Of a stretch of 64,000 nucleotides of DNA, positions 1 to 64,000 are shown piece by piece. A program made the translations under genes and the position numbers. The number at the start of each line of letters is the position of its first letter. Positions within the stretch are counted from its first letter, which is position 1. The stretch is from an uncultured Bacteroidales bacterium (GTDB lineage: Bacteria > Bacteroidota > Bacteroidia > Bacteroidales > UBA932). The DNA lies in the NCBI GenBank assembly GCA_944322715.1, contig CALUPT010000002.1, forward strand, positions 124,001-188,000. Reading direction: 5' to 3'. The notes beneath the pieces are model-generated. The model had not been told where the DNA came from, did not search any database, and saw only the letters and a program-made list of their open reading frames with translations.

Positions 1-8
1 ATATGTGT

Positions 9-722
9 TCAATCCCTTTCCCCTATATGCGCTATCATGTCCGCGTCCTTCCTGTCCAGCACTCTGGCAGAATACAGTTTCCGCAACATGCCGAGACCGT
101 GACAGTCCGAACCTACGAATGAATACAGTCCATCCGAGAGCAGTTTCCGGGCCTTCGCCTGCACCGTGTCCCCGTAATATCCGAGAAGCGACGGCAGGTT
201 CAGCTGCAGCCGCACCCCCATTCCGGCCAGTCTGCCGTAATCCTCCATCTCCATGTACCTGTACCTCTCCGGATGGGCAAGGACAGGACGGTATCCGGCA
301 GACATGACCCTTGACAGGATGTCCGGCAGATCGAACGGAGAAGACCACGTGGAAGTCTCCACAAGCACCTGGCCGTCCTCCATGCAGAGGAGATCTCCTG
401 ACTCAAGCCTGCCGAGGAACAGGTTGTCGATCATGTACTCAGCGGCCAAATGGAGTTCCGGGCCCGGCTTCACGGCCGCAACAAGCTCCTCCATGCGGAG
501 ACGGAGGGCATCCGTAGTATTCGGGATGTCCTCCATTACATGAGGCGTGAGCCACAGGCTCTTCAACCCGAGACCATAGAGCCATTCAAGCAAAGCAGCC
601 GATTCGCCGGCGGTCTTCACGCCGTCATCCACTCCATAGAGGATATGCGAATGCCTGTCCTCGACAAGACCGAGAAGCCCGCTTTCCTCTACCGAGCACT
701 TTCTGTTGAAGATACCGAACAT
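9..722 (-). CDS. YwqE/CpsB-type PHP-family protein-tyrosine phosphatase
   Basis: This 237-residue protein belongs to the PHP metallophosphatases whose best-known members (CpsB, YwqE) dephosphorylate bacterial tyrosine kinases that control capsule or exopolysaccharide synthesis. The family's metal-ligand motifs appear in order: DRHSHILYGVDDG near residue 22, TPHVMED near 60, LAHPERY near 148 and GSDCHGL near 205. There is no signal peptide or membrane segment, so a cytoplasmic enzyme is expected. It starts 32 bases after the rnhA stop on the same strand and is probably the third gene of the pdxA-rnhA operon. No kinase or capsule gene is visible nearby, so the substrate is an inference from the family. 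The stop codon lies just inside the window edge, so the gene is complete. Confidence 0.88.
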   Translation of the reverse strand: MFGIFNRKCSVEESGLLGLVEDRHSHILYGVDDGVKTAGESAALLEWLYGLGLKSLWLTPHVMEDIPNTTDALRLRMEELVAAVKPGPELHLAAEYMIDNLFLGRLESGDLLCMEDGQVLVETSTWSSPFDLPDILSRVMSAGYRPVLAHPERYRYMEMEDYGRLAGMGVRLQLNLPSLLGYYGDTVQAKARKLLSDGLYSFVGSDCHGLGMLRKLYSARVLDRKDADMIAHIGERD

Positions 723-754
723 TCCAGATGCTTTCCCGTAAAATTAAACCTATT

Positions 755-1276
755 TTACTGATTTACCAAATCCGATTGCATGAAACCGGTATCATCCGGG
801 AGAATCGCCCCGTTTTTCGCCGCAGTCGCACCCGCCGCCACGGCAAGGGCATCGCACCGTTCGTTCTCCGGATGCCCGGCATGACCCTTGACCCAGTGGA
901 ACGACACACGATGCTTCCTGTAAAGGGGGAGGAACCTCCGCCACAGGTCGGGATTCTTCGCCTTGGCGAAGCCTTTCTTCTCCCAGTTGAACAGCCACCC
1001 CTCGTTCACAGACCGGACCACATAACTGGAATCGCTGTAGACATGCACTTCCGCATTTGCCCAGCGTATGGCTTCAAGCCCCACTATGACGGCAAGCAGT
1101 TCCATCCTGTTGTTGGTGGTCATGGCAAAGCCGCCGGAAAGTTCCTTTTCCCTTCCGGCGCATTTCAGTATTATGCCATAGCCCCCGGGTCCCGGATTCC
1201 CGCTTGAAGAACCATCCGTATAAAGGCATATCGGCGGTCTCTTCCGTGTCTCTTCCATGCTGTCCCGGGCAATCAT
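755..1276 (-). CDS. rnhA: Ribonuclease HI
   Basis: The 173-residue protein is RNase HI, which cuts the RNA strand of RNA:DNA hybrids in the cytoplasm (R-loops, Okazaki primers). The core carries the expected acidic residues: D in LYTDGSSSGNPGPGG near residue 20, E in NNRMELLAVI, D in VYSDSSYVV and a late acidic residue in ENERCDALA. The segment WVKGHAGHPENE is the classic RNase HI loop. Its ATG overlaps the pdxA stop codon in an ATGA junction, indicating translational coupling. An internal ATG six codons downstream (1258) is an alternative start. Length is slightly above the E. coli enzyme (155 residues) because of a short N-terminal extension. Confidence 0.95.
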   Translation of the reverse strand: MIARDSMEETRKRPPICLYTDGSSSGNPGPGGYGIILKCAGREKELSGGFAMTTNNRMELLAVIVGLEAIRWANAEVHVYSDSSYVVRSVNEGWLFNWEKKGFAKAKNPDLWRRFLPLYRKHRVSFHWVKGHAGHPENERCDALAVAAGATAAKNGAILPDDTGFMQSDLVNQ

Positions 1277-2388
1277 TCTATGATCTTCCCACCTTTCGGA
1301 CGGATTTCCGTATCGGGCATCTGCACGTTCATCTTCCCTGCCTGAAGCTCATCATACGCAGCCCTGTGGTTGTATATGTCTATCGCGGTGTAAATGGATG
1401 ACATCATAGAGCGGGGGTCCGCCATATCCCTGCCGGCCATCTCGTATGCAGTGCCGTGGTCCGGGGAAGTCCTCACTATCGGCAGGCCCGCCGTATAGTT
1501 CACGCCGAGTTCGAATGCAAGAGCCTTGAACGGGGTCAGGCCCTGGTCATGATACATGGCGAGAATGGCATCATACCTGCTGTAGTTCCCGAGTCCGAAG
1601 AATCCATCCGGAGAATACGGACCGAAAGCCAGGATGCCTTCCGACATTGCCTGCTGCACGGCCGGAAGGATTATCTCCTGTTCCTCATCCCCGAGCAGCC
1701 CCCCATCCCCGCAATGCGGGTTGAGTCCCAGTACGGCTATCTTGGGCGAGACTATCCCGAAATCCCTCTCAAGGGAATCCTTCATCAGCCTGAGTTTCTT
1801 GAGTATCAACTCCTTGGTCAGCACGGACGGCACATCCTTCAGAGGAATATGCCCAGTCACTACCCCGACCTTCAGCTGGTCGCTTACCATGATCATCGCC
1901 ACCTCATCGACCCCGAACTCCTTCTGCAGGTACTCGGTGTGCCCGGTGTAGCCGAAACCCTCGCTGACCATCGCCCTCTTGTTGATGGGCGCCGTCACGA
2001 GCACATCTATATATCCGTTGCGGATATCCTCCACCGCCCTCCGGAGCGAGGTCATGGCAGACTTTGCCGATTCGGGAGTGGCCTGTCCTGGCTCGACGAA
2101 CACATTGTCAGGCAGACAGTTGACGATATTTATCCTCTTCTGGTGCACCTCCTGTGCCGATGCTATCACATTGGTGTTCACAGGCTGCTCCAGATTGTGG
2201 ATCTGCTTGCGGTAAAACCCGAATATCTTGGATGAACCGTATATGACAGGAGTGCACATATCGAGCATCCTTTCATCCGCAAGGGCCTTGATTATCACTT
2301 CATATCCTATTCCGTTGCCATCGCCCTGCGTTATTCCTACGACTAATTTCTTGCCCATAATTCTTCCGATTAAATCATTTGCCTTCAT
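1273..2388 (-). CDS. pdxA: 4-hydroxythreonine-4-phosphate dehydrogenase
   Basis: PdxA oxidises 4-phosphohydroxy-L-threonine in the DXP-dependent branch of pyridoxal 5'-phosphate synthesis, using NAD(P) and a divalent metal. The 371-residue product shows the N-terminal signature VGITQGDGNGIGYEV and the three metal-binding histidines in GYTGHTEYL, GLNPHCGDGG and AMYHDQGLTPFK. The first ATG (2388) sits about 16 bases below a TAnnTTTG -7 element; a second ATG at 2358 (MGKKLVVG) is closer to many family start sites and cannot be excluded. The gene is first in a leftward operon with rnhA and the PHP phosphatase, and is divergent from recG. Confidence 0.95.
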   Translation of the reverse strand: MKANDLIGRIMGKKLVVGITQGDGNGIGYEVIIKALADERMLDMCTPVIYGSSKIFGFYRKQIHNLEQPVNTNVIASAQEVHQKRINIVNCLPDNVFVEPGQATPESAKSAMTSLRRAVEDIRNGYIDVLVTAPINKRAMVSEGFGYTGHTEYLQKEFGVDEVAMIMVSDQLKVGVVTGHIPLKDVPSVLTKELILKKLRLMKDSLERDFGIVSPKIAVLGLNPHCGDGGLLGDEEQEIILPAVQQAMSEGILAFGPYSPDGFFGLGNYSRYDAILAMYHDQGLTPFKALAFELGVNYTAGLPIVRTSPDHGTAYEMAGRDMADPRSMMSSIYTAIDIYNHRAAYDELQAGKMNVQMPDTEIRPKGGKIIE

Positions 2389-2407
2389 AAAGGCAGAGTA
2401 CAGTCTG

Positions 2408-2415
2408 CAAAGTTA
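2408..2415 (-). promoter_or_regulatory. -7 element of the pdxA operon promoter (TAACTTTG)
   Basis: On the minus strand the box reads TAACTTTG, matching the Bacteroidota -7 consensus TAnnTTTG. A TTG triplet lies 22 bases upstream, close to the expected -33 spacing. The implied transcription start leaves a leader of roughly 16 bases before the pdxA ATG. Confidence 0.7.
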
Positions 2416-2430
2416 ATTATTTTTACGTTA

Positions 2431-2448
2431 GCGATTTCAAGAAATCGC
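2431..2448. repeat. Perfect palindrome in the pdxA/recG divergent region
   Basis: GCGATTTC and GAAATCGC form an exact 8-bp inverted repeat separated by AA. It overlaps the predicted -33 region of the pdxA promoter, a position suited to an operator. No neighbouring regulator gene points to a ligand. Confidence 0.5.
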
Positions 2449-2556
2449 ACCTATTTTTCGGCCTATTTTCGGTCTTTCGGGACTTTCGGGGACGGGACAT
2501 CGCGCTCCGGACATCCATCCGGTCCCTGTCCGTGGCGCAGTTAACGGAATTATGCG

Positions 2557-2564
2557 TATTTTTG
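2557..2564 (+). promoter_or_regulatory. -7 element of the recG promoter (TATTTTTG)
   Basis: TATTTTTG matches TAnnTTTG exactly. It rules out an in-frame ATG at 2552 as start, because that codon would lie upstream of the transcription start; the next suitable ATG is 2624. Confidence 0.65.
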
Positions 2565-2623
2565 CAGGAGCGGGGAAGTTGCCGCGGGCAGTCTTCCGCA
2601 GCGGGAAAAGAATAAAAGGAATC

Positions 2624-4786
2624 ATGGACAGTCTGTCAGGAGGATACAGAAGCGAATTGGACAGCGATATACAGTATCTGCCGGGAGTAGGGCCGAAAAG
2701 GGCCGCACTTCTGCGCAGCGAATTGGGTGTCGGCACATTCGGCGACCTGATAAGGCTGTATCCTTTCCGCTACATAGACAGAAGCAGCATAACACCGATT
2801 GCGCGGATACGGCCCGACATGGCATACGTGCAGATACGGGCGCGGGTGGTGAATGTGGAGATACCGGGAGGCAAGCGGCTGAGCGCAACGGTGACTGACG
2901 GGAGCGGGGAAATGGAACTGGTGTTTTTCAAGGGGCTGAAATGGGTGTCCGAGAAAATGAAGCCGGGGAACGAATTCATCTTTTTCGGAAAGCCGTCGAG
3001 TTTCAACGGCAGGATCAACATGGTGCATCCTGACATCGATCCGGCGCCCGACAACGGCGGCCCGGGGCAGACCGCCAACAACGGGCAAGCCACAGGATCA
3101 GGGATGAACGCCGGTACAATGACGGGAGTCTACAACAGCACGGAGAAACTCCGGAACGGAGGGATAACGGGCAAGGTGATGACAAGGCTGGTATCCGCCG
3201 CGTTGAATGCCGCCCTGGATGATGTGCATGAAAGCCTTCCGGAATACATACTGAAGGAAAAGGGCCTCGTCCCTGTCAGATACGCCCTGAAGAACATCCA
3301 TTTCCCGACCGACATGGCGGCCCTCGAAAAGGCCCGCTACAGACTGAAATTCGAAGAGCTTTTCTTTCTACAGCTTTCCCTGCTGAAACAGAAATACATA
3401 AGAAGCCGCGGAGAAAAGGGCATCCTGATGTCCAGGGTCGGAGAGGCATTCAACATCTGTTACCGTTCGCTGCCTTTCGACCTGACAGGGGCACAGAAAC
3501 GGGTGATCAGGGAAATCAGGGAAGACATGCGCAGCGGACACCAGATGAACAGGCTCCTGCAGGGGGATGTGGGCAGCGGCAAGACGATGGTGGCAGTCCT
3601 GTCGGCACTGATAGCCATCGGCAACGGCTGCCAGGCATGCATCATGGCTCCGACGGAAGTCCTTGCGCAGCAGCATTACAGGAACATATCGGCATACCTT
3701 GAGCCGACAGGAGTCAGGGCGGCACTTCTGACAGGCAGCAGCCGCACGGCAGAGCGCAGGGAGATACACGCAGGACTCGAAGACGGCTCGATCGGGATAA
3801 TAGTCGGGACACATGCCCTGATAGAGGATGATGTAAGGTTCCGCAACCTCGGGCTGGCAATCATAGATGAGCAGCACAGGTTCGGGGTGGAACAAAGGGC
3901 AAAACTGTGGAGAAAGACCGCATCCGGCATTCCTCCGCACGTACTGGTAATGACCGCCACCCCCATACCCCGCACCCTGGCAATGACACTGTACGGAGAT
4001 CTGGATGTCTCCGTGATAGATGAACTTCCTCCCGGCAGGAAACCCGTGCTGACCATGCACGCGACAGAGGGAAAACGCCCTGCACTGTACAGGTTCATGA
4101 AAGAACAGATAGCCCTCGGACGGCAGGTCTTCGTCGTATATCCGCTGATATTCGAAAGCGAAACCCTCGACTACAGGAATCTGGAGCAGGGATTCGACCA
4201 GATAGCCCGGGCATTTCCCCTGCCTGACTACAAGGTGGCCATCGTCCACGGCAAGCAGAGCAATGAAGACAAGAAGTTCAACATGGATGCATTTGCGGCG
4301 GGAAGGGCGAATATCCTTGTCGCGACATCGGTGATAGAGGTCGGCGTGGATGTTCCGAATGCATCGGTCATGGTCATAGAAAGCGCGGAGCGTTTCGGCC
4401 TGAGCCAGCTGCACCAGCTGAGAGGGAGGGTCGGCAGGGGCTCCGAAAAGTCATACTGCATCCTGATGACCGGCAACAAGGTGAGCAGGGAATCCAGACA
4501 CAGGATAGAACTGATGTGCTCTACGGAAAACGGGTTCGAGCTTGCCGAGGAAGACATGAAAATGCGGGGGCCGGGAGATCTGGAAGGCACCCAGCAGAGC
4601 GGACTGCCCATAACCCTCAACATCGCATCCCTTGCAAAGGACGGAGCCATCCTCAACGATGCCAGGGCATACGCGGAATCGGTTCTGGACCGCGACCCGG
4701 GTCTGACCTCATCTGCCAACGCCCCGCTGAGGGACGAACTCCGCAAGGAAAAATACCGCATCCGTGACTACAGCCGGATCAGCTGA
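2624..4786 (+). CDS. recG: ATP-dependent DNA helicase RecG
   Basis: RecG is a superfamily 2 helicase that reverses stalled replication forks and branch-migrates Holliday junctions. The 720-residue product has the N-terminal wedge domain (YLPGVGPKRAALL, then an OB fold), Walker A GDVGSGKTMVA, the DEQHRFG box, MTATPIPRTLAM, and the C-terminal TSVIEVGVDVPNA and QLRGRVGRG motifs. The wedge carries an unusual Gly/Asn/Thr-rich insertion (DNGGPGQTANNGQATGSG and following), making it longer than the E. coli protein (693). The start was placed at ATG 2624 (MDSLSGGY) because a promoter -7 box precludes the upstream ATG. It is followed after 57 bases by a separate transcription unit. Confidence 0.96.
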   Translation: MDSLSGGYRSELDSDIQYLPGVGPKRAALLRSELGVGTFGDLIRLYPFRYIDRSSITPIARIRPDMAYVQIRARVVNVEIPGGKRLSATVTDGSGEMELVFFKGLKWVSEKMKPGNEFIFFGKPSSFNGRINMVHPDIDPAPDNGGPGQTANNGQATGSGMNAGTMTGVYNSTEKLRNGGITGKVMTRLVSAALNAALDDVHESLPEYILKEKGLVPVRYALKNIHFPTDMAALEKARYRLKFEELFFLQLSLLKQKYIRSRGEKGILMSRVGEAFNICYRSLPFDLTGAQKRVIREIREDMRSGHQMNRLLQGDVGSGKTMVAVLSALIAIGNGCQACIMAPTEVLAQQHYRNISAYLEPTGVRAALLTGSSRTAERREIHAGLEDGSIGIIVGTHALIEDDVRFRNLGLAIIDEQHRFGVEQRAKLWRKTASGIPPHVLVMTATPIPRTLAMTLYGDLDVSVIDELPPGRKPVLTMHATEGKRPALYRFMKEQIALGRQVFVVYPLIFESETLDYRNLEQGFDQIARAFPLPDYKVAIVHGKQSNEDKKFNMDAFAAGRANILVATSVIEVGVDVPNASVMVIESAERFGLSQLHQLRGRVGRGSEKSYCILMTGNKVSRESRHRIELMCSTENGFELAEEDMKMRGPGDLEGTQQSGLPITLNIASLAKDGAILNDARAYAESVLDRDPGLTSSANAPLRDELRKEKYRIRDYSRIS

Positions 4787-4808
4787 TGTCCGGCGCCTAT
4801 CTTTTGAC

Positions 4809-4816
4809 TATCTTTG
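4809..4816 (+). promoter_or_regulatory. -7 element of the WYL regulator promoter (TATCTTTG)
   Basis: TATCTTTG matches TAnnTTTG and lies 28 bases before ATG 4844. A potential TTG start at 4814 lies inside this box and is therefore rejected. Confidence 0.65.
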
Positions 4817-4843
4817 CAGACATTGGATTCAAAGAGATGTATC

Positions 4844-5815
4844 ATGGTATCTGAACTGCTGAAGAAATATATATGGCTTATCCGGACTTTCGTGAGAGCG
4901 GGGGAAAGGGGCATGTCGCTGACGGAACTGGAAGAGCGTTGGGAACTGCGGTTCGGGGCAGGCTACCCGAGACGGACATTCAACAACCACAGGGATGCCA
5001 TCGAGGCCCTGTTCAATGTCAGGATAGAATGCGACAGGAGTACGAACAGGTATTACATCCCCGCCACAGAGGATGTATCCGATGAGAATGCAGCCTCCGC
5101 ATGGATAATCAACACATTTACCATCAATGAAATGCTGTCCATGAGCAAGGAAAGGCTGTCCGGAAGGGTGTCGGTGGAGGATATCCCATCAGGACAACGC
5201 TGGCTCACGCACATAATGGAAGCGATGACCGACAACTCGGAACTGAAGGTTTCCTACAGGAAATACGACTCCGGGAACTCATCGGCCTATACATTGAGAC
5301 CGTATGCCCTGAAGGAGGCATCGCGGAGATGGTATCTTGTGGCCTACTGCACGGAAAGGGACTCCGTCAGAGTCTACGGGCTCGACAGGATCCTGTCCTT
5401 AGAACAGACAGGGCGGCATTTCAGAATGCCGGCTGACTTCGATGTGGATGCACTGTTCGCTACGAGTTTCGGGGTATATCTGTCCGATGAACGGCCTGTG
5501 AGGATACTTTTGCGGACATCGGCCAAAGAAGCGGGCTATCTGCGCGACCTGCCGATCCATCCATCCCAGGAAGAGGCAGGCAATGATGGGGAACGGATAA
5601 CTTTTTCTATCTTTGTGCGCCCCAACGAAAGCCTGATAATGGAGTTGGAGAGGCTCGGGAGCAGGATAGAAGTGCTGGAACCATTGTCCATCAGGACAAG
5701 GCTCGCCGAAGATGCGGCACAACTGCTATCCCTGTATGCGGCAGACTGCCATCCCGACACGTGCCGCAGGCGGGATGAAGGACCGGAAAAGAGAGAAGAC
5801 GGACCGGACAAATGA
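4844..5815 (+). CDS. WYL-domain transcriptional regulator
   Basis: This 323-residue cytoplasmic protein has an N-terminal winged-helix-like segment (LLKKYIWLIRTFVRAGERG, then TFNNHRDAI) and a central WYL domain around residues 125-200, with YTLRPYALKEASRRWYLVAY and VYGLDRILSLE typical of the family. WYL regulators sense small ligands or nucleic-acid cues and often control neighbouring genes. Its stop codon overlaps the start of the MATE exporter in an ATGA junction, so both are co-translated, and control of that exporter, or of the pair, is a reasonable inference. The target and ligand cannot be read from the sequence. Confidence 0.9.
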   Translation: MVSELLKKYIWLIRTFVRAGERGMSLTELEERWELRFGAGYPRRTFNNHRDAIEALFNVRIECDRSTNRYYIPATEDVSDENAASAWIINTFTINEMLSMSKERLSGRVSVEDIPSGQRWLTHIMEAMTDNSELKVSYRKYDSGNSSAYTLRPYALKEASRRWYLVAYCTERDSVRVYGLDRILSLEQTGRHFRMPADFDVDALFATSFGVYLSDERPVRILLRTSAKEAGYLRDLPIHPSQEEAGNDGERITFSIFVRPNESLIMELERLGSRIEVLEPLSIRTRLAEDAAQLLSLYAADCHPDTCRRRDEGPEKREDGPDK

Positions 5816-7155
5816 AAGAGAGAATAGAAGGGAAATACACATACAGGGGAATATGGCAGGTCGCCTATCCTATCCTGATCAGCCTCTTCATGGAGCAGAT
5901 GATCGGGATGACCGACACTGCATTCCTCGGAAGGGTCGGAGAGATCGAGCTCGGGGCTTCTGCCATAGCCGGAGTCTACTATATGGTAATATTCATAGTG
6001 GGATTCGGATTCAGCCTCGGTTCCCAGATCATAATCGGCAGACGCAACGGCGAGGGGAAATATGCCGATGCAGGAAAGATCTTCTGGCACGGGCTGTATT
6101 TCCTGCTGTGTCTTGCTGCGGCAATGATTGTCCTTTCCGAGGCGCTCTCGCCCCGGCTGATGTCGGGGATGGTATCCTCCGACAGGATACTCGATGCCGC
6201 CCTTACATACGTCAGGTGGAGAATCCCGGGACTTTTCTTTGCGTGGACGACTGCAATGTTCAGGGCATTCTACATCGGCACGATGCAGACCAGGACGCTG
6301 ACGCTCAACTCCATAGTGATGGTGCTCTCCAATGTGGTCTTCAACTGGATACTCATATTCGGGCATTTGGGATTCCCTGCACTCGGCATTGCAGGAGCGG
6401 CCATCGGATCGACCCTGGCGGAGTTGGTGTCGCTCATATTCTTCCTTGTCTATACGGCCACGAAGACCGATACCCGCAAATTCGGACTGGACAGACCGGC
6501 CCGCTTCGAATGGAAGGAACTGAAAGGAATGCTGGACATTTCAGTATGGACCATGATCGAAAATTTCCTGTCGGTATCCACCTGGTTCATATTCTTCCTT
6601 TTCGTGGAACATCTCGGAGAAAGGTCGCTTGCCGTATCGAATATCGTCAGGAATGTGTCAGGACTGATATGGGTGGTCCTGATGGCCTTTTCATCCACCT
6701 GCAGTACCTTGGTCAGCAATATGATAGGCTCCGGAGACCAGGACAGGGTACCCGGCCTGATATTGAGGGTAATGAAAATGGGCTATGCCATCATCAGCAT
6801 CATCATAGCTCTCTTCGCAATCTTCCCGGAACAGGTAATCGGAATCTTTACCGACATGCCTGAAATAACGGATGCCACCGTACCGGCAATGTTAGTGATG
6901 GCATCCTCATATCTGATAAATACGGCAGGCAATATCTGCTTCAACGCAAGCATCGGCACTGGCAATACCCGCACGGTATTCGTACTGGAGGCGATAGCCC
7001 TCATCATCTATCTGGGCTACTGTACAATAGTCTGCACCATACTGAAAGCCGACATTGCCGTCTGCTGGACTGCAGAGCATGTCTACGCCCTCGCCATGCT
7101 TGTACTCTGCGGTCTCTACCTGCGCTCGGGCCGCTGGAAAGGGAAGAAGATCTGA
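5812..7155 (+). CDS. MATE-family multidrug/Na+ (or H+) antiporter
   Basis: The 447-residue protein has about twelve hydrophobic segments in two pseudo-repeats, beginning YRGIWQVAYPILISLFMEQM, the characteristic MATE entry. MATE carriers export cationic drugs, dyes or metabolites across the inner membrane using sodium or proton gradients. The second half opens with the equivalent MLDISVWTMIENFLS near residue 240, as expected for the internal duplication. It is translationally coupled to the upstream WYL regulator (4-base overlap), which suggests ligand-controlled expression. Substrate specificity cannot be assigned. Confidence 0.93.
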   Translation: MKERIEGKYTYRGIWQVAYPILISLFMEQMIGMTDTAFLGRVGEIELGASAIAGVYYMVIFIVGFGFSLGSQIIIGRRNGEGKYADAGKIFWHGLYFLLCLAAAMIVLSEALSPRLMSGMVSSDRILDAALTYVRWRIPGLFFAWTTAMFRAFYIGTMQTRTLTLNSIVMVLSNVVFNWILIFGHLGFPALGIAGAAIGSTLAELVSLIFFLVYTATKTDTRKFGLDRPARFEWKELKGMLDISVWTMIENFLSVSTWFIFFLFVEHLGERSLAVSNIVRNVSGLIWVVLMAFSSTCSTLVSNMIGSGDQDRVPGLILRVMKMGYAIISIIIALFAIFPEQVIGIFTDMPEITDATVPAMLVMASSYLINTAGNICFNASIGTGNTRTVFVLEAIALIIYLGYCTIVCTILKADIAVCWTAEHVYALAMLVLCGLYLRSGRWKGKKI

Positions 7156-7171
7156 AGCACAAAGCCTCTGT

Positions 7172-7237
7172 ATCATCCTGAACGGAGCCGCTTGTCCTGT
7201 CATCCTGAACGGAGCCGGAGGCGAAGTGAAGGATCCG
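7172..7237 (+). repeat. Dispersed hairpin repeat, one partial and one expanded-loop copy
   Basis: A partial copy (7172-7190) is followed by an expanded copy (7199-7237) in which the ATCCTGA and GAAGGAT arms flank a longer loop. These are the only copies in plus orientation, which here is the sense of the upstream MATE gene. Confidence 0.7.
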
Positions 7238-7264
7238 GAGCACCACTCCTGTTTCCCGGTCCGG

Positions 7265-7747
7265 TTACTTCTTTATGAAAGACAGAGCCTTCTCTACCAG
7301 AAGGCGTTCGCTCCCCGGAGTATAGCCCGTATGGGAATAGACTGTCTTGCCATCCGCCACAATCATAACGAACGGAATCGACGAAATGTTGAGAGACTTG
7401 GCAAGGGAGCTGTTCTCATCCGTATAGACCTCATACGGCCACATCTTCGCCTTGACAGTGGACCTTACCTTGGATGCCGAACGTGCATCATCTATGGATA
7501 TGGCCACGACACGCAGCTTGTCCGCCCATATGTCCTCTATCTCGGCGAGGGCATCCAGTTCATTCTGGCACGGCTTGCACCAGGTAGCCCAGAACGAGAC
7601 TATCACCACATCATCCTTGAGCACATCACCCATCTGGATACTGTTTCCGGAAAGGTCTTTCACAATTGCGTTAGGAGAAATCTCCTGGGCCTGACATAAA
7701 GCGGCAGCCGCCACGGCTGCTACAAGGATGGAAATAATCTTTTTCAT
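7265..7747 (-). CDS. Periplasmic TlpA-like thiol:disulfide oxidoreductase
   Basis: The 160-residue product starts with a signal peptide (MKKIISILVAAVAAAALCQA) and continues into a thioredoxin fold of the TlpA/ResA type. The redox motif WCKPC has its cysteines at residues 57 and 60, and the cis-proline loop is SIPFVMI. TlpA-like proteins reduce disulfides of periplasmic or surface substrates. It is the last gene of the leftward SusCD/metalloprotease locus, 108 bases below the preceding gene, with a weak -7 box of its own at 7817-7824. The linkage to a surface protease suggests a role in opening disulfide-bonded proteins or maintaining locus proteins; this is inference. ATG 7747 was chosen over 7768 because it directly begins the signal peptide. 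Confidence 0.9.
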   Translation of the reverse strand: MKKIISILVAAVAAAALCQAQEISPNAIVKDLSGNSIQMGDVLKDDVVIVSFWATWCKPCQNELDALAEIEDIWADKLRVVAISIDDARSASKVRSTVKAKMWPYEVYTDENSSLAKSLNISSIPFVMIVADGKTVYSHTGYTPGSERLLVEKALSFIKK

Positions 7748-7816
7748 AATACCGTTTCTATAGATCATTTGCAGTCTTTCTTTAAAAATATGCTGTCCCC
7801 ATCAGGACGACAGGGA

Positions 7817-7824
7817 CAAAAATA
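7817..7824 (-). promoter_or_regulatory. Possible -7 element upstream of the TlpA gene (TATTTTTG)
   Basis: The box matches TAnnTTTG on the minus strand, about 70 bases before the start codon, but no TTG was found at -33 spacing. It may give the last gene partly independent expression. Confidence 0.4.
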
Positions 7825-7855
7825 ATTCTTTTCCGGCAATTCCGGTACGGAAGCG

Positions 7856-9517
7856 TCAAAATACAAGCACCAGCCGGGAAAGCGCACCACCATCGGCGGC
7901 ACTCTTATAACTGCTCCTCAGCATCAGGTTCTCTTCCGGTGCCGTATCCTCATACAGCGCATAGAAATACAGAGTCAGGGCAAGATTATCCGCAGATACG
8001 GATGAAGTCCAGTAGAACCTCGTGTACAGGTCTGAATCATCAAGGAATGTCTTGTCATCCATAGATACCTTGGACATGGAACTGTTTATTGCAGCGGCAA
8101 TATCGACCCCGGTCCCTGTCCACCACATCCATACATCATTCAGCTCTCCGCCGAAAGTGCCATCCGAAGATGTCAGGGACATTCCGCAGGCCGTCCTGAA
8201 GAAATCCATCAGTTCCCCCATAGCCGGGACATACCATCCTGTCGTGACCGCATTGGCTTCAGGTCCTCCCGCTACATTGGAAAACAACTGCGCAGACCTG
8301 AACAGCGGATACTTGCCGGATGCCACATCTTCAGCCCTCTTGCTGAATATGGCACTGGTATATCCATAGCCATCCACATCGGCATCCAGAATCTCCAGGT
8401 TCTCTTCCGGAGTGTACTCGACAGAAGCCAGCACCTCAAGGCCTATGGAAGACTCATCCCTGCTGTCATTCCCCTGGGTACCGTACCATGCATAGACAGA
8501 ATTCTCTCGGGTAGAAGTCACAGTCCCGTGGACAACACCTCCGAGGGCATCTTTTGCAGCCTGACCGATCCTGTCAGGGTCTATATTGGTCACCATACCT
8601 ATCACATCCGCAGAGCTGACATCGGCGGCATCCGCATCCCTGGACAGGAGATTGCCATCAGACAGGAAAAAGTCCCCTGGCTGCAGGGTATGGTGTATCT
8701 CCGACGCCCGGCCTACAGGAATGACAACGACTTCTCCTGGCCCGACACCGGAAATGGACTGCGACCACTTCTCTCCTCCGGCAGTACCGGAAAACCCGGT
8801 CACATCGGCAGGATTGGTCTTGTAGAAATATCTTCCTCCATCGTTGAAAGGGTCTATCCCATCAAAATCGACCTGCAGCGGATTGTTGTAATCCGGAATT
8901 GCAGGAGTGTTGTCGAACACGTATGTCGTGCATTCCGGGACGAAGCATACAAGAGCGGTCTTAGGAGAAAGACATATATCTATCGAAGGTTTCCCTGTCC
9001 CGCCATCCGGATTGTACACGCCCGAGGCAGTCAGAAGGGAGGATACCCCGAAGTCTTCCGACTGGTCTGCCGCTACAGTCCATCCGGCAATCATATCCGC
9101 AAAGAATTCCTCCTCGGAGGTTGCCTGAAGATTGACTGATGCCGCATCTATTTTGCTGTCCTGCGGATAGTATGCAAAATACCTGTCCCCTTCAGTCCAG
9201 GTTATGACATCATCATCGTTCAGCGCAATATTCCAGGACCCATCCGACTCGAGCACCATCCTGAGGACCTCCACCGACCCATCTGTATGGACGATGAACA
9301 GCCCTACCGCATCCTTGGCGGCAAGCTCCATCCTGAACAGCCCGTCGAAGTCAGGATCATCGCTCGCATATCCTTCCGTCGTGATATTGAACACCGACAC
9401 ATCTGCCGTCTCCGGCACAGAGACAGGTGGAGATACCGTATCTATGGTTTTTTCGCTGCAGGCGGCTAATGCCACGACAGACATCACCGCTGCTGTTTCT
9501 ATTACTATCCTTTTCAT
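7856..9517 (-). CDS. Fimbrillin-like surface lipoprotein with C-terminal DUF1566-like module
   Basis: The 553-residue protein has a lipoprotein signal peptide (lipobox LAAC, Cys near residue 20). The N-terminal half (about 40-330) resembles the Mfa-like/fimbrillin-A family: the segments VGLFIV, WNIALNDDDVITWTEGDRYFAYYP and the later AGGEKWSQSISGVGPGEVVVIPV are typical of such beta-sandwich pairs. The C-terminal part (about 330-553) has GWYVPAMGELMDFF and RFYWTSS, the hallmark of DUF1566/Fib_succ_major-type modules. The stop of the upstream metalloprotease is 10 bases away, so they are co-transcribed. The role is not known; surface display or substrate capture for the locus is inferred. It could equally be annotated simply as a hypothetical lipoprotein. 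Confidence 0.75.
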   Translation of the reverse strand: MKRIVIETAAVMSVVALAACSEKTIDTVSPPVSVPETADVSVFNITTEGYASDDPDFDGLFRMELAAKDAVGLFIVHTDGSVEVLRMVLESDGSWNIALNDDDVITWTEGDRYFAYYPQDSKIDAASVNLQATSEEEFFADMIAGWTVAADQSEDFGVSSLLTASGVYNPDGGTGKPSIDICLSPKTALVCFVPECTTYVFDNTPAIPDYNNPLQVDFDGIDPFNDGGRYFYKTNPADVTGFSGTAGGEKWSQSISGVGPGEVVVIPVGRASEIHHTLQPGDFFLSDGNLLSRDADAADVSSADVIGMVTNIDPDRIGQAAKDALGGVVHGTVTSTRENSVYAWYGTQGNDSRDESSIGLEVLASVEYTPEENLEILDADVDGYGYTSAIFSKRAEDVASGKYPLFRSAQLFSNVAGGPEANAVTTGWYVPAMGELMDFFRTACGMSLTSSDGTFGGELNDVWMWWTGTGVDIAAAINSSMSKVSMDDKTFLDDSDLYTRFYWTSSVSADNLALTLYFYALYEDTAPEENLMLRSSYKSAADGGALSRLVLVF

Positions 9518-9527
9518 ATAAATGCTT

Positions 9528-12131
9528 TTAAAATGTCAAACAATCATTACCGAGTTTCTGCAGAACCGTCCTGTCCGCTCCGGTCAGGACATCGAGGGCA
9601 ATGCGGAAACCGTGGCCTGCAGTCCTCCTTTCAGGCAGGGTATCATCCCCGATGTCAAGCCGGAAGAACCCCGAATCAGAATACAGGGTCATTCCGCCAG
9701 CAAGCCCATCGTATGACACTGCAGCAGGGACATCCGCTTCAGGCAGGGAGTCCGACAACATAAGGCGGACACAAGTCCCGTTCTGTCTGTTGTACCTCCT
9801 CACCTCGCTTGAGAGCAGCCTGCGGTAGAATCGGGGGAGCCGGACATCCACTGCAATGATGGGGTCAGCCCCCGAACCGGAAGACCGTATTCCTTTAGAA
9901 TCCGGTCCGCAGCAAGGTCCGGCATATAACGATATGTCCACTGTCCTGTAGCCTGACGGCGGCACCATCTCCACCACCGGCTGCTCCTGCAGACATGCAT
10001 ACACAGCTTTTGCTTTCAACAGATAGCCATCCCGTGTCCTCCGGCACATTGCTCCATCAAGGTCGAGCGAGACCAGATACCTCATCCCGTACCGTTCAGA
10101 GACAAGAGGAGAATTGAGCATTGCATACAGGGAATCCGTCACATCCATCTCGCCATCGGTCCTGAAGCGGCTTATGGCTGCCAGAGGACGGCATCTCATC
10201 CCTGCACCGCTGTCCAGCTGGACCCGTACCGAAACACTTCCTCCGCCTGTATCGAGCAGGAGATGGCCATTCTCAAGTCTCATATCCAGGTCCGTATCCG
10301 CAAGGCCCGACAACCTGCCGGACCGCGAGAGGTTCTTCTCCACCCTGGAGGACACGTAACCTGCATAATCCGTATCGACAATCCATTCAGCCCATTCGGG
10401 AGCTCCATAGACATACCTGTCCAGAAAAGACATGGCCATGGCCTGAAGCGCACTGTCAACAGGTTCGGCCCTGACCCGGCCATCTTTGTCCGGAAACCTC
10501 ATCTGACCTCCCACAAATGCGACAGCCTGATTCACGAGCTGCTTATACCGTTCCGCCACTGCAGAATACACGAATGCACTGTCTGCATCTGCGGTACAGT
10601 CCCGGAATGAATCCATAATCTGCCTGAGATACAGCATACCTGACTCCGCAGTCTCGACCGGCTCCCTTCCGAGATCCTCTGCAAGAGTCTGCGGGTCGGA
10701 TATCGACAGCGGGAAATACCTGGTGCTGTCATTGGAGAACATCTTCGCGGCAAACCTGTCCCTGGCGCGCTGTGAGCGGAAATCACCATACCCCCACCGT
10801 ATAGCCGCCCTGTCGTAAGGGCCAATGACCGGCACCCTGTCCACAAGGCTTATCCCATCTTCAGGCCTTACGGCATAGTTCAGTCTCATATAGTCCATTA
10901 TGGAACTGCCGTGGGAGACCTTCGACATCAGGACGGAATCCCTCAGTTCCGCGGTAGAGAACAGGCGGCTGCCATAGAAATTGTGCTCCAGGCCGAGGGT
11001 ATGGCCGATCTCGTGAGTCAGCACCATCTCCCACATTGACCGGTACATATCTTCAGGCATCTGCCCGAGGTCCCCTGTCTGGGTCATATACCACTTGCGC
11101 AGAGAGTTTTCCGCCCCGCTGAATATTCCGAGATATGCGCAAAGAGTCTCCCCTGTCCTGAGATCCGTATATGCCCTGCCGTACGCATTCCCGTTCTTCG
11201 GGGCATCATTGTATTTAACCCACGAGAGCCTGGCATCGTCAATGGCATACTTCCCGGACGAGAAATCTTCCGGAGACGGTTCTACAAGGCTGACATGGCC
11301 TTCAAGTCCGTACTCCCTGAAAATCCTGTCCCAGTTCTCTACAGAACGGCGGAGGGCAGGAAGCAACTGTTCCGGGAAACCCTGGCTGACGCAGAATGTC
11401 ACCCCATCCCTGAACCTCTTGATCACGGCCGACCTCTTCCTCTGCAAACCTCCGCTGCCCCGAAATTCAGCAGGGACAGAAAAATACCCCACCCTCCTGT
11501 CCGCAGGTACAGGTATCATCCTTTCCTCAGGCAGCAGGGTCAATGCCGTACCGACAGTCCAGCGTGTGGTGTCCCTTGGCGCGGAAGGCAGAAATATAGG
11601 CGCATAGGAGAGAGATGTCCGCACTATGACCTGGCCATCACGATGTACAATACCGTCAAGACGCATACTGCCATCCACCTTCGGGCCTATCTTCAGCTGG
11701 GTCGAATATGGGCCCAAGCCGAAATATGTGTCATCTTCAAGCCATTCCCCGACCGGAAACAAGATATGCCCATCCTCATTTCCGGAAACAGGAAACCTGC
11801 GCATATCCATATAGTCCGTATCATTCCCCGCGCCGGAGACAGCCTGCTGGAGGACAAGTTCCCCGCCATCCTTGACAAAACGGAGTATCAACGGGCCAAA
11901 ACGGTCACCCGGATATCCGAACTTCGCTTCAGGCCCGGGCCTGAAATCAGTGTCAAGCACAGTTACAAACATACTGAAATCCCGTCCGAGAAGAGTATCC
12001 GGGAGAGACCAGCAGTATTCATCCGGACTCATCTCTCCGGATGCAGACCTGCCGCAGAGAGGCAGCAGAAGAAGCAGAAATGCAAGGACATACCTTGATG
12101 CCCCGTTCAAGCCAAGGCTAATAGATGGCAT
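9528..12131 (-). CDS. Zinc-dependent metalloprotease (metzincin, DUF4953-like)
   Basis: The 867-residue secreted protein contains the metzincin zinc site HEIGHTLGLEH at residues 373-383 (His373, His377, His383 as ligands and Glu374 as base) and a downstream Met-turn SIMDY with Met412, as in the Bacteroidota zinc-dependent metalloproteases of the DUF5117/DUF4953 group. A hydrophobic signal segment (YVLAFLLLLLPLCGRSAS) follows the start; there is no lipobox cysteine. ATG 12131 was chosen because it begins the signal peptide and gives a 14-base overlap with the PKD-like gene. The C-terminal half (about 600-867) has no recognisable domain. In its operon it most plausibly digests proteins at the cell surface or in the periplasm so that the adjacent SusCD pair can import peptides; the substrate is unknown. 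Confidence 0.88.
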   Translation of the reverse strand: MPSISLGLNGASRYVLAFLLLLLPLCGRSASGEMSPDEYCWSLPDTLLGRDFSMFVTVLDTDFRPGPEAKFGYPGDRFGPLILRFVKDGGELVLQQAVSGAGNDTDYMDMRRFPVSGNEDGHILFPVGEWLEDDTYFGLGPYSTQLKIGPKVDGSMRLDGIVHRDGQVIVRTSLSYAPIFLPSAPRDTTRWTVGTALTLLPEERMIPVPADRRVGYFSVPAEFRGSGGLQRKRSAVIKRFRDGVTFCVSQGFPEQLLPALRRSVENWDRIFREYGLEGHVSLVEPSPEDFSSGKYAIDDARLSWVKYNDAPKNGNAYGRAYTDLRTGETLCAYLGIFSGAENSLRKWYMTQTGDLGQMPEDMYRSMWEMVLTHEIGHTLGLEHNFYGSRLFSTAELRDSVLMSKVSHGSSIMDYMRLNYAVRPEDGISLVDRVPVIGPYDRAAIRWGYGDFRSQRARDRFAAKMFSNDSTRYFPLSISDPQTLAEDLGREPVETAESGMLYLRQIMDSFRDCTADADSAFVYSAVAERYKQLVNQAVAFVGGQMRFPDKDGRVRAEPVDSALQAMAMSFLDRYVYGAPEWAEWIVDTDYAGYVSSRVEKNLSRSGRLSGLADTDLDMRLENGHLLLDTGGGSVSVRVQLDSGAGMRCRPLAAISRFRTDGEMDVTDSLYAMLNSPLVSERYGMRYLVSLDLDGAMCRRTRDGYLLKAKAVYACLQEQPVVEMVPPSGYRTVDISLYAGPCCGPDSKGIRSSGSGADPIIAVDVRLPRFYRRLLSSEVRRYNRQNGTCVRLMLSDSLPEADVPAAVSYDGLAGGMTLYSDSGFFRLDIGDDTLPERRTAGHGFRIALDVLTGADRTVLQKLGNDCLTF

Positions 12132-13854
12132 CCCTGTAGGAATAGATGAAATCCACCACATTGGAGAAGATGGCATCTCCATCGGTATCCTCTCCGAACA
12201 CCTTTATATTCTGGACACCTGCAGAATCCTGCTCTATCTCTCCGGCAGCAGTCATATTGAACTCCACAAGCACGCAGTCTCCATTCTGGCTCTCGACTAT
12301 CGCCCCGAGCTGATGGGTGACACCCTTGACAGTATTGTCCTCATAATATATCTCTTCGTTGTCGGACTTGAATTTCAGGCCAGTGACCACATCGGAAGCA
12401 TCATCGGAAGCCCAGATCCGAGTGACTGTCGGGGTTGCAAGCGAGAAATCCACTCGGTAGATGGCATTGCCTGACGCATAGAAGAACATCCTCGTGAAAT
12501 ATGACGATGTGGTCACCGGCACCTTTTCCGAAGAAGCCAGGGAACCTTCGGCCGATACAGACCAGTAGCCGCTGCACCTTGCGTACGCATCATTGTTGTC
12601 CACTATCGCATCCATACTCAACTCATATATATGGAACGTATTGTCCGAATGGCCGACCGCAAGGACATTGCTGGTGCCCTGGCCCGATGTTGACATCCCC
12701 ATTACATCCATCACCAGTCCGCTCTGCAGCCGGTCAGGATTGAAAGCGTTAGTCTGCCCGTTTTCCCCCACCGGGGCCAGATACGCGGAATTGTTGGATG
12801 TGAACTCCAGATACTCGTTGTCTTCGGAACCTCCCCCATCGACAATCTCCTGTCTCACCCAATATCCGGAACCGTAGTCCGTGGTATTGATGTAGGTCAG
12901 GAACCTGTTTCCACGCGAATCGTACACGAGCATGTTATTGCCCCTCGCGTATGACAGACACGCATCTCCAACCGTATATGCATACGGGTCACTGCCGAGA
13001 GACGATGGATCGAGCCTGAGAGGGTACATCAGGGCCAGGTCATCATGGACGGCATACCACAGGGTACCTCCATCCGCTATCGCGAAACCGTTGCGCTGCC
13101 CTTTCATGAATGTCGGGCCGGAACCGTCATTCTGAGGCATGTTCTCTCCTGACAGATGTCTTCCGTAGACAATCCTGTCATAGTCCAGGTCAGGATGCTC
13201 ATGCATCGTGGATGCCTCGAGGATATACTGAGCCGAGGAGGTGAACACCCCGAGCAGATTCTCGGTATTGGAGTTACCAGCCGTAGGAGGGTCCGTCCTC
13301 ATATAAGGCTGCACACCGAGGAAAAGAGGACTGCCCTGGAGAGCCTGTCCTCCGTTCTGTGCCCCATAGATGTCGTGGCTGACAGTCCTCTCATCGCCTT
13401 CTCCGTCCACATTCCCGAGGACTGCCTGCCCATCTATGTCCTGGAGCAGGAACCAGCAGCTCTCGAAAGCGATTATCGGCCTGACATATATCTCCGCGTA
13501 TTCGGTGATGCCGAGATTGTTGTCAGTTACAGAGAAAATCAGGTTTATGACCTGGTTATCCTCCTGGGTAACCTGAAGCACATATTGAGGCTCCGTGCCC
13601 AGCTCCTCCCAGCGGTTGCCGGAGACAGGTCTCTGCCAGAGGTATGAAAGATTGTCAGTACCCTCCGTCAGGGACTGGGTCACTGTCGGGGTTATCACCA
13701 CCTCGGATGGCACACCTGCAGAATAGGTGTAAGAACCGGGGTCTATCGTTATCTCATTGATGTCCCGGTAGTCATAGTTGCCGAGATCCTTGTAGCAGGA
13801 AACTGCGGCAAGGGTGCATACCAGGATGATTATGTTTCTGAAAAATATGTTCAT
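12118..13854 (-). CDS. PKD-like family surface lipoprotein
   Basis: The 578-residue lipoprotein (lipobox AVSC, then YKDLGNYDYRDINE) matches the PKD-like family found beside SusC/SusD and DUF4843 genes in Bacteroidota. After the Cys comes an Ig/PKD-like domain (about 25-125: ITIDPGSYTYSAGVPSEVVI, YLWQRPVSG), then a larger region with repeated blade-like segments (for example RNGFAIADGGTLWYAVHD, FLTYINTTDYG) suggesting a beta-propeller. No catalytic motif is evident, so a binding role is likely. The start at 13854 follows the DUF4843 stop by 7 bases and begins the signal peptide; upstream in-frame ATGs lie inside the DUF4843 gene. Confidence 0.82.
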   Translation of the reverse strand: MNIFFRNIIILVCTLAAVSCYKDLGNYDYRDINEITIDPGSYTYSAGVPSEVVITPTVTQSLTEGTDNLSYLWQRPVSGNRWEELGTEPQYVLQVTQEDNQVINLIFSVTDNNLGITEYAEIYVRPIIAFESCWFLLQDIDGQAVLGNVDGEGDERTVSHDIYGAQNGGQALQGSPLFLGVQPYMRTDPPTAGNSNTENLLGVFTSSAQYILEASTMHEHPDLDYDRIVYGRHLSGENMPQNDGSGPTFMKGQRNGFAIADGGTLWYAVHDDLALMYPLRLDPSSLGSDPYAYTVGDACLSYARGNNMLVYDSRGNRFLTYINTTDYGSGYWVRQEIVDGGGSEDNEYLEFTSNNSAYLAPVGENGQTNAFNPDRLQSGLVMDVMGMSTSGQGTSNVLAVGHSDNTFHIYELSMDAIVDNNDAYARCSGYWSVSAEGSLASSEKVPVTTSSYFTRMFFYASGNAIYRVDFSLATPTVTRIWASDDASDVVTGLKFKSDNEEIYYEDNTVKGVTHQLGAIVESQNGDCVLVEFNMTAAGEIEQDSAGVQNIKVFGEDTDGDAIFSNVVDFIYSYRDAIY

Positions 13855-13861
13855 GTCCGTT

Positions 13862-14581
13862 CTAGTTAAAGACAGGGAATTCAATTTCCTCATCACTGTA
13901 ATCATCGTCCCCGTACAGAGGACCGTTCTCCTGTTTATATAGGGCATAGGCTTCCATTATCGCCATATAGCTGTCGAAATTTCTCTCTATGTCCTTGTGG
14001 ACACAGCGGAAAGTCTCCATCATAAGGATATATTTCGACACGCTGTATCTGCCCCAGAAAGCCGCGTTCCAGTCATCCGGATACAGGTCGAGGTTGACGG
14101 TGACCCTGTACGAAAGGTTCTCCACCCTTCCCTGCCCGAACTGCTGGTATTCAGAGCTGTTGTCATACACTATGTCCACATAGCCATTCTTGTCGGTGGA
14201 ACGGGTGGATGCATTTTCCTTCGATGGACACTTGATCCTGAAGCCGGCATCGACAGTCACGACCCCGGCAGGAAACTGGTACGGATTGTCAAATTCCAGT
14301 TCCGGAGTGAACAGGGATGTCTCCACAGGAGTTGCCTGCACGCAGAATGTCCTCGGCGTATCGAGGAAATATCCTATGAGCTGTGCGGTGAACCTGCCAT
14401 CAATATAGGAATCCTGACCGAGGACATACTCTTCCAGCCAGTCTTCATCCGTGAAGGTGTAGCTGGATGCCCCGGAAAACTCTATCCTCGCATCATCGCT
14501 GTAATAGGCTATATCGTTGACCTTGCAGGAAGCCAGAGCCATTGCAAGGATGGACAAAATCATTATATACCGTGCTTTCAT
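13862..14581 (-). CDS. DUF4843-family lipoprotein
   Basis: This 239-residue lipoprotein (signal peptide with lipobox LASC, then KVNDIAYYSDDARIEF) resembles DUF4843 proteins, which regularly sit directly after SusD and before a PKD-like lipoprotein. The typical features are the YxxxxxRIxF opening, a beta-rich middle with FCVQATPV and FRIKCPS, and a conserved tail around WNAAFWGRYSVSKYILM. No enzymatic motif is seen. It starts one base after the SusD stop, so it is part of the same message. A role as accessory subunit of the SusCD complex is an inference from position. Confidence 0.82.
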   Translation of the reverse strand: MKARYIMILSILAMALASCKVNDIAYYSDDARIEFSGASSYTFTDEDWLEEYVLGQDSYIDGRFTAQLIGYFLDTPRTFCVQATPVETSLFTPELEFDNPYQFPAGVVTVDAGFRIKCPSKENASTRSTDKNGYVDIVYDNSSEYQQFGQGRVENLSYRVTVNLDLYPDDWNAAFWGRYSVSKYILMMETFRCVHKDIERNFDSYMAIMEAYALYKQENGPLYGDDDYSDEEIEFPVFN

Positions 14582-14582
14582 A

Positions 14583-16067
14583 TCAGTTATGGTTTCCGTA
14601 TGTATATTCATCATCCGGGAGAGGCATCTGGTAATTTGCCAGAGGCATTGTGTCTCCCGCAGGACAGTTAGGGAAGGCGGTGAACCCGAACCTCTTGTAG
14701 AAGAAGAACAGCTGGCCCTCGCCATAGAACTCTTTCAGATATTCCTTCATCAGTTCGTTGGTCCGGACTGTCTGCCCTGTCATCACCCCGAAAATCTGTC
14801 GTGAGTCTGTCTCATCGAAGCCGGTGGTGAAGGTCGCATTGTACCTTCCTGACCTCAGGGCAATCACCTCATCGAGATAAGATGCCGCCTCATCCACATC
14901 CGGAGTGCATTCCGCAGCTATATAGTACATCTCGGGAAGCCTGATAAGAGGCTGGGAGTCGAGACCGTTGTAGTTGCCGCGCCCCTCGGTGTATGCCGAA
15001 CCTGTGAATATATACTTGTTGCACTTGAGCAGAGGCTGGCCAACAGCCGTCCCCTGGGGTGCGGAGAAATTCCTGTAGCGGGCATCCGAAGCCACCTCAT
15101 ACCACTGCGTCACATTTGTCTGGTATGCAGCGAGCGAATTGGAATAGCTCACGTTGGTGAACACCTGGTCTATTATCTGGTAATAGTCATCTATGTAGAG
15201 AGCGAATATCTGCTCTGTCGGAGTGATGGGCGTGGCGGCATAGTCATCAGTCCCGGCAAGGGTGAAATGTCCGCAATCGATCACGCTCTTGGCATACTGC
15301 AGGGCAAGAGCCTTGCTTTCCGAATCTCCCTTGTAGCAATATGCCCTTGCAAGCATGGCACGGACAGCCCACACATTCATCCTCATCTGCCTCATCTCGG
15401 TGAAAGGGTCGGCGGAATCATCATAATTGAATATCTCGCTGTCATGCCCTTCGAGAAGCTCCTCTGCCTCAAGCAGGTCGGCAATCACGAGGTCAAGCAC
15501 CTCGGATGCAGGCAGTATGGGGGTCGCCACATTGTCGAAACTGGTCCTGTACGGTACTGCATCCCCCTGAGGATTGTCCTTGTAGACAGGCCCATAGAGG
15601 CGGAGCAGGTCGAAATGCAGGAAAGCCCTCAGGCCGAGAGCCTCACCCTTCATTGTCTCGTAATAGTTTTCGGTATGTATCACGGACCTGTTCTGGTCCA
15701 CGAACTTCAGGAAATTGTTGATGTTCGCTATCACATTGTACAGGGAAGAGTAGATGTTGATGACCGTACCCTCGTATGTACCATCGTATGCATACACTGT
15801 AGATGGAGATGTGTCAAGTATCCCCTCGGGATCATTGTTGTACCGGCCTGCAAGCATATCCAGATAATAATAGGTCATGGTCTGGCCGTACAGGTCAGTC
15901 TTCCCCATCTTGATATAGAAACCAGTCAATGCATCCTTGAACCCGTACTCCGAAGAGAAGAGATCCTCCTCCTCCACGGAGGTCTTCGGCTGCACATCAA
16001 GCCATTCCGCGCAGGATGCGAGAAGCAGGAACGGCAGGAACAATATCGCTGTAAATATCTTTCTCAT
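14583..16067 (-). CDS. SusD/RagB-family surface lipoprotein
   Basis: SusD-type proteins are surface lipoproteins that cap the cognate SusC transporter and bind its substrate. The 494-residue product has a lipoprotein signal (lipobox LASC), then the family opening EWLDVQPKTSVEEEDLF, TPR-like helices (LRAFLHFDLLRLYGPVY), and the C-terminal RFGFTAFPNC and MPLPDDEY segments near the usual SusD end. The start at 16067 is chosen over ATG 16073 because an AGGAGG sequence is then 7 bases away. It lies 17 bases below SusC. With a metzincin in the operon, peptides are a likelier cargo than glycans; that is inference. Confidence 0.93.
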   Translation of the reverse strand: MRKIFTAILFLPFLLLASCAEWLDVQPKTSVEEEDLFSSEYGFKDALTGFYIKMGKTDLYGQTMTYYYLDMLAGRYNNDPEGILDTSPSTVYAYDGTYEGTVINIYSSLYNVIANINNFLKFVDQNRSVIHTENYYETMKGEALGLRAFLHFDLLRLYGPVYKDNPQGDAVPYRTSFDNVATPILPASEVLDLVIADLLEAEELLEGHDSEIFNYDDSADPFTEMRQMRMNVWAVRAMLARAYCYKGDSESKALALQYAKSVIDCGHFTLAGTDDYAATPITPTEQIFALYIDDYYQIIDQVFTNVSYSNSLAAYQTNVTQWYEVASDARYRNFSAPQGTAVGQPLLKCNKYIFTGSAYTEGRGNYNGLDSQPLIRLPEMYYIAAECTPDVDEAASYLDEVIALRSGRYNATFTTGFDETDSRQIFGVMTGQTVRTNELMKEYLKEFYGEGQLFFFYKRFGFTAFPNCPAGDTMPLANYQMPLPDDEYTYGNHN

Positions 16068-16074
16068 AATCATA

Positions 16075-16080
16075 CCTCCT
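16075..16080 (-). promoter_or_regulatory. Shine-Dalgarno sequence AGGAGG before SusD
   Basis: A full AGGAGG on the minus strand is unusual in Bacteroidota, where strong anti-SD pairing is rarely used. Its 7-base spacing fits ATG 16067, whereas ATG 16073 would be 1 base away. Confidence 0.6.
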
Positions 16081-16084
16081 TACC

Positions 16085-19000
16085 TTAAAACACAAGATTG
16101 AGCGAAAGGGCGAACTGCCGAGAGAACGGATAGTCGGTACCTCTTTCCCTCTTGATGGAGGAGAGGTAGAAGATATCCTCGACATTCAGGGACCATTTCA
16201 TGGATGAGATGCGCAGCTTCTGCAGGAACGGATATGCGTTCTTCTCCATCCTGTAGGAAATGGAAAGGGAGCTGAACTGGAACAGGTTCTCGTTCATCAC
16301 GAAACGCGATGTCTGCTGCGTATTCGCACCGTTGGCCGAATTGGTCAGCCTCTTGTACTGGGCGACATCACCCGGCTGGGTCCATCTCTCATAGAGCACC
16401 CTCCTGTCTGCATTGTACCTGAGGTCCGCGTTCTCCACCTTGCTCACGAGGGTGGAATTGTACATCTGCCCGCCGAAACGGTACATAAAGCCAAGGTTGA
16501 TCCCGAAGCCCATATAGTTGAACGAGGTATTGATGTTACCCTGCCATTTCGGCTCCGTGTCCCCGCATACGACGGCATCCACCACATCGTATTCGCTGGT
16601 CACGGTGCCATCCCTCTTCAGAAGAATCTCATCTCCCGTGGCCGGGTCGATACCGAGAGACCGGACAGCCCAGATGGCTGTGGTGGACATTCCCTCCACA
16701 TATCGCGGAAGAGGAGTGACGGACTCCGTGTTGGCATTGGTCTCGTTCATCTTGGCAAGGGCCTCAGATATTCTGAGGAGTTTGTTGGTGTTGTGGGACC
16801 CGTTTATGGAAATTACCCAGTAGGCCTCCTTGGCTTCGTTCCTGTACGGGATGAACGCAAGGTTCAGCTCCACACCCTGGTTCTGCAGGGTACCCATATT
16901 GGATGGATAGGAAGTAAAGCCGATGGACGGGGCGAGAGTCACCTGGGTCAGGGAGTTTTCCGTGTTCTTGATATAGTATTCTGCCCTGGCGGTGATGCGG
17001 CCCTTGAGGAGGGACAGCTCCAGTCTGGTGTTCCAGGTGGCTGTCTGCTGCCATTTGAGCTGGTTGTTCCCGAGAGCCACCAGTTCGATGCCCGTGGCAT
17101 CGGAAGACAGATAGTACTGCATCAGATCCGAGTATGAATAGACCTGGCGCGACTGGTACGGAGCGAATCCCTGCGTACCGGTGATACCGTACGATGTGGC
17201 AAGCACAAGGTCATCCAGCCAGTCCACGCTCTTCATAAACTGTTCGTTCTTGACATCCCACTTGAATCCTACCGACCAGAACGGGGCGAAACGGTTGTCC
17301 CGGCCGAACTGCGACGATCCGTCCACCCTGATGTTGGCATCGAAGGAATATCGGTACATATAGGAATATCCCGCCGTAAGGACTGCTCCGATGCTCCTGG
17401 AAGTGTTCTCTGTACCCGTCATGTTCTCGGAATATTTCTGCCCGAAAAGGATATGGTCCATAGAGTCGTTTGGAAAACCTGTCACGAGAGCGCCGTAGGT
17501 CTCGCTCTGGTCCTGCTGTATCGAATAGCGGAAGTTGGCGGTGACAAAATGCTTTTCAGCGAACACCTTGTTGAACATGGCGGTAAAGTCTATGGCATAG
17601 TTGAACGACTCTGACTGGTCGCGGGAGAAGTCTCCCTTGAGGCTCGGGTCGGTCACATCGTTGAAAGCCGTATGGTAGGCAGGCCGGAACACCTCATCCT
17701 TGCTCACGCTCTTGCTCAGGGAGACATTGGCCTGGAGAATCCAAGCCGGCGCAGGACGGTACTCGAGCTTGAAAAGCTCCCTGATGGAGAAACTCGTATC
17801 ACGGTCAAGGCTGTGGAAAGTGGCATTGTACATAGGGTTGGCCACCTCGTATGTCCCGGAATCCCCTGCATAGAGCATATTCCAGGTCTGCATTATCTTG
17901 TTGACATTGCCGTTCTCGTCATAAGGTCTCAGATACGGGTTGAGCAAGGCATACTGGCTGAACGAACCGTATGGACTGTCAGTCCCCACTGCATTGTCAA
18001 CCGTGACACTGTTCTTCAGGAGGAACTTGTTGAAACGGTAGCTGAGGTCCAGGGACGCGGTCTGGGTACTCCTCTTGGAACCTTTCATCACGCCTGGGGT
18101 CTCGTTGAGCCCTGCATACAGCTTGTATCTCAGGGCCTGGGAACCGCCCTCGAGAGTGACTGCATGACGGTGCTGCACGGAAGTGCGCAGAGGCTGAGAC
18201 AGCCAGTAGGTATCTACACCCCTGCGGACCTCCCTGAGACGGGACTGGTAGTCCCTCAAGGAAGCGAGGTCGGTCTGGGAATAGAGACCTGCCCTCCATT
18301 CCGCCTCTATCTTTTCCTCGGAATTCATCAGGTTGTAGGAGGTGAGGTCCGGAATCTCCACGCGGACATTGCCGCTGTATGTCACATTGATAGCTCCCGG
18401 GCGCGGAGCCAGGGTCTCGATGACGATGACACCGTTGGAAGCCTTGGAACCATAGATGGCCGTAGCCGAAGCATCCTTCAGGATTGTTATGGAGGCAATC
18501 CTGTCAGGGTCGAGGTCGGCCATTGTCTGCACATCAATCTCGAAACCATCCAGCATCAGCAGAGGCTGGTTCGGATAGGTGTCGTATTCCCCCTGAAGGG
18601 ACACGAGATCCCCGCTGGCCCCGGCTCCCCCCGGAAGAGTAGAAGTTCCTCGCATACGCATATCTGGCAGCCTGTTGGGGTCGGACCCCATCTCGAAGTT
18701 GTCCATCACACGGAAACTCGGGTCTATTGCGCTGATAGCCTTTGCGATATTTGTAGTGGATACCTTCTTGATATCCTCACCTTTCATAGTCACCACCGAA
18801 CCGGTGTAACTCTCCAGGTCCCTGTTGAAGATACCCGTCACAACCACCTGGTCCAGTTCGTTCTGGTCCATCTCCATCACTATCTCGAGCTTCGCCTTCC
18901 CGTGGCGGGGGCTTACCTTGACCTCCTGAGTCTTCATACCTATGAACGAGAACTCGAGAGTCATATCCGGCACATTGTCTGTCTCGAGAGTGAAGTTTCC

Positions 19001-19180
19001 GTCAGCATCCGTAAATGTCCCGACAGTGGTGCCCTTAAGGACAATACCGGCTCCCGCCACAGGGACGCTGTCCTCATCGATGACGACTCCGGTCACAGTC
19101 ACCTTGCCGGTCTGCGCGAATATGGAGGTCAAAGGGATTAGACACCCTATAAGGGTTACAATCAATTTCTTAACCATCAT
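16085..19180 (-). CDS. SusC/RagA-family TonB-dependent outer-membrane transporter
   Basis: The 1031-residue protein has a signal peptide (ending SIFAQ), a carboxypeptidase-like beta-sandwich domain (about 27-105: VTVTGVVIDEDSVPVAGAGIVLKGTTVGT), a TonB-box region (DQVVVTGIFNRD), a plug domain with ASITILKDASATAIYGSKASNGVIVIET, and a 22-strand barrel ending in the aromatic LSLNLVF. SusC proteins import SusD-captured oligomers by TonB-driven transport. It is followed closely by SusD, DUF4843, PKD-like and metalloprotease genes. A 118-base spacer with an inverted repeat separates it from the BACON gene upstream, where an extra promoter could lie. Confidence 0.95.
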   Translation of the reverse strand: MMVKKLIVTLIGCLIPLTSIFAQTGKVTVTGVVIDEDSVPVAGAGIVLKGTTVGTFTDADGNFTLETDNVPDMTLEFSFIGMKTQEVKVSPRHGKAKLEIVMEMDQNELDQVVVTGIFNRDLESYTGSVVTMKGEDIKKVSTTNIAKAISAIDPSFRVMDNFEMGSDPNRLPDMRMRGTSTLPGGAGASGDLVSLQGEYDTYPNQPLLMLDGFEIDVQTMADLDPDRIASITILKDASATAIYGSKASNGVIVIETLAPRPGAINVTYSGNVRVEIPDLTSYNLMNSEEKIEAEWRAGLYSQTDLASLRDYQSRLREVRRGVDTYWLSQPLRTSVQHRHAVTLEGGSQALRYKLYAGLNETPGVMKGSKRSTQTASLDLSYRFNKFLLKNSVTVDNAVGTDSPYGSFSQYALLNPYLRPYDENGNVNKIMQTWNMLYAGDSGTYEVANPMYNATFHSLDRDTSFSIRELFKLEYRPAPAWILQANVSLSKSVSKDEVFRPAYHTAFNDVTDPSLKGDFSRDQSESFNYAIDFTAMFNKVFAEKHFVTANFRYSIQQDQSETYGALVTGFPNDSMDHILFGQKYSENMTGTENTSRSIGAVLTAGYSYMYRYSFDANIRVDGSSQFGRDNRFAPFWSVGFKWDVKNEQFMKSVDWLDDLVLATSYGITGTQGFAPYQSRQVYSYSDLMQYYLSSDATGIELVALGNNQLKWQQTATWNTRLELSLLKGRITARAEYYIKNTENSLTQVTLAPSIGFTSYPSNMGTLQNQGVELNLAFIPYRNEAKEAYWVISINGSHNTNKLLRISEALAKMNETNANTESVTPLPRYVEGMSTTAIWAVRSLGIDPATGDEILLKRDGTVTSEYDVVDAVVCGDTEPKWQGNINTSFNYMGFGINLGFMYRFGGQMYNSTLVSKVENADLRYNADRRVLYERWTQPGDVAQYKRLTNSANGANTQQTSRFVMNENLFQFSSLSISYRMEKNAYPFLQKLRISSMKWSLNVEDIFYLSSIKRERGTDYPFSRQFALSLNLVF

Positions 19181-19193
19181 CTAATGTCAATTT

Positions 19194-19219
19194 GGCAAAT
19201 TCTGTCCGATCAATTTGCC
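19194..19219. repeat. Inverted repeat upstream of the SusC gene
   Basis: GGCAAATT and AATTTGCC form an exact 8-bp inverted repeat around a 10-base centre, 14-39 bases before the SusC ATG. It could be an operator or an mRNA leader hairpin. No good TAnnTTTG box is visible in this spacer (TAATTGTG is the nearest). Confidence 0.45.
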
Positions 19220-19298
19220 GGTTTCACACAATTATGCCCGCTGTCCCCCCTGCCGGACACACAGGCCGGCCGAAAGGCTGCGGACATATCATTAAAAA

Positions 19299-21827
19299 TC
19301 AGAAGCGGCAGATAGGGTGGACACTTCCTGTATTGGCATCATAGTCAATAGGCAAAGAGATGCCATCTCCGGTATCCGATATCGCATTGATATTGTCCCT
19401 CACTGTCGGATATGGATATCCTGTCGTAGCATCCTCCATTCCTACATAATAGACATATGTGCTGTATGAATTGGTTATGACAGTAGAAGATATCCATCTG
19501 TAAGCATTATTGTCGCCTTTCTCCAAATACGGATCTCCGACAAGATGACGGTGATCTCCGGGATCAGATCCGGTGTACGGCTCGAACACGACATACTGTT
19601 CCTCGTCATAGCCTGAACCCGGTCCGGTATAGGTGCTGTACAGACCGCGGATTCTATTCCAGGAATCCTCTACCGTCGCCGATTCGTCAATGTCTATCGC
19701 ATCCAGGTCGTATGTCCATTTATTGCCATCTGTATCAGAGATTTCATACTGCACAGTCTTGAAAGAGGCGCCGCTCATATATTCCAGGAGATCCTTGAGC
19801 TCTTCAATAGATGGGATATACCAGTCCACTCCCTGCTCGTCCCCGAGATCCTCTACCCATTTCAGGAGCTGGAACTTCTCTGACCAGCCAGGTTCATTCT
19901 TCATTCTTTCGCAGTTGTCCTGCCCATCTGTCATACTCAGAGGAAGAGCATTCTCTGCGATACCTGCCACAAAATCCGGTTCCTGCCAGCCGGCCTCTGC
20001 GAAAAACACCCTTTCGTTCATATTGTCCACCGTCAGGCTGAAAGCCTTCCCGTGCATACCGTCGGCATCCACCTCATAGACGATACCCACGGTCTTGCCG
20101 TTCACCACATACGGGTCACCAAGCTTGTATGCCACCGTCTGTGAGACTGCAAGTTGGGCTGTCTTTTCTCCTGCAGTGACAGTATAGGTGGCAGTCCTCT
20201 CACCGGAAGTCACCTCTGTCCCGGAAATGGTGATGGTATTGGCCTCATGATCCTCTACGATGGAGAAATCAGATGATACCGAGCTGTCGATGCTCCAGCT
20301 GTCCTGGTTGGTGATAACGCTCACTGTCACAGGGTCTCCCGCCTGATTGAGCTGGACAGAGGCCGGGTTGAGCATAAGAGAAGGCTGGGTCGAGAGCTGG
20401 ATGATATCCACAGATACGGAAGCCTTATTCATACCTGTACCGACATTCACGGTAAGGGTACCGTTACGCTCCTCCTCCCCGGCAGGGTCGAATTCTATCA
20501 CAATCTGGTTGATGAGGGCATTGTACTCCGCCTGAAACCAGTCAGCCTTTTCTCCGCTGTCATCCAGACACTCGACAGTCGTGAGTTCAGGTATGGATGT
20601 CTCGACGGTCAATGCGGCATTCTGCCTGTCACTGTTGATTATCAACACTGTCTCATTGAGAGATACCGATGCCTGTGGAGCAGCGGTCTGGGTGAAGATA
20701 ACTTCGGCATATACCGGATCCAGGCCTTCGCCCTCATTCCTCTGCCGGAAAGACAGGGACACCTGCCTGTCCTCTGCCGCATAGTTCGCAGGCACAGTCA
20801 CAGAATAGACCTTGACATTGCCGTTATCCTCTGCAAGGGTCACTACCGGATATCCGCTATCCCAGGACCCGGAGCTGATGAGCCAGTGGTATGTGGCGTT
20901 CTCGGTCTCGGTAAGGTCATCGTACTCCACATTGGCAGCCACGGAGAATGTCTGTGGCTTATCGTCATTATAGGCGAAAGTCAGACCCTCCTGCGGATTC
21001 ACCACAATCGCGGGGGTCGACGGCATGGACACCAGACCTATCCTTTTGGTCTCTTTGGTGTTGTCTATATCCTCGTTCCCGCTCACAACATCAATGGCCA
21101 GGGTAAGGCTTTCCGTAGGGCTCTCGTTCATCTGACAGGTCAGGGTAAGCACCGTGACCGGCCCCTCCTCGGTCTGTCTCGAAGATATCTCGTATGACAT
21201 CCAGCCGTATCCCGGAATATCTACCTTGGTCCCGGGAGCTGCCTGGGTCTCTCCTGTCTCCTCATCTTCTTCAGGCTCCGATGGCTCCTCTGTTCCGGGA
21301 ATGGTCACATTCTGGTCGGCAGACACTTCCACGGACAGGACATTGTTGGTCGATATGAGTATCTCCCTGACAGTAGGCTCTCCGTCAGGTCTGGACTCGA
21401 ACATAATGATAGGATTGTCCTGTCCGGCAAGATCGGCATCGAGGAAATTCAGGTAAGTATCCGAATTCGCGCCCTGAGACACCGTGATGACCCTCTCCGC
21501 CGCAGCAGAACCGGAACCTGCCGTAATCCTGATGGAGGCGGTATATGCCTTGCGGTCGTAGTTGATGTCAGGTGTGATCACAAGGTCGTTTGTGCCCTGT
21601 GTCCTTGTAACCTCGATGATATCATGTTCATCCTCCTCCTCGAAAGTCCAGTCATAGTTAGCTTCCACGGAGACAGTCCTGCTCTCAGTGTCATTCCACA
21701 GGAAAGTCACATCCCCATCCGGAAGTCCGGAGATGGTCGCCGGAAGCTGTTCTTCCTGACATGATCCGAGCGACAGCACCGCAGAAGATGCTGCAAGGAT
21801 CCATCCTATAAAAGATAATTTTTTCAT
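19299..21827 (-). CDS. BACON-domain surface lipoprotein with C-terminal DUF1566-like module
   Basis: The 842-residue lipoprotein (lipobox LGSC) contains several tandem Ig-like BACON/BIG-type repeats, recognisable by motifs such as SVEANYDWTF, ITVSQGANSD, FSVAANVEYD, TVETSIPELT and VSVITNQDSWSI followed by IVEFDPAG-type strand pairs and VSQT ends. An acidic low-complexity linker (EPSEPEEDEETGE) lies near residue 190. The last quarter (about 566-842) holds a DUF1566-like module with VDWYIPSIEELKDLL and YRWISSTV, similar to the end of the fimbrillin-like protein in the same locus. BACON domains are thought to bind carbohydrate or mucin, but that is not proven here. It is 22 bases below the DUF6029 gene and likely co-transcribed. 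Confidence 0.8.
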   Translation of the reverse strand: MKKLSFIGWILAASSAVLSLGSCQEEQLPATISGLPDGDVTFLWNDTESRTVSVEANYDWTFEEEDEHDIIEVTRTQGTNDLVITPDINYDRKAYTASIRITAGSGSAAAERVITVSQGANSDTYLNFLDADLAGQDNPIIMFESRPDGEPTVREILISTNNVLSVEVSADQNVTIPGTEEPSEPEEDEETGETQAAPGTKVDIPGYGWMSYEISSRQTEEGPVTVLTLTCQMNESPTESLTLAIDVVSGNEDIDNTKETKRIGLVSMPSTPAIVVNPQEGLTFAYNDDKPQTFSVAANVEYDDLTETENATYHWLISSGSWDSGYPVVTLAEDNGNVKVYSVTVPANYAAEDRQVSLSFRQRNEGEGLDPVYAEVIFTQTAAPQASVSLNETVLIINSDRQNAALTVETSIPELTTVECLDDSGEKADWFQAEYNALINQIVIEFDPAGEEERNGTLTVNVGTGMNKASVSVDIIQLSTQPSLMLNPASVQLNQAGDPVTVSVITNQDSWSIDSSVSSDFSIVEDHEANTITISGTEVTSGERTATYTVTAGEKTAQLAVSQTVAYKLGDPYVVNGKTVGIVYEVDADGMHGKAFSLTVDNMNERVFFAEAGWQEPDFVAGIAENALPLSMTDGQDNCERMKNEPGWSEKFQLLKWVEDLGDEQGVDWYIPSIEELKDLLEYMSGASFKTVQYEISDTDGNKWTYDLDAIDIDESATVEDSWNRIRGLYSTYTGPGSGYDEEQYVVFEPYTGSDPGDHRHLVGDPYLEKGDNNAYRWISSTVITNSYSTYVYYVGMEDATTGYPYPTVRDNINAISDTGDGISLPIDYDANTGSVHPICRF

Positions 21828-21849
21828 GTACTTGATTGTATTAAGATTA

Positions 21850-23448
21850 TTAAAGTATTATCGAAAGTCTGGCATTAACTCCCGTGTATTCGGGCACATA
21901 CCTGCATATTCCTCCGGAGCAGGTCTCTCCCGCACGGTGTCTGCCGTATGAGACCGATGCGCGGAGGAACTTCCATGCATAGCTCACTCCAGCATCGTAG
22001 TAATGTGTGTTGGACAAGGCATTTGTCCTGTAATTAAGCATATCGCTGACATAGAACATAAAGCCCGGGGCGATGCCGAACTCAATCATTCCCATCATCC
22101 AGCCCTGGTCATCCACGAAATCGCTCCATGCATGCTGGACCTCCATTCTGAGGGAATATCGGGAAGAAATCTGCCACAGCACATCCGCTGCCGCAGAAAC
22201 CGTGTTCATCATCATCTCCCCGTAACCGAAACGGCTTACCTCCGGCTTGCGCTGCCAGCCTACGGCCACAGCAGTCTTCCAGTCCGGCCCCCACTTCTTC
22301 TCCAGCTCCAGATAGGTCTCCGCCCAGACCAGTCCTCCCCCGGTACCCATAAACCGGTATCCGTCAGGGCCGTATTCCATATCCCAGAATACAGAGGCAT
22401 TGACAGAATACCTCAATGGCCGGCGCGGATTCCCGCCCGCGGGAATGCTGCCCGCCATATCGATGCTTCCTCCTGTCTCTCCACCGAAATCGTGCACTTC
22501 GTGCGGATATAGCTGGAAAAGGGCATATTTGTGCTGTTTCGTAAGCGATGGCAGATAGTTGAGGTTGACCGAAGCGGCGTGTGAGTCATCCTGTCTTATG
22601 GACATATTCTCTATGGATCGCCATACCGCGCTGACACTGAACATCGGAAGAGAGATGTCCATATTCAGCAGAAGCGCCTGGCCGGGGCGGACGAAAGCGA
22701 ACTGCTCGAGCCTCGGGTCAAGCCCGTACGAGCGCCCCTTGTGGACATACTCCCCATCGAAAGAGAAACAGCCCTTGCTGAAAGCAAGCCTGCCGCTGAA
22801 AGAGTTGACTGTCCGTGGAGCAGTATCTACCCTGCCCTGTGTCCTGTCATCCCTCAGGAGCCACGATCCCCCGAGCATTAGCACGGCATCGGTCTCCGGA
22901 ACGAGAGGCTCCAGTAACGAAAGTTCGAAATCAGCCCCATATACGGCAGCAGGATTGAACATCTCCATATAGCGTCTCGGAAGCCCGCCAATCACGGTGG
23001 CTGTCAGCCACGGAAGCGGATTCCAGCGGACACTGGCTCCGAGCACCGATGTGTTGATACCCATATCCCTCTGTTCGAACGCCCTGAAAATCAGCCCACT
23101 GCCGAACTGTCCATAGAATGTGCCGAGGGTGACATCCCATCTGCTGTCTGCCCATCCGGCATAGAACCCTTTCAGTCCGTTGCCCTTGAGTTCAGAGTCA
23201 TAGCCGAGCATCTGCGGCTCGTATATGTCATACTGCAGACCGGCACGGAACCCCTTTATCGCATATCCGAGATTGAGATAGGTGTTGGTTCCGTATCTCT
23301 GCGTCAAAGGAGTGGAAAGGGCAGGATCATCCACATACACTCCCCACGATGTCTCGATGCTGCCGCTTAGCCGTCCGAGATCCTTTTCCCTCGCCGATGC
23401 GGATGCCGTGACAAGCAGGCACAGTATTGCCAAGATACAGTTCTTCAT
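21850..23448 (-). CDS. DUF6029-family outer-membrane beta-barrel protein
   Basis: The 532-residue product has a signal peptide (KNCILAILCLLVTASASA) and is rich in alternating aromatic/hydrophobic strands (GLQYDIYEPQMLGYDSEL, FSVSAVWRSIENMS, SVNASVFWDMEYG), with an outer-membrane barrel pattern to the end (VNARLSIIL). It resembles DUF6029 proteins, which commonly neighbour Omp28 genes. No TonB box or plug is visible, so it is a passive barrel or structural protein. A four-cysteine-poor sequence ends with a CSGGIC pair near residue 518, possibly a disulfide. It starts 20 bases after the Omp28 stop. Function is unknown. Confidence 0.75.
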   Translation of the reverse strand: MKNCILAILCLLVTASASAREKDLGRLSGSIETSWGVYVDDPALSTPLTQRYGTNTYLNLGYAIKGFRAGLQYDIYEPQMLGYDSELKGNGLKGFYAGWADSRWDVTLGTFYGQFGSGLIFRAFEQRDMGINTSVLGASVRWNPLPWLTATVIGGLPRRYMEMFNPAAVYGADFELSLLEPLVPETDAVLMLGGSWLLRDDRTQGRVDTAPRTVNSFSGRLAFSKGCFSFDGEYVHKGRSYGLDPRLEQFAFVRPGQALLLNMDISLPMFSVSAVWRSIENMSIRQDDSHAASVNLNYLPSLTKQHKYALFQLYPHEVHDFGGETGGSIDMAGSIPAGGNPRRPLRYSVNASVFWDMEYGPDGYRFMGTGGGLVWAETYLELEKKWGPDWKTAVAVGWQRKPEVSRFGYGEMMMNTVSAAADVLWQISSRYSLRMEVQHAWSDFVDDQGWMMGMIEFGIAPGFMFYVSDMLNYRTNALSNTHYYDAGVSYAWKFLRASVSYGRHRAGETCSGGICRYVPEYTGVNARLSIIL

Positions 23449-23467
23449 ACAGTTCCGTCGCACCAGA

Positions 23468-24760
23468 CTAATATCCCTTCTTCTCCCCGATACCTGCCAC
23501 CTGCACTATCTCGCACAGACCGTCGGCATCATCCGTGACAAAAACTATCACCTCGCAGTTCTCCACAGCCGTGACATTCAGCTGTGTAAGGTCAAAATCA
23601 GCAGAAAAGCGCACTGTCTGTCCGGCGGTAAAAGTCTGAGGCTGCCCCTCCACTGACGGATAATAGGCCCTCATCACACGGTAGTTGCTCGAGGTGGTGA
23701 GACCGTTGTCCACAAGGACTGCCACTACACGGCCCGAAAAATCCTTCTTGGTGCCTATCGTGGCCTCCACCCTGACTGTCTGCTCCACGGATTCGGTGCA
23801 GAGGGCTATCGCCACATCTCTCGGGCCGCCCAGAGCCCGGTCCCTGAACTCCTGTGTAAGATTCGGAGATGCAGTATGATTGTCCTTGCTTCTGTTGAAG
23901 AATGTCTTAGGTGCGGCGGTGTACCTGTCCGACATTGCCGGCATCATAAAGTCGCTGAATGCCGTGGAGAAATTCCGGGTCACGGAAGTGTAATGGCCAG
24001 TGTAGACATCGGATACGGTATTGTGGACATTGTATGCTATGACAATCTGCGGATTGTCCGTTGCAAGCTCCGCTATCACCTGCTGCATTATCGGACAATA
24101 TTGGCAGTTGGTCCTGGTTATCTCCTCCAGAAGGGATCTCGATGAGAACTGATAGCTGGATGTGGCGGTGACGGCCTCTGTGTCGGATACCGGTATGCTG
24201 CCTATTGCAGCAGAGATCACCACCGGAGTCAGAGAGCCTTTGGTCGTGCTGAAAAGATTGTCTTCAAGCTGCTTTCCATCAGCATAGAATGTACCCACAT
24301 CCGTGACATCGTTTCCATCGGCATCCGTCAGGGTAATTACGGTGAAGTCGCCGCCATCATTATATATGGAATTCTTGGAAACATGCAGGGTGATTCCTTC
24401 AGCATCTTCCATAATGGCCGTCACTGAAATCTCGGAGGAACGCGCCCCGGAATATTCTGCATAGAAAGTATAGCTGCCCGGAGTCTCAGTGGAAAATGAT
24501 GCTGATGTCTGCGAAGAAGAACCGTCCTCCGACAGCATATAGATTACTGATGCGGATGTGACATCCTCTCTGGAAGAATTGTCGATGACGGTAAAGGTGA
24601 CTGCATCTGCCCCGTTGGCGAATATGGCATCCTTGTCAGAGGTCAGTGAAATGGACAGTCCGGCTGAAGTGTGCCCCCCCTGACCGGTCGTGCAGGACAC
24701 CATCGATGCCGCGATGACGATACACAAGCAGAAACAGGTCAATCTTGTAAAAATTCTCAT
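23468..24760 (-). CDS. Omp28-related outer-membrane lipoprotein with thioredoxin-like CxxC
   Basis: The 430-residue lipoprotein (lipobox MVSC, Cys23) begins with two Ig-like domains (about 35-125 and 125-200) and continues into an Omp28-type thioredoxin-fold region opened by LEEITRTNCQYCPIMQQV. The CQYC pair is at residues 219 and 222. Omp28, first described in Porphyromonas gingivalis, is a surface protein of uncertain function. The gene is first in the leftward locus and is preceded by a well-formed promoter. Together with the terminal TlpA gene it brackets the metalloprotease/SusCD genes with two redox-type proteins. ATG 24760 was chosen since the upstream alternative is a TTG. Confidence 0.82.
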   Translation of the reverse strand: MRIFTRLTCFCLCIVIAASMVSCTTGQGGHTSAGLSISLTSDKDAIFANGADAVTFTVIDNSSREDVTSASVIYMLSEDGSSSQTSASFSTETPGSYTFYAEYSGARSSEISVTAIMEDAEGITLHVSKNSIYNDGGDFTVITLTDADGNDVTDVGTFYADGKQLEDNLFSTTKGSLTPVVISAAIGSIPVSDTEAVTATSSYQFSSRSLLEEITRTNCQYCPIMQQVIAELATDNPQIVIAYNVHNTVSDVYTGHYTSVTRNFSTAFSDFMMPAMSDRYTAAPKTFFNRSKDNHTASPNLTQEFRDRALGGPRDVAIALCTESVEQTVRVEATIGTKKDFSGRVVAVLVDNGLTTSSNYRVMRAYYPSVEGQPQTFTAGQTVRFSADFDLTQLNVTAVENCEVIVFVTDDADGLCEIVQVAGIGEKKGY

Positions 24761-24845
24761 AAATACACGCAAGTATGGTTACAATATGTAATCAAATTCA
24801 TAAAAATACCGATAAATCCTCATACACAGGCATTTAAAGGCAGGT

Positions 24846-24875
24846 CAAAAATAGTAAAATTAATTCAATCTGCAA
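24846..24875 (-). promoter_or_regulatory. Promoter of the Omp28-to-TlpA locus (TTG, 19 bases, TATTTTTG)
   Basis: On the minus strand TTG (24873-24875) is separated by 19 bases from TATTTTTG (24846-24853), an excellent fit to the Bacteroidota -33/-7 promoter. The leader to ATG 24760 would be about 80 bases. Confidence 0.75.
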
Positions 24876-24928
24876 CCTCTGGACAAGGATTTACCGGTAT
24901 TTTTCGGGATTTTTTACAGGAAAGGACA

Positions 24929-25975
24929 TCAGTCCTCCTCCGGACGGAGTTTGCGGACATCCTCTCCGGCTCGCCAGATCTCGCTGTCCCTCATGGCCTT
25001 GAGTTCGGCATTGAGTTTCTCCCGATAGTCAGGCTTGCTGTTGGAATCTATGGATATCTGGGCCTCATGTCCTGTCTTCACGCTTTCATACAGTTCCTTG
25101 AACACAGGAAGCGTGGCATCGCGGAAACGGGTCCACCAGTCGAGGGCGCCGCGCTGTGCGGTCGTGGAGCAGTTGGCATACATCCAGTCCATTCCTTTCT
25201 CGGAAATGAGCGGCATAAGGCTCTGGCTGAGTTCCTCCACAGTCTCGTTGAAGGCTTCCGACGGCGTATGGCCGTTGTCTCTCAGGACCTGATACTGGGC
25301 GGCGAATATGCCCTGGATGGCTCCCATGAGCGTCCCCCTCTCTCCTGTCAGGTCGGAATAGACCTCACGCTTGAAATCGGTCTCGAAAAGATACCCGGAA
25401 CCTACTCCGATGCCGAGAGCCAGACACCTGTCGAGGGCCCTTCCCGTAGCATCCTGATATACGGCGTATGACGAATTGACCCCTTTTCCCTCGAGGAAGA
25501 GTCTGCGCAGGGATGTGCCCGAGCCTTTTGGAGCGACCATGATGACATCCACATCAGACGGAGGGACAATGCCTGTACGGTCATTGTAGGTAATGCCGAA
25601 ACCATGCGAGAAATACAGCGCCTTGCCCGGAGTGAGATGTTTCTTCACAGTGGGCCACACGGCAATCTGACCTGCATCTGAAAGCAGGTATTCGAGTATC
25701 GTTCCTTTCTCGCAGGCCTCTTCGATATCGAAAAGGGTCACTCCCGGCACCCAGCCGTCAGACACCGCCTTGTCCCAGCTTGAAGAACCTTTTCTCTGTC
25801 CGACAATCACATTGAAACCGTTGTCCCTGAGATTCAGAGACTGTCCGGGCCCCTGGACCCCATATCCGAGGATCGCTATGACTTCATCCTTGAGCACTTC
25901 CCGCGCCTTTGAGAGGGGGAATTCGGAGCGGGTGACAACCGTCTCCTCAACTCCGCCGATTTTCATCTTTGACAT
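24929..25975 (-). CDS. ilvC: Ketol-acid reductoisomerase (NADP+)
   Basis: IlvC isomerises and reduces acetolactate or acetohydroxybutyrate, the second step of valine and isoleucine synthesis. The 348-residue class I enzyme has the Rossmann motif GYGVQGPGQSLNLRDNG near residue 38, the cofactor-phosphate-binding loop QRKGSSSW, and the KARI domain acidic metal ligands in ETDFKREVYSDLTGERG and the helix around AFNETVEEL. It is last in the ilvD-ilvB-ilvN-ilvC operon, 98 bases below ilvN with one full and one partial copy of the hairpin repeat in the gap. Confidence 0.97.
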   Translation of the reverse strand: MSKMKIGGVEETVVTRSEFPLSKAREVLKDEVIAILGYGVQGPGQSLNLRDNGFNVIVGQRKGSSSWDKAVSDGWVPGVTLFDIEEACEKGTILEYLLSDAGQIAVWPTVKKHLTPGKALYFSHGFGITYNDRTGIVPPSDVDVIMVAPKGSGTSLRRLFLEGKGVNSSYAVYQDATGRALDRCLALGIGVGSGYLFETDFKREVYSDLTGERGTLMGAIQGIFAAQYQVLRDNGHTPSEAFNETVEELSQSLMPLISEKGMDWMYANCSTTAQRGALDWWTRFRDATLPVFKELYESVKTGHEAQISIDSNSKPDYREKLNAELKAMRDSEIWRAGEDVRKLRPEED

Positions 25976-26021
25976 AACTTCTGTATTTGTTTGTTTTTTA
26001 ATATACTTTCATTTTCTTCCG

Positions 26022-26070
26022 CAGATCCTTCGCTTCGCTCAGGATGACAGATTCATCGCTCAGGATGACA
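26022..26070 (-). repeat. Dispersed hairpin repeat between ilvN and ilvC
   Basis: A full copy (26022-26050) has outer arms ATCCT/AGGAT and the inner GCGAAGC core; a truncated copy (26051-26070) follows directly. Confidence 0.85.
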
Positions 26071-26073
26071 GCA

Positions 26074-26319
26074 CTATGCTTCGCGCCACGCCACCTTGCG
26101 GAGATCTACGATCCTGTTCATCTGGTTGACCACCTGCCGGATGGTATCCTCATCCGTAACTGCGCACAGGGAATACCTGCTCTCTCCGTTGCCGAGCGGT
26201 GCAAATGAGAGGCTCTCCACTGTTATGTGCCTCTGGCTGTAAAGCACCGATATGCGGTTGAGTATGTCCAGTCTCCCCTGGCCTTCCGCCATTACCTTGA
26301 ATTTCCGTTCGTTTGCCAT
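26074..26319 (-). CDS. ilvN: Acetolactate synthase small (regulatory) subunit, short ACT-only form
   Basis: The 81-residue protein consists of a single ACT domain (GRLDILNRISVLYSQRHITVESL, then RYSLCAVTDEDTIRQVVNQMNRI) that in this family binds valine and controls the catalytic IlvB subunit. Many bacterial small subunits, including most Bacteroidota ones, are about 160-190 residues with a second C-terminal domain, so this one is short and resembles E. coli IlvM or IlvN (87-96 residues). The reading frame ends cleanly 3 bases ahead of the repeat-containing gap, which might indicate loss of the C-terminal half. It lies between ilvB and ilvC, supporting the assignment. Confidence 0.88.
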   Translation of the reverse strand: MANERKFKVMAEGQGRLDILNRISVLYSQRHITVESLSFAPLGNGESRYSLCAVTDEDTIRQVVNQMNRIVDLRKVAWREA

Positions 26320-26416
26320 GATATTTCGTTTTATATATTCTTATTCCATCCTTCTTTCAATGTCTCTTCATTGTCTCTTTCCGGTCCCGGTTCCATCCGG
26401 GTGACTTTATCCTGTG

Positions 26417-26488
26417 CAGATCCTTCGCTTCGCTCAGGATGACAGACTGCACCTCGGCTCAGATCCTTCGCTTCGCTCAGGATGACAG
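26417..26488 (-). repeat. Two full hairpin repeats between ilvB and ilvN
   Basis: Copies at 26417-26445 and 26460-26488 are nearly identical, both with ATCCT/AGGAT arms and GCGAAGC core, separated by 14 bases. They fill most of the 186-base intra-operon gap. Confidence 0.85.
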
Positions 26489-26505
26489 ACTGCAGCCCGT
26501 CCCTG

Positions 26506-28251
26506 TCATTCCGGCCGTTCTGTCAGTATGTCGTCCAACGATGCCCCGGCCGGAACCATCGGAAAAACATTCTCCCCAGGGTCTGTCGCGACATCGAGAA
26601 ATGCCGGTCCATCGTATTCAAGCAGTTCCCTGACAGCATCATCCAGCCTGTTTCTCTCAGTGACCCTCGCCGCATGTATCCCGTATGCCGACACGAGCGA
26701 CACGAAATCCGGGTTCTCGAGATGGGTGAAAGAGTATCTTCTGTCATAGAAAAGTTCCTGCCACTGGCGCACCATTCCGAGCCAGGTGTTGTCAAGGAGT
26801 ATTATCTTCACGGCAACTCCCGCCTGGGCCAGGGTACCGAGCTCCTGTATGGTCATCTGCAATCCGCCATCCCCGAGAAACGCCACCACCTGTCTGTCAG
26901 GATTGGCGATCTTCGCCCCTATCGCCGCCGGCAGTCCGTATCCCATCGTACCGAGTCCTCCGGATGTCACCCATTTGCCGGACTTGCCGAAACGGGAATA
27001 TCTCGCCGCAAACATCTGGTTCTGACCTACATCCGAAACGATTACGGAATCAGGATCCCCGAGTCTTGCGACCGCATCGGCAACCTCACCCATCCTTATC
27101 CATTCTCCATGTCCCTGCCTGGCTGAATCATCACCGAAGAAATCCCTGTGACGGACTGTCCTGTTTTCCTCCCGCCTGCATTCTTCCGCAAAACCGTACC
27201 ACTCCTGCCTGGCCCTGTACCGGACTCCTGCCCCGAGTATCGCCTCCAAGGCAAGCCTTGCGTCCGAATTGACAGCCACATCCGCCCTCACATTCCTGCC
27301 GATCTCCGTCGGGTCTATCTCGATATGCACAATCCTGGCACACGGAGCGAAACCTGACGGATTGCCCGTGGTCCTGTCGCTGAAGCGCATCCCGACGGCA
27401 ATGATCAGATCCGCTTTCTGTATCATTCTGTTGGCTGCCAGATGTCCGTGCATTCCGGCATTGCCCACGCTCAGAGGATGATCCGTAGGGAAGGCTGAAA
27501 GGCCGAGCAGAGTCGTGGCAACCGGAGTCCCCGACTTCTCCGCAAGATCGAGAAGGGCATCCTGCGCCCCTGAAATGATGACTCCGTGGCCTGCCAGTAT
27601 CAAAGGCCTCTCGGCACCGTTGATCATATCCGCCACCGTACCTGCCAGTTCCGCTGACAGTCCGGTCTCCGGTTTCGGAGAAGGGCGGCCGACATTTTTC
27701 AGGAATTCCTCCCTGTCGTACCTGAAATTCATATTCTCGACCTGGGCATTCTTGGTAAAGCTTATAACGACAGGCCCCGGCTTGCCGGAAGAAGCGATAT
27801 GGAACGCCTTGGCGACTACGGCCGGCACTTCCTCCGCCTTGGTGATCTGATAGCTCCATTTGGTAATCGGAAGAGTGATGTTGATCATGTCCGCTTCCTG
27901 AAAGAAATCGGAGCCGAGATTCTCCCTGCCCACCTGGGCGGTAATGCAGACCAAAGGAGTGGAATCCAGCATCGCATCGGCAATGCCTGTCACAAAATTG
28001 GTCGCCCCCGGACCTGCGGTGGCCATGCAGACCCCCGTCTTTCCGGAACTTCTGGCATAACCCTCTGCCGCATGGACAGCGCCCTGCTCGTGACGGACAA
28101 GGATATGCCTTATCCTGTCGGCATAGTCGTACAGATCATCGTACAGCGGCATGATGGCACCTCCGGGATAACCGAAAATGGTATCCACCCCTTCTTCCAG
28201 CAGAGAAAGCAGCAATGCCTCGGCACCTTTTATATTTTTCCTTTCTGTCAT
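26506..28251 (-). CDS. ilvB: Acetolactate synthase large (catalytic) subunit
   Basis: IlvB condenses pyruvate with pyruvate or 2-oxobutyrate in a thiamine diphosphate- and FAD-dependent reaction, the first committed step to valine, leucine and isoleucine. The 581-residue protein opens with GAEALLLSLLEEGVDTIFGYPGG, includes the catalytic glutamate in VRHEQGAVHAAEGYAR, and ends with the ThDP motif GDGGLQMTIQELGT...LLDN and the C-terminal FLGD/QEL signatures. It lies 102 bases after ilvD, with a degenerate hairpin repeat in between. The Ile/Val leader upstream of ilvD should control it. Confidence 0.97.
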   Translation of the reverse strand: MTERKNIKGAEALLLSLLEEGVDTIFGYPGGAIMPLYDDLYDYADRIRHILVRHEQGAVHAAEGYARSSGKTGVCMATAGPGATNFVTGIADAMLDSTPLVCITAQVGRENLGSDFFQEADMINITLPITKWSYQITKAEEVPAVVAKAFHIASSGKPGPVVISFTKNAQVENMNFRYDREEFLKNVGRPSPKPETGLSAELAGTVADMINGAERPLILAGHGVIISGAQDALLDLAEKSGTPVATTLLGLSAFPTDHPLSVGNAGMHGHLAANRMIQKADLIIAVGMRFSDRTTGNPSGFAPCARIVHIEIDPTEIGRNVRADVAVNSDARLALEAILGAGVRYRARQEWYGFAEECRREENRTVRHRDFFGDDSARQGHGEWIRMGEVADAVARLGDPDSVIVSDVGQNQMFAARYSRFGKSGKWVTSGGLGTMGYGLPAAIGAKIANPDRQVVAFLGDGGLQMTIQELGTLAQAGVAVKIILLDNTWLGMVRQWQELFYDRRYSFTHLENPDFVSLVSAYGIHAARVTERNRLDDAVRELLEYDGPAFLDVATDPGENVFPMVPAGASLDDILTERPE

Positions 28252-28322
28252 AATTGTCTATCCTATCTGTTTTCCTTCACCCTGTCCCGGCTTCCATTCA
28301 GGAGGCATCCCCGGCTTTCCCC

Positions 28323-28350
28323 GCAGATCCTGCCATCCGTTCAGAATGAC
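28323..28350 (-). repeat. Degenerate hairpin repeat between ilvD and ilvB
   Basis: The sequence preserves the flanks (CAGATCC and CAGAATGACA) of the dispersed element but the core is diverged and the arms no longer pair fully. Confidence 0.5.
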
Positions 28351-28353
28351 ATG

Positions 28354-30177
28354 CTACAGAATCCTCACTGCGCCTTTGTCTGCCGATGAAACCGCCGATG
28401 CATAGAACCTCAAGGCCTTGCTCACCTGTCTGTCCCTGCGGAGCGGAGTATATGCGGACTTTCCCCTTTCCTCCTGTGCCGCCCTGCGTCTTGCAAGCTC
28501 ATCTTCCGCAACCTCTATGGAAATCGTCCTGGCAGGGATGTCGATCGACACCATGTCTCCGTTCTCCACCAGGGCTATCACTCCGCCTGATGCCGCCTCC
28601 GGTGACACATGTCCTATCGAGAGCCCTGATGTCCCGCCTGAAAAACGGCCATCAGTTATCAGAGCGCACTCCTTGTCTATCTTCATGCTCTTGAGATAGG
28701 AAGTCGGATAGAGCATTTCCTGCATTCCCGGTCCGCCCTTAGGACCCTCATACCGTATAATGACGACATCCCCGGCCCTGACCTTTCCTCCAAGAATACC
28801 ATCCGCAGCCTCTTCCTGCGACTCGAACACTACCGCCGGTCCGCGGAACTTCCATATCTTCTCATCCACGCCTGCTGTCTTGACGATGCAGCCATCTTCC
28901 GCGAGATTCCCTTTCAGCACGGCAAGTCCCCCATCCTTGAAATACGCATGGGCGACGTCCCTGATACAGCCATGCGCCCTGTCCGTATCCAGCTGTCCGT
29001 ACACGTCCTTTACAAGTCCGAGAGATGTGCAGTATTTTCCTCCCGGAGCAGCCGTATACCTTTCACGGGCCTCCGGCGTCAGGCCTGCCCCCATCACATC
29101 ATTCTCCTCAAGAGCCTCGGCAAGAGAACCGTAATCCACTCTCCGGACAGAAGTATCGAGGAATCCGCCCCTCGACAGTTCCGCGAGTATCCCCATGATC
29201 CCCCCGGCCCTGTTGACATCCTGCACATGGTAGCGGCTGCTCGGAGCCACCTTGCACAGCACGGGTATCCTGCGTGAAAGAGCATCTATGTCCTGCATTG
29301 AGAAATCGACTCCCGCCTCATTCGCAATGGCGAGAAGATGAAGTACGGTGTTAGTGGAGCCCCCCATTGCTATGTCAAGCGACATCGCATTCATGAAAGC
29401 CGCCTTGGTGGCGATGGAACGCGGAAGCACAGATTCATCCCCATCCCGATAATACGCCGTTGCGTTCCTGACGATAAGATCCGCCCCTCTCATGAAAAGT
29501 TCATACCTCTGCCTGTGGGTCGCAAGGACTGTCCCGTTGCCGGCCGGAGCCATCCCCAAAGCCTCGGAAAGACAGTTCATCGAATTGGCGGTGAACATTC
29601 CCGAGCAACAGCCGCAAGTGGGACATCCCTTCCTTTCGAGTTCTTCCAGTCCGCTGTCAGGAAAAGACGGATCCGCTCCCTTGACCATAATGTCGACGAG
29701 GTCATAGTCCTCATCCCCCACTCTGCCGGCCTCCATAGGTCCTCCCGATACGAATACTGCCGGGATGTTGAGTCTCATGGCTGCCATCAGCATTCCCGGA
29801 GTGACCTTGTCGCAATTCGAAATGCAGATCATCGCATCGGCGCAATGCGCGTTGCACATATATTCGATACTGTCCGCTATAAGATCCCGCGAAGGGAGTG
29901 AATAAAGCATTCCATCATGTCCCATGGCTATGCCGTCATCGATTGCGACCGTATCGAATTCAGCCGCATAACAGCCTGATGCCTCTATTCTCGCCTTGAT
30001 CTGCTGGCCTATTTCATGCAGATGCGTATGCCCCGGGACGAACTGCGTAAATGAATTCACTATGGCTATCACAGGCTTGCCGAACTGTTCCTCTTTCATC
30101 CCGTTCGCTCTCCATAGAGCCCTCGCCCCCGCCATCTTGCGTCCTTCCAGACTTCTGCTGCTTCTTAATCTTTCCAT
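28354..30177 (-). CDS. ilvD: Dihydroxy-acid dehydratase
   Basis: IlvD dehydrates 2,3-dihydroxy-isovalerate and -methylvalerate, the third step of valine and isoleucine synthesis, using an iron-sulfur cluster. The 607-residue product has the family signatures [33 protein letters not shown] (cluster cysteines within CPTCGCC) and [20 protein letters not shown] near the C-terminus. The start at 30177 ([12 protein letters not shown]) begins five bases after the run of T of the upstream attenuator; an in-frame ATG at 30201 lies inside the terminator stem and is unlikely. First structural gene of the ilv operon. Confidence 0.96.
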
Positions 30178-30181
30178 ACCG

Positions 30182-30228
30182 AAAAAGTCGCTTGCGAGCA
30201 TTCAGGTTCATCAGCACCGCAAGCGACT
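30182..30228 (-). terminator. Intrinsic terminator (attenuator) before ilvD
   Basis: On the minus strand an 11-bp perfect stem (AGTCGCTTGCG with CGCAAGCGACT) around a 21-base loop is followed by TTTTT. It stands between the leader-peptide stop (30258) and the ilvD start (30177), exactly where an attenuator is expected. Confidence 0.9.
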
Positions 30229-30257
30229 ATATTATGTACCAATGAAACCCCTTATCA

Positions 30258-30347
30258 CTATCCGATAATAATGACAGAAACAACCACGACGACAATAATA
30301 ATTATCGAAGCAATCTGACTGTTCACGGATAGGGAATTGAAGTTCAT
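30258..30347 (-). CDS. ilvL: ilv operon leader peptide (29 residues, Ile/Val-rich)
   Basis: A 30-codon reading frame begins 20 bases below a -7 element and encodes a peptide whose residues 15-28 read IIIIVVVVVSVIII. In all it has eight Ile and seven Val codons and only one Leu. The stop is 30 bases before the attenuator stem. This is the arrangement of classical ribosome-mediated attenuation: stalling at Ile or Val codons when these amino acids are scarce would favour an alternative fold and readthrough into ilvD. The frame is too short for ordinary gene callers. The peptide itself is presumably not functional. The alternative-pairing segment was not resolved by eye. Confidence 0.9.
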   Translation of the reverse strand: MNFNSLSVNSQIASIIIIVVVVVSVIIIG

Positions 30348-30370
30348 TGTCTTTTTTCTAAAACTGGGGA

Positions 30371-30378
30371 CAAATATA
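30371..30378 (-). promoter_or_regulatory. -7 element of the ilv operon promoter (TATATTTG)
   Basis: TATATTTG on the minus strand fits TAnnTTTG and places the transcription start about 20 bases ahead of the leader-peptide ATG. No TTG at 19-22 bases upstream is evident. Confidence 0.65.
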
Positions 30379-30667
30379 ATGGAAATTTCAATACGTTGTT
30401 CCCAAACTTCAAACTATTTTCGCACATCTTTACCTGAAACACCGCCTTCCGGTGCGGAGTACGGGAATTTTCAGAATGCGGACTTCTCTGTTTTCATTTC
30501 AGCAAGTTCCTGAATCTGCGGCACGTACGTCACGAAATATTCTGCAAAGCCACCATATTTTCCCGATTTTGTCCACTTATTGCCGGCACACGGATATTTC
30601 CGTACAAATCAAGGAATTTTTCCTCTTTGAGAATCGGATATTCGGAACCGGACTCCATCAGGAACGA

Positions 30668-30706
30668 ATAAAAAGAGGGCGAGTCTGACTTTTGACCCGT
30701 CCTCTT
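30668..30706 (-). terminator. Intrinsic terminator downstream of the pectin SusCD genes
   Basis: On the minus strand AAGAGGACGGGTC pairs with GACTCGCCCTCTT (13 positions, one wobble and one mismatch) across an 8-base loop and is followed by a T-rich TTTTATT run. It would end the SusC-SusD-beta-helix transcript. Confidence 0.75.
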
Positions 30707-30749
30707 CAATGAAGTAGTTCTAAAGGTTTGGTATTTAGGTTGAATCACG

Positions 30750-30810
30750 CAGATTCTTCGCTACGCTCAGAATGACATTCAATACAGTTTGGGCTTCGCT
30801 CAGAATGACA
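30750..30810 (-). repeat. Hairpin repeat (T-A variant) plus partial copy
   Basis: The full copy 30750-30777 has arms ATTCT/AGAAT instead of ATCCT/AGGAT, a paired change. A 5'-truncated copy follows at 30790-30810. Confidence 0.8.
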
Positions 30811-30889
30811 TTCAATGGAATCCTTCTGAAGGGCCAATCATGGCATTGCCGAATTGATCGGGTCTGCCATGACCGGCAAATATGCAATG

Positions 30890-33800
30890 TCAATTTGCAG
30901 GTATCCAGGTGATGGAGAAAATATTGATTCCTTTGTCTTTGCTGTAAATGGAAATAACTGACCCTGCTGTAGCATTGTTCAACGGTATCTCTTTTACAAT
31001 AGGATCCGCCGGGGCATCGAAAACCTGCTCTGCATCATCCACGGATACACCAAGTTGCCTGACATCCGTGCTGCTGCTTTCATATTCCACAGCCAAGGTA
31101 CCGGGACCCGGGACAATGAACTGGAGACACTGCTTTTCCGTGCTTCCTCCACCGCCGAACTGGTATCTCGCCTGCTTCACTCCTGACGCATTGTTGTTTT
31201 CACCGAATTTGCCTTTGCCTCCGCCCATCAGGAACTTGAGGTTGTTGTAGACAAAATCTTCAGTGATATTCACCCCATTGCCATATTGAGTCATAAGTGT
31301 GGCAAAATCAGTTGCTCCCCAGGAGGTCGGCTCGGTGGTGCTGACAGGGACAAGACCGCCCTCTGCAACAATGTTGAATGTGTCAGTGCCGGCGTATGAA
31401 TCAGTCTTGCCATCGGCCTTGGCAACAACTGAAACCGTATGCTCACCGAGAGCGAGACCGGAAAGCTGTATATCGAACGAGGTAAGCCCTCCCGTTACAG
31501 TCTGCGGAGTCCCGCCATCGACTGTAACTTCATAGGATGTCGCACCATCAACCGCGCCCCATGAAGCAGTCACGCTCTCAGTGCCTTCAATCACATCAGC
31601 TACAGTCACTTCCGGAGTGGCGAGCTGTCCTTCCGCAGCGTGCATTCCCGGTTCCCAAGTAATAGAGTAGAGCCTGATTCCCGCATCTGCATATATCGTT
31701 ATGTACTCACCTGAAACAGCATCATTAAGAGTCCATTCCGCAACGACATCGTTGTCTTTACTTGACGCTTCATACTCAGTAGAATGCGTTGTTCCACCAG
31801 CCGGAGCACTACCACCTGTCATAATCAGAAGATGTCTCGGCTCAAGCGGATTCGGTTCGGATGGATTACGGATTATCACCGTGAGTTTACCTGGACCTCC
31901 TGCAATAAAGCTGAGATATCTACGGCTCACCTCTCCACTTGAGATACTTGAGCCATGGAACTGATAATAGCAAGTCGACCCTACAGAACCTCCAAGTCTG
32001 AGTCCAGGCTTGTAAAGGAGATTATTATGCACATAAGTATCCCAAGGTACAGAGACTTCGCTACCTGTAACACCGTTCGCCTGATTGACAAGCATCCACT
32101 CGAAATCTGAACTTCCCCAGGTCGTGGTCTCGGTGGAGGAGACAGCGGTGAGGACTTCGAGGACTTCAAAGGTGACTGTCACGGACGGATCGGACTGTTC
32201 GCGGATGGAGTCATCTGAAGCAGGCTTTGCAATCACGGTGTAATTGTAGATTCCTGCCCCTACGGCAGACGGCACAATCTCGTATGACGGCTCTGTCACA
32301 TTTGCGACAAGGTCTTCCCCGTTCATAATGTCATACGATCCCGCATTCGGAACCGCTTCCCAGGAAAGGGTTACAGGGTCGGATGAAGTGACTGAAGCCG
32401 ATGCAGCAGAAATGACAGGCTCCGGTGCAGGAAGTTTGGTGTCACCTCCACCGATATAGTCTGACCACTGGAGATATGTGATGTAGAACGGGTCGCATCC
32501 GTATATATAGACGGTATGCTCCTCTCCCTCCTCAATGTCGGCAAGCGACACCTGATACTCGACGGCATCCACAGGCACGGCTCCTACGTGTTTCCCGTCA
32601 AGGGATATGGTGGCGTGAGCCTCAGGATATGCCCCGTCAGGAGTCGTGGATATCACCACTGAACCTGGCTTGTCAACCTTGAAGCCTATTGCACAGTCAA
32701 CCGGCTCGGCAAGCCCCATCTGGCCGGCAGAGGTGAAATAGAGTCGGCCGTTGTCGGTGTCGAACTCCACAGGGTTTGAAGTGACATAGAAGCGGATGCC
32801 TCCGCGTACCATATTCTTGTCGGCAGTGTTGTAGAACACGCTTCCGTCAGTGAAATCCCAGGTGTATGTCGGCTCGATGACCTCCAGCGTCAGGTCTTCC
32901 TCCGGCTTTACATAGCCCTCCACAAGCCAGCGAGGGTCACCTGCATTTGCAGCCATGACCGTCCCGTCCAGAATATGGAGGTCACCGGCTACGCTTTCCG
33001 CGCAAGGGTCCTCTGCAAGTACCGCCCCTCCGTTGGAAGTGGCCACAACTTCTGTAAAGTTACTGCCTCTGCCATCTGTCGTTCCCTCTTTTTCAAAGAA
33101 ATTGTCACCTATATTATAGAAGAAGTTAGAGGACACATCTCCTGGCTTAGGAGTAAGTTTCGTAGAGTTCGATCCCCATACGGTACCGTTTGAATTATAG
33201 TATGCATCAGCAAAATTAAGGAAAAGATTCCTCGAAAGTTCAAATGAACCCGGCTGCGGCATTTCATAGAAAAGTCCACGGGAAGATGGATTCGTACAGA
33301 GATTGTTGAAAGTATTGTTCGATATGACAAGTTTTGCGATGGTACTCTCATCATTGATCCTCATCAATTCCCTCGATCCGTTCGTGAAAGTGGAATTGGT
33401 AATGGAAACCGTACCCAACTCACCTATCTGCCTGAATCCTACAACCTCGCCACCATCACCTGCTGCATCAGCAAAGACAATATCATCCACTGTAAAATTG
33501 TCTATATTGACAACTGTCACTTTGTCACTTGAATATACAAGAGACCTTTTCATAGAAGTGACTGTACAGTTGCGGATGGTCATTGATTCCATATCTACCG
33601 AAGAGGCATCCTTAAATGAAACAAGCGCCTCCGTACTCCAATTTTCTCCATCGAATGCCAGATTCTCCAGAATAAGCGAAGTACATCCAGTAGTTATTGT
33701 GAAATTGCCATAGACCGTAGGGAAGGCTCCCGGCTCCCCATCCTTTTCATAGCCGTAGAGCTGGAAAGGATGGTCAAGGTCATTGAGGGAAATCTGCGGA

Positions 33801-34639
33801 TCAGCCTCCTCTCCGTTTGAATATCCGAGGTCATACGGAGTGTCGGAATACGCAAGGGTAATTACAGGAACAGTGCCTTCTTCAGGCTTGGTATTCAGAG
33901 CCACGACAAGCTCCTCTGAATTGGAGACAGCAACCGGACTGTCAAAATCAGGCAGAGTATATGCGGAAACGGAGCCGCGTGGCGTGAAACCGTAATGCAC
34001 GGTGAAGACATATTTCTCGAACGGTTCGAGCCCATCTACTGTCACACTTCCCGCTGCCGCTGCATCCCCGTCGACTTCGACCGTCTTGTAATGGCCTTCC
34101 GCATCAGGCTCAGGGTCTGATGCGAGGGCTACGCGGATAGCGTTGACATCAAGGTCCTGCCCATCCTCTCCGGCGGTGGACCAGGTAAGCTGTACAGACC
34201 CTGATGTCCTGGTTCCGACTTTCAGGTCAGCCACATTAGGACGGATCGCATACGTCTGGAAAGAGCTGAACTCTGCCCAGTTCGAGTCGCCTATGGTCTC
34301 GCTCACACCTCTCACCCTTGCGTAGAGGGTCAGGTCAGGGTCAAGGTCCGACACCGTATAAGGAATCTTGTCAGGAGCGACGGTGTACTGAGTCGCAGTT
34401 CCATCCGGATCCTCCGGATCGGAATAGACTTCAAGGATATATGCCGTAGAACCTTTGGATGTGGTCCAGGTGAAAGTCACGGACTCCCCCGCCGGCGTAC
34501 GGGACAGGTTGGTCGGGGTGAGACACCTGTCGAGCTGCATCTCCTCTATCACTTCCGGCATCTGGACACAGGCGGTCGGGAGCCAGGCCAGGGCGGAGAG
34601 AGAGAAGATTGCCGATATTATTGTCAATGTCTTTTTCAT
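30890..34639 (-). CDS. Large surface lipoprotein with right-handed beta-helix (DUF5123/DUF4957-like) of the pectin locus
   Basis: The 1249-residue protein has a signal peptide with a cysteine after LPTA (lipoprotein-like). Two fibronectin-III-like domains (about 35-230) precede a parallel beta-helix (about 235-560) with stacked turns such as LILENLAFDGENW, VVNIDNFTVDDIVF and KLVISNNTFNNL, as in the DUF4957/DUF5123 proteins found in pectin loci. The rest alternates FN3-like domains with three similar beta-sandwich modules (about 591-725, 831-996, 1095-1249), each ending YLQW, YSITWEP or FSITWIP. Catalysis is uncertain since no pectate-lyase motif is clear; pectin binding or lyase action are both possible. 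The start 34639 begins the signal peptide; the upstream ATG would translate a hairpin repeat. Confidence 0.8.
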   Translation of the reverse strand: MKKTLTIISAIFSLSALAWLPTACVQMPEVIEEMQLDRCLTPTNLSRTPAGESVTFTWTTSKGSTAYILEVYSDPEDPDGTATQYTVAPDKIPYTVSDLDPDLTLYARVRGVSETIGDSNWAEFSSFQTYAIRPNVADLKVGTRTSGSVQLTWSTAGEDGQDLDVNAIRVALASDPEPDAEGHYKTVEVDGDAAAAGSVTVDGLEPFEKYVFTVHYGFTPRGSVSAYTLPDFDSPVAVSNSEELVVALNTKPEEGTVPVITLAYSDTPYDLGYSNGEEADPQISLNDLDHPFQLYGYEKDGEPGAFPTVYGNFTITTGCTSLILENLAFDGENWSTEALVSFKDASSVDMESMTIRNCTVTSMKRSLVYSSDKVTVVNIDNFTVDDIVFADAAGDGGEVVGFRQIGELGTVSITNSTFTNGSRELMRINDESTIAKLVISNNTFNNLCTNPSSRGLFYEMPQPGSFELSRNLFLNFADAYYNSNGTVWGSNSTKLTPKPGDVSSNFFYNIGDNFFEKEGTTDGRGSNFTEVVATSNGGAVLAEDPCAESVAGDLHILDGTVMAANAGDPRWLVEGYVKPEEDLTLEVIEPTYTWDFTDGSVFYNTADKNMVRGGIRFYVTSNPVEFDTDNGRLYFTSAGQMGLAEPVDCAIGFKVDKPGSVVISTTPDGAYPEAHATISLDGKHVGAVPVDAVEYQVSLADIEEGEEHTVYIYGCDPFYITYLQWSDYIGGGDTKLPAPEPVISAASASVTSSDPVTLSWEAVPNAGSYDIMNGEDLVANVTEPSYEIVPSAVGAGIYNYTVIAKPASDDSIREQSDPSVTVTFEVLEVLTAVSSTETTTWGSSDFEWMLVNQANGVTGSEVSVPWDTYVHNNLLYKPGLRLGGSVGSTCYYQFHGSSISSGEVSRRYLSFIAGGPGKLTVIIRNPSEPNPLEPRHLLIMTGGSAPAGGTTHSTEYEASSKDNDVVAEWTLNDAVSGEYITIYADAGIRLYSITWEPGMHAAEGQLATPEVTVADVIEGTESVTASWGAVDGATSYEVTVDGGTPQTVTGGLTSFDIQLSGLALGEHTVSVVAKADGKTDSYAGTDTFNIVAEGGLVPVSTTEPTSWGATDFATLMTQYGNGVNITEDFVYNNLKFLMGGGKGKFGENNNASGVKQARYQFGGGGSTEKQCLQFIVPGPGTLAVEYESSSTDVRQLGVSVDDAEQVFDAPADPIVKEIPLNNATAGSVISIYSKDKGINIFSITWIPAN

Positions 34640-34666
34640 TGTATTATCTAATTTTATGATATGAAT

Positions 34667-34694
34667 CAGATTCTTCACTTCGTTCAGAATGACA
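34667..34694 (-). repeat. Hairpin repeat between SusD and beta-helix genes
   Basis: This copy carries both compensatory variants: outer arms ATTCT/AGAAT and an A-T pair in place of the inner G-C. It lies in the 86-base gap between two co-oriented genes. Confidence 0.85.
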
Positions 34695-34725
34695 TTTCTT
34701 CCAATATGATATCTTTCAGGACACA

Positions 34726-36672
34726 TCAATATGCATAGTCATTCTTGAGGGATCCGCCCTGGTCATCGATAGTCCTCTGAGGGATAGGCCAGTAGACATG
34801 CTGCCAGAATTCCTGTTTCGTAGTGTTGACAGTCACTGCAGGAGTGTCCCCCTCTGCCGGAGTGTCGACCGTGTGATACATGGAGTTGGACCTGTTCCGG
34901 ACTGATGTGGTGGAGAAATAGTCGGATGGCTCCCCATCGCTGCCTGTGTAGCATATCCAGCCGGAACCGAGTCCTGCAGGGGCGGCATCCTGGGTAATCC
35001 TCTCGCCCGGATGGATACCGTACATTTCAATCACCCCATCGGCATCACGCCTGTACCACAGTCCCGGCCCCATCTGGGATGCATATTCGCCCGCTACCGT
35101 CCCTTCTTCCTCATCTTCCGGGAGGAACTTGAGGATATCCGCCTTGGCCTCGTTGAGCTTGTCATAAAGCATGTTCCAGCGGATAAGGTCGGCCTTGCGG
35201 AGGAACTCCCCGACGAACTCGAACGCCCTCTCATCCACTATCGCATCGAACAGGCCATCTTCACTTCTGAGGTCAAGCCCGTTCTCGGCCTCGCCCTCAT
35301 ATCCTTTGAAAGCCCTCCTGCGCACCTTGAGGAACCATTTTCTGGCGTTGCCGAGATTTTGTGCGCTGGATTCCGGACTGGCCGCAATCTCTGCCGCCAT
35401 AAGAAGAATGTCCGCATATCTCATATATATCGGCTTAGCTCCGTCATCGTTGGTGTTGTTGAAAGGATGGGACTCCATCCAGTCGAACCTGTATTTGCCG
35501 AAATACCAGTTCATCAGCCCTGCAGGCACCTGGATGGAATTTCCATTGGCATCCTGCTGCCACTCATAGTTGACACAGCTGACATCCCTGCGGCTGTCGT
35601 GCTCGGCGTATTTGTAATATAATGTAGGTACGACTCCTGCAGCACCTCCCCTGTCGTTCTGGGTGTTGTTGCCTGCTGTGTATGCCGTAGCCGGCACTGC
35701 GAAAGTATAGTTCCAGCGACCGCGGCCGTTTCCGAAAGGTATCACGAAAATGACTTCCTTGCCTGCCTGAAGATCAAAATTGTTGAAATCCCTCCAAAGC
35801 TGCTCGAAGTCAGGATAGAGATAGAGGCCCGAGTGCTCGATAACATCCTCGAGCTGGGCGAGAGCCTTCGGATAGAGCACGGATTTCTGGAGTTCAGAGT
35901 CATTGGAGGGGCGGCTGGTGCCCAAGGCTCCTGTACCCTCCAGGCCATCTTCAGGTCTCGGCGCATATCCTGAAGCCATCAGGCAGAGACGGGCATACAG
36001 TCCTTTTGCGAAAGCCTTGCTCACCCTGTCCACAGTCGATGTCGCAGCAGACCGGTTCGGCCACGGGAGATCATCGAAGATACCTTCGAGGTCTTTAAGC
36101 AGCTGCTTGTATATCTCATCCCTGTTTGCCTTGTTAAGGTATGCGGTCTCATCGGTCACCGGAGAGAAGCGCGCAGGAACCTCTCCGTATGCCTTGAGCA
36201 GTTCGGTATAGAGAAATGCACGGGCGGTATAGGCCTCGGCCCGCAGATACCTCATATCCGGATCCGTCAGATCCGCGTATGTCTCGAGACCGCGGATAGC
36301 GAGATTGGCTCTCTCTACGCCCATAATCAGGCTATTGTACGGATTGCCGTTGGTGTTGTCCATATTGGTGTTGGTGGTAGAGAAGTGGTACTGCGCTATA
36401 CCTGAAGTCCTTTCCTGGTATGTGGTACTGTTGTAGCATTCTATATCCGTGTTGAAACCGTACCACGGGAGATAACGGTCTCTGTGGCTGTACTGCTGGG
36501 TGAGGGTCTCGTAGATGCCGAGCACCCCCATCTCGGCAAGGGCAGGGTCCGAATAAACCTGCTCCTCCGTCAGAATAGATGGAGAAGAAGAGGAGAGGCC
36601 ATCCTCGCAGGAAGTCATGGCGAATGCAGCAAGCATTCCTGCGCCAAAGAATATATTTCGTATGAATTTCAT
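34726..36672 (-). CDS. SusD/RagB-family surface lipoprotein of the pectin locus
   Basis: The 648-residue lipoprotein (lipobox MTSC, then EDGLSSSSPSILTEEQVYSD) has the SusD fold: N-terminal TPR helices (LRAEAYTARAFLYTELLKAYGEVP), a central substrate-binding insert, and the signature PIYMRYADILLMAAEI and VDERAFEFVGEFLRKADLIRW. SusD caps its SusC partner and binds the oligosaccharide at the surface. It follows SusC after 39 bases and sits in a pectin-degradation locus, so homogalacturonan fragments are the likely ligand. ATG 36672 was chosen since it starts the signal peptide; 36699 would add nine non-signal residues. Confidence 0.95.
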   Translation of the reverse strand: MKFIRNIFFGAGMLAAFAMTSCEDGLSSSSPSILTEEQVYSDPALAEMGVLGIYETLTQQYSHRDRYLPWYGFNTDIECYNSTTYQERTSGIAQYHFSTTNTNMDNTNGNPYNSLIMGVERANLAIRGLETYADLTDPDMRYLRAEAYTARAFLYTELLKAYGEVPARFSPVTDETAYLNKANRDEIYKQLLKDLEGIFDDLPWPNRSAATSTVDRVSKAFAKGLYARLCLMASGYAPRPEDGLEGTGALGTSRPSNDSELQKSVLYPKALAQLEDVIEHSGLYLYPDFEQLWRDFNNFDLQAGKEVIFVIPFGNGRGRWNYTFAVPATAYTAGNNTQNDRGGAAGVVPTLYYKYAEHDSRRDVSCVNYEWQQDANGNSIQVPAGLMNWYFGKYRFDWMESHPFNNTNDDGAKPIYMRYADILLMAAEIAASPESSAQNLGNARKWFLKVRRRAFKGYEGEAENGLDLRSEDGLFDAIVDERAFEFVGEFLRKADLIRWNMLYDKLNEAKADILKFLPEDEEEGTVAGEYASQMGPGLWYRRDADGVIEMYGIHPGERITQDAAPAGLGSGWICYTGSDGEPSDYFSTTSVRNRSNSMYHTVDTPAEGDTPAVTVNTTKQEFWQHVYWPIPQRTIDDQGGSLKNDYAY

Positions 36673-36711
36673 ATCGTCAGAAATCTTTATGGTGTTCAAT
36701 GTCTGTGCTCA

Positions 36712-39700
36712 TCAGAATGTGATGTTCGCTCCGACCACAAAACCGATGCTCTTGGGATAGGCCGAATAGTCCACTCCCGGAGTAAGAGGGGTGGCACGGC
36801 GTGTATCCACCTCAGGGTCATAGCCTGAATACTTTGTAAGGCAGAAGAGGTTGGTCCCTGTCACATAGAAACGGAGCCTCTGGATCTTTGCCTTGAGGGT
36901 CAGCTTCTGCGGAAGGGTGTAGCCTATGGTCGCAGACTGGAGACGGAGGAACGATCCATCCTCTACAGCCCAGTCGGTGAATGTCCTCTGCTGCACGAAC
37001 GGTGCCCACATTGTCACCCCTTCGTTCATCTCGGCAAGGCGTGTCGCATCAGTGACAAGTTCGCCTGTAGCCCAGTCGATGTTGGTCCACCTCTTGTCAG
37101 TGTCCATAGTGTTCAGGAGGTTTCTCCTGTAGTTGGAGGCAGTGGATGTGAACTCTACCTTGTTGGCATTGTAGATGTCATTGCCGAACACATAGTTGAA
37201 GTTCGCGGCGAAATCGAAGCCATAGAGATTTCCGGACAGGCTGAATCCGCCCGTCCCTACAGGCAATGCATTTCCGATCACGGTCTTGTCACCGTCATCG
37301 ATGGTGCCGCTGTTGTCTATATCCTTGAGTTTCATACCTCCCGGCCTGAATCCTTCGGCGCCGAGACGGGAGGTTGCATCCGCAACGCCAGGATTAGGGT
37401 TCCATTTCCCTTCCTGGACATTGTATGTAAAGTCATCGAGGGTGTACATCCCTTCCACCTGGAAGCCGTACATGTTGCCTAAAGGCTGGCCGACCTCAAC
37501 GATATAGTCAGATCCTACTCCGACGGATGACCAGCCGGAAGCGGCAGTGATGCTCGGAAGGTTTCCTATGCTGAGCACCCTGTTCTCGTTAAGGCTGATG
37601 TTGCCGCTGAAAGTGAGTCCGAAGTTCTTCTTCTCCACAAGCACGAGATTGAGAGAAAACTCCACTCCCCTGTTGAGCACGGAACCCATATTGCGGTACT
37701 GGAACTCATATCCCGAACCTGCCGTAGGGAACTGGATAAGAAGATCCTTGGTGGTGTTGTGATAGAGTTCGATGGAACCGTTGATCCTGCTCCTGATAAA
37801 CGAAAAGTCGATACCGATATTGTGGGAATATGTAGTCTCCCAAGTCAGGTCCTTGTTGGACATAATGATGTCACCTCCATCGGTCACAGGACGGAATATC
37901 ACGGAGCCGTTAGACAGACGGTCTCCGGTGTTGGAGGACTCGTACATAAGGGATGTCACATTCTGAGGGATGTTGTTGTTACCCGCAGTACCGAAACTGT
38001 AGCGGAGCTTGAGGTTGTCGAGCCATTTAGATGCGCCCTGCATCCATTTCTCGTTGGAAATTGTCCACGATGCGGCTGCTGACGGAAAGATTCCCCACTG
38101 GTGCTCTTTGGTGAACTTGGATGAACCATCCGCGCGGAGGGTGGCAGCCACAGAATACCTTCCATCGAAATCGTAGTTGACCCTGCCGAAGAAAGAGAGC
38201 AGGCGGTCATCCGGATAGAACCTGTTGTTGGAAGTGACGGCATGGCCGACGGACATCATGTTCCAGGCCTCGTTGGAAGTGAAGTTCTCAGGGAAACCAT
38301 CCACGGTGGTCGAGAACTGGTTCTCTTTGGTAATGATAAGTTCCTCACCTACAAGAAGATCCAGCTTATGTCTGTCATCGGTGATCACATCCTCGAAATT
38401 GTAGTTGAGGGTGTTGGTGTTGCGTATCTTCTTCCTGTCGAGGGCGGTATATATCGCCGCCGGCATATTTTCATAGCCCTCCGAAACATTGTTGGCCACA
38501 TAGTATGTGGTAATGCCGTAGAACCTGTCGTTCTTCTGGGTATAGGTCTCCAGACCACCCTCTACCTTGAGATCGAGATTGTCGATTATATGCCAGGTAA
38601 CTGCAGCATTGGCATTCCAGCTCTGGCGCACCCGCTTGTTGTCGTTATCGGCAACTGACTGTACAGGAGGGGCATTGTCCCCATAGCTCTCCTCCATATC
38701 GGCGCCAGAAGCCGCCACATCCAGAGGAATCGGGGTGTACTGCACCGCATGCTTGAGACGGCCGTTGCCCGAGGTCGTGCCCGTGTCGTTCATCGAGTTG
38801 GAGCCTGAACCCATAATCTTGGTGTAGGAGTAACGTACATTCAGGTCGAAAGTTAGCTGCTTGATCGGTTTGTAGCGGGTCTTGAAACGGAGGTTGTCCC
38901 TGTGGTAGTCGGACCCTAGCATGATAGCCTTGTCGTTGATATGGTTGTAGCTGGCTGTCCACGTCACCTTGTCGGAACGGCCCGATACAGTCAGGTTGTG
39001 GTTGAAAGTCTGTCCCGTACGCCCGAACACCTGCTGTATCCAGTCATTCCCCTGCATGTTCTGATACAGATCCATATCGGAATACTGTCCGAACACATTG
39101 GTATAGTTGTCCGCGACAGCATCCCTCAGCGAGGCAAGCTCATACTGGGACTTCACGAACTCATACGGCTCCATAGGCTGGATGGCATCCTTGTTGGCCA
39201 TCTTCTTCATGCCCCAATAGGCATCATAGCTTACGGAAATCTTGCCGGCCCCCCCTGACTTCGTAGTGATGAGGACGACTCCGTTCGCTCCTCTGGAACC
39301 GTAGATGGCTGTGGAGAACGCATCCTTGAGCACATCGATTGACTGGATATCGGAAGCCGCAATGTCGGAAATGCTCTCCACCGGGAAGCCATCCACTATA
39401 TAGAGAGGAGAACTGTCCTGCGTAATGGAGCCTGTACCTCTGACACGGATCTTGATCTCGGCATCCGGGTCTCCTTCCGTAGCGGTCACCTGGACTCCGG
39501 CCATCTTTCCGGCAAGGGCCTCGCTGACCGTGGTAACAGGAACGGCGGCAATCGCATCCGCCCCGACAGAGGTCACCGAACCGAGGAGGTCACGGCGTTT
39601 CACTGTCGCATAACCTATCACGACTGTCTCATCGAGGAAATTGGTATCCTCTTCGAGGGTGATGTTGACTGTAGTATTCTGGCCGATGAGAATCTCTTTT

Positions 39701-39945
39701 GTGGCCATACCGATACACGAAAATACGAGAGTCTTGCCCTTGGCATCCGGAATGTCGATGGTATATGCACCGTCCGCATCCGTTGAAACTCCCAGTGTCG
39801 TGCCTTCCACGAACACGGACACGCCCACGAGGGGCTCTCCGTTGCTGTCCGAGACGACACCCTTGATCTGCTGGGCATCTGCCGCTGCCATCGCGGCAAG
39901 AAGTCCTACGACCAGGACGATAATCCTGCACATCAGATTTTTCAT
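36712..39945 (-). CDS. SusC/RagA-family TonB-dependent transporter of the pectin locus
   Basis: The 1077-residue outer-membrane transporter shows a signal peptide (MAAADAQ), carboxypeptidase-like domain (IKGVVSDSNGEPLVGVSVFVEGTTLGVSTDADG), TonB box DETVVIGYATVKRRDL, plug with IQSIDVLKDAFSTAIYGSRGANGVVLITTK, and a barrel ending GFVVGANITF. It should import pectic oligosaccharides with its SusD partner in a TonB-dependent way. A folded leader (39982-40030) precedes the ATG by about 37 bases. The neighbouring lyases, methylesterase and HTCS support the substrate inference. The divergent DUF4143 gene begins 308 bases upstream. Confidence 0.96.
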   Translation of the reverse strand: MKNLMCRIIVLVVGLLAAMAAADAQQIKGVVSDSNGEPLVGVSVFVEGTTLGVSTDADGAYTIDIPDAKGKTLVFSCIGMATKEILIGQNTTVNITLEEDTNFLDETVVIGYATVKRRDLLGSVTSVGADAIAAVPVTTVSEALAGKMAGVQVTATEGDPDAEIKIRVRGTGSITQDSSPLYIVDGFPVESISDIAASDIQSIDVLKDAFSTAIYGSRGANGVVLITTKSGGAGKISVSYDAYWGMKKMANKDAIQPMEPYEFVKSQYELASLRDAVADNYTNVFGQYSDMDLYQNMQGNDWIQQVFGRTGQTFNHNLTVSGRSDKVTWTASYNHINDKAIMLGSDYHRDNLRFKTRYKPIKQLTFDLNVRYSYTKIMGSGSNSMNDTGTTSGNGRLKHAVQYTPIPLDVAASGADMEESYGDNAPPVQSVADNDNKRVRQSWNANAAVTWHIIDNLDLKVEGGLETYTQKNDRFYGITTYYVANNVSEGYENMPAAIYTALDRKKIRNTNTLNYNFEDVITDDRHKLDLLVGEELIITKENQFSTTVDGFPENFTSNEAWNMMSVGHAVTSNNRFYPDDRLLSFFGRVNYDFDGRYSVAATLRADGSSKFTKEHQWGIFPSAAASWTISNEKWMQGASKWLDNLKLRYSFGTAGNNNIPQNVTSLMYESSNTGDRLSNGSVIFRPVTDGGDIIMSNKDLTWETTYSHNIGIDFSFIRSRINGSIELYHNTTKDLLIQFPTAGSGYEFQYRNMGSVLNRGVEFSLNLVLVEKKNFGLTFSGNISLNENRVLSIGNLPSITAASGWSSVGVGSDYIVEVGQPLGNMYGFQVEGMYTLDDFTYNVQEGKWNPNPGVADATSRLGAEGFRPGGMKLKDIDNSGTIDDGDKTVIGNALPVGTGGFSLSGNLYGFDFAANFNYVFGNDIYNANKVEFTSTASNYRRNLLNTMDTDKRWTNIDWATGELVTDATRLAEMNEGVTMWAPFVQQRTFTDWAVEDGSFLRLQSATIGYTLPQKLTLKAKIQRLRFYVTGTNLFCLTKYSGYDPEVDTRRATPLTPGVDYSAYPKSIGFVVGANITF

Positions 39946-39981
39946 ACAAGAACTTGTTTGGTTAAAATATTAGTTGTTATT

Positions 39982-40030
39982 AATTGTCAGTATGCCTTAC
40001 TCATGAAGCCGTCCCCGGCTTCCGACAATT
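39982..40030 (-). other. Two-tier hairpin in the SusC leader
   Basis: AATTGTC (39982-39988) pairs exactly with GACAATT (40024-40030), and the enclosed DNA contains a second perfect stem GAAGCCG/CGGCTTC (40005-40022) with a 4-base loop. The structure lies 37-85 bases ahead of the SusC ATG in the 308-base divergent spacer; the part 40031-40130 shows nothing I can name. Confidence 0.5.
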
Positions 40031-40130
40031 TTGATTATGCGAAATTAGGACATTGCCGCATAGATTCATGTCAAAAATTATCGCAATGCATGTATTTTTT
40101 GGCACTGCCGGCCATCGCTATGACATTTTC

Positions 40131-40212
40131 GGAAAACGCACCTTTTTGAGGCCAAAATTCATAGGAAAACGCACCTTTTTGAGGCTAAAATTCATAGGAA
40201 AACGCACCTTTT
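40131..40212. repeat. 33-bp tandem repeat, two and a half units
   Basis: Units at 40131-40163 and 40164-40196 differ at one base; a 16-base third unit (40197-40212) runs into the promoter. Each starts GGAAAACGCACCTTTT and includes GAGGC and AAAATTCATA. The 33-base period is about three DNA turns, so bound protein would lie on one face. There are no spacers, so this is not CRISPR. Confidence 0.85.
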
Positions 40213-40225
40213 AATGAAAATATAT

Positions 40226-40233
40226 TATCTTTG
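40226..40233 (+). promoter_or_regulatory. -7 element of the DUF4143 gene (TATCTTTG)
   Basis: TATCTTTG fits TAnnTTTG, 21 bases before the ATG. The truncated third repeat unit occupies its -33 region, an arrangement suiting repression or activation by a repeat-binding protein. Confidence 0.65.
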
Positions 40234-40253
40234 CTGTTGAAAGACAGACAGAT

Positions 40254-41609
40254 ATGTTGTACAGAAAGATTAGCGGAAGACTTAAGGAATATTTTTCATC
40301 CGGGTCAGACAGACTTCTGGTCATCGATGGGGCAAGGCAGACAGGCAAATCCTATATAATCAGGGAGATCGGGACTGCCATGTTTCCGAATTACATTGAA
40401 CTGAATATGGAGGAGGACAAGGTGGGGCAACGCATTTTTGCCGAGGCCAGAACCTTGGATGATTTCTATCTGGCACTCGGAGTCGTCGCCGGAGACAAAA
40501 TGAAGGACAGAAAGTCTACCCTTGTATTTATTGACGAGATTCAGGCATACGACCACCTTCTGACCCTTGTGAAATTTCTTATCAAAGATAACCGGTTCAC
40601 ATACATCGCAAGCGGATCCCAGCTTGGCATATCACTGAGAAACACAAGTTCGGTACCTGCAGGAAGTCTTGAGATCGAACACATGTACCCAATGGATTTT
40701 GAAGAATTCCTGTATGCGAACGGTGTCGGGGAATCCGTAGTAAAGTCCATGAAGGACTGTTTCGCAGAAAGAAAATCCCTGTCAGAATCATTGCATGGGA
40801 AAATCCTTGATTTTTTCAAGAAATATCTTCTTGTGGGCGGACTGCCCCAGGCAGTCGATTCATATATCAGGACAAAAAATATTGCAGAGTTCAGGAGGAT
40901 ACAGAATGAAGTACATTTGATGTACGGCATAGATGCGTCCAAATATGAGGTCGAGCATGGCAAGAAATTGAAAATCCGCAGAATCTTCGACATGATACCT
41001 TCATCTCTTGAAAACAAGAAGAAAAGGGTCGTCATCAGGGATATCGAAGATAAAAAGTGGAAACGGTCAGACGATTATACGGATGAATTCGAATATCTGA
41101 TTTCATCCGGAATCGCGCTTGAAGTAAAGGCAATAAGCAAACCATCGTATCCGTTGATAGAAAACAGCGGAAAAAATCTCATGAAACTGTATCTTAATGA
41201 TGTGGGCATACTTTCAGGGATATACTACCGCAATAACGTCAATGCCGTGATGTCGGATATGAAAAGCATCAATCTCGGTTCGGTGTATGAGACTGTGGTA
41301 GCCCAGGAATTACGGGCCCACGGATACAACCTGTACTATTACGACAACAAGAAGAACGGTGAAGTGGATTATCTGATAGACGATTCCGACAATCTGTCCA
41401 ATATTCCGCTTGAAGTGAAATCCGGCAAGGACTATACCGTCCACAGTGCCCTGGACAAGTTCATGTCCATAGAAGAATACAATATAAGGAATGCATACGT
41501 GCTGTCCAACGAACGTGAGGTGTCTGTAAGAAACGGAATTACATACATGCCCATATATTATGTGATGTTTTTTGAAAACGCACCTGACACGGCGGAACTG
41601 CTGTTATAG
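40254..41609 (+). CDS. AAA-family ATPase with C-terminal DUF4143 (AAA_14)
   Basis: The 451-residue cytoplasmic protein has Walker A GARQTGKSYII near residue 27, Walker B STLVFIDEIQ near 92, a sensor segment YIASGSQLG, and a C-terminal DUF4143 domain with GSVYETVVAQELRAHG, YYDNKKNGEVDYLID and PLEVKSGKDY, a nuclease-like fold. Such genes occur in many copies in Bacteroidota genomes; their function is not settled. The gene looks clearly AT-richer than its neighbours and points opposite to the pectin locus that it interrupts, so it was probably acquired. A 12-base piece of the upstream repeat recurs near its 3' end. Confidence 0.9.
   Translation: MLYRKISGRLKEYFSSGSDRLLVIDGARQTGKSYIIREIGTAMFPNYIELNMEEDKVGQRIFAEARTLDDFYLALGVVAGDKMKDRKSTLVFIDEIQAYDHLLTLVKFLIKDNRFTYIASGSQLGISLRNTSSVPAGSLEIEHMYPMDFEEFLYANGVGESVVKSMKDCFAERKSLSESLHGKILDFFKKYLLVGGLPQAVDSYIRTKNIAEFRRIQNEVHLMYGIDASKYEVEHGKKLKIRRIFDMIPSSLENKKKRVVIRDIEDKKWKRSDDYTDEFEYLISSGIALEVKAISKPSYPLIENSGKNLMKLYLNDVGILSGIYYRNNVNAVMSDMKSINLGSVYETVVAQELRAHGYNLYYYDNKKNGEVDYLIDDSDNLSNIPLEVKSGKDYTVHSALDKFMSIEEYNIRNAYVLSNEREVSVRNGITYMPIYYVMFFENAPDTAELLL
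41574..41585 (+). repeat. 12-base copy of the upstream repeat at the 3' end of the DUF4143 gene
   Basis: GAAAACGCACCT, identical to bases 2-13 of each upstream unit, recurs inside the coding region eight codons before the stop (encoding part of FENAPD). Matching ends on both sides of the gene hint at a unit with defined boundaries. Confidence 0.55.
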
Positions 41610-41812
41610 ACAACACTATCCTGTACTGTCCTTACCTTTCCTCTCCGTATTTGCAATGCCGGCCCACAGGACACCAGCCGGGCAGGCAAGTCGTTACTTT
41701 ATCCCCCAAAAATCATTAAGATACGAAAAGGATTTACATAAATGATGAATTGCCAAATAATTTGTTCGCTAGCCTTGAAATCGGTAACTAGATTCTTTAC
41801 AGAATTTTACCT

Positions 41813-41868
41813 CTTGAAAAATAAAAACAACGGAAACTTTATGTATTGATACCGTAAAGTTCCCGTTG
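41813..41868 (-). terminator. Intrinsic terminator after the PL1 gene
   Basis: On the minus strand CAACGGGAACTTTA pairs with TAAAGTTTCCGTTG (14 positions, one mismatch), followed by a TTTTTATTTTT run. It ends the leftward lyase genes 27 bases after the PL1 stop. The rest of the spacer (41610-41812) holds nothing I recognise. Confidence 0.8.
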
Positions 41869-41894
41869 CTGTATTACTGATTATCAGAATAGGA

Positions 41895-43814
41895 TCAGTC
41901 GAGGGCGGTGTAGGCGCCGCCTGCTGCCTGCGCTGCAACTATGTCGCGGACAAGGTAGTGGAGATACATCTCGAAATCGGTGTAACGGCCGTGAATGTCA
42001 ATGGTCTTGCCATCAGGATTGAGATTGCCGTCCTGGCTGAACATGGTCTCGAACCAGTCCGGAATGCCATCGCCGTCTGAATCCGTCTTGTCGTTGGCCT
42101 CGTTCTGTGTAGAAGCGGAATATGTCGGCCAGCCGCCTACAACGGACTGGGAGTCGATCATGCCTCCTGATGAAGTGCTGCCGAGAGCTGCACTTTCAGT
42201 GGTGGTCCCTTTCGGATATGTCACGGTACCTGTCTGCGCCTCATGCGCTATCCTTTTGTCCACATCATCCCTGACAATGGACGCACCGGCATATTCAATC
42301 ACAGCCGCGAATGCATCATCGGCCGAATGGGTCGTGGTATAGCATACCTGGCTGTCATCCGCCATTATCGGAAGCGGGGCATCTATTTCCCTGCCTGCCG
42401 GATCCGGCTTTCCTGCAGCTGCCGACTGCTTATGATAATAGATTCCGTCGTAATTGTCATCATTGATAGAGCCTGGATTGTTTCCCGCATAATAGTTGCC
42501 GCTCATGTAAAGTTCAGGATACGCCTCCGAAGATGAGCCGTCATCCATCTCGTGATACCAGTACGCATCCACAAAATATATTTTCTCCTTGGAGGCAGGA
42601 CCTGGCTTGTAATAGTTGCCGACAATGTTGAAATGTCCGTCCTCACCGCCGTACGTGGAATTGTCTCCCCAGTTGTATATCACATTGTTGCGGTAATCCA
42701 CGTTGCCTCTGTGGGAGCCGAGATACACTCCGTAGACCTGCGGATGGTCGATACGGGCATTGCGGCTGTCGTTGTTGGCAAGAAGGTTATGGTGGAAGGA
42801 TGCGTTGCGGCCGCCCCAGATGCCTCCGTAGCCGTGCTCATCCTTGGAATGCTTGCCGGAAAGCCTCAGGGCCTCGGCCACAGCGCACCACTGGAGGGTG
42901 AAATTCCTGTTCGCATAGAACGAGGCGACCTCATCTATCGACCATGACATTGAACAGTGGTCGATGATAATGTCGCTGCCGTATCTGCCTCCAATGGCAT
43001 CCGAACTGTCATCAAGCCCGTTCCCCTGATCCCCGAGACGGAAACGGAGGAAGCGGATGATTATATTGTCCACCTGCTCTGCAATACGTACGCTATTGTC
43101 CGCTATGCAGATACCATCTCCGGGTGCGGTCTGTCCGGCTATAGTGAGATCACCGTTCTTTATGTCAAGCCGCGACTGCAGATGAATGATTCCGGCCACA
43201 TCGAAGACTATCGTCCTCGGGCCTGACTGGTTTACCGCCCAACGGAGAGTGCCCTTGGAACCGTCATCCGCCAATGACGTAACGTGCAGAATACTGCCTC
43301 CACGGCCTCCTGCAGTGAACATTCCGCCGCCCTCAGCTCCCGGGAAGGCAAGCGGAGTCCCGGAAAAACATTCATCCTCGTATGCAGGTATCAGCATCGC
43401 CTCGTATGCTCCATCCGTCGGTTCTGGATCGGGATCCGGGTCAGTACCCGGATCGGCCGTACCCTCCGCCACTACAGGCTCCGAGGATACGAACTGGGAA
43501 TATTCCATCCCTGCCATTGCCCTGACCTTACAGGTGTAGGATGTACCGGCTTCAAGGCCTTCAAAGGTAGAGGCCGTCTCTGTCTCGTACTGGAGTTTCA
43601 CTAATTTGTCATCCTCGGTGGTAACAAGCCTTACGGTGTATTGCTCCGCACCCTGCACCTCATCCCATTCGAAAGTCAGGGCGTTGTCCGCGTTCATGGT
43701 ACAGCGGATGTTTTCCGGAGCCGGCATGACCATCCCCGTCTGGGGTTCATGCTGTGTACAGGCTGCCGGGAAAAGGGATATTCCCGGTATAAGAAAAACA
43801 AGTATCCGTTTCAT
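41895..43814 (-). CDS. Pectate lyase, PL1 family, with FN3 domain
   Basis: The 639-residue lipoprotein (lipobox AAAC) has an FN3-like domain (about 30-110) and a Pro/Asp linker (DPGTDPDPDPEPTDG), then a PL1 right-handed beta-helix starting at AFPGAEGGGMFTAGGRGG. Key landmarks are DDGSKGTLRWAV, the calcium-site IIIDHCSMSWSIDE, and SRNARIDHPQ, which carries the likely catalytic arginine. PL1 enzymes cleave homogalacturonan by beta-elimination, giving 4,5-unsaturated ends. The C-terminus includes a calcium-binding DSDGDGIPDWFE segment. It lies 63 bases below the GH105-PL1 fusion and is followed by a terminator. Confidence 0.93.
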   Translation of the reverse strand: MKRILVFLIPGISLFPAACTQHEPQTGMVMPAPENIRCTMNADNALTFEWDEVQGAEQYTVRLVTTEDDKLVKLQYETETASTFEGLEAGTSYTCKVRAMAGMEYSQFVSSEPVVAEGTADPGTDPDPDPEPTDGAYEAMLIPAYEDECFSGTPLAFPGAEGGGMFTAGGRGGSILHVTSLADDGSKGTLRWAVNQSGPRTIVFDVAGIIHLQSRLDIKNGDLTIAGQTAPGDGICIADNSVRIAEQVDNIIIRFLRFRLGDQGNGLDDSSDAIGGRYGSDIIIDHCSMSWSIDEVASFYANRNFTLQWCAVAEALRLSGKHSKDEHGYGGIWGGRNASFHHNLLANNDSRNARIDHPQVYGVYLGSHRGNVDYRNNVIYNWGDNSTYGGEDGHFNIVGNYYKPGPASKEKIYFVDAYWYHEMDDGSSSEAYPELYMSGNYYAGNNPGSINDDNYDGIYYHKQSAAAGKPDPAGREIDAPLPIMADDSQVCYTTTHSADDAFAAVIEYAGASIVRDDVDKRIAHEAQTGTVTYPKGTTTESAALGSTSSGGMIDSQSVVGGWPTYSASTQNEANDKTDSDGDGIPDWFETMFSQDGNLNPDGKTIDIHGRYTDFEMYLHYLVRDIVAAQAAGGAYTALD

Positions 43815-43844
43815 ATTATTTGTATTTATTTTCAATTCGTTCTG

Positions 43845-43873
43845 CAGATCCTTCGCTGCGCTCAGGATGACAG
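43845..43873 (-). repeat. Hairpin repeat between GH105-PL1 and PL1 genes
   Basis: Full copy with ATCCT/AGGAT arms; the triloop differs (GCA instead of GAA on the minus strand). Confidence 0.85.
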
Positions 43874-43877
43874 GAAG

Positions 43878-46340
43878 TTACAGGACATCGTTCTCCGAGT
43901 CGATGATGCCGGGTATGCCGGTTACGGACCCGCTGAAGGTCACCGTCCCTTTCCTGCACTCCCTGACTATCCTCGCATCGATGCCGTCCCTTTTCTTCGA
44001 TGCCCCGGCTCCCTTCAGTACCTTCTTGTATTCGCTGTCTATAGGCTTTGCCCGCACAGGGATACGGCAAGGGAAAGGGCTGTCTTTCGTGACCGTACGG
44101 TACAGTTCCTCATTCAGTGCAATCTTCTTGAAATCAGGTTTCTTTCCGAGATAGTTCCCTCCAATCACCGGCACGATGTCGTACCAGTTGCCGCTGATAT
44201 AGAACGAGCCTGGGATCAATGATGTCTCTTCCGAAGTGTAGATCTCCAGGTACCTTCCATCTATGTTCTTCGTGCCCTTGCCTGCCCTGAACAGATTGCC
44301 GGCAACATTGAACCAGCCTTCCTCTCCGCCGTAAATGGCTTTCATGCCCCAGTTGTAGACTATGTTGTTGACAAATTCCACGGTTCCCCTGCGGAAAAGC
44401 CTGTCATCGGCTTCATATACGGCAGGATGGTCGAATCTCGGGTTCCTGCTGTTGTTGTGGGCTATCAGGTTGTGGTGGAACGTGACATTACGTCCGCCCC
44501 AGATCCCGCCGTAGCCATGCTGTCCCTTGTGATGGACCGAACTGTTGAGAGCCTCGGAAATAATGCACCACTGGATGGTGGAATTGCTGTTGGCATAGAA
44601 GGATGCGTTCTCATCCGTAGCCCAGCTGATCGAGCAATGGTCGATGATCACATTGTCGGAATGCCTTGCCCCCAAAGCATCATCCTCATCTTTCGCCCCT
44701 GATCCCATACGGAAACGCAGATACCTGACTATCACATGGTCCGTATCTATGTACACTCCGTGGTCCCTTATCGTGATGCCTGCTCCAGGCGCCGTCTGTC
44801 CGAGAATGGAAATGTACGGGTCCTCTATTTTCAGAGTCCTGCGCAAATGGATGTCCCCTTCGACATCGAACTCGACTATCCTCGGTCCTTCCTGCTCCAC
44901 CGCCCAACGCAGGGAGCCTTCCTCTCCGCTGTCATCAAGGGTCGTGACGGTATATACCCTGCCGCCTTTCCCTCCTTTGGAATACATTCCTCCGCCCTCG
45001 GCACCGCTGAATGCCGGTTCCCTCACGACTTTTTCCTTCACTGCCTTTCCGTTCCTGATGCACAGTCCATCATAGACATAGTCGATATTGTTCAGCGCCT
45101 CGTATTCCAACGATGCCCAGATGAACGGGCCGACACCCTTGCAGTCATTGTCTATGACAGGTTCGCTCAGATAATAGGCGTAGTCCCCTGCCCTGTTCTG
45201 CTTGCCGCCGAGTCCGCCCACCGAACAGCAGGATGTCATGGATATGGTGCCGTCGGCATTCTGTCTGATGAACGTATCGACCAGCCTGCCGTACTGCTCC
45301 AGCGCGTATTCCCTCCATTCAGGAGAGAGATAGCCGCACCTCACGCCTTTGAGGGCTGCATAGACGAACATTGCGGAACATGTGGATTCCAGATAGTTGC
45401 CCTCCCTGCCGGGACAGTCGAGCACCTGGTACCACATTCCGGTCTCCGGGTCGGCATATTTCCTGACAGCCGACAGCAGATACTGCAGCTGGGAAACGAG
45501 TGTCTTCCTCCCAGAATCCTTTTTCGGAAGATAATCCAGGACATCCACCAGGGCAGCGGCATACCAGCCGTTTGCCCGTCCCCAGGCATGGTCGGACTGA
45601 CCCGTTGCAGGGTCCGCCCAGAACATGGAGCGGGACTCATCCCACGCATGGCGGAAAAGCCCTGTCTCCGGATCCCTTGTATTGCGTGCGGCCTCCACGA
45701 ACTGGCGGACAATGTCCCTGTATAGAGAGTCCCTGTCCTCCTTGGGTCCGAAACGGCGGGTATACTGTGTATAGAACGGCAGGGCCATGTACAGACCATC
45801 TAACCAGACCTGATGCGGATATATCCGTTTGTGCCAGAACTCTCCGCTCCCGGTCCGCGGCTGGGTGTCTAACTGCCTGCGTATCTCTCCGAGGACACGG
45901 CGGTATTTCCGCTCCCCTGTCATGGAATACAGGTCGAAATATATCCGGGCCGGACATATATGGTCCAGATTATAATTCTCCATCTTATATCCGAAGACCT
46001 TGCCATCGTCCGTTGCCATGGTATCGGCCCAATCCCGGACATAATCCACTGCATACGGAAGGTCATACCTGTGCGCCACATCGAGGAATGACTTGAGTTC
46101 AAGTCCCGTGGTGTAGTTCCACTTGAGTTTTCCCTGCCGCCCGTCAAGCCATGCAGCCTGCGGGTTGCGGAGCATCTCGCTCATCATCATCTTCACTGAA
46201 TACGGACGTATGTCCCCGATGAAGGCGTATTCTGCCGTATTTTCCTGTCTTTCCGCCATTGCCGGCGCCGAAAATGCATCGATGCAGGCAACCGACAGAC
46301 CGGCGAATATCAAGGTTGCGGACAATATGGTTCTTTTCAT
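43878..46340 (-). CDS. Two-domain enzyme: GH105 unsaturated galacturonyl hydrolase fused to PL1 pectate lyase
   Basis: The 820-residue protein has a cleavable-looking signal peptide (GLSVACIDAFSAPAMA). Residues about 35-430 form an (alpha/alpha)6 GH105 domain: YPHQVWLDGLYMALPF, DHAWGRANGWYAAAL and YLESTCSAMFVYAALKG match the family. From residue 443 (AFSGAEGGGMYSKGGKGG) to the end is a PL1 beta-helix with VIIDHCSISWATDE and SRNPRFDHPAVYE, the last holding the probable catalytic arginine. Lyase cleavage makes unsaturated ends that GH105 hydrolases remove, so both steps would be carried on one chain. Frame is continuous across the join, with no sign of frameshift. Controlled by the neighbouring HTCS by inference. 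Confidence 0.92.
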   Translation of the reverse strand: MKRTILSATLIFAGLSVACIDAFSAPAMAERQENTAEYAFIGDIRPYSVKMMMSEMLRNPQAAWLDGRQGKLKWNYTTGLELKSFLDVAHRYDLPYAVDYVRDWADTMATDDGKVFGYKMENYNLDHICPARIYFDLYSMTGERKYRRVLGEIRRQLDTQPRTGSGEFWHKRIYPHQVWLDGLYMALPFYTQYTRRFGPKEDRDSLYRDIVRQFVEAARNTRDPETGLFRHAWDESRSMFWADPATGQSDHAWGRANGWYAAALVDVLDYLPKKDSGRKTLVSQLQYLLSAVRKYADPETGMWYQVLDCPGREGNYLESTCSAMFVYAALKGVRCGYLSPEWREYALEQYGRLVDTFIRQNADGTISMTSCCSVGGLGGKQNRAGDYAYYLSEPVIDNDCKGVGPFIWASLEYEALNNIDYVYDGLCIRNGKAVKEKVVREPAFSGAEGGGMYSKGGKGGRVYTVTTLDDSGEEGSLRWAVEQEGPRIVEFDVEGDIHLRRTLKIEDPYISILGQTAPGAGITIRDHGVYIDTDHVIVRYLRFRMGSGAKDEDDALGARHSDNVIIDHCSISWATDENASFYANSNSTIQWCIISEALNSSVHHKGQHGYGGIWGGRNVTFHHNLIAHNNSRNPRFDHPAVYEADDRLFRRGTVEFVNNIVYNWGMKAIYGGEEGWFNVAGNLFRAGKGTKNIDGRYLEIYTSEETSLIPGSFYISGNWYDIVPVIGGNYLGKKPDFKKIALNEELYRTVTKDSPFPCRIPVRAKPIDSEYKKVLKGAGASKKRDGIDARIVRECRKGTVTFSGSVTGIPGIIDSENDVL

Positions 46341-46364
46341 TTTCTGATAATTTTTATTCTGTTT

Positions 46365-46428
46365 CAGATCCTTCGCTTCGCTCAGGATGACAGGCGGCTT
46401 CCAGTCCAGATCCTCCGCTCAGGATGAC
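46365..46428 (-). repeat. Hairpin repeat plus partial copy at the HTCS 3' end
   Basis: The full copy is 46365-46393; a truncated one (46407-46428) supplies the last codons and stop of the HTCS gene (TCA TCC TGA on the minus strand). Confidence 0.85.
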
Positions 46429-49400
46429 TGTGGGGCATCAGCTCTGTGTTCCTTTATATAGTCTGCAGGAGAGACCCCGAAATGCTTCTTGAACGAACGT
46501 GAGAAATATCCCGGATCGGAAAAGCCGACCTTGTACGAAGTCTCGGACACGGAATATTGCCCGCTTCTGAGATAATAGGTCGCCTTCTCCAGCCTGAACT
46601 CCTGTATCAGTTCCACAGGAGACTTCCCCGTCAGTCCCTTTATCTTGTTGTACATCGAGGTACGTCCCATTCCCACGTATGCGGCCAGCTGGTCCACGGT
46701 TGTCTCCGAATCCGCGACGTTCTCCTCCAGCCATCTGTGTACCCTGGCAATCAGTTCCTCATCCCTGTCGGTAATGACCACCTCTGCCGGAGCCATGCGC
46801 ACCTTGGCCTTCCTCTCCCCGCCGTCGACAGGGACTGACGATGCCATATTGGCTATTATCCGCCTCCTGCCCTCAAGCAGGTTGTCTATCCTTGCCACCA
46901 GCAGTTCCATTGTAAACGGCTTTGTCATGTATCCGTCAGCCCCGTATTTCATAGCCTTGAGATGCGTGTCGGATTCATGCTTTGCCGTAAACATTATTAC
47001 AGGTATATGGCTGGTGGAAAAATCGTTCCTTATATGGTTTATCAGTTCTATGCCATCCATTTCCGGCATCATCAGATCCGTCACTATAATGTCCGGCATC
47101 CAGGATTCGGACATCAGCTGCAGGGCTTCTTTTCCGTTGGCGGCATCCCTGACCTCGAAGCGGTTGACGAGATTGTTGTACATATAGACCCTGAGTTCGG
47201 CATTGTCCTCGACCACAAGCACCTTGACAGCTCCTTCCGGCCATGTCGGAGTGACCCTGTACTTGCTCAGTCCGTAAGATTCCGGTTCCGAAGCATCCGA
47301 GTTGAGTTCAATGAATTCGGCCGTTTCGTTTGAAAACCGGTCTCTGTCTACAGGAAGCCTTACATAGAACTCCGATCCTCCGCCCTTCTCGCTCTCGACC
47401 CAGATCCGTCCTCCGTGCATATCGGCTATCTCCTTGCAGAACGACAGGCCTATCCCGCTGCTGCCCATGCCTTTGAACGCTTCATGCGAAGCCTGGACAA
47501 ACGGTTCGAAGATAGCCTGCTGCTTCTCTTTCGGGACACCTATTCCATTGTCCTTTACCATAATGGTGAACTCCTTGTCCCCCTCGCGCCAGTAGACAGC
47601 CGCCTCAATACGGCCTCCGTCCGAAGTATATTTGAAGGCATTGGACAACAGATTGTAGACGAGGGCCTCCAAACGCATCTCATCACCCCATATCATAAGG
47701 CTGTCCACGGAATGGGTGAGACGCATCTCTATCTGCCGGTCCGCCGACATGTCCTTGAAGTCATCGTAGACACGCTTCAGCAGGTCCACGATGTCTATCT
47801 GACTCACCTTTAGCCGGATCTTTCCGCTGACTATCCGCCTGATGTCGAGCAGCTGGTTCACAAGCGTCATCATCCGTTTGGCATTCTTGTAGACCATGTT
47901 GATGCTGTATTCATTGCGGTCTCCCGCCGGAGTGTTCCGGCTTACCTCATCGATACCCCCGAGTATGAGGGTAAGAGGAGTCCGGAGTTCGTGCGATATG
48001 TTGGTGAAGAACCTGACCTTCACATCGTTGAGATCCTGTTCCATCCTGATGCCGTTCCTCAGGCGGACGGATGTGACGAACATCCTGAGCAGGACGGCCG
48101 CAAGCAGTACGGCGAGCAGCAGATACGATATCCTGGCAGGAACGGAATTCCACACGGAAGGCCGCACCCTGAGTCCAATGCTTGCCAGTTCCGGGGCGGA
48201 TGTCCCTTCTGACGGGCTGGCGGAGACTACAAACGTATATCTTCCCGGAGGGATCCCCGAATATGTCACGCTGCGGTCGGACGAACCGGTGATCCAGTCC
48301 TTGTCGTAGCCCTCGAGTCTGTAGGAATAGTTCATCTGCCCCCTCTGTCTGAAATTGAGGGAGGCGAAATCTATCCTGAAGAACGAACAGTCATGCGGAA
48401 TGTCGATCCTGTTCCCGGCCATCGGGACACGGCGGCCGTTGATACTGACACCTGAAATGACTATACGGCTGTCTTCGGGCGCATAACGGAATGAACGCGG
48501 ATCCAGCCTGTAGACATTGTTGAGAGTGCCGAAGAGAAGGGTGCTGTCTTCAAGCGCCGTGCATGTCGCTTCGCTGAACGTGGTCGGGGTGATGCCGTCG
48601 TACCTTGTATAATTGACTATGGCTCCGGACCCGCGGTTTATCCGAGAAAGGCCCCTTTCGGTGGCTATCCATATATCCGACCAGGCATCGACCGCACCAG
48701 AAAGCACGATATTGCTGGAAAGGCCCTGTGCAGTACTTATTATGTCGAACCGGGCATTCCCCTCTTCGTCGAAGAAGATCCTGTTGAGACCTCCTCCGAA
48801 CGTGCAGAGGTAGGTATTGTCATCCCTGTCCGAGAAAATGTAGATGATGTCGTTGTTACCTATGGAATGGATGTCTCCCGGTATCTTCCTTGTGGAATGG
48901 AATACGGCGGTCTCCGGACTCTGCGACGGATCGAACCAAAGCAGCCCGCCGACAGTGGCCACAAGCATCCTTCCATCCTGCATGCGGTGAAGATAACGCA
49001 CCCTGTCCCCGTATTCCACCGGATATCCAGGGAAACTGTTGTACATGTTGAGGAATTCATCCTTCTGCGGGTCCGCAAGCATCGACAGTCCCCCTCCGAA
49101 GGTGCCGACCCATATCTTTCCGTCCCCATCCTGCTCGATGGAATATACATCATTGGAACTCAACGATGATTCCCTGGCCGGATTGTGTCTGTAATGTCTC
49201 GCCGTCCATTCCTTGCCCGAAGGGGCCAGTCTGACAAGTCCATCCCCTTTGGTGCCGAGCCAGACATTGCCCTGCCCATCCTCAAAGATCGTGTATATCA
49301 CCCCGAATTCCCCGGGTATCCTGCGGCATGAGGACATGTCCGGAGAATACCGGAAAAGCTCCCTGCTCTTGGTCGCCACCCAGACATTGTCTCCGCTGTC

Positions 49401-50744
49401 CCGGAGCAATGCCCTGATCTCCGATGCGGCCAGGTTGTCATCTGACCTGACCGGAGGCCCGATCACCTCGACTTTCGGGGAAATGACGGTCACCCGTTCC
49501 AGACCTCTCTGGGCAGTGGACATCCAGAGCACCCCGGACCGGTCCACCTCGAAACATGCCACCCCGTTCATGAAACGGCAGTCCGGCTGGCTCTTGACAT
49601 TGTTGAGCGGCACTATCCTGTCATTCTCCCGGTCGTACCAGCCGAAACCGTAATTGTTCATCTTTATCCATGCCATCCCATCGTGCTCCACGACCCTCGC
49701 CAGAGAATCCGCATAATAGGACATGACATTGCGCGGATGTTCATAATGCCTGAACCTGCCCGTCCTGTCATTGTAGGAATATATGCCGGTGCGGTCGGTC
49801 GCTATCCACAGCAGTCCCCCGCTGTCAGGGAACAGGAACCTGACACGGCCCATGTCATGTCTTCTGACAGTCAGGCGCATGGATGTCGTATCCAGGCTTG
49901 CGACCGCCCCGGAACTGAATCCCATGTAGAGCCGCCTGGCATCTCCGGAGCCGGTGACGGTCATGGAAGTCAGCTTTCCCGTGCTCCCGGTCCCGAGTGC
50001 GATCTTCGGCAGCAGGCCGTCTTCCCTGTCGATTACGACCACCTCTTCCTGTCCGGCAAAATACAGGCGGTCCCCGAATTCACAGAAATGGGATATGTCC
50101 GCCTGCCGCGATACCAGGGACGGCACATCATCCTCTATGACAGCAAGTCCTGCCCCTGACACGACATAAACGGAGCCATCCGAAGTCTCATATATCTCCC
50201 TGACATCAGGACCTACGGACCCGGCTGCACCGGAAACTATCCTTTTCACCTCCAATGACGGGGCGATGCGATACAGTCCTGCCCCCTGTACGGCAATCCA
50301 GGCATTGCCCCTGCGGTCGCTATGGAAAGCCGTCACCCTGAGATTCGCTCCGGAGAAGCCTTCGAGCTCATCGGGAACGGCAACGAATTCCTCTGCCTCA
50401 GGGTCGAACCTGTACAGTCTGTAGTCGTATGTCCTGAGCCACAGATATCCGTTGGCATCTTCATCTATGGAAAGCATCCTGTTATGCGTCAGGTTGGTAA
50501 AATCGCCGGGGAGCATTATGTAGTTGACGAATGAATTGCCATCGAACCGGCTCAGTCCGTACCATGTGCACACCCATATATAGCCTTTGGCATCCTGATG
50601 TATCTCGGCAATCGAATTGTGCGGCAGGCCGTCATCCGTGGAATAATGCTCGAACACATAGTCGAACTTAGCGGTCTCCGCTTTGGAGGCCGCCGGCAGC
50701 ATCAGCAATGCAAGAAAAATTATCGTATGGCGTATGAATCCCAT
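46419..50744 (-). CDS. Hybrid two-component system sensor/regulator (HTCS) for pectin
   Basis: The 1441-residue protein joins a whole two-component system in one chain. After a signal peptide come about twelve Reg_prop beta-propeller repeats (motifs like DAKGYIWVCTWYGLSRFDG), a Y_Y_Y domain near 765-840 (YSYRLEGYDKDWITGSSDR), one membrane helix near 880, HisKA with NISHELRTPLT (His about 918), HATPase (NLLSNAFKYT, GIGLSFCKEI), a receiver from about 1174 (Asp about 1223 in VTDLMMPEMDG) and an AraC-type HTH to the end. HTCS proteins sense an oligosaccharide in the periplasm and activate the local utilisation genes. The stop codon is provided by a hairpin repeat, so the last residues differ from a typical C-terminus. 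Confidence 0.97.
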   Translation of the reverse strand: MGFIRHTIIFLALLMLPAASKAETAKFDYVFEHYSTDDGLPHNSIAEIHQDAKGYIWVCTWYGLSRFDGNSFVNYIMLPGDFTNLTHNRMLSIDEDANGYLWLRTYDYRLYRFDPEAEEFVAVPDELEGFSGANLRVTAFHSDRRGNAWIAVQGAGLYRIAPSLEVKRIVSGAAGSVGPDVREIYETSDGSVYVVSGAGLAVIEDDVPSLVSRQADISHFCEFGDRLYFAGQEEVVVIDREDGLLPKIALGTGSTGKLTSMTVTGSGDARRLYMGFSSGAVASLDTTSMRLTVRRHDMGRVRFLFPDSGGLLWIATDRTGIYSYNDRTGRFRHYEHPRNVMSYYADSLARVVEHDGMAWIKMNNYGFGWYDRENDRIVPLNNVKSQPDCRFMNGVACFEVDRSGVLWMSTAQRGLERVTVISPKVEVIGPPVRSDDNLAASEIRALLRDSGDNVWVATKSRELFRYSPDMSSCRRIPGEFGVIYTIFEDGQGNVWLGTKGDGLVRLAPSGKEWTARHYRHNPARESSLSSNDVYSIEQDGDGKIWVGTFGGGLSMLADPQKDEFLNMYNSFPGYPVEYGDRVRYLHRMQDGRMLVATVGGLLWFDPSQSPETAVFHSTRKIPGDIHSIGNNDIIYIFSDRDDNTYLCTFGGGLNRIFFDEEGNARFDIISTAQGLSSNIVLSGAVDAWSDIWIATERGLSRINRGSGAIVNYTRYDGITPTTFSEATCTALEDSTLLFGTLNNVYRLDPRSFRYAPEDSRIVISGVSINGRRVPMAGNRIDIPHDCSFFRIDFASLNFRQRGQMNYSYRLEGYDKDWITGSSDRSVTYSGIPPGRYTFVVSASPSEGTSAPELASIGLRVRPSVWNSVPARISYLLLAVLLAAVLLRMFVTSVRLRNGIRMEQDLNDVKVRFFTNISHELRTPLTLILGGIDEVSRNTPAGDRNEYSINMVYKNAKRMMTLVNQLLDIRRIVSGKIRLKVSQIDIVDLLKRVYDDFKDMSADRQIEMRLTHSVDSLMIWGDEMRLEALVYNLLSNAFKYTSDGGRIEAAVYWREGDKEFTIMVKDNGIGVPKEKQQAIFEPFVQASHEAFKGMGSSGIGLSFCKEIADMHGGRIWVESEKGGGSEFYVRLPVDRDRFSNETAEFIELNSDASEPESYGLSKYRVTPTWPEGAVKVLVVEDNAELRVYMYNNLVNRFEVRDAANGKEALQLMSESWMPDIIVTDLMMPEMDGIELINHIRNDFSTSHIPVIMFTAKHESDTHLKAMKYGADGYMTKPFTMELLVARIDNLLEGRRRIIANMASSVPVDGGERKAKVRMAPAEVVITDRDEELIARVHRWLEENVADSETTVDQLAAYVGMGRTSMYNKIKGLTGKSPVELIQEFRLEKATYYLRSGQYSVSETSYKVGFSDPGYFSRSFKKHFGVSPADYIKEHRADAPQSS

Positions 50745-50754
50745 ATTCTAAATG

Positions 50755-50815
50755 CAGATCCTTCACTTCGTTCAGGATGACAGGATTATGTCATTCCGAG
50801 CGTCAGCCGAGAATC
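50755..50815 (-). repeat. Hairpin repeat upstream of HTCS, with inverted partial copy
   Basis: The full copy 50755-50783 keeps ATCCT/AGGAT arms but has the inner pair changed to A-T. A partial copy in opposite orientation lies at 50789-50815. Confidence 0.75.
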
Positions 50816-50865
50816 CGTAAACATAAAACGATAAAGTTAATAAAAACATACCATACTTTACGCTT

Positions 50866-51942
50866 TCATTTGAATATCCTGTCCGCAAAGAACCATTTCA
50901 CCGGCACCGCCACGCCGTTCCTGTCTATTTCGGTCCCGGCATCCAGCACCCTTTCAGGAACATATTCATCGAGGTCCTTCTCCTCCAGCCGATGGCTCCA
51001 GTCCACTCTCTCCGCCTGTTCCGCCCCCGGTCCGGTCGAACCGTATTCCGCATAGTACGTTGTCCCGTGCGCATATTCCTTGCCCCAGTCGTGCCAGCCT
51101 TCCGGTCTGATATGCGCACCCATCCTGCAACCGACAAACACTGTCCTGGCATACGGTCTCCACGGCCGGCCGAGATACACCTCCGTCACCCCATCGGCAG
51201 CCACAAGGTCGCAGCCACGGAAGACATACCCGAAATCCTCATCCCCGGGGGTCGATGCCGCAGTGACATAGCTGTCCTTCTTGCTCAGTATGGTACAGTT
51301 CTCGAACCAGACAGTGGAAGCGCCGAAAATGAAATCGGTCGTTCCCTCTATCCAGCAGTTCCCGAAATACTGGTGCTGCCCCTTCCCGTATGTATATATG
51401 GTATCCTGGTTGGCAATGAACCTGCATCCGAGAAACGCCGCCCTGTCCGCATCCACTGTTATGGCACACGCCTGCGCTATCTCCCGTCCCTCTCCTGCGG
51501 AATTCTCGAACGTAATGTTCTCGGCCAGGAAGTCATCGCCGTATATGAACACCGTGGAAGTAGCCGAAGTCCCCATCGGATTGCCGTGGGAATCAGGTTT
51601 CAGGGCATAGTCATCCCATGTTATCACCGTAGTCAGGGCATCATCCCCCACCATGCGTATCTTCTGTCTGTTGGCAGGCACCGTCACCTTCTCCCTGTAT
51701 GTCCCGGGCCTTATGTATATCGTGGTCTCCTCCTTGCTGTAATACGGAACGGCATCTATGGCATCCTGGACAGTGAGGCAATCCCCCGAGCCATCCTTCG
51801 CCACCACAATGTCATATTCTCCGTGCCGGACACCCGATTCCCTGTCAGGTACGGCTGCCGATGGCCGGAGGGCCGTCATAAGACATGCCGTCACGGATAA
51901 TGCCATGCACTTCACTGCATTCGGGAAAATCATCATGTTCAT
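50866..51942 (-). CDS. Pectin methylesterase, CE8 family
   Basis: Pectinesterase hydrolyses methyl esters of homogalacturonan, which makes the chain accessible to lyases and GH28 enzymes. The 358-residue protein has a signal peptide and the CE8 beta-helix with catalytic aspartates in ANQDTIYTY and TDFIFGAS and the substrate-binding arginine in [14 protein letters not shown]; the early [17 protein letters not shown] is also diagnostic. Its ATG overlaps the GH28 stop in an ATGA junction, so the two are co-translated. No lipobox is obvious, suggesting periplasmic or secreted action. Confidence 0.95.
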
Positions 51943-53546
51943 TCTATCTCAATGTCTTCTGAATTGTGTCTGGAAATACTGAAATCCTCCTCTCCGCCAT
52001 CTCCGGTGCAGCCGGTCAGGACCACCCGGCTGCTGTTGGCGAACAGATATGCCGGACCATTCTTCTGGAAGACATGCACATTCTTCATGCAGACGCCGTC
52101 TGAATACCGGATATCGGCGCCGCTGTCCGACACTATCCTGCAGTTTTCGAGAGAGATGCCGGTAATCGGCTTTTCAGGTATCCCGTTGAAATACATGGCT
52201 CTCGCCGCACCCCTGCAGACGATGTCGCTTATATGGATATTCCTGAACTCAGGCGTCGTCTCATCCGCAGGGACATACGCTATGTCATAAGGAGCGGCGC
52301 CATCTCCGGCGGCCTCAAGCGCGGACTTGCCACCGTAATGCAGATCAAACAGCAGGGGCTCGGTCGGGATGTCTTTCATCACAATGTCCCTGATATGGAT
52401 ATTCTCCACTATTCCGCCGCGTCCGCGACAGCTCTTGAACCGCAGACCGACATCCGTCCCGAGGAAACGGCAGTCCGATACGGATACATTCTGTACATTC
52501 CCCGACATCTCGCTCCCTACCACGAACCCGCCATGACCGTGGAAGACAATGCAGTTGTCCACTATAAGGTTCCGGCAAGGCCGTGCCCTGAGCCGTCCGT
52601 CCTCATCCTTGCCGGACTTGATGCAGATGGCATCATCGCCGACATCGAAACTGGAATCCGTTAAAACCACATTCTCGCAGGAATCGATGTCAATTCCATC
52701 CCCGTTCTGGGAATACCACGGGTTTCTCACTGTTATATTCTTGATTATCACATTCCTGCAAAGAAGAGGGTGGAGGTTCCAGCAAGGCGAATTCTGGAAA
52801 AGGCAGTCTTCCAGAAGCACATTTTCGCATTCCCGGAACTCCAGCAGGACAGGCCGGAGATATGTCTTGACCGACTCCCAGTCCTCATCGGTCTCCATTC
52901 CCTGAGGAACATTGAACGCATCGCTCACCATAGAACCGCGATATGAGGAAGAGTCCGGATACCAGATATCCCCTTTGCTGTCCGTAAAGCCTCCGGAGGC
53001 AAGCAGGTCCTTCCACTGCCCCGCAGTCATCTTGGAGCGCTTGACCTGCCTCCATGCATCTCCGTTGCCATCGATCGTGCCGCCTCCGGTAACGGATATG
53101 TTCCTGGCACCCACGGCATTTATCGGAGCCATGCACCTTTTGGTGTCGAGACCTTCGAACACCGTCTCCACTATAGGATAGAGGTCCCTGTCGGTGGAGA
53201 ACAGCAGGACCGCATCTTCCTCCACATGCAGGTCGATATTATCCTTCAAGGTAATCGGGCCTGTCAGCCATATTCCCCGAGGCACGACCAGATGTCCGCC
53301 TCCCATGGCAGACAGATGCTCTATCGCCCCGGCAAAGGCCTCCGAATTGAGGGTCACGCCATCCCCTGCTCCTCCGAAATCCGTAATGCATACGGTATAT
53401 CCGGGTATCACGGGCCTGGATACCATATCCATCTCAAAGGGAAGATCCGCATAGAGATACGCGAATTCCGATTCGGTGCAGCCTCCGGCAGACAAAGCGA
53501 TGGCAGACGCAACTGACAGGATTACAAATGGTTTTCGGTTCAGCAT
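51939..53546 (-). CDS. Polygalacturonase, GH28 family, lipoprotein
   Basis: The 535-residue lipoprotein (lipobox AGGC) is a GH28 right-handed beta-helix enzyme. The family's four motifs are present in order: [32 protein letters not shown] and LRFKSCRG, i.e. the NxD, DD, GHG and RxK catalytic set. GH28 enzymes hydrolyse alpha-1,4-galacturonan by inversion. It is the first gene of the leftward pectin locus, overlapping CE8. The start at 53546 directly precedes the signal peptide and follows a -7 element; upstream ATGs lie beyond the promoter. Confidence 0.95.
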
Positions 53547-53570
53547 AACATTACATGGTTGTTCAAGGTG

Positions 53571-53578
53571 CAAAATTA
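53571..53578 (-). promoter_or_regulatory. -7 element of the GH28-CE8 promoter (TAATTTTG)
   Basis: TAATTTTG on the minus strand fits TAnnTTTG and lies 25 bases before the GH28 ATG. It is back to back with the rightward TonB-receptor promoter. Confidence 0.6.
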
Positions 53579-53635
53579 TAAAGATTACATTCCGGCAGTT
53601 AGTAATTTTTGACGCAAAACCTTGAAATTTTATCA

Positions 53636-53643
53636 TACCTTTG
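53636..53643 (+). promoter_or_regulatory. -7 element of the TonB-receptor gene (TACCTTTG)
   Basis: TACCTTTG matches the consensus. Its expected transcription start is within about 2 bases of ATG 53650, so the message may be leaderless unless translation begins at ATG 53725. Confidence 0.6.
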
Positions 53644-53649
53644 CGGCCT

Positions 53650-55818
53650 ATGCACATTGGCTGGACATACGGCATTCTGTCAGGACGGTCAGACAGGCGT
53701 ACCGGAACAACGGTGCTCCGGACAATGACGGCCGTTCTAATTTCCCTCGGCGCAAGCACGGTCATCATTGCCGGAAGCAGGACAGGAACCGGAATGGAAG
53801 GACAGACAACGGTTTCTTCTCCGGACAGCCTCTCCGGGGCCACGGTCACTGCATGGAGAATGCACGCATCTCCATCGGACAGCATCTCGGGAGAACGGCT
53901 GAAGGCCGTGCAGACCGTAGCGGATGCAGTCCGTTTCTTCAAAGGCATACAGTTGAAGGACTACGGGGGTGTCGGAGGCCTCAAGACAGTCAACGTAAGG
54001 AGCCTTGGCAGCGAACACACAGGAGTATTCATAGATGGGATACAGATCGGAAACGCACAGAACGCGCAGGTGGATCTCGGGAGGTTCTCGACGGAAGATC
54101 TTGCCGCCATCAGGCTCTACGGAGGACAGCAGGACGAGCCGCTGCAGAGTGCAAGGGAATATGCATCCGGAGCTGCCGTACAGCTCTGTTCCGCCATACC
54201 GGATTTCTCCGACGGCAAGAAATTCCACGGCAGGGTACGTCTCAAGGGAGGTTCTTTCGGGACAATATCCCCCTACCTCCGCTGGGAACAGAAACTTGGC
54301 CGGAATGTGAGCATGGCTGCAAGCGTGGAATATCTGAAGGCATCCGGAAGATACCGCTTCCGCTGCAGGAAGGAGTATGTCACGGAAGATGGCAGCATCA
54401 CCGGATATGACACCACAATGACACGCAGCAACAGCGACATACAGGCTCTGCGTGCGGAAGCAGGCCTTTTCGGGAAGGTCAGGGAAGGGGAATGGTCTGT
54501 CAAGGCATATTATTACGGCTCAGGGCGCGGACTTCCGGGCGCCGTAGTCCGCCGGCCGGAACGGCTGTCCATGACAAGCGACAGGCAGGAAGACCGGAAC
54601 ATCTTCATACAGGGAAGTATCAGCCGTCAGGCCGGCAGCCGCTATTCATTCCGTCTGGCTGCAAAATATGCCAACGACCGGCTGCACTACCATAACGACC
54701 CCGCCACAGACATCTCCGCCATGCCTGTGAATGACTCCTATCTGCAGCATGAGGCATATCTGTCCCTTGCCCAGGCAGTGCAGCTGTTCCCGTGGTGGAG
54801 GCTGTCCATCGCCACGGATGTGCTGTTCAATGCCCTTGATTCGGACAAGCGGAACTTTGTCAGGCCGCGCAGGGCGACATTCTGGGGAGCCGCATATACC
54901 GCATTCTGTTTCAAAAGGATAAATATCCAGGCTGGAGCTACATACTGCCTTGCCGCAGATTTCTTCCTCAACCCATTATCCTCAGGGGATGCAGGCAATT
55001 CCGGCCAGACGGGAGGGGTCGGGAAAGGCACCAGGGACATGGTCTCCCCTTCCATATCGTTCAGATATGTGCCTTCAGACCGTATCGGGCTGGCAATATG
55101 CGGTTTCATGAAAAGATCATACAGGCTGCCCACGTTCAATGACCTGTACTATGTGAATACCGGCAATGTCATGCTCGATCCGGAAGATGCCATGCAGTAT
55201 GATTTGAGGATCGACTACGGTGTTTCTCCCGCCGCGGGCTGGTCCCTGTCCGCAAAGGCGGAAGGCTACTTCAACAATGTGCGGGACAAGATAATAGCGG
55301 TGCCGACCTCGAACCAGTTCAGATGGACAATGTATAACATCGGACATGCACATGTCATCGGGGCGGAAGGTATCTTCGGCTGGACATACCGGGCCAATGC
55401 ATGGCAGGTAAAATCCGGACGCACGGACATACGGAAAGGGTTCAGTGCTGGAATGACGGCGGGATACACCTTCCAGAGGGCCATGGACATGTCCCGGCCC
55501 GGGTCATTGACATATCGCGGGCAGATACCGTACATTCCGGTGCACAGCGGCACGGTATCGGCTTTCGTGTCATGGCGCGGCTGGAGAGCGGACTACTCCT
55601 TCATATATACGGGAGTCAGGTACTCCTCTTCCGCCAATCTGAAATCCACCCGGATGCAGCCGTGGTCGACCCACGACATCTCATTGTCCGGAACCCTCCG
55701 GAAAGGATTGGTTGTCCGGCTGTCCGTCAACAACATCCTCAACCGGCAGTATGAAGTGGTTCCCAACTATCCGATGCCGCGGTGCAATTTCATGGTCTCG
55801 GCAGAATACGGTTTCTGA
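53650..55818 (+). CDS. TonB-dependent outer-membrane receptor, BtuB-like
   Basis: The 722-residue protein has a hydrophobic signal region ([16 protein letters not shown]), a plug domain with [18 protein letters not shown] and [20 protein letters not shown], and a barrel that ends MVSAEYGF with the C-terminal aromatic. It lacks the N-terminal carboxypeptidase-like domain of SusC proteins, so it is a BtuB/CirA-type receptor for a small chelate such as cobalamin or siderophore. The following BtuG-like lipoprotein favours corrinoid uptake. ATG 53650 would give a leaderless mRNA; ATG 53725 (MTAVLISLG) is a real alternative but has no basic N-region. No cobalamin riboswitch fits in the 103-base spacer. 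Confidence 0.85.
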
Positions 55819-55833
55819 CTGCTGAAAAATTAT

Positions 55834-55841
55834 TAATTTTG
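55834..55841 (+). promoter_or_regulatory. -7 element of the BtuG-like gene (TAATTTTG)
   Basis: TAATTTTG fits the consensus and stands 21 bases before ATG 55862, just after the receptor stop, so the lipoprotein can be transcribed on its own. Confidence 0.6.
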
Positions 55842-55861
55842 CGGTCCTTAATGACAGACAG

Positions 55862-56974
55862 ATGGAAATGAAGAAGATTTTAACCGGCACAATGGCATTT
55901 GCGGCAGTTCTGGGCGGATGCACGGACATTGAAAGGGACAAAACGGGCGGAATAGTTCCGGCAACAGACGACAGGCTGTACATCCTCAACGAGGGGCAGA
56001 TGGGACTGAACAACGCAACGATAGACTTCTATGATTTCTCCGATGGGTCATATACATCGGATGCCTTTACGGCTGCCAATCCTGATGTCGCGTTCGAACT
56101 CGGAGACACAGGCAACGACATCGCCATCCACGATGGGAAACTGTGGGCGGTCATCAACGGGTCGGGCCTTGTAGAGATCATGGATGCAGCCACGCTGAAA
56201 CATATAAAGTACATAAAAATCCCGACGCCGAGGGACATCGCATTCTGCGGAGACTACGCATACGTCACCTCCTGGTCCGGAGCATACTACGGAGGAGAGA
56301 ACAGGTTGGGAGCCGTCTACAGGATAGACATCAACAGCCTTTCCGAAGCCGGTTCCATAGACGTGGGCTACCAGCCGGAGGGGATAGCAGTAGCGGAAGG
56401 GAAAATCTATGTGGCGAATTCCGGAGGAGTGACGGATGGATACGACAACAGGCTCAGCATAATAGATGCAGACAGTTTCACCCTCGAGCGCAATGTGGAG
56501 ATAGCAGCCAATATATGCGACATCGCCGTAGATGGCAGGGGTATGCTATGGATAAGTTCTCCGGGAGACTACATGTCCGTCCATTCAGGCATCTATACAT
56601 TCAATCCTACGACAGGGAAAGTCGCCGGCAAAGACATAAGGGTGTCATCGATGTATTCGAACGGAAGCCTAATCTATATTCTCGGCAATGAGAACGAATG
56701 GGACTATACGCCGGGAAGCGGCATGTTTGTGCTCACCGTGATAGATCAGGAGGGCGGGACCGTGGCCCGGACAATACTGGATCAGTCCGGAGCTGCAGAA
56801 ATTGAAGTCCCGTACGGGATATGGGCATCAGCCGATGGTGAGACCATCTTCATTTCAGACTCCGGGGACTATATCAACCCGGGGACGGTTTATATGCTGG
56901 ACTCATCCCTGAATCTTGTCCGGACTTTCTCTGCAGGGGTCATCCCGGGACATTTCGCCTTCCTGCCTGTATGA
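55862..56974 (+). CDS. BtuG-like beta-propeller surface lipoprotein (YncE/DUF5074 type)
   Basis: The 370-residue lipoprotein (lipobox LGGC, Cys20) is made of repeated blade segments such as GNDIAIHDGKLWAVINGSG, PRDIAFCGDYAYVTSW, EGIAVAEGKIYVANSGG and CDIAVDGRGMLWISS, the pattern of a seven-bladed propeller of the YncE/DUF5074 group. In Bacteroides, proteins of this type encoded next to BtuB (BtuG) bind vitamin B12 tightly at the surface and hand it to the receptor. Position directly after a BtuB-like gene supports that reading. Whether this one binds a corrinoid or another ligand is not shown by the sequence. A weak hairpin (56981-57012) follows. Confidence 0.78.
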   Translation: MEMKKILTGTMAFAAVLGGCTDIERDKTGGIVPATDDRLYILNEGQMGLNNATIDFYDFSDGSYTSDAFTAANPDVAFELGDTGNDIAIHDGKLWAVINGSGLVEIMDAATLKHIKYIKIPTPRDIAFCGDYAYVTSWSGAYYGGENRLGAVYRIDINSLSEAGSIDVGYQPEGIAVAEGKIYVANSGGVTDGYDNRLSIIDADSFTLERNVEIAANICDIAVDGRGMLWISSPGDYMSVHSGIYTFNPTTGKVAGKDIRVSSMYSNGSLIYILGNENEWDYTPGSGMFVLTVIDQEGGTVARTILDQSGAAEIEVPYGIWASADGETIFISDSGDYINPGTVYMLDSSLNLVRTFSAGVIPGHFAFLPV

Positions 56975-56980
56975 CAGCCA

Positions 56981-57012
56981 TATTCCGCCGCACCCCGGTC
57001 CGTGCCGGAATA
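56981..57012 (+). terminator. Hairpin after the BtuG-like gene, possible terminator
   Basis: TATTCCG pairs with CGGAATA, and GCAC with GTGC inside, with a two-base bulge. There is no T-run, so termination is uncertain. Confidence 0.35.
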
Positions 57013-57049
57013 CGGGAATTGACCAGAAACTCTGAAAACAAACTATGCC

Positions 57050-57772
57050 ATGAAAAAAATCGATATCGGGAACTGGAGCAGAAGACAGCAGTGGGAGCAT
57101 TTCAGCAAGCTGGGCTTCCCTTTCTACCATGTGAGCTTCTATATTGATGTGACCCAGGCCTACAGTTTCGCCAAACTGCACGGGGTATCATTCTACCATA
57201 CCATCTGCTATCTTGTCACTGCCACGATGAACGACATCGAGAATTTCAGATACAGGATACACGAGGATGGAGTATATCTGCTGGACAGATGCCATCCGAG
57301 CTTCACGGTTCTGCAGCCCGGATGCACCGAATTCCAGATAATGAACTGCCGTATGGAGGATTCGGTCGAAGAATTCTGCGCCAGGGCCGCAGCTATCTGG
57401 AAAGAAATATGCAGCAGAGGACCGCAGGAAAGGGAATTCCTGTGCGGAGACACGGACATTCCGGAAGAAGAATGCTATTTCCTGTCGTGCCTGCCATGGA
57501 TCGATGCCACAGGGATGTGCAGCGAACGTGGTCTGGATACTTCAGATTCAATTCCGAGAGTGTCATGGGGACGATATACGAGGATGGACAGAGGTGATGA
57601 CTATACCCCGAAACTGAAAGACTGGTTAGGGCTTACAGGACAGGAACATCCCGTACGGCAAGGCCGGAGACTGTGGATAAATATGACCGTGGATGTGAAC
57701 CACCGTCTTGTGGACGGATATCACATCGGGCTGTTCTCCACCCTTCTCCAGGAGACCATCGACCGCCTTTAG
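57050..57772 (+). CDS. Chloramphenicol acetyltransferase-family (CAT-fold) acyltransferase
   Basis: The 240-residue protein has the CAT layout: an early KIDIGNWSRRQQWEHF, FYHTICYLVTATMN near residue 48 and a C-terminal HRLVDGYHIG. The last contains the catalytic HxxxDG (His with Asp-Gly four residues on), so the acetyltransferase centre looks intact, although the usual preceding His is Asn. CAT-family enzymes acetylate chloramphenicol, but many chromosomal members act on unknown substrates and resistance should not be assumed. It is a cytoplasmic protein in the same orientation as the BtuG-like gene, 75 bases on. Converges with the CYTH gene with a 17-base gap. Confidence 0.85.
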   Translation: MKKIDIGNWSRRQQWEHFSKLGFPFYHVSFYIDVTQAYSFAKLHGVSFYHTICYLVTATMNDIENFRYRIHEDGVYLLDRCHPSFTVLQPGCTEFQIMNCRMEDSVEEFCARAAAIWKEICSRGPQEREFLCGDTDIPEEECYFLSCLPWIDATGMCSERGLDTSDSIPRVSWGRYTRMDRGDDYTPKLKDWLGLTGQEHPVRQGRRLWINMTVDVNHRLVDGYHIGLFSTLLQETIDRL

Positions 57773-57789
57773 GCCTCTGGCAGCCAAAG

Positions 57790-58410
57790 TCACTGATTGT
57801 CAGACCGATCGTACCGGGAACTATTTCCGTCCCGAAAACGGTCATGATTCGGGACAGGTGCGTCCATCCACTTCGTACAGGGGCATTCGGACAGCATCGA
57901 ATTGTAATAGCGGCTCTCTCCGGTGACCTCCTCACCGAGCCAGACCGGCCGGCAGAACCTTTCATCCTCGCTTCCGAGCTCTATCTCCGCCAGCACCAGT
58001 CCTGCATTGTCTCCGTGGAACACATCCACCTCCCAGATTCTCTCAGGGCCATCTGCATGGAGGCATCCCCCGAAAAAACCGGTTCCGCCGTCCTGCACGG
58101 TACCGGAATCCGGCGCCGATGCCGGCACAATATACCTTGTCTTGTCTATGACCCCTCCCTGGCACAGGGTCAGAAGCTGACGGGCATCCTCCACAGGAAT
58201 CTCCTTTTCCCATTCCATACGGCTCATCCCGCTGTCCGAACTCCGTCCCTTGATGGTAAGATACGCCCTGTCATCCGCAATCCTGACCCTGACGGTCCTG
58301 CCGCTCTCCCTGCAGATGTATCCCTGCACAAGATGATGAGACTCCACGGCCTCAGCCCTGAAGCCGTCATCCTTCACCAGGAACTTTCTCTCTGTCTCTA
58401 CACCTGTCAT
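57790..58410 (-). CDS. CYTH-domain protein (triphosphate tunnel metalloenzyme family)
   Basis: The 206-residue protein starts with the CYTH signature ETERKFLV and continues RTVRVRIADDRAYLTIKGRS, the tunnel-lining basic and acidic residues of triphosphatase/adenylate cyclase class IV folds, ending with WEVDVFHGDNAGLVLAEIELGSED. Bacterial members hydrolyse tripolyphosphate or have unassigned activity. A Gly/Ser-rich insert near residues 95-120 and a basic polar tail (NHDRFRDGNSSRYDR) distinguish it. It lies 89 bases below nadD on the same strand; the pairing has no known functional meaning. Confidence 0.85.
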   Translation of the reverse strand: MTGVETERKFLVKDDGFRAEAVESHHLVQGYICRESGRTVRVRIADDRAYLTIKGRSSDSGMSRMEWEKEIPVEDARQLLTLCQGGVIDKTRYIVPASAPDSGTVQDGGTGFFGGCLHADGPERIWEVDVFHGDNAGLVLAEIELGSEDERFCRPVWLGEEVTGESRYYNSMLSECPCTKWMDAPVPNHDRFRDGNSSRYDRSDNQ

Positions 58411-58499
58411 TTTTCCAATATTGTTTATATTACAATGTCGGCCGTATGATAACCGGCATATCCATCCTGCTGTATGACAAGGGATTGTTCCCGGAGCCG

Positions 58500-59123
58500 C
58501 TACATCAGATAGGCAGAGGCATCTATTCCCGCCGCGAAGGCCGCCCGGAGTTCGGAAGACGAGATGTCCACCACAGGGGCATCCTCCATCAGCGTTATCC
58601 TATAAATGCCATTGTCCGGACGGGCGCTGCCGGCATCCGGCCCTGCAGCCGGAGTCTGCACCGCCGGTTGTACGCATTCGGCCATCAGATCCGCCCTGAT
58701 CCTGGACATATCGTATCCCTTACGCGGATAGACCGCCACACCATAGTCCGAAAGTATCCTCCCGTAATCCCTCCAGCGGCGGATATCCGCCAGATTGTCA
58801 GCCCCGAGCACAAAAACGAACGTGTTGTCCGGCTCCCTGGCCGCAAGGGCATCGAGAGTCCTTATGGTATATTGCGGAGCAGGCATTTCGAGTTCGATGC
58901 CATCCACCCTGACTTTCAGCTCGGGATGCCGCGCGACCGCCTCTACGGCAGCCTCATATCTTTCACTGCCCGTGTCGGCGCTCACGGTGTCCTTGATAGG
59001 GTTCTTCGGAGAGACCACAAGATACACCATGTCGAAACCCATATCTTCCGTCAGGTATCGCATTATCGCCAGATGCCCTATGTGGAGAGGGTTGAAAGAC
59101 CCCGAATATACCGCTATTCTCAT
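58500..59123 (-). CDS. nadD: Nicotinate-nucleotide adenylyltransferase
   Basis: NadD adenylylates nicotinate mononucleotide in NAD synthesis. The 207-residue protein opens IAVYSGSFNPLHIGHLAIM, the nucleotidyltransferase motif with HxGH, and ends with ISSSELRAAFAAG, matching the ISST-type motif. Between them VYLVVSPKNPIK is typical of NadD. It follows gmk after 59 bases that contain one hairpin repeat, and is likely co-transcribed with gmk. Confidence 0.95.
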   Translation of the reverse strand: MRIAVYSGSFNPLHIGHLAIMRYLTEDMGFDMVYLVVSPKNPIKDTVSADTGSERYEAAVEAVARHPELKVRVDGIELEMPAPQYTIRTLDALAAREPDNTFVFVLGADNLADIRRWRDYGRILSDYGVAVYPRKGYDMSRIRADLMAECVQPAVQTPAAGPDAGSARPDNGIYRITLMEDAPVVDISSSELRAAFAAGIDASAYLM

Positions 59124-59136
59124 ATAACTTCCGTAT

Positions 59137-59164
59137 CAGATTCTTCGCTTCGCTCAGAATGACA
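59137..59164 (-). repeat. Hairpin repeat between gmk and nadD
   Basis: Full copy with ATTCT/AGAAT arms and GCGAAGC core. Confidence 0.85.
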
Positions 59165-59182
59165 ATCACGAAACGACAATAA

Positions 59183-59749
59183 CTACCGGGCGATGAAGTC
59201 CGCAATCACTTTCTCCGCTTCGGCCAAGGCCTTCTGGAGATCATCATTGACAAGCACATAGTCGAACTTCCCTTCCGCAAACTCAGTCTCGGATCTGGCT
59301 TTTGCGACCCTCCTCTCTATCGCCTCCGGAGAATCGGTCCCCCTGCCTTCGAGCCTCCTGCGCAGTTCCTCCACGGAAGGAGCCTTGATGAATATGGAGA
59401 AAGCCTTGTCTCCGAATATCCGTTTCACATTCACCCCGCCCTTGACATCTATGTCAAAGACAATTATGTGGCCCTTTGCCCATATCCTCTCCACCTCCGA
59501 TTTCAAAGTCCCGTAGAAAGAACCGGGATATACCTCCTCGTATTCCACGAAACTGTCTTCCGCGATAAGGTCCCTGAACTTCTTCTCCGAAAAGAAATAA
59601 TATTCCACCCCATCTTTCTCGTTTCCGCGCGGAGCCCTGGAAGTCGCCGAAACGGAAAATTCCAGCTCCGGATGCAGCCCGAGTATATGGTTCACGATCG
59701 TGCTCTTGCCGGCTCCCGAAGGAGCGGAAAATATAATGACCTTATTCAT
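59183..59749 (-). CDS. gmk: Guanylate kinase
   Basis: Gmk phosphorylates GMP to GDP. The 188-residue protein begins MNKVIIFSAPSGAGKSTIV (P-loop), then has SVSATSRAPRGNEKDGVEYYF, the GMP-binding region, and VFDIDVKGGVNVKR. The start at 59749 is fixed by the P-loop distance and by a -7 element 22 bases upstream; an upstream in-frame ATG at 59854 lies on the other side of the promoter. First gene of the leftward gmk-nadD(-CYTH) group. Confidence 0.96.
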   Translation of the reverse strand: MNKVIIFSAPSGAGKSTIVNHILGLHPELEFSVSATSRAPRGNEKDGVEYYFFSEKKFRDLIAEDSFVEYEEVYPGSFYGTLKSEVERIWAKGHIIVFDIDVKGGVNVKRIFGDKAFSIFIKAPSVEELRRRLEGRGTDSPEAIERRVAKARSETEFAEGKFDYVLVNDDLQKALAEAEKVIADFIAR

Positions 59750-59768
59750 ATCCGATTTCCTATTTTCG

Positions 59769-59791
59769 TGCAAAAATACTATTTTTGCACT
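59769..59791. promoter_or_regulatory. Palindromic divergent promoter between gmk and fba
   Basis: GTGCAAAAAT and ATTTTTGCAC form an exact inverted repeat around ACT. Each arm contains a -7 box: TATTTTTG on the minus strand (59771-59778) for gmk and on the plus strand (59780-59787), the latter 177 bases before fba. Confidence 0.65.
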
Positions 59792-59963
59792 GCTTTTTGA
59801 AAAACTATTGCGTTTTTCAGAAACTGCACTGGTTTTTATGTCCGTACCGGTCATGCACGGTTATTGTCTGCCGGTAACAGGGAGAGCGGAGGATGAGGAC
59901 AATGGCAAAATTATTGCAGGCAAAGGGCGGCTTTTTGGATAATTTTCTAAATCATTATAGATT

Positions 59964-60965
59964 ATGGTATCTTACAAAACAATCGGTCTTGTAAACACAA
60001 GGGAAATGTTTGCAAAGGCCATCAACGGCGGTTATGCAATCCCTGCATTCAACTTCAACAACATGGAGCAGCTCCAGGCCATCATCCAGGCTGCTGCAGA
60101 GACCAAGTCTCCGGTAATCCTCCAGGTTTCCAAGGGTGCGCGCAACTACGCCAACCAGACCCTTCTCCGCTATATGGCTGAAGGAGCGGTCGAGTATGCC
60201 AAGGAACTCGGCTGGGAGAAGCCGCAGATCGTTCTCCATCTCGACCACGGCGACTCTTTCGAACTCTGCAAGAGCTGCGTAGACATGGGCTTCTCTTCAG
60301 TGATGATCGACGGTTCTCACCTTCCATATGACGAGAATGTGGCTCTCACCAAGAAAGTTGTTGACTATGCACACCAGTTCGATGTAACTGTTGAGGGTGA
60401 GCTCGGAGTGCTTGCCGGCGTAGAGGATGAGGTTGTCGCAGAACACCACACATATACCCGTCCTGAAGAAGTGGTAGACTTCACGGGCAAGACAGGATGC
60501 GACTCTCTCGCCATCTCTATCGGAACTTCGCACGGAGCATACAAGTTCAAACCGGAGCAGTGCCACCTCGATCCTGCAACCGGCCGTCTCGTACCTCCGC
60601 CGCTCGCATTCGATGTGCTTGATGGCGTGATGAAAGAGCTTCCTGGATTCCCTATCGTTCTTCACGGATCTTCATCAGTTCCACAGGAATATGTCGACAT
60701 GATCAACCAGTATGGAGGAAAGCTCGAAGCTGCCATCGGTATCCCTGAGGAAGAGCTCCGCAAGGCTGCCAAGTCAGCTGTCTGCAAGATCAACATCGAT
60801 TCCGACTCACGTCTCGCAATGACCGCCGCTATCCGCAAGGTGTTCGCAGAGAAGCCGGCAGAGTTCGACCCTCGTAAATACCTCGGTCCTGCACGTGACG
60901 AGATGAAGAAGCTCTACATGCACAAGATCATCAACGTCCTCGGTTCAGACGGCAAGGCCGAATAA
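59964..60965 (+). CDS. fba: Fructose-bisphosphate aldolase, class II
   Basis: This metal-dependent aldolase splits fructose-1,6-bisphosphate in glycolysis and reverses in gluconeogenesis. The 333-residue protein has the zinc ligands in LHLDHGDSFEL, GELGVLAGVEDEV and the GTSHGAYK / VLHGSSSVP phosphate-binding loops; the catalytic Asp is the one in HLDHGD. Arginine is mainly CGT or CGC and valine or serine often GTT or TCT, unlike the AGG-rich neighbours, a sign of high expression. The leader from the divergent promoter would be about 170 bases; a weaker box near 59940 (TAATTTTC) is possible. Confidence 0.95.
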   Translation: MVSYKTIGLVNTREMFAKAINGGYAIPAFNFNNMEQLQAIIQAAAETKSPVILQVSKGARNYANQTLLRYMAEGAVEYAKELGWEKPQIVLHLDHGDSFELCKSCVDMGFSSVMIDGSHLPYDENVALTKKVVDYAHQFDVTVEGELGVLAGVEDEVVAEHHTYTRPEEVVDFTGKTGCDSLAISIGTSHGAYKFKPEQCHLDPATGRLVPPPLAFDVLDGVMKELPGFPIVLHGSSSVPQEYVDMINQYGGKLEAAIGIPEEELRKAAKSAVCKINIDSDSRLAMTAAIRKVFAEKPAEFDPRKYLGPARDEMKKLYMHKIINVLGSDGKAE

Positions 60966-61032
60966 TCAGGACCGCGAATACCCTGCCCAATACGGAGGGT
61001 TACACCCCGCCAGACGGCAGGCATACCGTTAA

Positions 61033-61058
61033 GAACCCGGCGCAGTTGCGTCGGGTTC
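61033..61058 (+). terminator. Possible terminator after fba
   Basis: GAACCCGGCGCA pairs with TGCGTCGGGTTC across a 2-base loop (one G-T pair), 68 bases after the fba stop, but the T-run is missing. Confidence 0.5.
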
Positions 61059-61150
61059 ATTCGTATCATGTCCGCAAGACAATCAACACGGATTTTCCGT
61101 TGATGCAAAATCGCCCTTGCAGTGCGTTCTATTGGGGATTTGGAGAAAAT

Positions 61151-61179
61151 AAAAAAGGACAACCCGAATGAGTTGTCCT
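61151..61179 (-). terminator. Intrinsic terminator of the initiator tRNA gene
   Basis: On the minus strand AGGACAACTC pairs with GGGTTGTCCT (10 bp, one G-T) around ATTC and is followed by six T, starting six bases after the tRNA. Confidence 0.85.
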
Positions 61180-61184
61180 GCGAG

Positions 61185-61257
61185 TAGCGGGGGAAGGACT
61201 CGAACCTCCGGCCTCCGGGTTATGAGCCCGACGAGCTACCAACTGCTCTACCCCGCG
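61185..61257 (-). tRNA. Initiator tRNA-Met (anticodon CAU)
   Basis: The 73-base sequence folds as a cloverleaf with acceptor CGCGGGG/CCCCGCT, D-stem GAGC/GCTC, T-loop TTCGAGT and no encoded CCA. The anticodon CAT is at 61222-61224 (reverse strand). Initiator features are a mispaired first base (C1 opposite U72), three G-C pairs next to the anticodon loop (GGG/CCC) and the A11-U24 pair. It is a single gene with a strong terminator. Confidence 0.9.
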
Positions 61258-61317
61258 ATATTGGATTGCAAAGGTAAGAACATTTTTTGAAAATCCAAAA
61301 TATTTTTCAGTTTTTGT

Positions 61318-62211
61318 CTATTTTTCGGACTTGTGGGCGGAGGATATGACCATGAATGTGATGGCTGCCATTGTGAGCACAATGCCGATGATGACATTGG
61401 TCGTGACCGGTTCGCCGAATGCGACTGCGCCTACAAGAATGGCTGTGACAGGCTCGAAGACCCCGAGGACGGATGCCTTTGTGGCACCGATCAGACGGGT
61501 GGCCACGGCAAGAGTGGCGGTGGATACTATTGTAGGAAGAACGGCAAGACCGGTCAGGCTTGCCCAGGCTGAAACGCTGTCAAGTCCTGCCAGCAGAGAG
61601 TGCCCTTCTGCCAGTGCCATTGCGAAGAATACCGCCGAACCGACAAGCAGGGCGTAGAAAGTGAGCATTGTACCCGGTATTGTCCTTATCTTCGTGCTCC
61701 GGTTGACAACCACAATGAACATTGCGTATGCAAGGGCGGATGCCCCTGAAAGCAGAAGTCCTGTCCATTGGAGCTGTGCGGAACTGTCTCCTTTGCAGAG
61801 TATTATGACTCCTATGAATGTCACGATAATCGACAGCCACACCTGCCAGGTAGGATATACTTTAAGGAATACCATTATAATGGCCACAAGGACAGGATAC
61901 AGGAACACTATCGTCGTGGCCAGCCCGGACGGAATGTATTTGTATGCCTCGAACAGGCACAGGCTGCTGGCGGTGAAAAGCAGCCCGAGGATTATCAGCC
62001 TGATGGTCTGTTTCCCTGATACCCGGAAGTTCTGCCTGCGTATCATAAGCCATAGTCCCAGCAGTATCACTGCCAGGAAATACCTGAAAAAGAGGATACT
62101 CTCTACATTTACACCATTCCTCATCAGCGGTACGGCGAAAAGAGGGTTGAGTCCGTATGTGACTCCGGTAATGATACCGGCCGCATATCCGGCAATCTGG
62201 TTGCTTTTCAT
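61318..62211 (-). CDS. EamA/DMT-superfamily transporter
   Basis: The 297-residue membrane protein has ten predicted hydrophobic helices in two EamA repeats, beginning MKSNQIAGYAAGIITGVTYGLNPLFAVP and with the second half from WTGLLLSGASALAYAMFIVVV. DMT carriers export metabolites or amino acids across the inner membrane; the substrate is unassigned. The start at 62211 is preferred because the upstream frame begins with a TTG inside a hairpin loop. It is leftward and follows hisS after about 200 bases. Confidence 0.9.
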   Translation of the reverse strand: MKSNQIAGYAAGIITGVTYGLNPLFAVPLMRNGVNVESILFFRYFLAVILLGLWLMIRRQNFRVSGKQTIRLIILGLLFTASSLCLFEAYKYIPSGLATTIVFLYPVLVAIIMVFLKVYPTWQVWLSIIVTFIGVIILCKGDSSAQLQWTGLLLSGASALAYAMFIVVVNRSTKIRTIPGTMLTFYALLVGSAVFFAMALAEGHSLLAGLDSVSAWASLTGLAVLPTIVSTATLAVATRLIGATKASVLGVFEPVTAILVGAVAFGEPVTTNVIIGIVLTMAAITFMVISSAHKSEK

Positions 62212-62226
62212 CTGCTCATAAAATTT

Positions 62227-62258
62227 GTGGACAGACCATGACAAAAAGGTCTGTCCAC
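62227..62258. other. Perfect 11-bp hairpin between hisS and the EamA gene
   Basis: GTGGACAGACC pairs exactly with GGTCTGTCCAC across a 10-base loop, 16 bases ahead of the EamA ATG. In leftward mRNA it could be a terminator of hisS (weak U-tract) or a leader hairpin masking the start. Confidence 0.55.
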
Positions 62259-62413
62259 TATGTGGTGTTGTCTGTCCTCAGGTGTATTAGAATTGATAAA
62301 ATGCAAGGCATTAAGGGAGAGGACGACAGGTGTTTACTTCCGTAAATGGTTTAGCCCGAATCCCGATAATGACGCAGCAGTCTGCAATTATGACACACCG
62401 TCCAGATCAGACC

Positions 62414-63826
62414 CTACTTTACAAAATCAATTATCTCTCCGATGGCATCTTTCGCGAAGCTTCTCTGTTCTCCGGATGCCAGGTTCTTGATGTTCACCTC
62501 GGATCTTGCCATCTCATCTCCTCCTACGATCGAAATGAACGGAATGGCTTTCCTGTCGGCATAGTCGAACTGTTTCTTGAGCTTGGCGGTGTCAGGATAG
62601 ATTTCGCATGCTACACCGTTCTCTCTGAGCTGACGTACGACAGGGACGAGGTATTTCACCTCTTCCGTACCCATATTGGCAAAAAGGATCTTCGCCGAGG
62701 AAGTCATTCCTGCAGGGAACTTTTCCAGTCCGGTCAGCACATCGTAGATACGGTCGGCGCCGAAGGATATCCCTACACCTGACATCCCCGGAAGGCCGAA
62801 AATGCCGGTAAGGTTGTCGTAGCGTCCACCGCCGCAGATGCTTCCGATAGGGAAATCCTTGGCCTTGACTTCGAAGATCGCCCCGGTATAATAGTTGAGC
62901 CCTCTTGCAAGCGAGAGATCCAGTTCCACTTCCTGGCTGATAGAGGCAGCCTCTATCAGCCGGTGGAGTTCGTCGAGTTCGTCAAGCCCTTTAAGGCCTG
63001 CCTGCGATACTGCTCCGGATGATGACCCTCCGGACATAAGATTCCGCATTGAAGCGAGCTTTTCGGAGAAAGTGCCCTGGAGAGTGAGTACAGGTCTGAT
63101 CACCTCTACTGCATCTTCCGTAAGCCCTGCGTCCTTCATCTCCGCCTCGACTGCCTCCAGCCCTATCTTGTCGATCTTGTCAATGGCGACAGTGATCGCC
63201 ACGACCTTGTCAGGGAATCCGCAGATCTCCGACAGTCCGGTCAGCACCTTGCGGTTGTTGATCTTGATGCACACCCTGATGCCGAATAGGGAAAACACCC
63301 TGTCCACTATCTGGACAAGTTCCAGTTCGTTCAGGAGGGAGCCGGACCCGATTACGTCCGCATCGCACTGGTAGAATTCCCTGTAACGTCCTTTCTGCGG
63401 ACGGTCCGCCCTCCATACCGGCTGGATCTGGTAACGTTTGAACGGGAATGTTATATCTCCCTGATGCTGTACTACGTACCTGGCGAATGGAACGGTAAGG
63501 TCATAGCGGAGACCCTTCTCGCATACTTTCAACGACAGAGCCTTGCTGTTGTACCGGTCCGGTCCATCCCCTTCGATACTGAACTGTCCGAAATCAATTC
63601 CGGAGAATGCATCTCCGGAATTGAGTATCCTGAACAGGAGCTTGTCTCCCTCGTCTCCGTATTTGCCGAGAAGGGTGGCGAGATTCTCCATTGCCGGAGT
63701 CTCTATCGGCGCATATCCGTAGCACTTGAAGACGCTCCTTATCGTATCGAAGATATAGTTGCGTCCTGCCATTTCGGCCGGGCCGAAATCCCGTGTCCCC
63801 TTAGGTATGGATGGTTTCTGTGCCAT
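62414..63826 (-). CDS. hisS: Histidine--tRNA ligase
   Basis: HisRS charges tRNA-His. The 470-residue class II synthetase has motif 2 in [14 protein letters not shown], the HisRS-specific [15 protein letters not shown] and GGGRYDNL, and motif 3 in [13 protein letters not shown], then an anticodon-binding domain to the C-terminus. The start [14 protein letters not shown] fits the family (PxGTRD). It lies 34 bases below the pgi stop and may be co-transcribed with it. Confidence 0.97.
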
Positions 63827-63860
63827 ATCCGAGTCTGTTTGGTTTTCCGGCGGGCGGAAT

Positions 63861-64000
63861 CTATTTCAGCCTTTCCTGAAGTGCCTTTGCCTGCTCCTCA
63901 TATCCCGGCTTGCCGAGAAGTGCGAACATGTTCTTCTTGTATGCCTCGACGCCTGGCTGGTTGAACGGATTGACACCGAGTATGTAACCGCTGATACCGC
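63861..64000 (-). CDS. pgi: Glucose-6-phosphate isomerase, C-terminal fragment
   Basis: The last 45 codons of a leftward gene read [20 protein letters not shown], then [13 protein letters not shown] and a stop at 63861-63863. This is the highly conserved end of glucose-6-phosphate isomerase in Bacteroidota. The enzyme interconverts glucose-6-phosphate and fructose-6-phosphate. The gene is cut by the window edge, so the start and the catalytic centre are not seen. Confidence 0.88.

Follow-up and report, generated by a model that had tools for sequence, protein, structure and literature searches.

A dispersed TGTC-tagged intergenic hairpin of Bacteroidales as the predicted recognition site of a stand-alone GIY-YIG nuclease

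In Neisseria, the stand-alone GIY-YIG nuclease Ssn reportedly cuts single-stranded DNA (ssDNA) at a sequence inside dRS3. The CGTC REP superfamily carries an unpaired CGTC, often TGTC, and a stem that starts with AT; its members are dispersed between genes, form inverted dimers and apparently have no dedicated transposase, and CGTC-1 is equated there with dRS3 of Neisseria (Di Nocera et al. 2013, PMC3733652). RAYT REPtrons depend on a single strand that folds, bears a 5' tag and has an irregular stem; only one of the two strands is recognised, and the enzyme gene is flanked by its own hairpins (PMC6006769, PMC8266576). The hairpin considered here is dispersed through the window, the stretch of 64,000 nucleotides from an uncultured Bacteroidales bacterium. 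It is best read as a REP-type DNA hairpin, the ssDNA site predicted to be recognised by a stand-alone GIY-YIG nuclease, with the copies in the window's genome looking orphaned; the probability of this reading is put at about 0.7.

Copies of the hairpin in the window and across genomes

An earlier note on this DNA had named nine full copies of the hairpin, and all nine are present, with ends within 1 bp of those first reported and all on the minus strand (Table 1). The partial copies that it mentioned also exist, many of them as tandem half-units upstream of full ones, and the four combinations of third outer pair and inner pair that it distinguished (C-G/G-C, T-A/G-C, T-A/A-T and C-G/A-T) all occur. 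A search of the window with the typed consensus recovers eight of the nine copies, the one at 34668 being four positions off consensus, and finds no match in 100 dinucleotide shuffles of the window. The open reading frame (ORF) that overlaps the copy at 34668 probably has its start called too far upstream. At the gathering score, the Rfam scan of the window returned one tRNA and left the hairpin unmatched. A literature search found neither HPERSEG, the translation given for the motif in the earlier note, nor long motif strings in any paper, and of six 13-letter motif pieces searched in the same way one was found, in one unrelated cattle paper.

Table 1. Hairpins, half-units and a decayed copy in the window (window coordinates).
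Feature	Position	Strand	Context
Full hairpin, TGTC-ATCCT-GA-GC-GAA-GC-GA-AGGAT-CT	26023..26049	-	between ilvN and ilvC
5' half-unit TGTCATCCTGA, upstream	26060..26070	-	
Full hairpin, second of direct pair	26418..26444	-	between ilvB and ilvN
Full hairpin, first of direct pair	26461..26487	-	between ilvB and ilvN
Decayed copy, 3 differences from pattern	28325..28351	-	
Full hairpin, third pair T-A, loop GTA	30751..30777	-	
Half-unit TGTCATTCTGAGCGAAGCCCAAA, upstream	30784..30810	-	
Full hairpin, third pair T-A, inner pair A-T	34668..34694	-	first codons of called ORF
Full hairpin, loop GCA	43846..43872	-	
Full hairpin	46366..46392	-	orthologous gap in four related species (L365-L368) holds full or decayed copies
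Full hairpin, inner pair A-T	50756..50782	-	
Antisense 5' half copy	50789..50799	+	adjoins the full copy at 50756
Full hairpin, third pair T-A	59138..59164	-	downstream of guanylate kinase gene

The architecture consists of five outer pairs, an opposed GA/GA, two inner pairs and a three-nucleotide GNA loop, in which N is any base and the G, the A and the closing C-G are set by the search pattern. When its variable pairs are entered as N, this pattern has 80 exact copies and 89 at no more than one mismatch in the window's genome (G000); the reversed pattern yields 0 and 1. When the same genome was scanned for the two GA and Watson-Crick pairs alone, with the loop free in sequence and length and the inner pairs unconstrained, the loop was of three nucleotides in 80 hairpins, of four in 5 and of other lengths in 3. 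The base before GTC, a tag that is itself fixed by the search pattern, is T in 76 of the 80 copies, C in 3 and A in 1. The dinucleotide that follows ATC is TG in 70 of the 80; in 8 of 29 further genomes from the phylum, CA stands there instead, giving ATCCA.

Across the genus, 27 of 61 members have the pattern, at 1 to 79 copies each, and with free columns it is present in 119 of 296 phylum genomes. Among the 120 stretches listed from the species-wide collection, record titles span about twenty phyla, though most are titles of metagenome bins and single ones are possibly wrong; isolates with the hairpin belong to Edaphobacter, Mucilaginibacter, Pedobacter, Hymenobacter, Calothrix and Helicobacter. 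Some of the same gaps in related species hold full, decayed or tandem copies. A search for clean empty sites yielded none, the nearest hairpin-free relatives being too diverged for exact junctions.

Covariation, strand bias and the choice between DNA and RNA

The earlier note had proposed asking, genome-wide, whether substitutions in the arms come paired, and the two variable pairs do stay Watson-Crick: c6-c22 in 80 of 80 copies of the window's genome (column shuffles: mean 42.6, maximum 60) and c11-c17 in 79 of 80 (mean 45.4, maximum 57). The pair c7-c21 is formed in 80 of 80 but is invariant, hence uninformative, and c8-c20, Watson-Crick in 78 of 80, hardly varies (shuffle mean 76.1). The 80 copies, however, represent no more than 17 different sequences, and most of the paired changes within this genome are thus inherited haplotypes. 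The earlier claim that the fold is under selection is not proved by these changes alone, which are inherited as blocks, but gains support from a wider set. One copy each from 29 other genomes of the phylum gives 29, 29, 26 and 26 of 29 Watson-Crick for the four pairs, and the 159 copies listed from viral contigs give 153, 151, 148 and 147. Pairing is kept in 90-100% of cells across these two sets, which also contain extra pair types (G-C third, C-G inner and C-G fifth). The covariation of the wider set is stronger evidence for the fold than that of the window's genome alone, and a maintained fold is strongly supported.

A transcribed RNA element between operon cistrons, acting in processing, stability or protein binding and with its fold under RNA selection, is unlikely, though it is the best placed of the alternatives. 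It would account for the orientation of the hairpin in the window's clade, where copies are nearly all sense: between co-directional genes, 65 of 67 in the window's genome, 19 of 22 in G633, 15 of 17 in G596 and 4 of 4 in G395 and G672 together, a total of 103 sense and 7 antisense (65+19+15+4 vs 2+3+2+0). These sums exclude copies inside ORFs, at locus ends and between convergent or divergent genes, which in the window's genome come to 9 sense and 3 antisense inside ORFs, 4 between convergent genes and 1 at an end. A stricter fold with another overlap rule gives 61 sense (S-S) and 3 antisense (A-A) in the window's genome, compared with 65 to 2. A locus set without duplicates, from which the G596 and G633 rows do not enter the 103-to-7 sum, gives 9 S-S and 0 A-A in the clade, and 5 S-S, 1 A-A and 6 antisense inside ORFs in the others. 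The sense lock also follows genes where clade copies lie on the minority strand of the contig (15 S-S vs 2 A-A), as an RNA element would have it; a replication-strand bias was rejected as its source on the same ground, since the copies track genes and not the contig strand.

Against the RNA element, the sense bias does not extend beyond the clade. The 157 copies from many phyla include 36 S-S and 31 A-A, and with the rest of the genus added there are 52 sense and 45 antisense copies between co-directional genes (36+4+2+3+0+0+1+1+5 vs 31+7+1+3+1+1+0+0+1). Copies in the window's genome keep no fixed distance to start or stop codons, and the predicted RNA folds of two variants are ordinary to modest in stability (-7.0 and -2.7 kcal/mol, z -1.3 and -0.04). 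A helix maintained as RNA is expected to contain frequent G-U pairs, yet these are not enriched: the viral-contig copies listed hold 6 G-T against 31 other mismatches among 636 pair cells. Sheared tandem GA in DNA obeys a Py-GA-Pu rule, and both arms conform to it in 80 of 80 copies of the window's genome and in 135 of the 159 viral-contig copies listed, though in only 19 and 18 (per arm) of the 29 other phylum genomes. GNA loops and d(GCGAAGC) are described in two papers as extraordinarily stable DNA minihairpins (PMC10527192, PMC6479982); a table in the first gives 76.5 C for a 2-bp hairpin (PMC10527192), and the second cites Yoshizawa 1997 on such stability (PMC6479982). With G-T unenriched and a GNA loop, a DNA fold fits better than an RNA fold, and the fold is most likely kept at the DNA level.

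The functional suggestion of the earlier note, a protein-binding or RNA-processing role, fares unevenly. Its protein-binding half points in the right direction. RNA processing is weakened by the lack of strand preference outside the clade, the unenriched G-T and the nuclease gene that adjoins the hairpin elsewhere, and is favoured by the nearly uniform sense orientation within the clade, a lock that could come from RNA selection or from insertion into a transcription-exposed strand. An intrinsic terminator was rejected: the hairpin has no T run (its tail is mostly CTG) and a weak predicted fold.

Many copies are accompanied by half-units. In the window's genome, a same-strand half-unit lies no more than 60 nt upstream of 44 of the 80 copies, against 7 of 80 with one downstream, and these half-units stop just before or within the core; in other phyla, one lies upstream of 11 of 149 copies. 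Tetraloop variants in G000, G633 and G596 are mostly antisense (of 13, 8 A-A, 3 S-S and 2 other). Several of the antisense variants lie close to a sense triloop copy, as in REPIN-like heterodimers.

Stand-alone GIY-YIG nucleases beside the hairpin

When 2121 ORFs from 299 hairpin-holding loci were clustered, two of the 40 clusters listed comprised four loci that all lay close to hairpins, namely a viral-contig family and a GIY-YIG family. Large recurrent clusters in viral contigs, unannotated but taken from their size and context to be viral structural genes, were set aside. The GIY-YIG family is a stand-alone nuclease of about 95 amino acids found hard by hairpins in unrelated bacteria. A profile of this family, run on the 299 loci, detected five GIY-YIG genes, all no more than 36 nt from a hairpin, against a background of 15% of ORFs in hairpin loci within that distance; four of the five are the genes that first prompted the hypothesis. 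The residues Y8, Y19, R29, H33, E66 and N85, which are taken here to be catalytic landmarks, are invariant in 11 of 11. The solved sequence relatives found were the UPF0213 proteins 1zg2 and 1ywl only.

The association also appears when loci are chosen by protein alone. Such a selection comprised 33 loci: 12 plasmid (12 of 36 records found, picked for genus variety), 14 viral (14 of 15 contigs, one partial match being excluded) and 7 from the genus (7 of 8). A [CT]GTC-tagged hairpin lies no more than 150 bp from the GIY-YIG gene in 21 of the 33, and on both sides in 19, whereas the same rule is satisfied by 8 of 92 Y1 genes, 1 of 19 ORFs of uvrC loci and 3.1% of shuffled flanks. The 12 loci with no tagged hairpin include 8 of the 14 viral, 2 of the 12 plasmid and 2 of the 7 genus loci; phage-borne relatives have one in 0 of 5 cases, and a second viral scan added one new locus, likewise without it. 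A looser rule (GTC, preceding base free) gives 22 of 33, or 25 of 37 when four hairpin-picked loci are added, against 5.7% of shuffles and 1 of 23 in the uvrC control, which is mostly one-flanked because the gene runs off the locus, while the controls of the stricter rule have both flanks. ORFs of GIY-YIG loci away from the gene have a hairpin at 1 of 5, too few for a control.

In G027 (L618) and G024 (L619), the GIY-YIG gene stands between two inverted window-type hairpins, 1-19 nt away, and the proteins close to that of L618 carry Bacteroidales names, which points to Bacteroidota as the phylum. In all, the window-type hairpin sits 0-36 nt from a small GIY-YIG gene in genomes other than the window's, those of two species of its genus among them, several of these genes having hairpins on both sides in inverted orientation. 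The hairpins beside GIY-YIG genes fall into classes: species of this phylum have the GNA and GA/GA class, as do an Acidobacteriota isolate, a cyanobacterial plasmid and a viral contig; Neisseria, Aeromonas, Azospirillum and others have a GCGGG class that takes the dRS3 form; a GGCTTGACC class is found in rhizobia and sphingomonads and also in two members of the genus; and a fourth class occurs in two further members of the genus. On a tree of 37 GIY-YIG proteins, hairpin class changes 10 times, compared with 21.8 on average after shuffling (none of 200 shuffles reached so low a number), with class patterns defined after the hairpins had been seen, a doubtful label for L656 and near-copies that favour clustering.

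This distribution bears on a second alternative, in which the hairpins came first, spread by other means, and the GIY-YIG genes home into them as cargo. Many of the genes do lie between two whole hairpins, and in Azospirillum a GIY-YIG unit lies between sufB and sufC, as homing would produce. The clustering of hairpin class on the protein tree, each class beside its own branches, is instead what would be seen for an enzyme and its substrate, and the cargo explanation is accordingly improbable. A RAYT-type REP mobilised by a Y1 (HUH) transposase, an origin sought in the window's genome itself, in 60 members of the genus and in 34 genomes rich in the hairpin, was dropped as highly improbable: the scattered, imperfectly palindromic copies, their 5' tag and their inverted partners would suit it, and the single hairpin copy of G058 lies about 0.8 kb from a Y1 gene (taken as chance), but the window's genome has no Y1 match, a Y1 match in 20 of 24 hairpin-rich genomes goes with a hairpin in 1 of 50 Y1 stretches (L071-L120), the 10 of 62 genus Y1 stretches that hold the hairpin (one G042 gene being counted twice) are judged near copy density, and the tag is TGTC, not GTAG.

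If the hairpin is the recognition site of the GIY-YIG nuclease, an exposed strand would fold into the hairpin, the nuclease would bind the fold together with its tag and cut beside the fold, and repair of the cut would copy the hairpin to new sites or duplicate it locally. GIY-YIG enzymes are not known to have strand-joining chemistry of the HUH kind. Variants that still fold would remain substrates, leading to paired changes, and copying that stalls at the core would leave tandem half-units whose ends fall at the start of the core or inside it. A second layer would keep the copies of the window's clade on the sense strand.

A GIY-YIG search of the window's genome, which is 99% complete, gave a single match, uvrC, and no stand-alone gene, so its 80 copies look like orphans of an enzyme lost or never held. 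Across the genus, a stand-alone GIY-YIG gene is present in 6 of 11 genomes with at least 13 copies vs 2 of 50 others (Fisher p 2e-4), the 13-copy threshold having been set after the counts were seen; at a threshold of at least one copy the figures are 6 of 27 vs 2 of 34, which is not significant. The gene is absent from 4 of the other 10 copy-rich members. Six copy-rich genomes, G037 among them, have it, and flanks were compared in the other five: G024, G027 and G028 carry the window-type hairpin beside the gene, and G011 and G019 carry other hairpin classes there.

Comparison with described REP systems

A broader proposition, for which the odds are about even, is that HUH-free REPtrons exist across about twenty phyla, with the small GIY-YIG nuclease, flanked on both sides by YGTC-tagged hairpins of its own, as the missing partner of CGTC REPs, and that the hairpins of the window's clade have outlived their enzyme to become strand-locked operon elements. 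What the analysis offers is a named candidate partner for CGTC-type REPs and for the wider TGTC hairpin. If the proposition is true, a GIY-YIG route joins the ways in which bacterial genomes fill with small palindromes, which helps explain near-identical 27 letters in unrelated bacteria, and the sense-locked clade is a natural case of repeats joining operons.

Like the UPF0213 proteins 1zg2 and 1ywl, which it resembles by sequence, the candidate nuclease is a small one-domain protein. Relative to Ssn, it is associated with another hairpin class in other phyla, and its activity on the window-type hairpin is predicted only. With the GTAG REP/RAYT system the hairpin shares a folded tagged strand, an irregular stem, predicted recognition of a single strand and an enzyme gene flanked by hairpins; it differs in that the candidate enzyme is GIY-YIG and not HUH, the GTAG/GTRG tag is absent and no Y1 gene is bracketed. 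The CGTC REPs are distinguished by a loop of 4-5 nt and a stem of 8-9 bp, where the present hairpin has a GNA triloop and GA/GA, and by a CCA tail, where that of the window's genome is CTG. They share with it the YGTC tag, the AT start of the stem, the inverted dimers and dispersal between genes without a RAYT partner, and hairpins of the CGTC form (Neisseria, rhizobia, Azospirillum) lie beside GIY-YIG genes, as does the window-type hairpin.

Genes bordering the hairpin

Hairpin copies 43846, 46366 and 50756 lie in a gene neighbourhood (window positions 41895-51942) with genes for GH88, a pectinesterase, an fn3 protein and a two-component regulator of the hybrid type, which appear to belong to a cluster for pectin degradation. 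In two related species, the gene upstream of a hairpin terminates at the TGA that lies within it (Table).

Hairpins beside GIY-YIG genes

The only GIY-YIG gene found in the window's genome (G000), uvrC, is directly adjoined by one full hairpin (G000:C5:94530-94833; locus L623), an adjacency that is possibly due to chance. A second GIY-YIG subfamily, with a KHFKREWK motif, occurs in two genus members (loci L617 and L620), where the genes are flanked by a CGTC-type hairpin differing from the window's class. The sufB and sufC genes of Azospirillum lipoferum are separated by a GIY-YIG gene that has a CGTC hairpin on each side (L652 701-994), an arrangement suggestive of insertion into the suf operon. 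Hairpin dimers are repeated around the GIY-YIG gene of a Pedobacter locus (L203 4673-5520), with 14-nt tails that are constant between repeats.

Tandem half-units and tetraloop variants

At four loci, the 5' half of the hairpin is tandemly arrayed and then followed by a single complete copy in the same orientation (Table). The units span ~18-25 or 34-36 bp, and the spacer differs by locus.

Table. Positions of hairpin-derived features by locus
Feature	Locus	Position
Half-hairpin tandem array	L299	1351-1482
Half-hairpin tandem array, first of two	L311	1454-1551
Half-hairpin tandem array, second of two	L311	2849-2946
Half-hairpin tandem array	L274	1421-1518
Half-hairpin tandem array	L214	
Antisense tetraloop variant	L274	1539
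Antisense tetraloop variant	L294	1603
Antisense tetraloop variant	L297	1573
Antisense tetraloop variant	L446	1498
Antisense tetraloop variant	L450	1454
Antisense tetraloop variant	L461	5558
Hairpin TGA as upstream-gene stop	L365	6263
Hairpin TGA as upstream-gene stop	L366	5850

Antisense variants with a GNNA or similar tetraloop occur close to a sense triloop copy at six sites, and such pairs resemble REPIN heterodimers.
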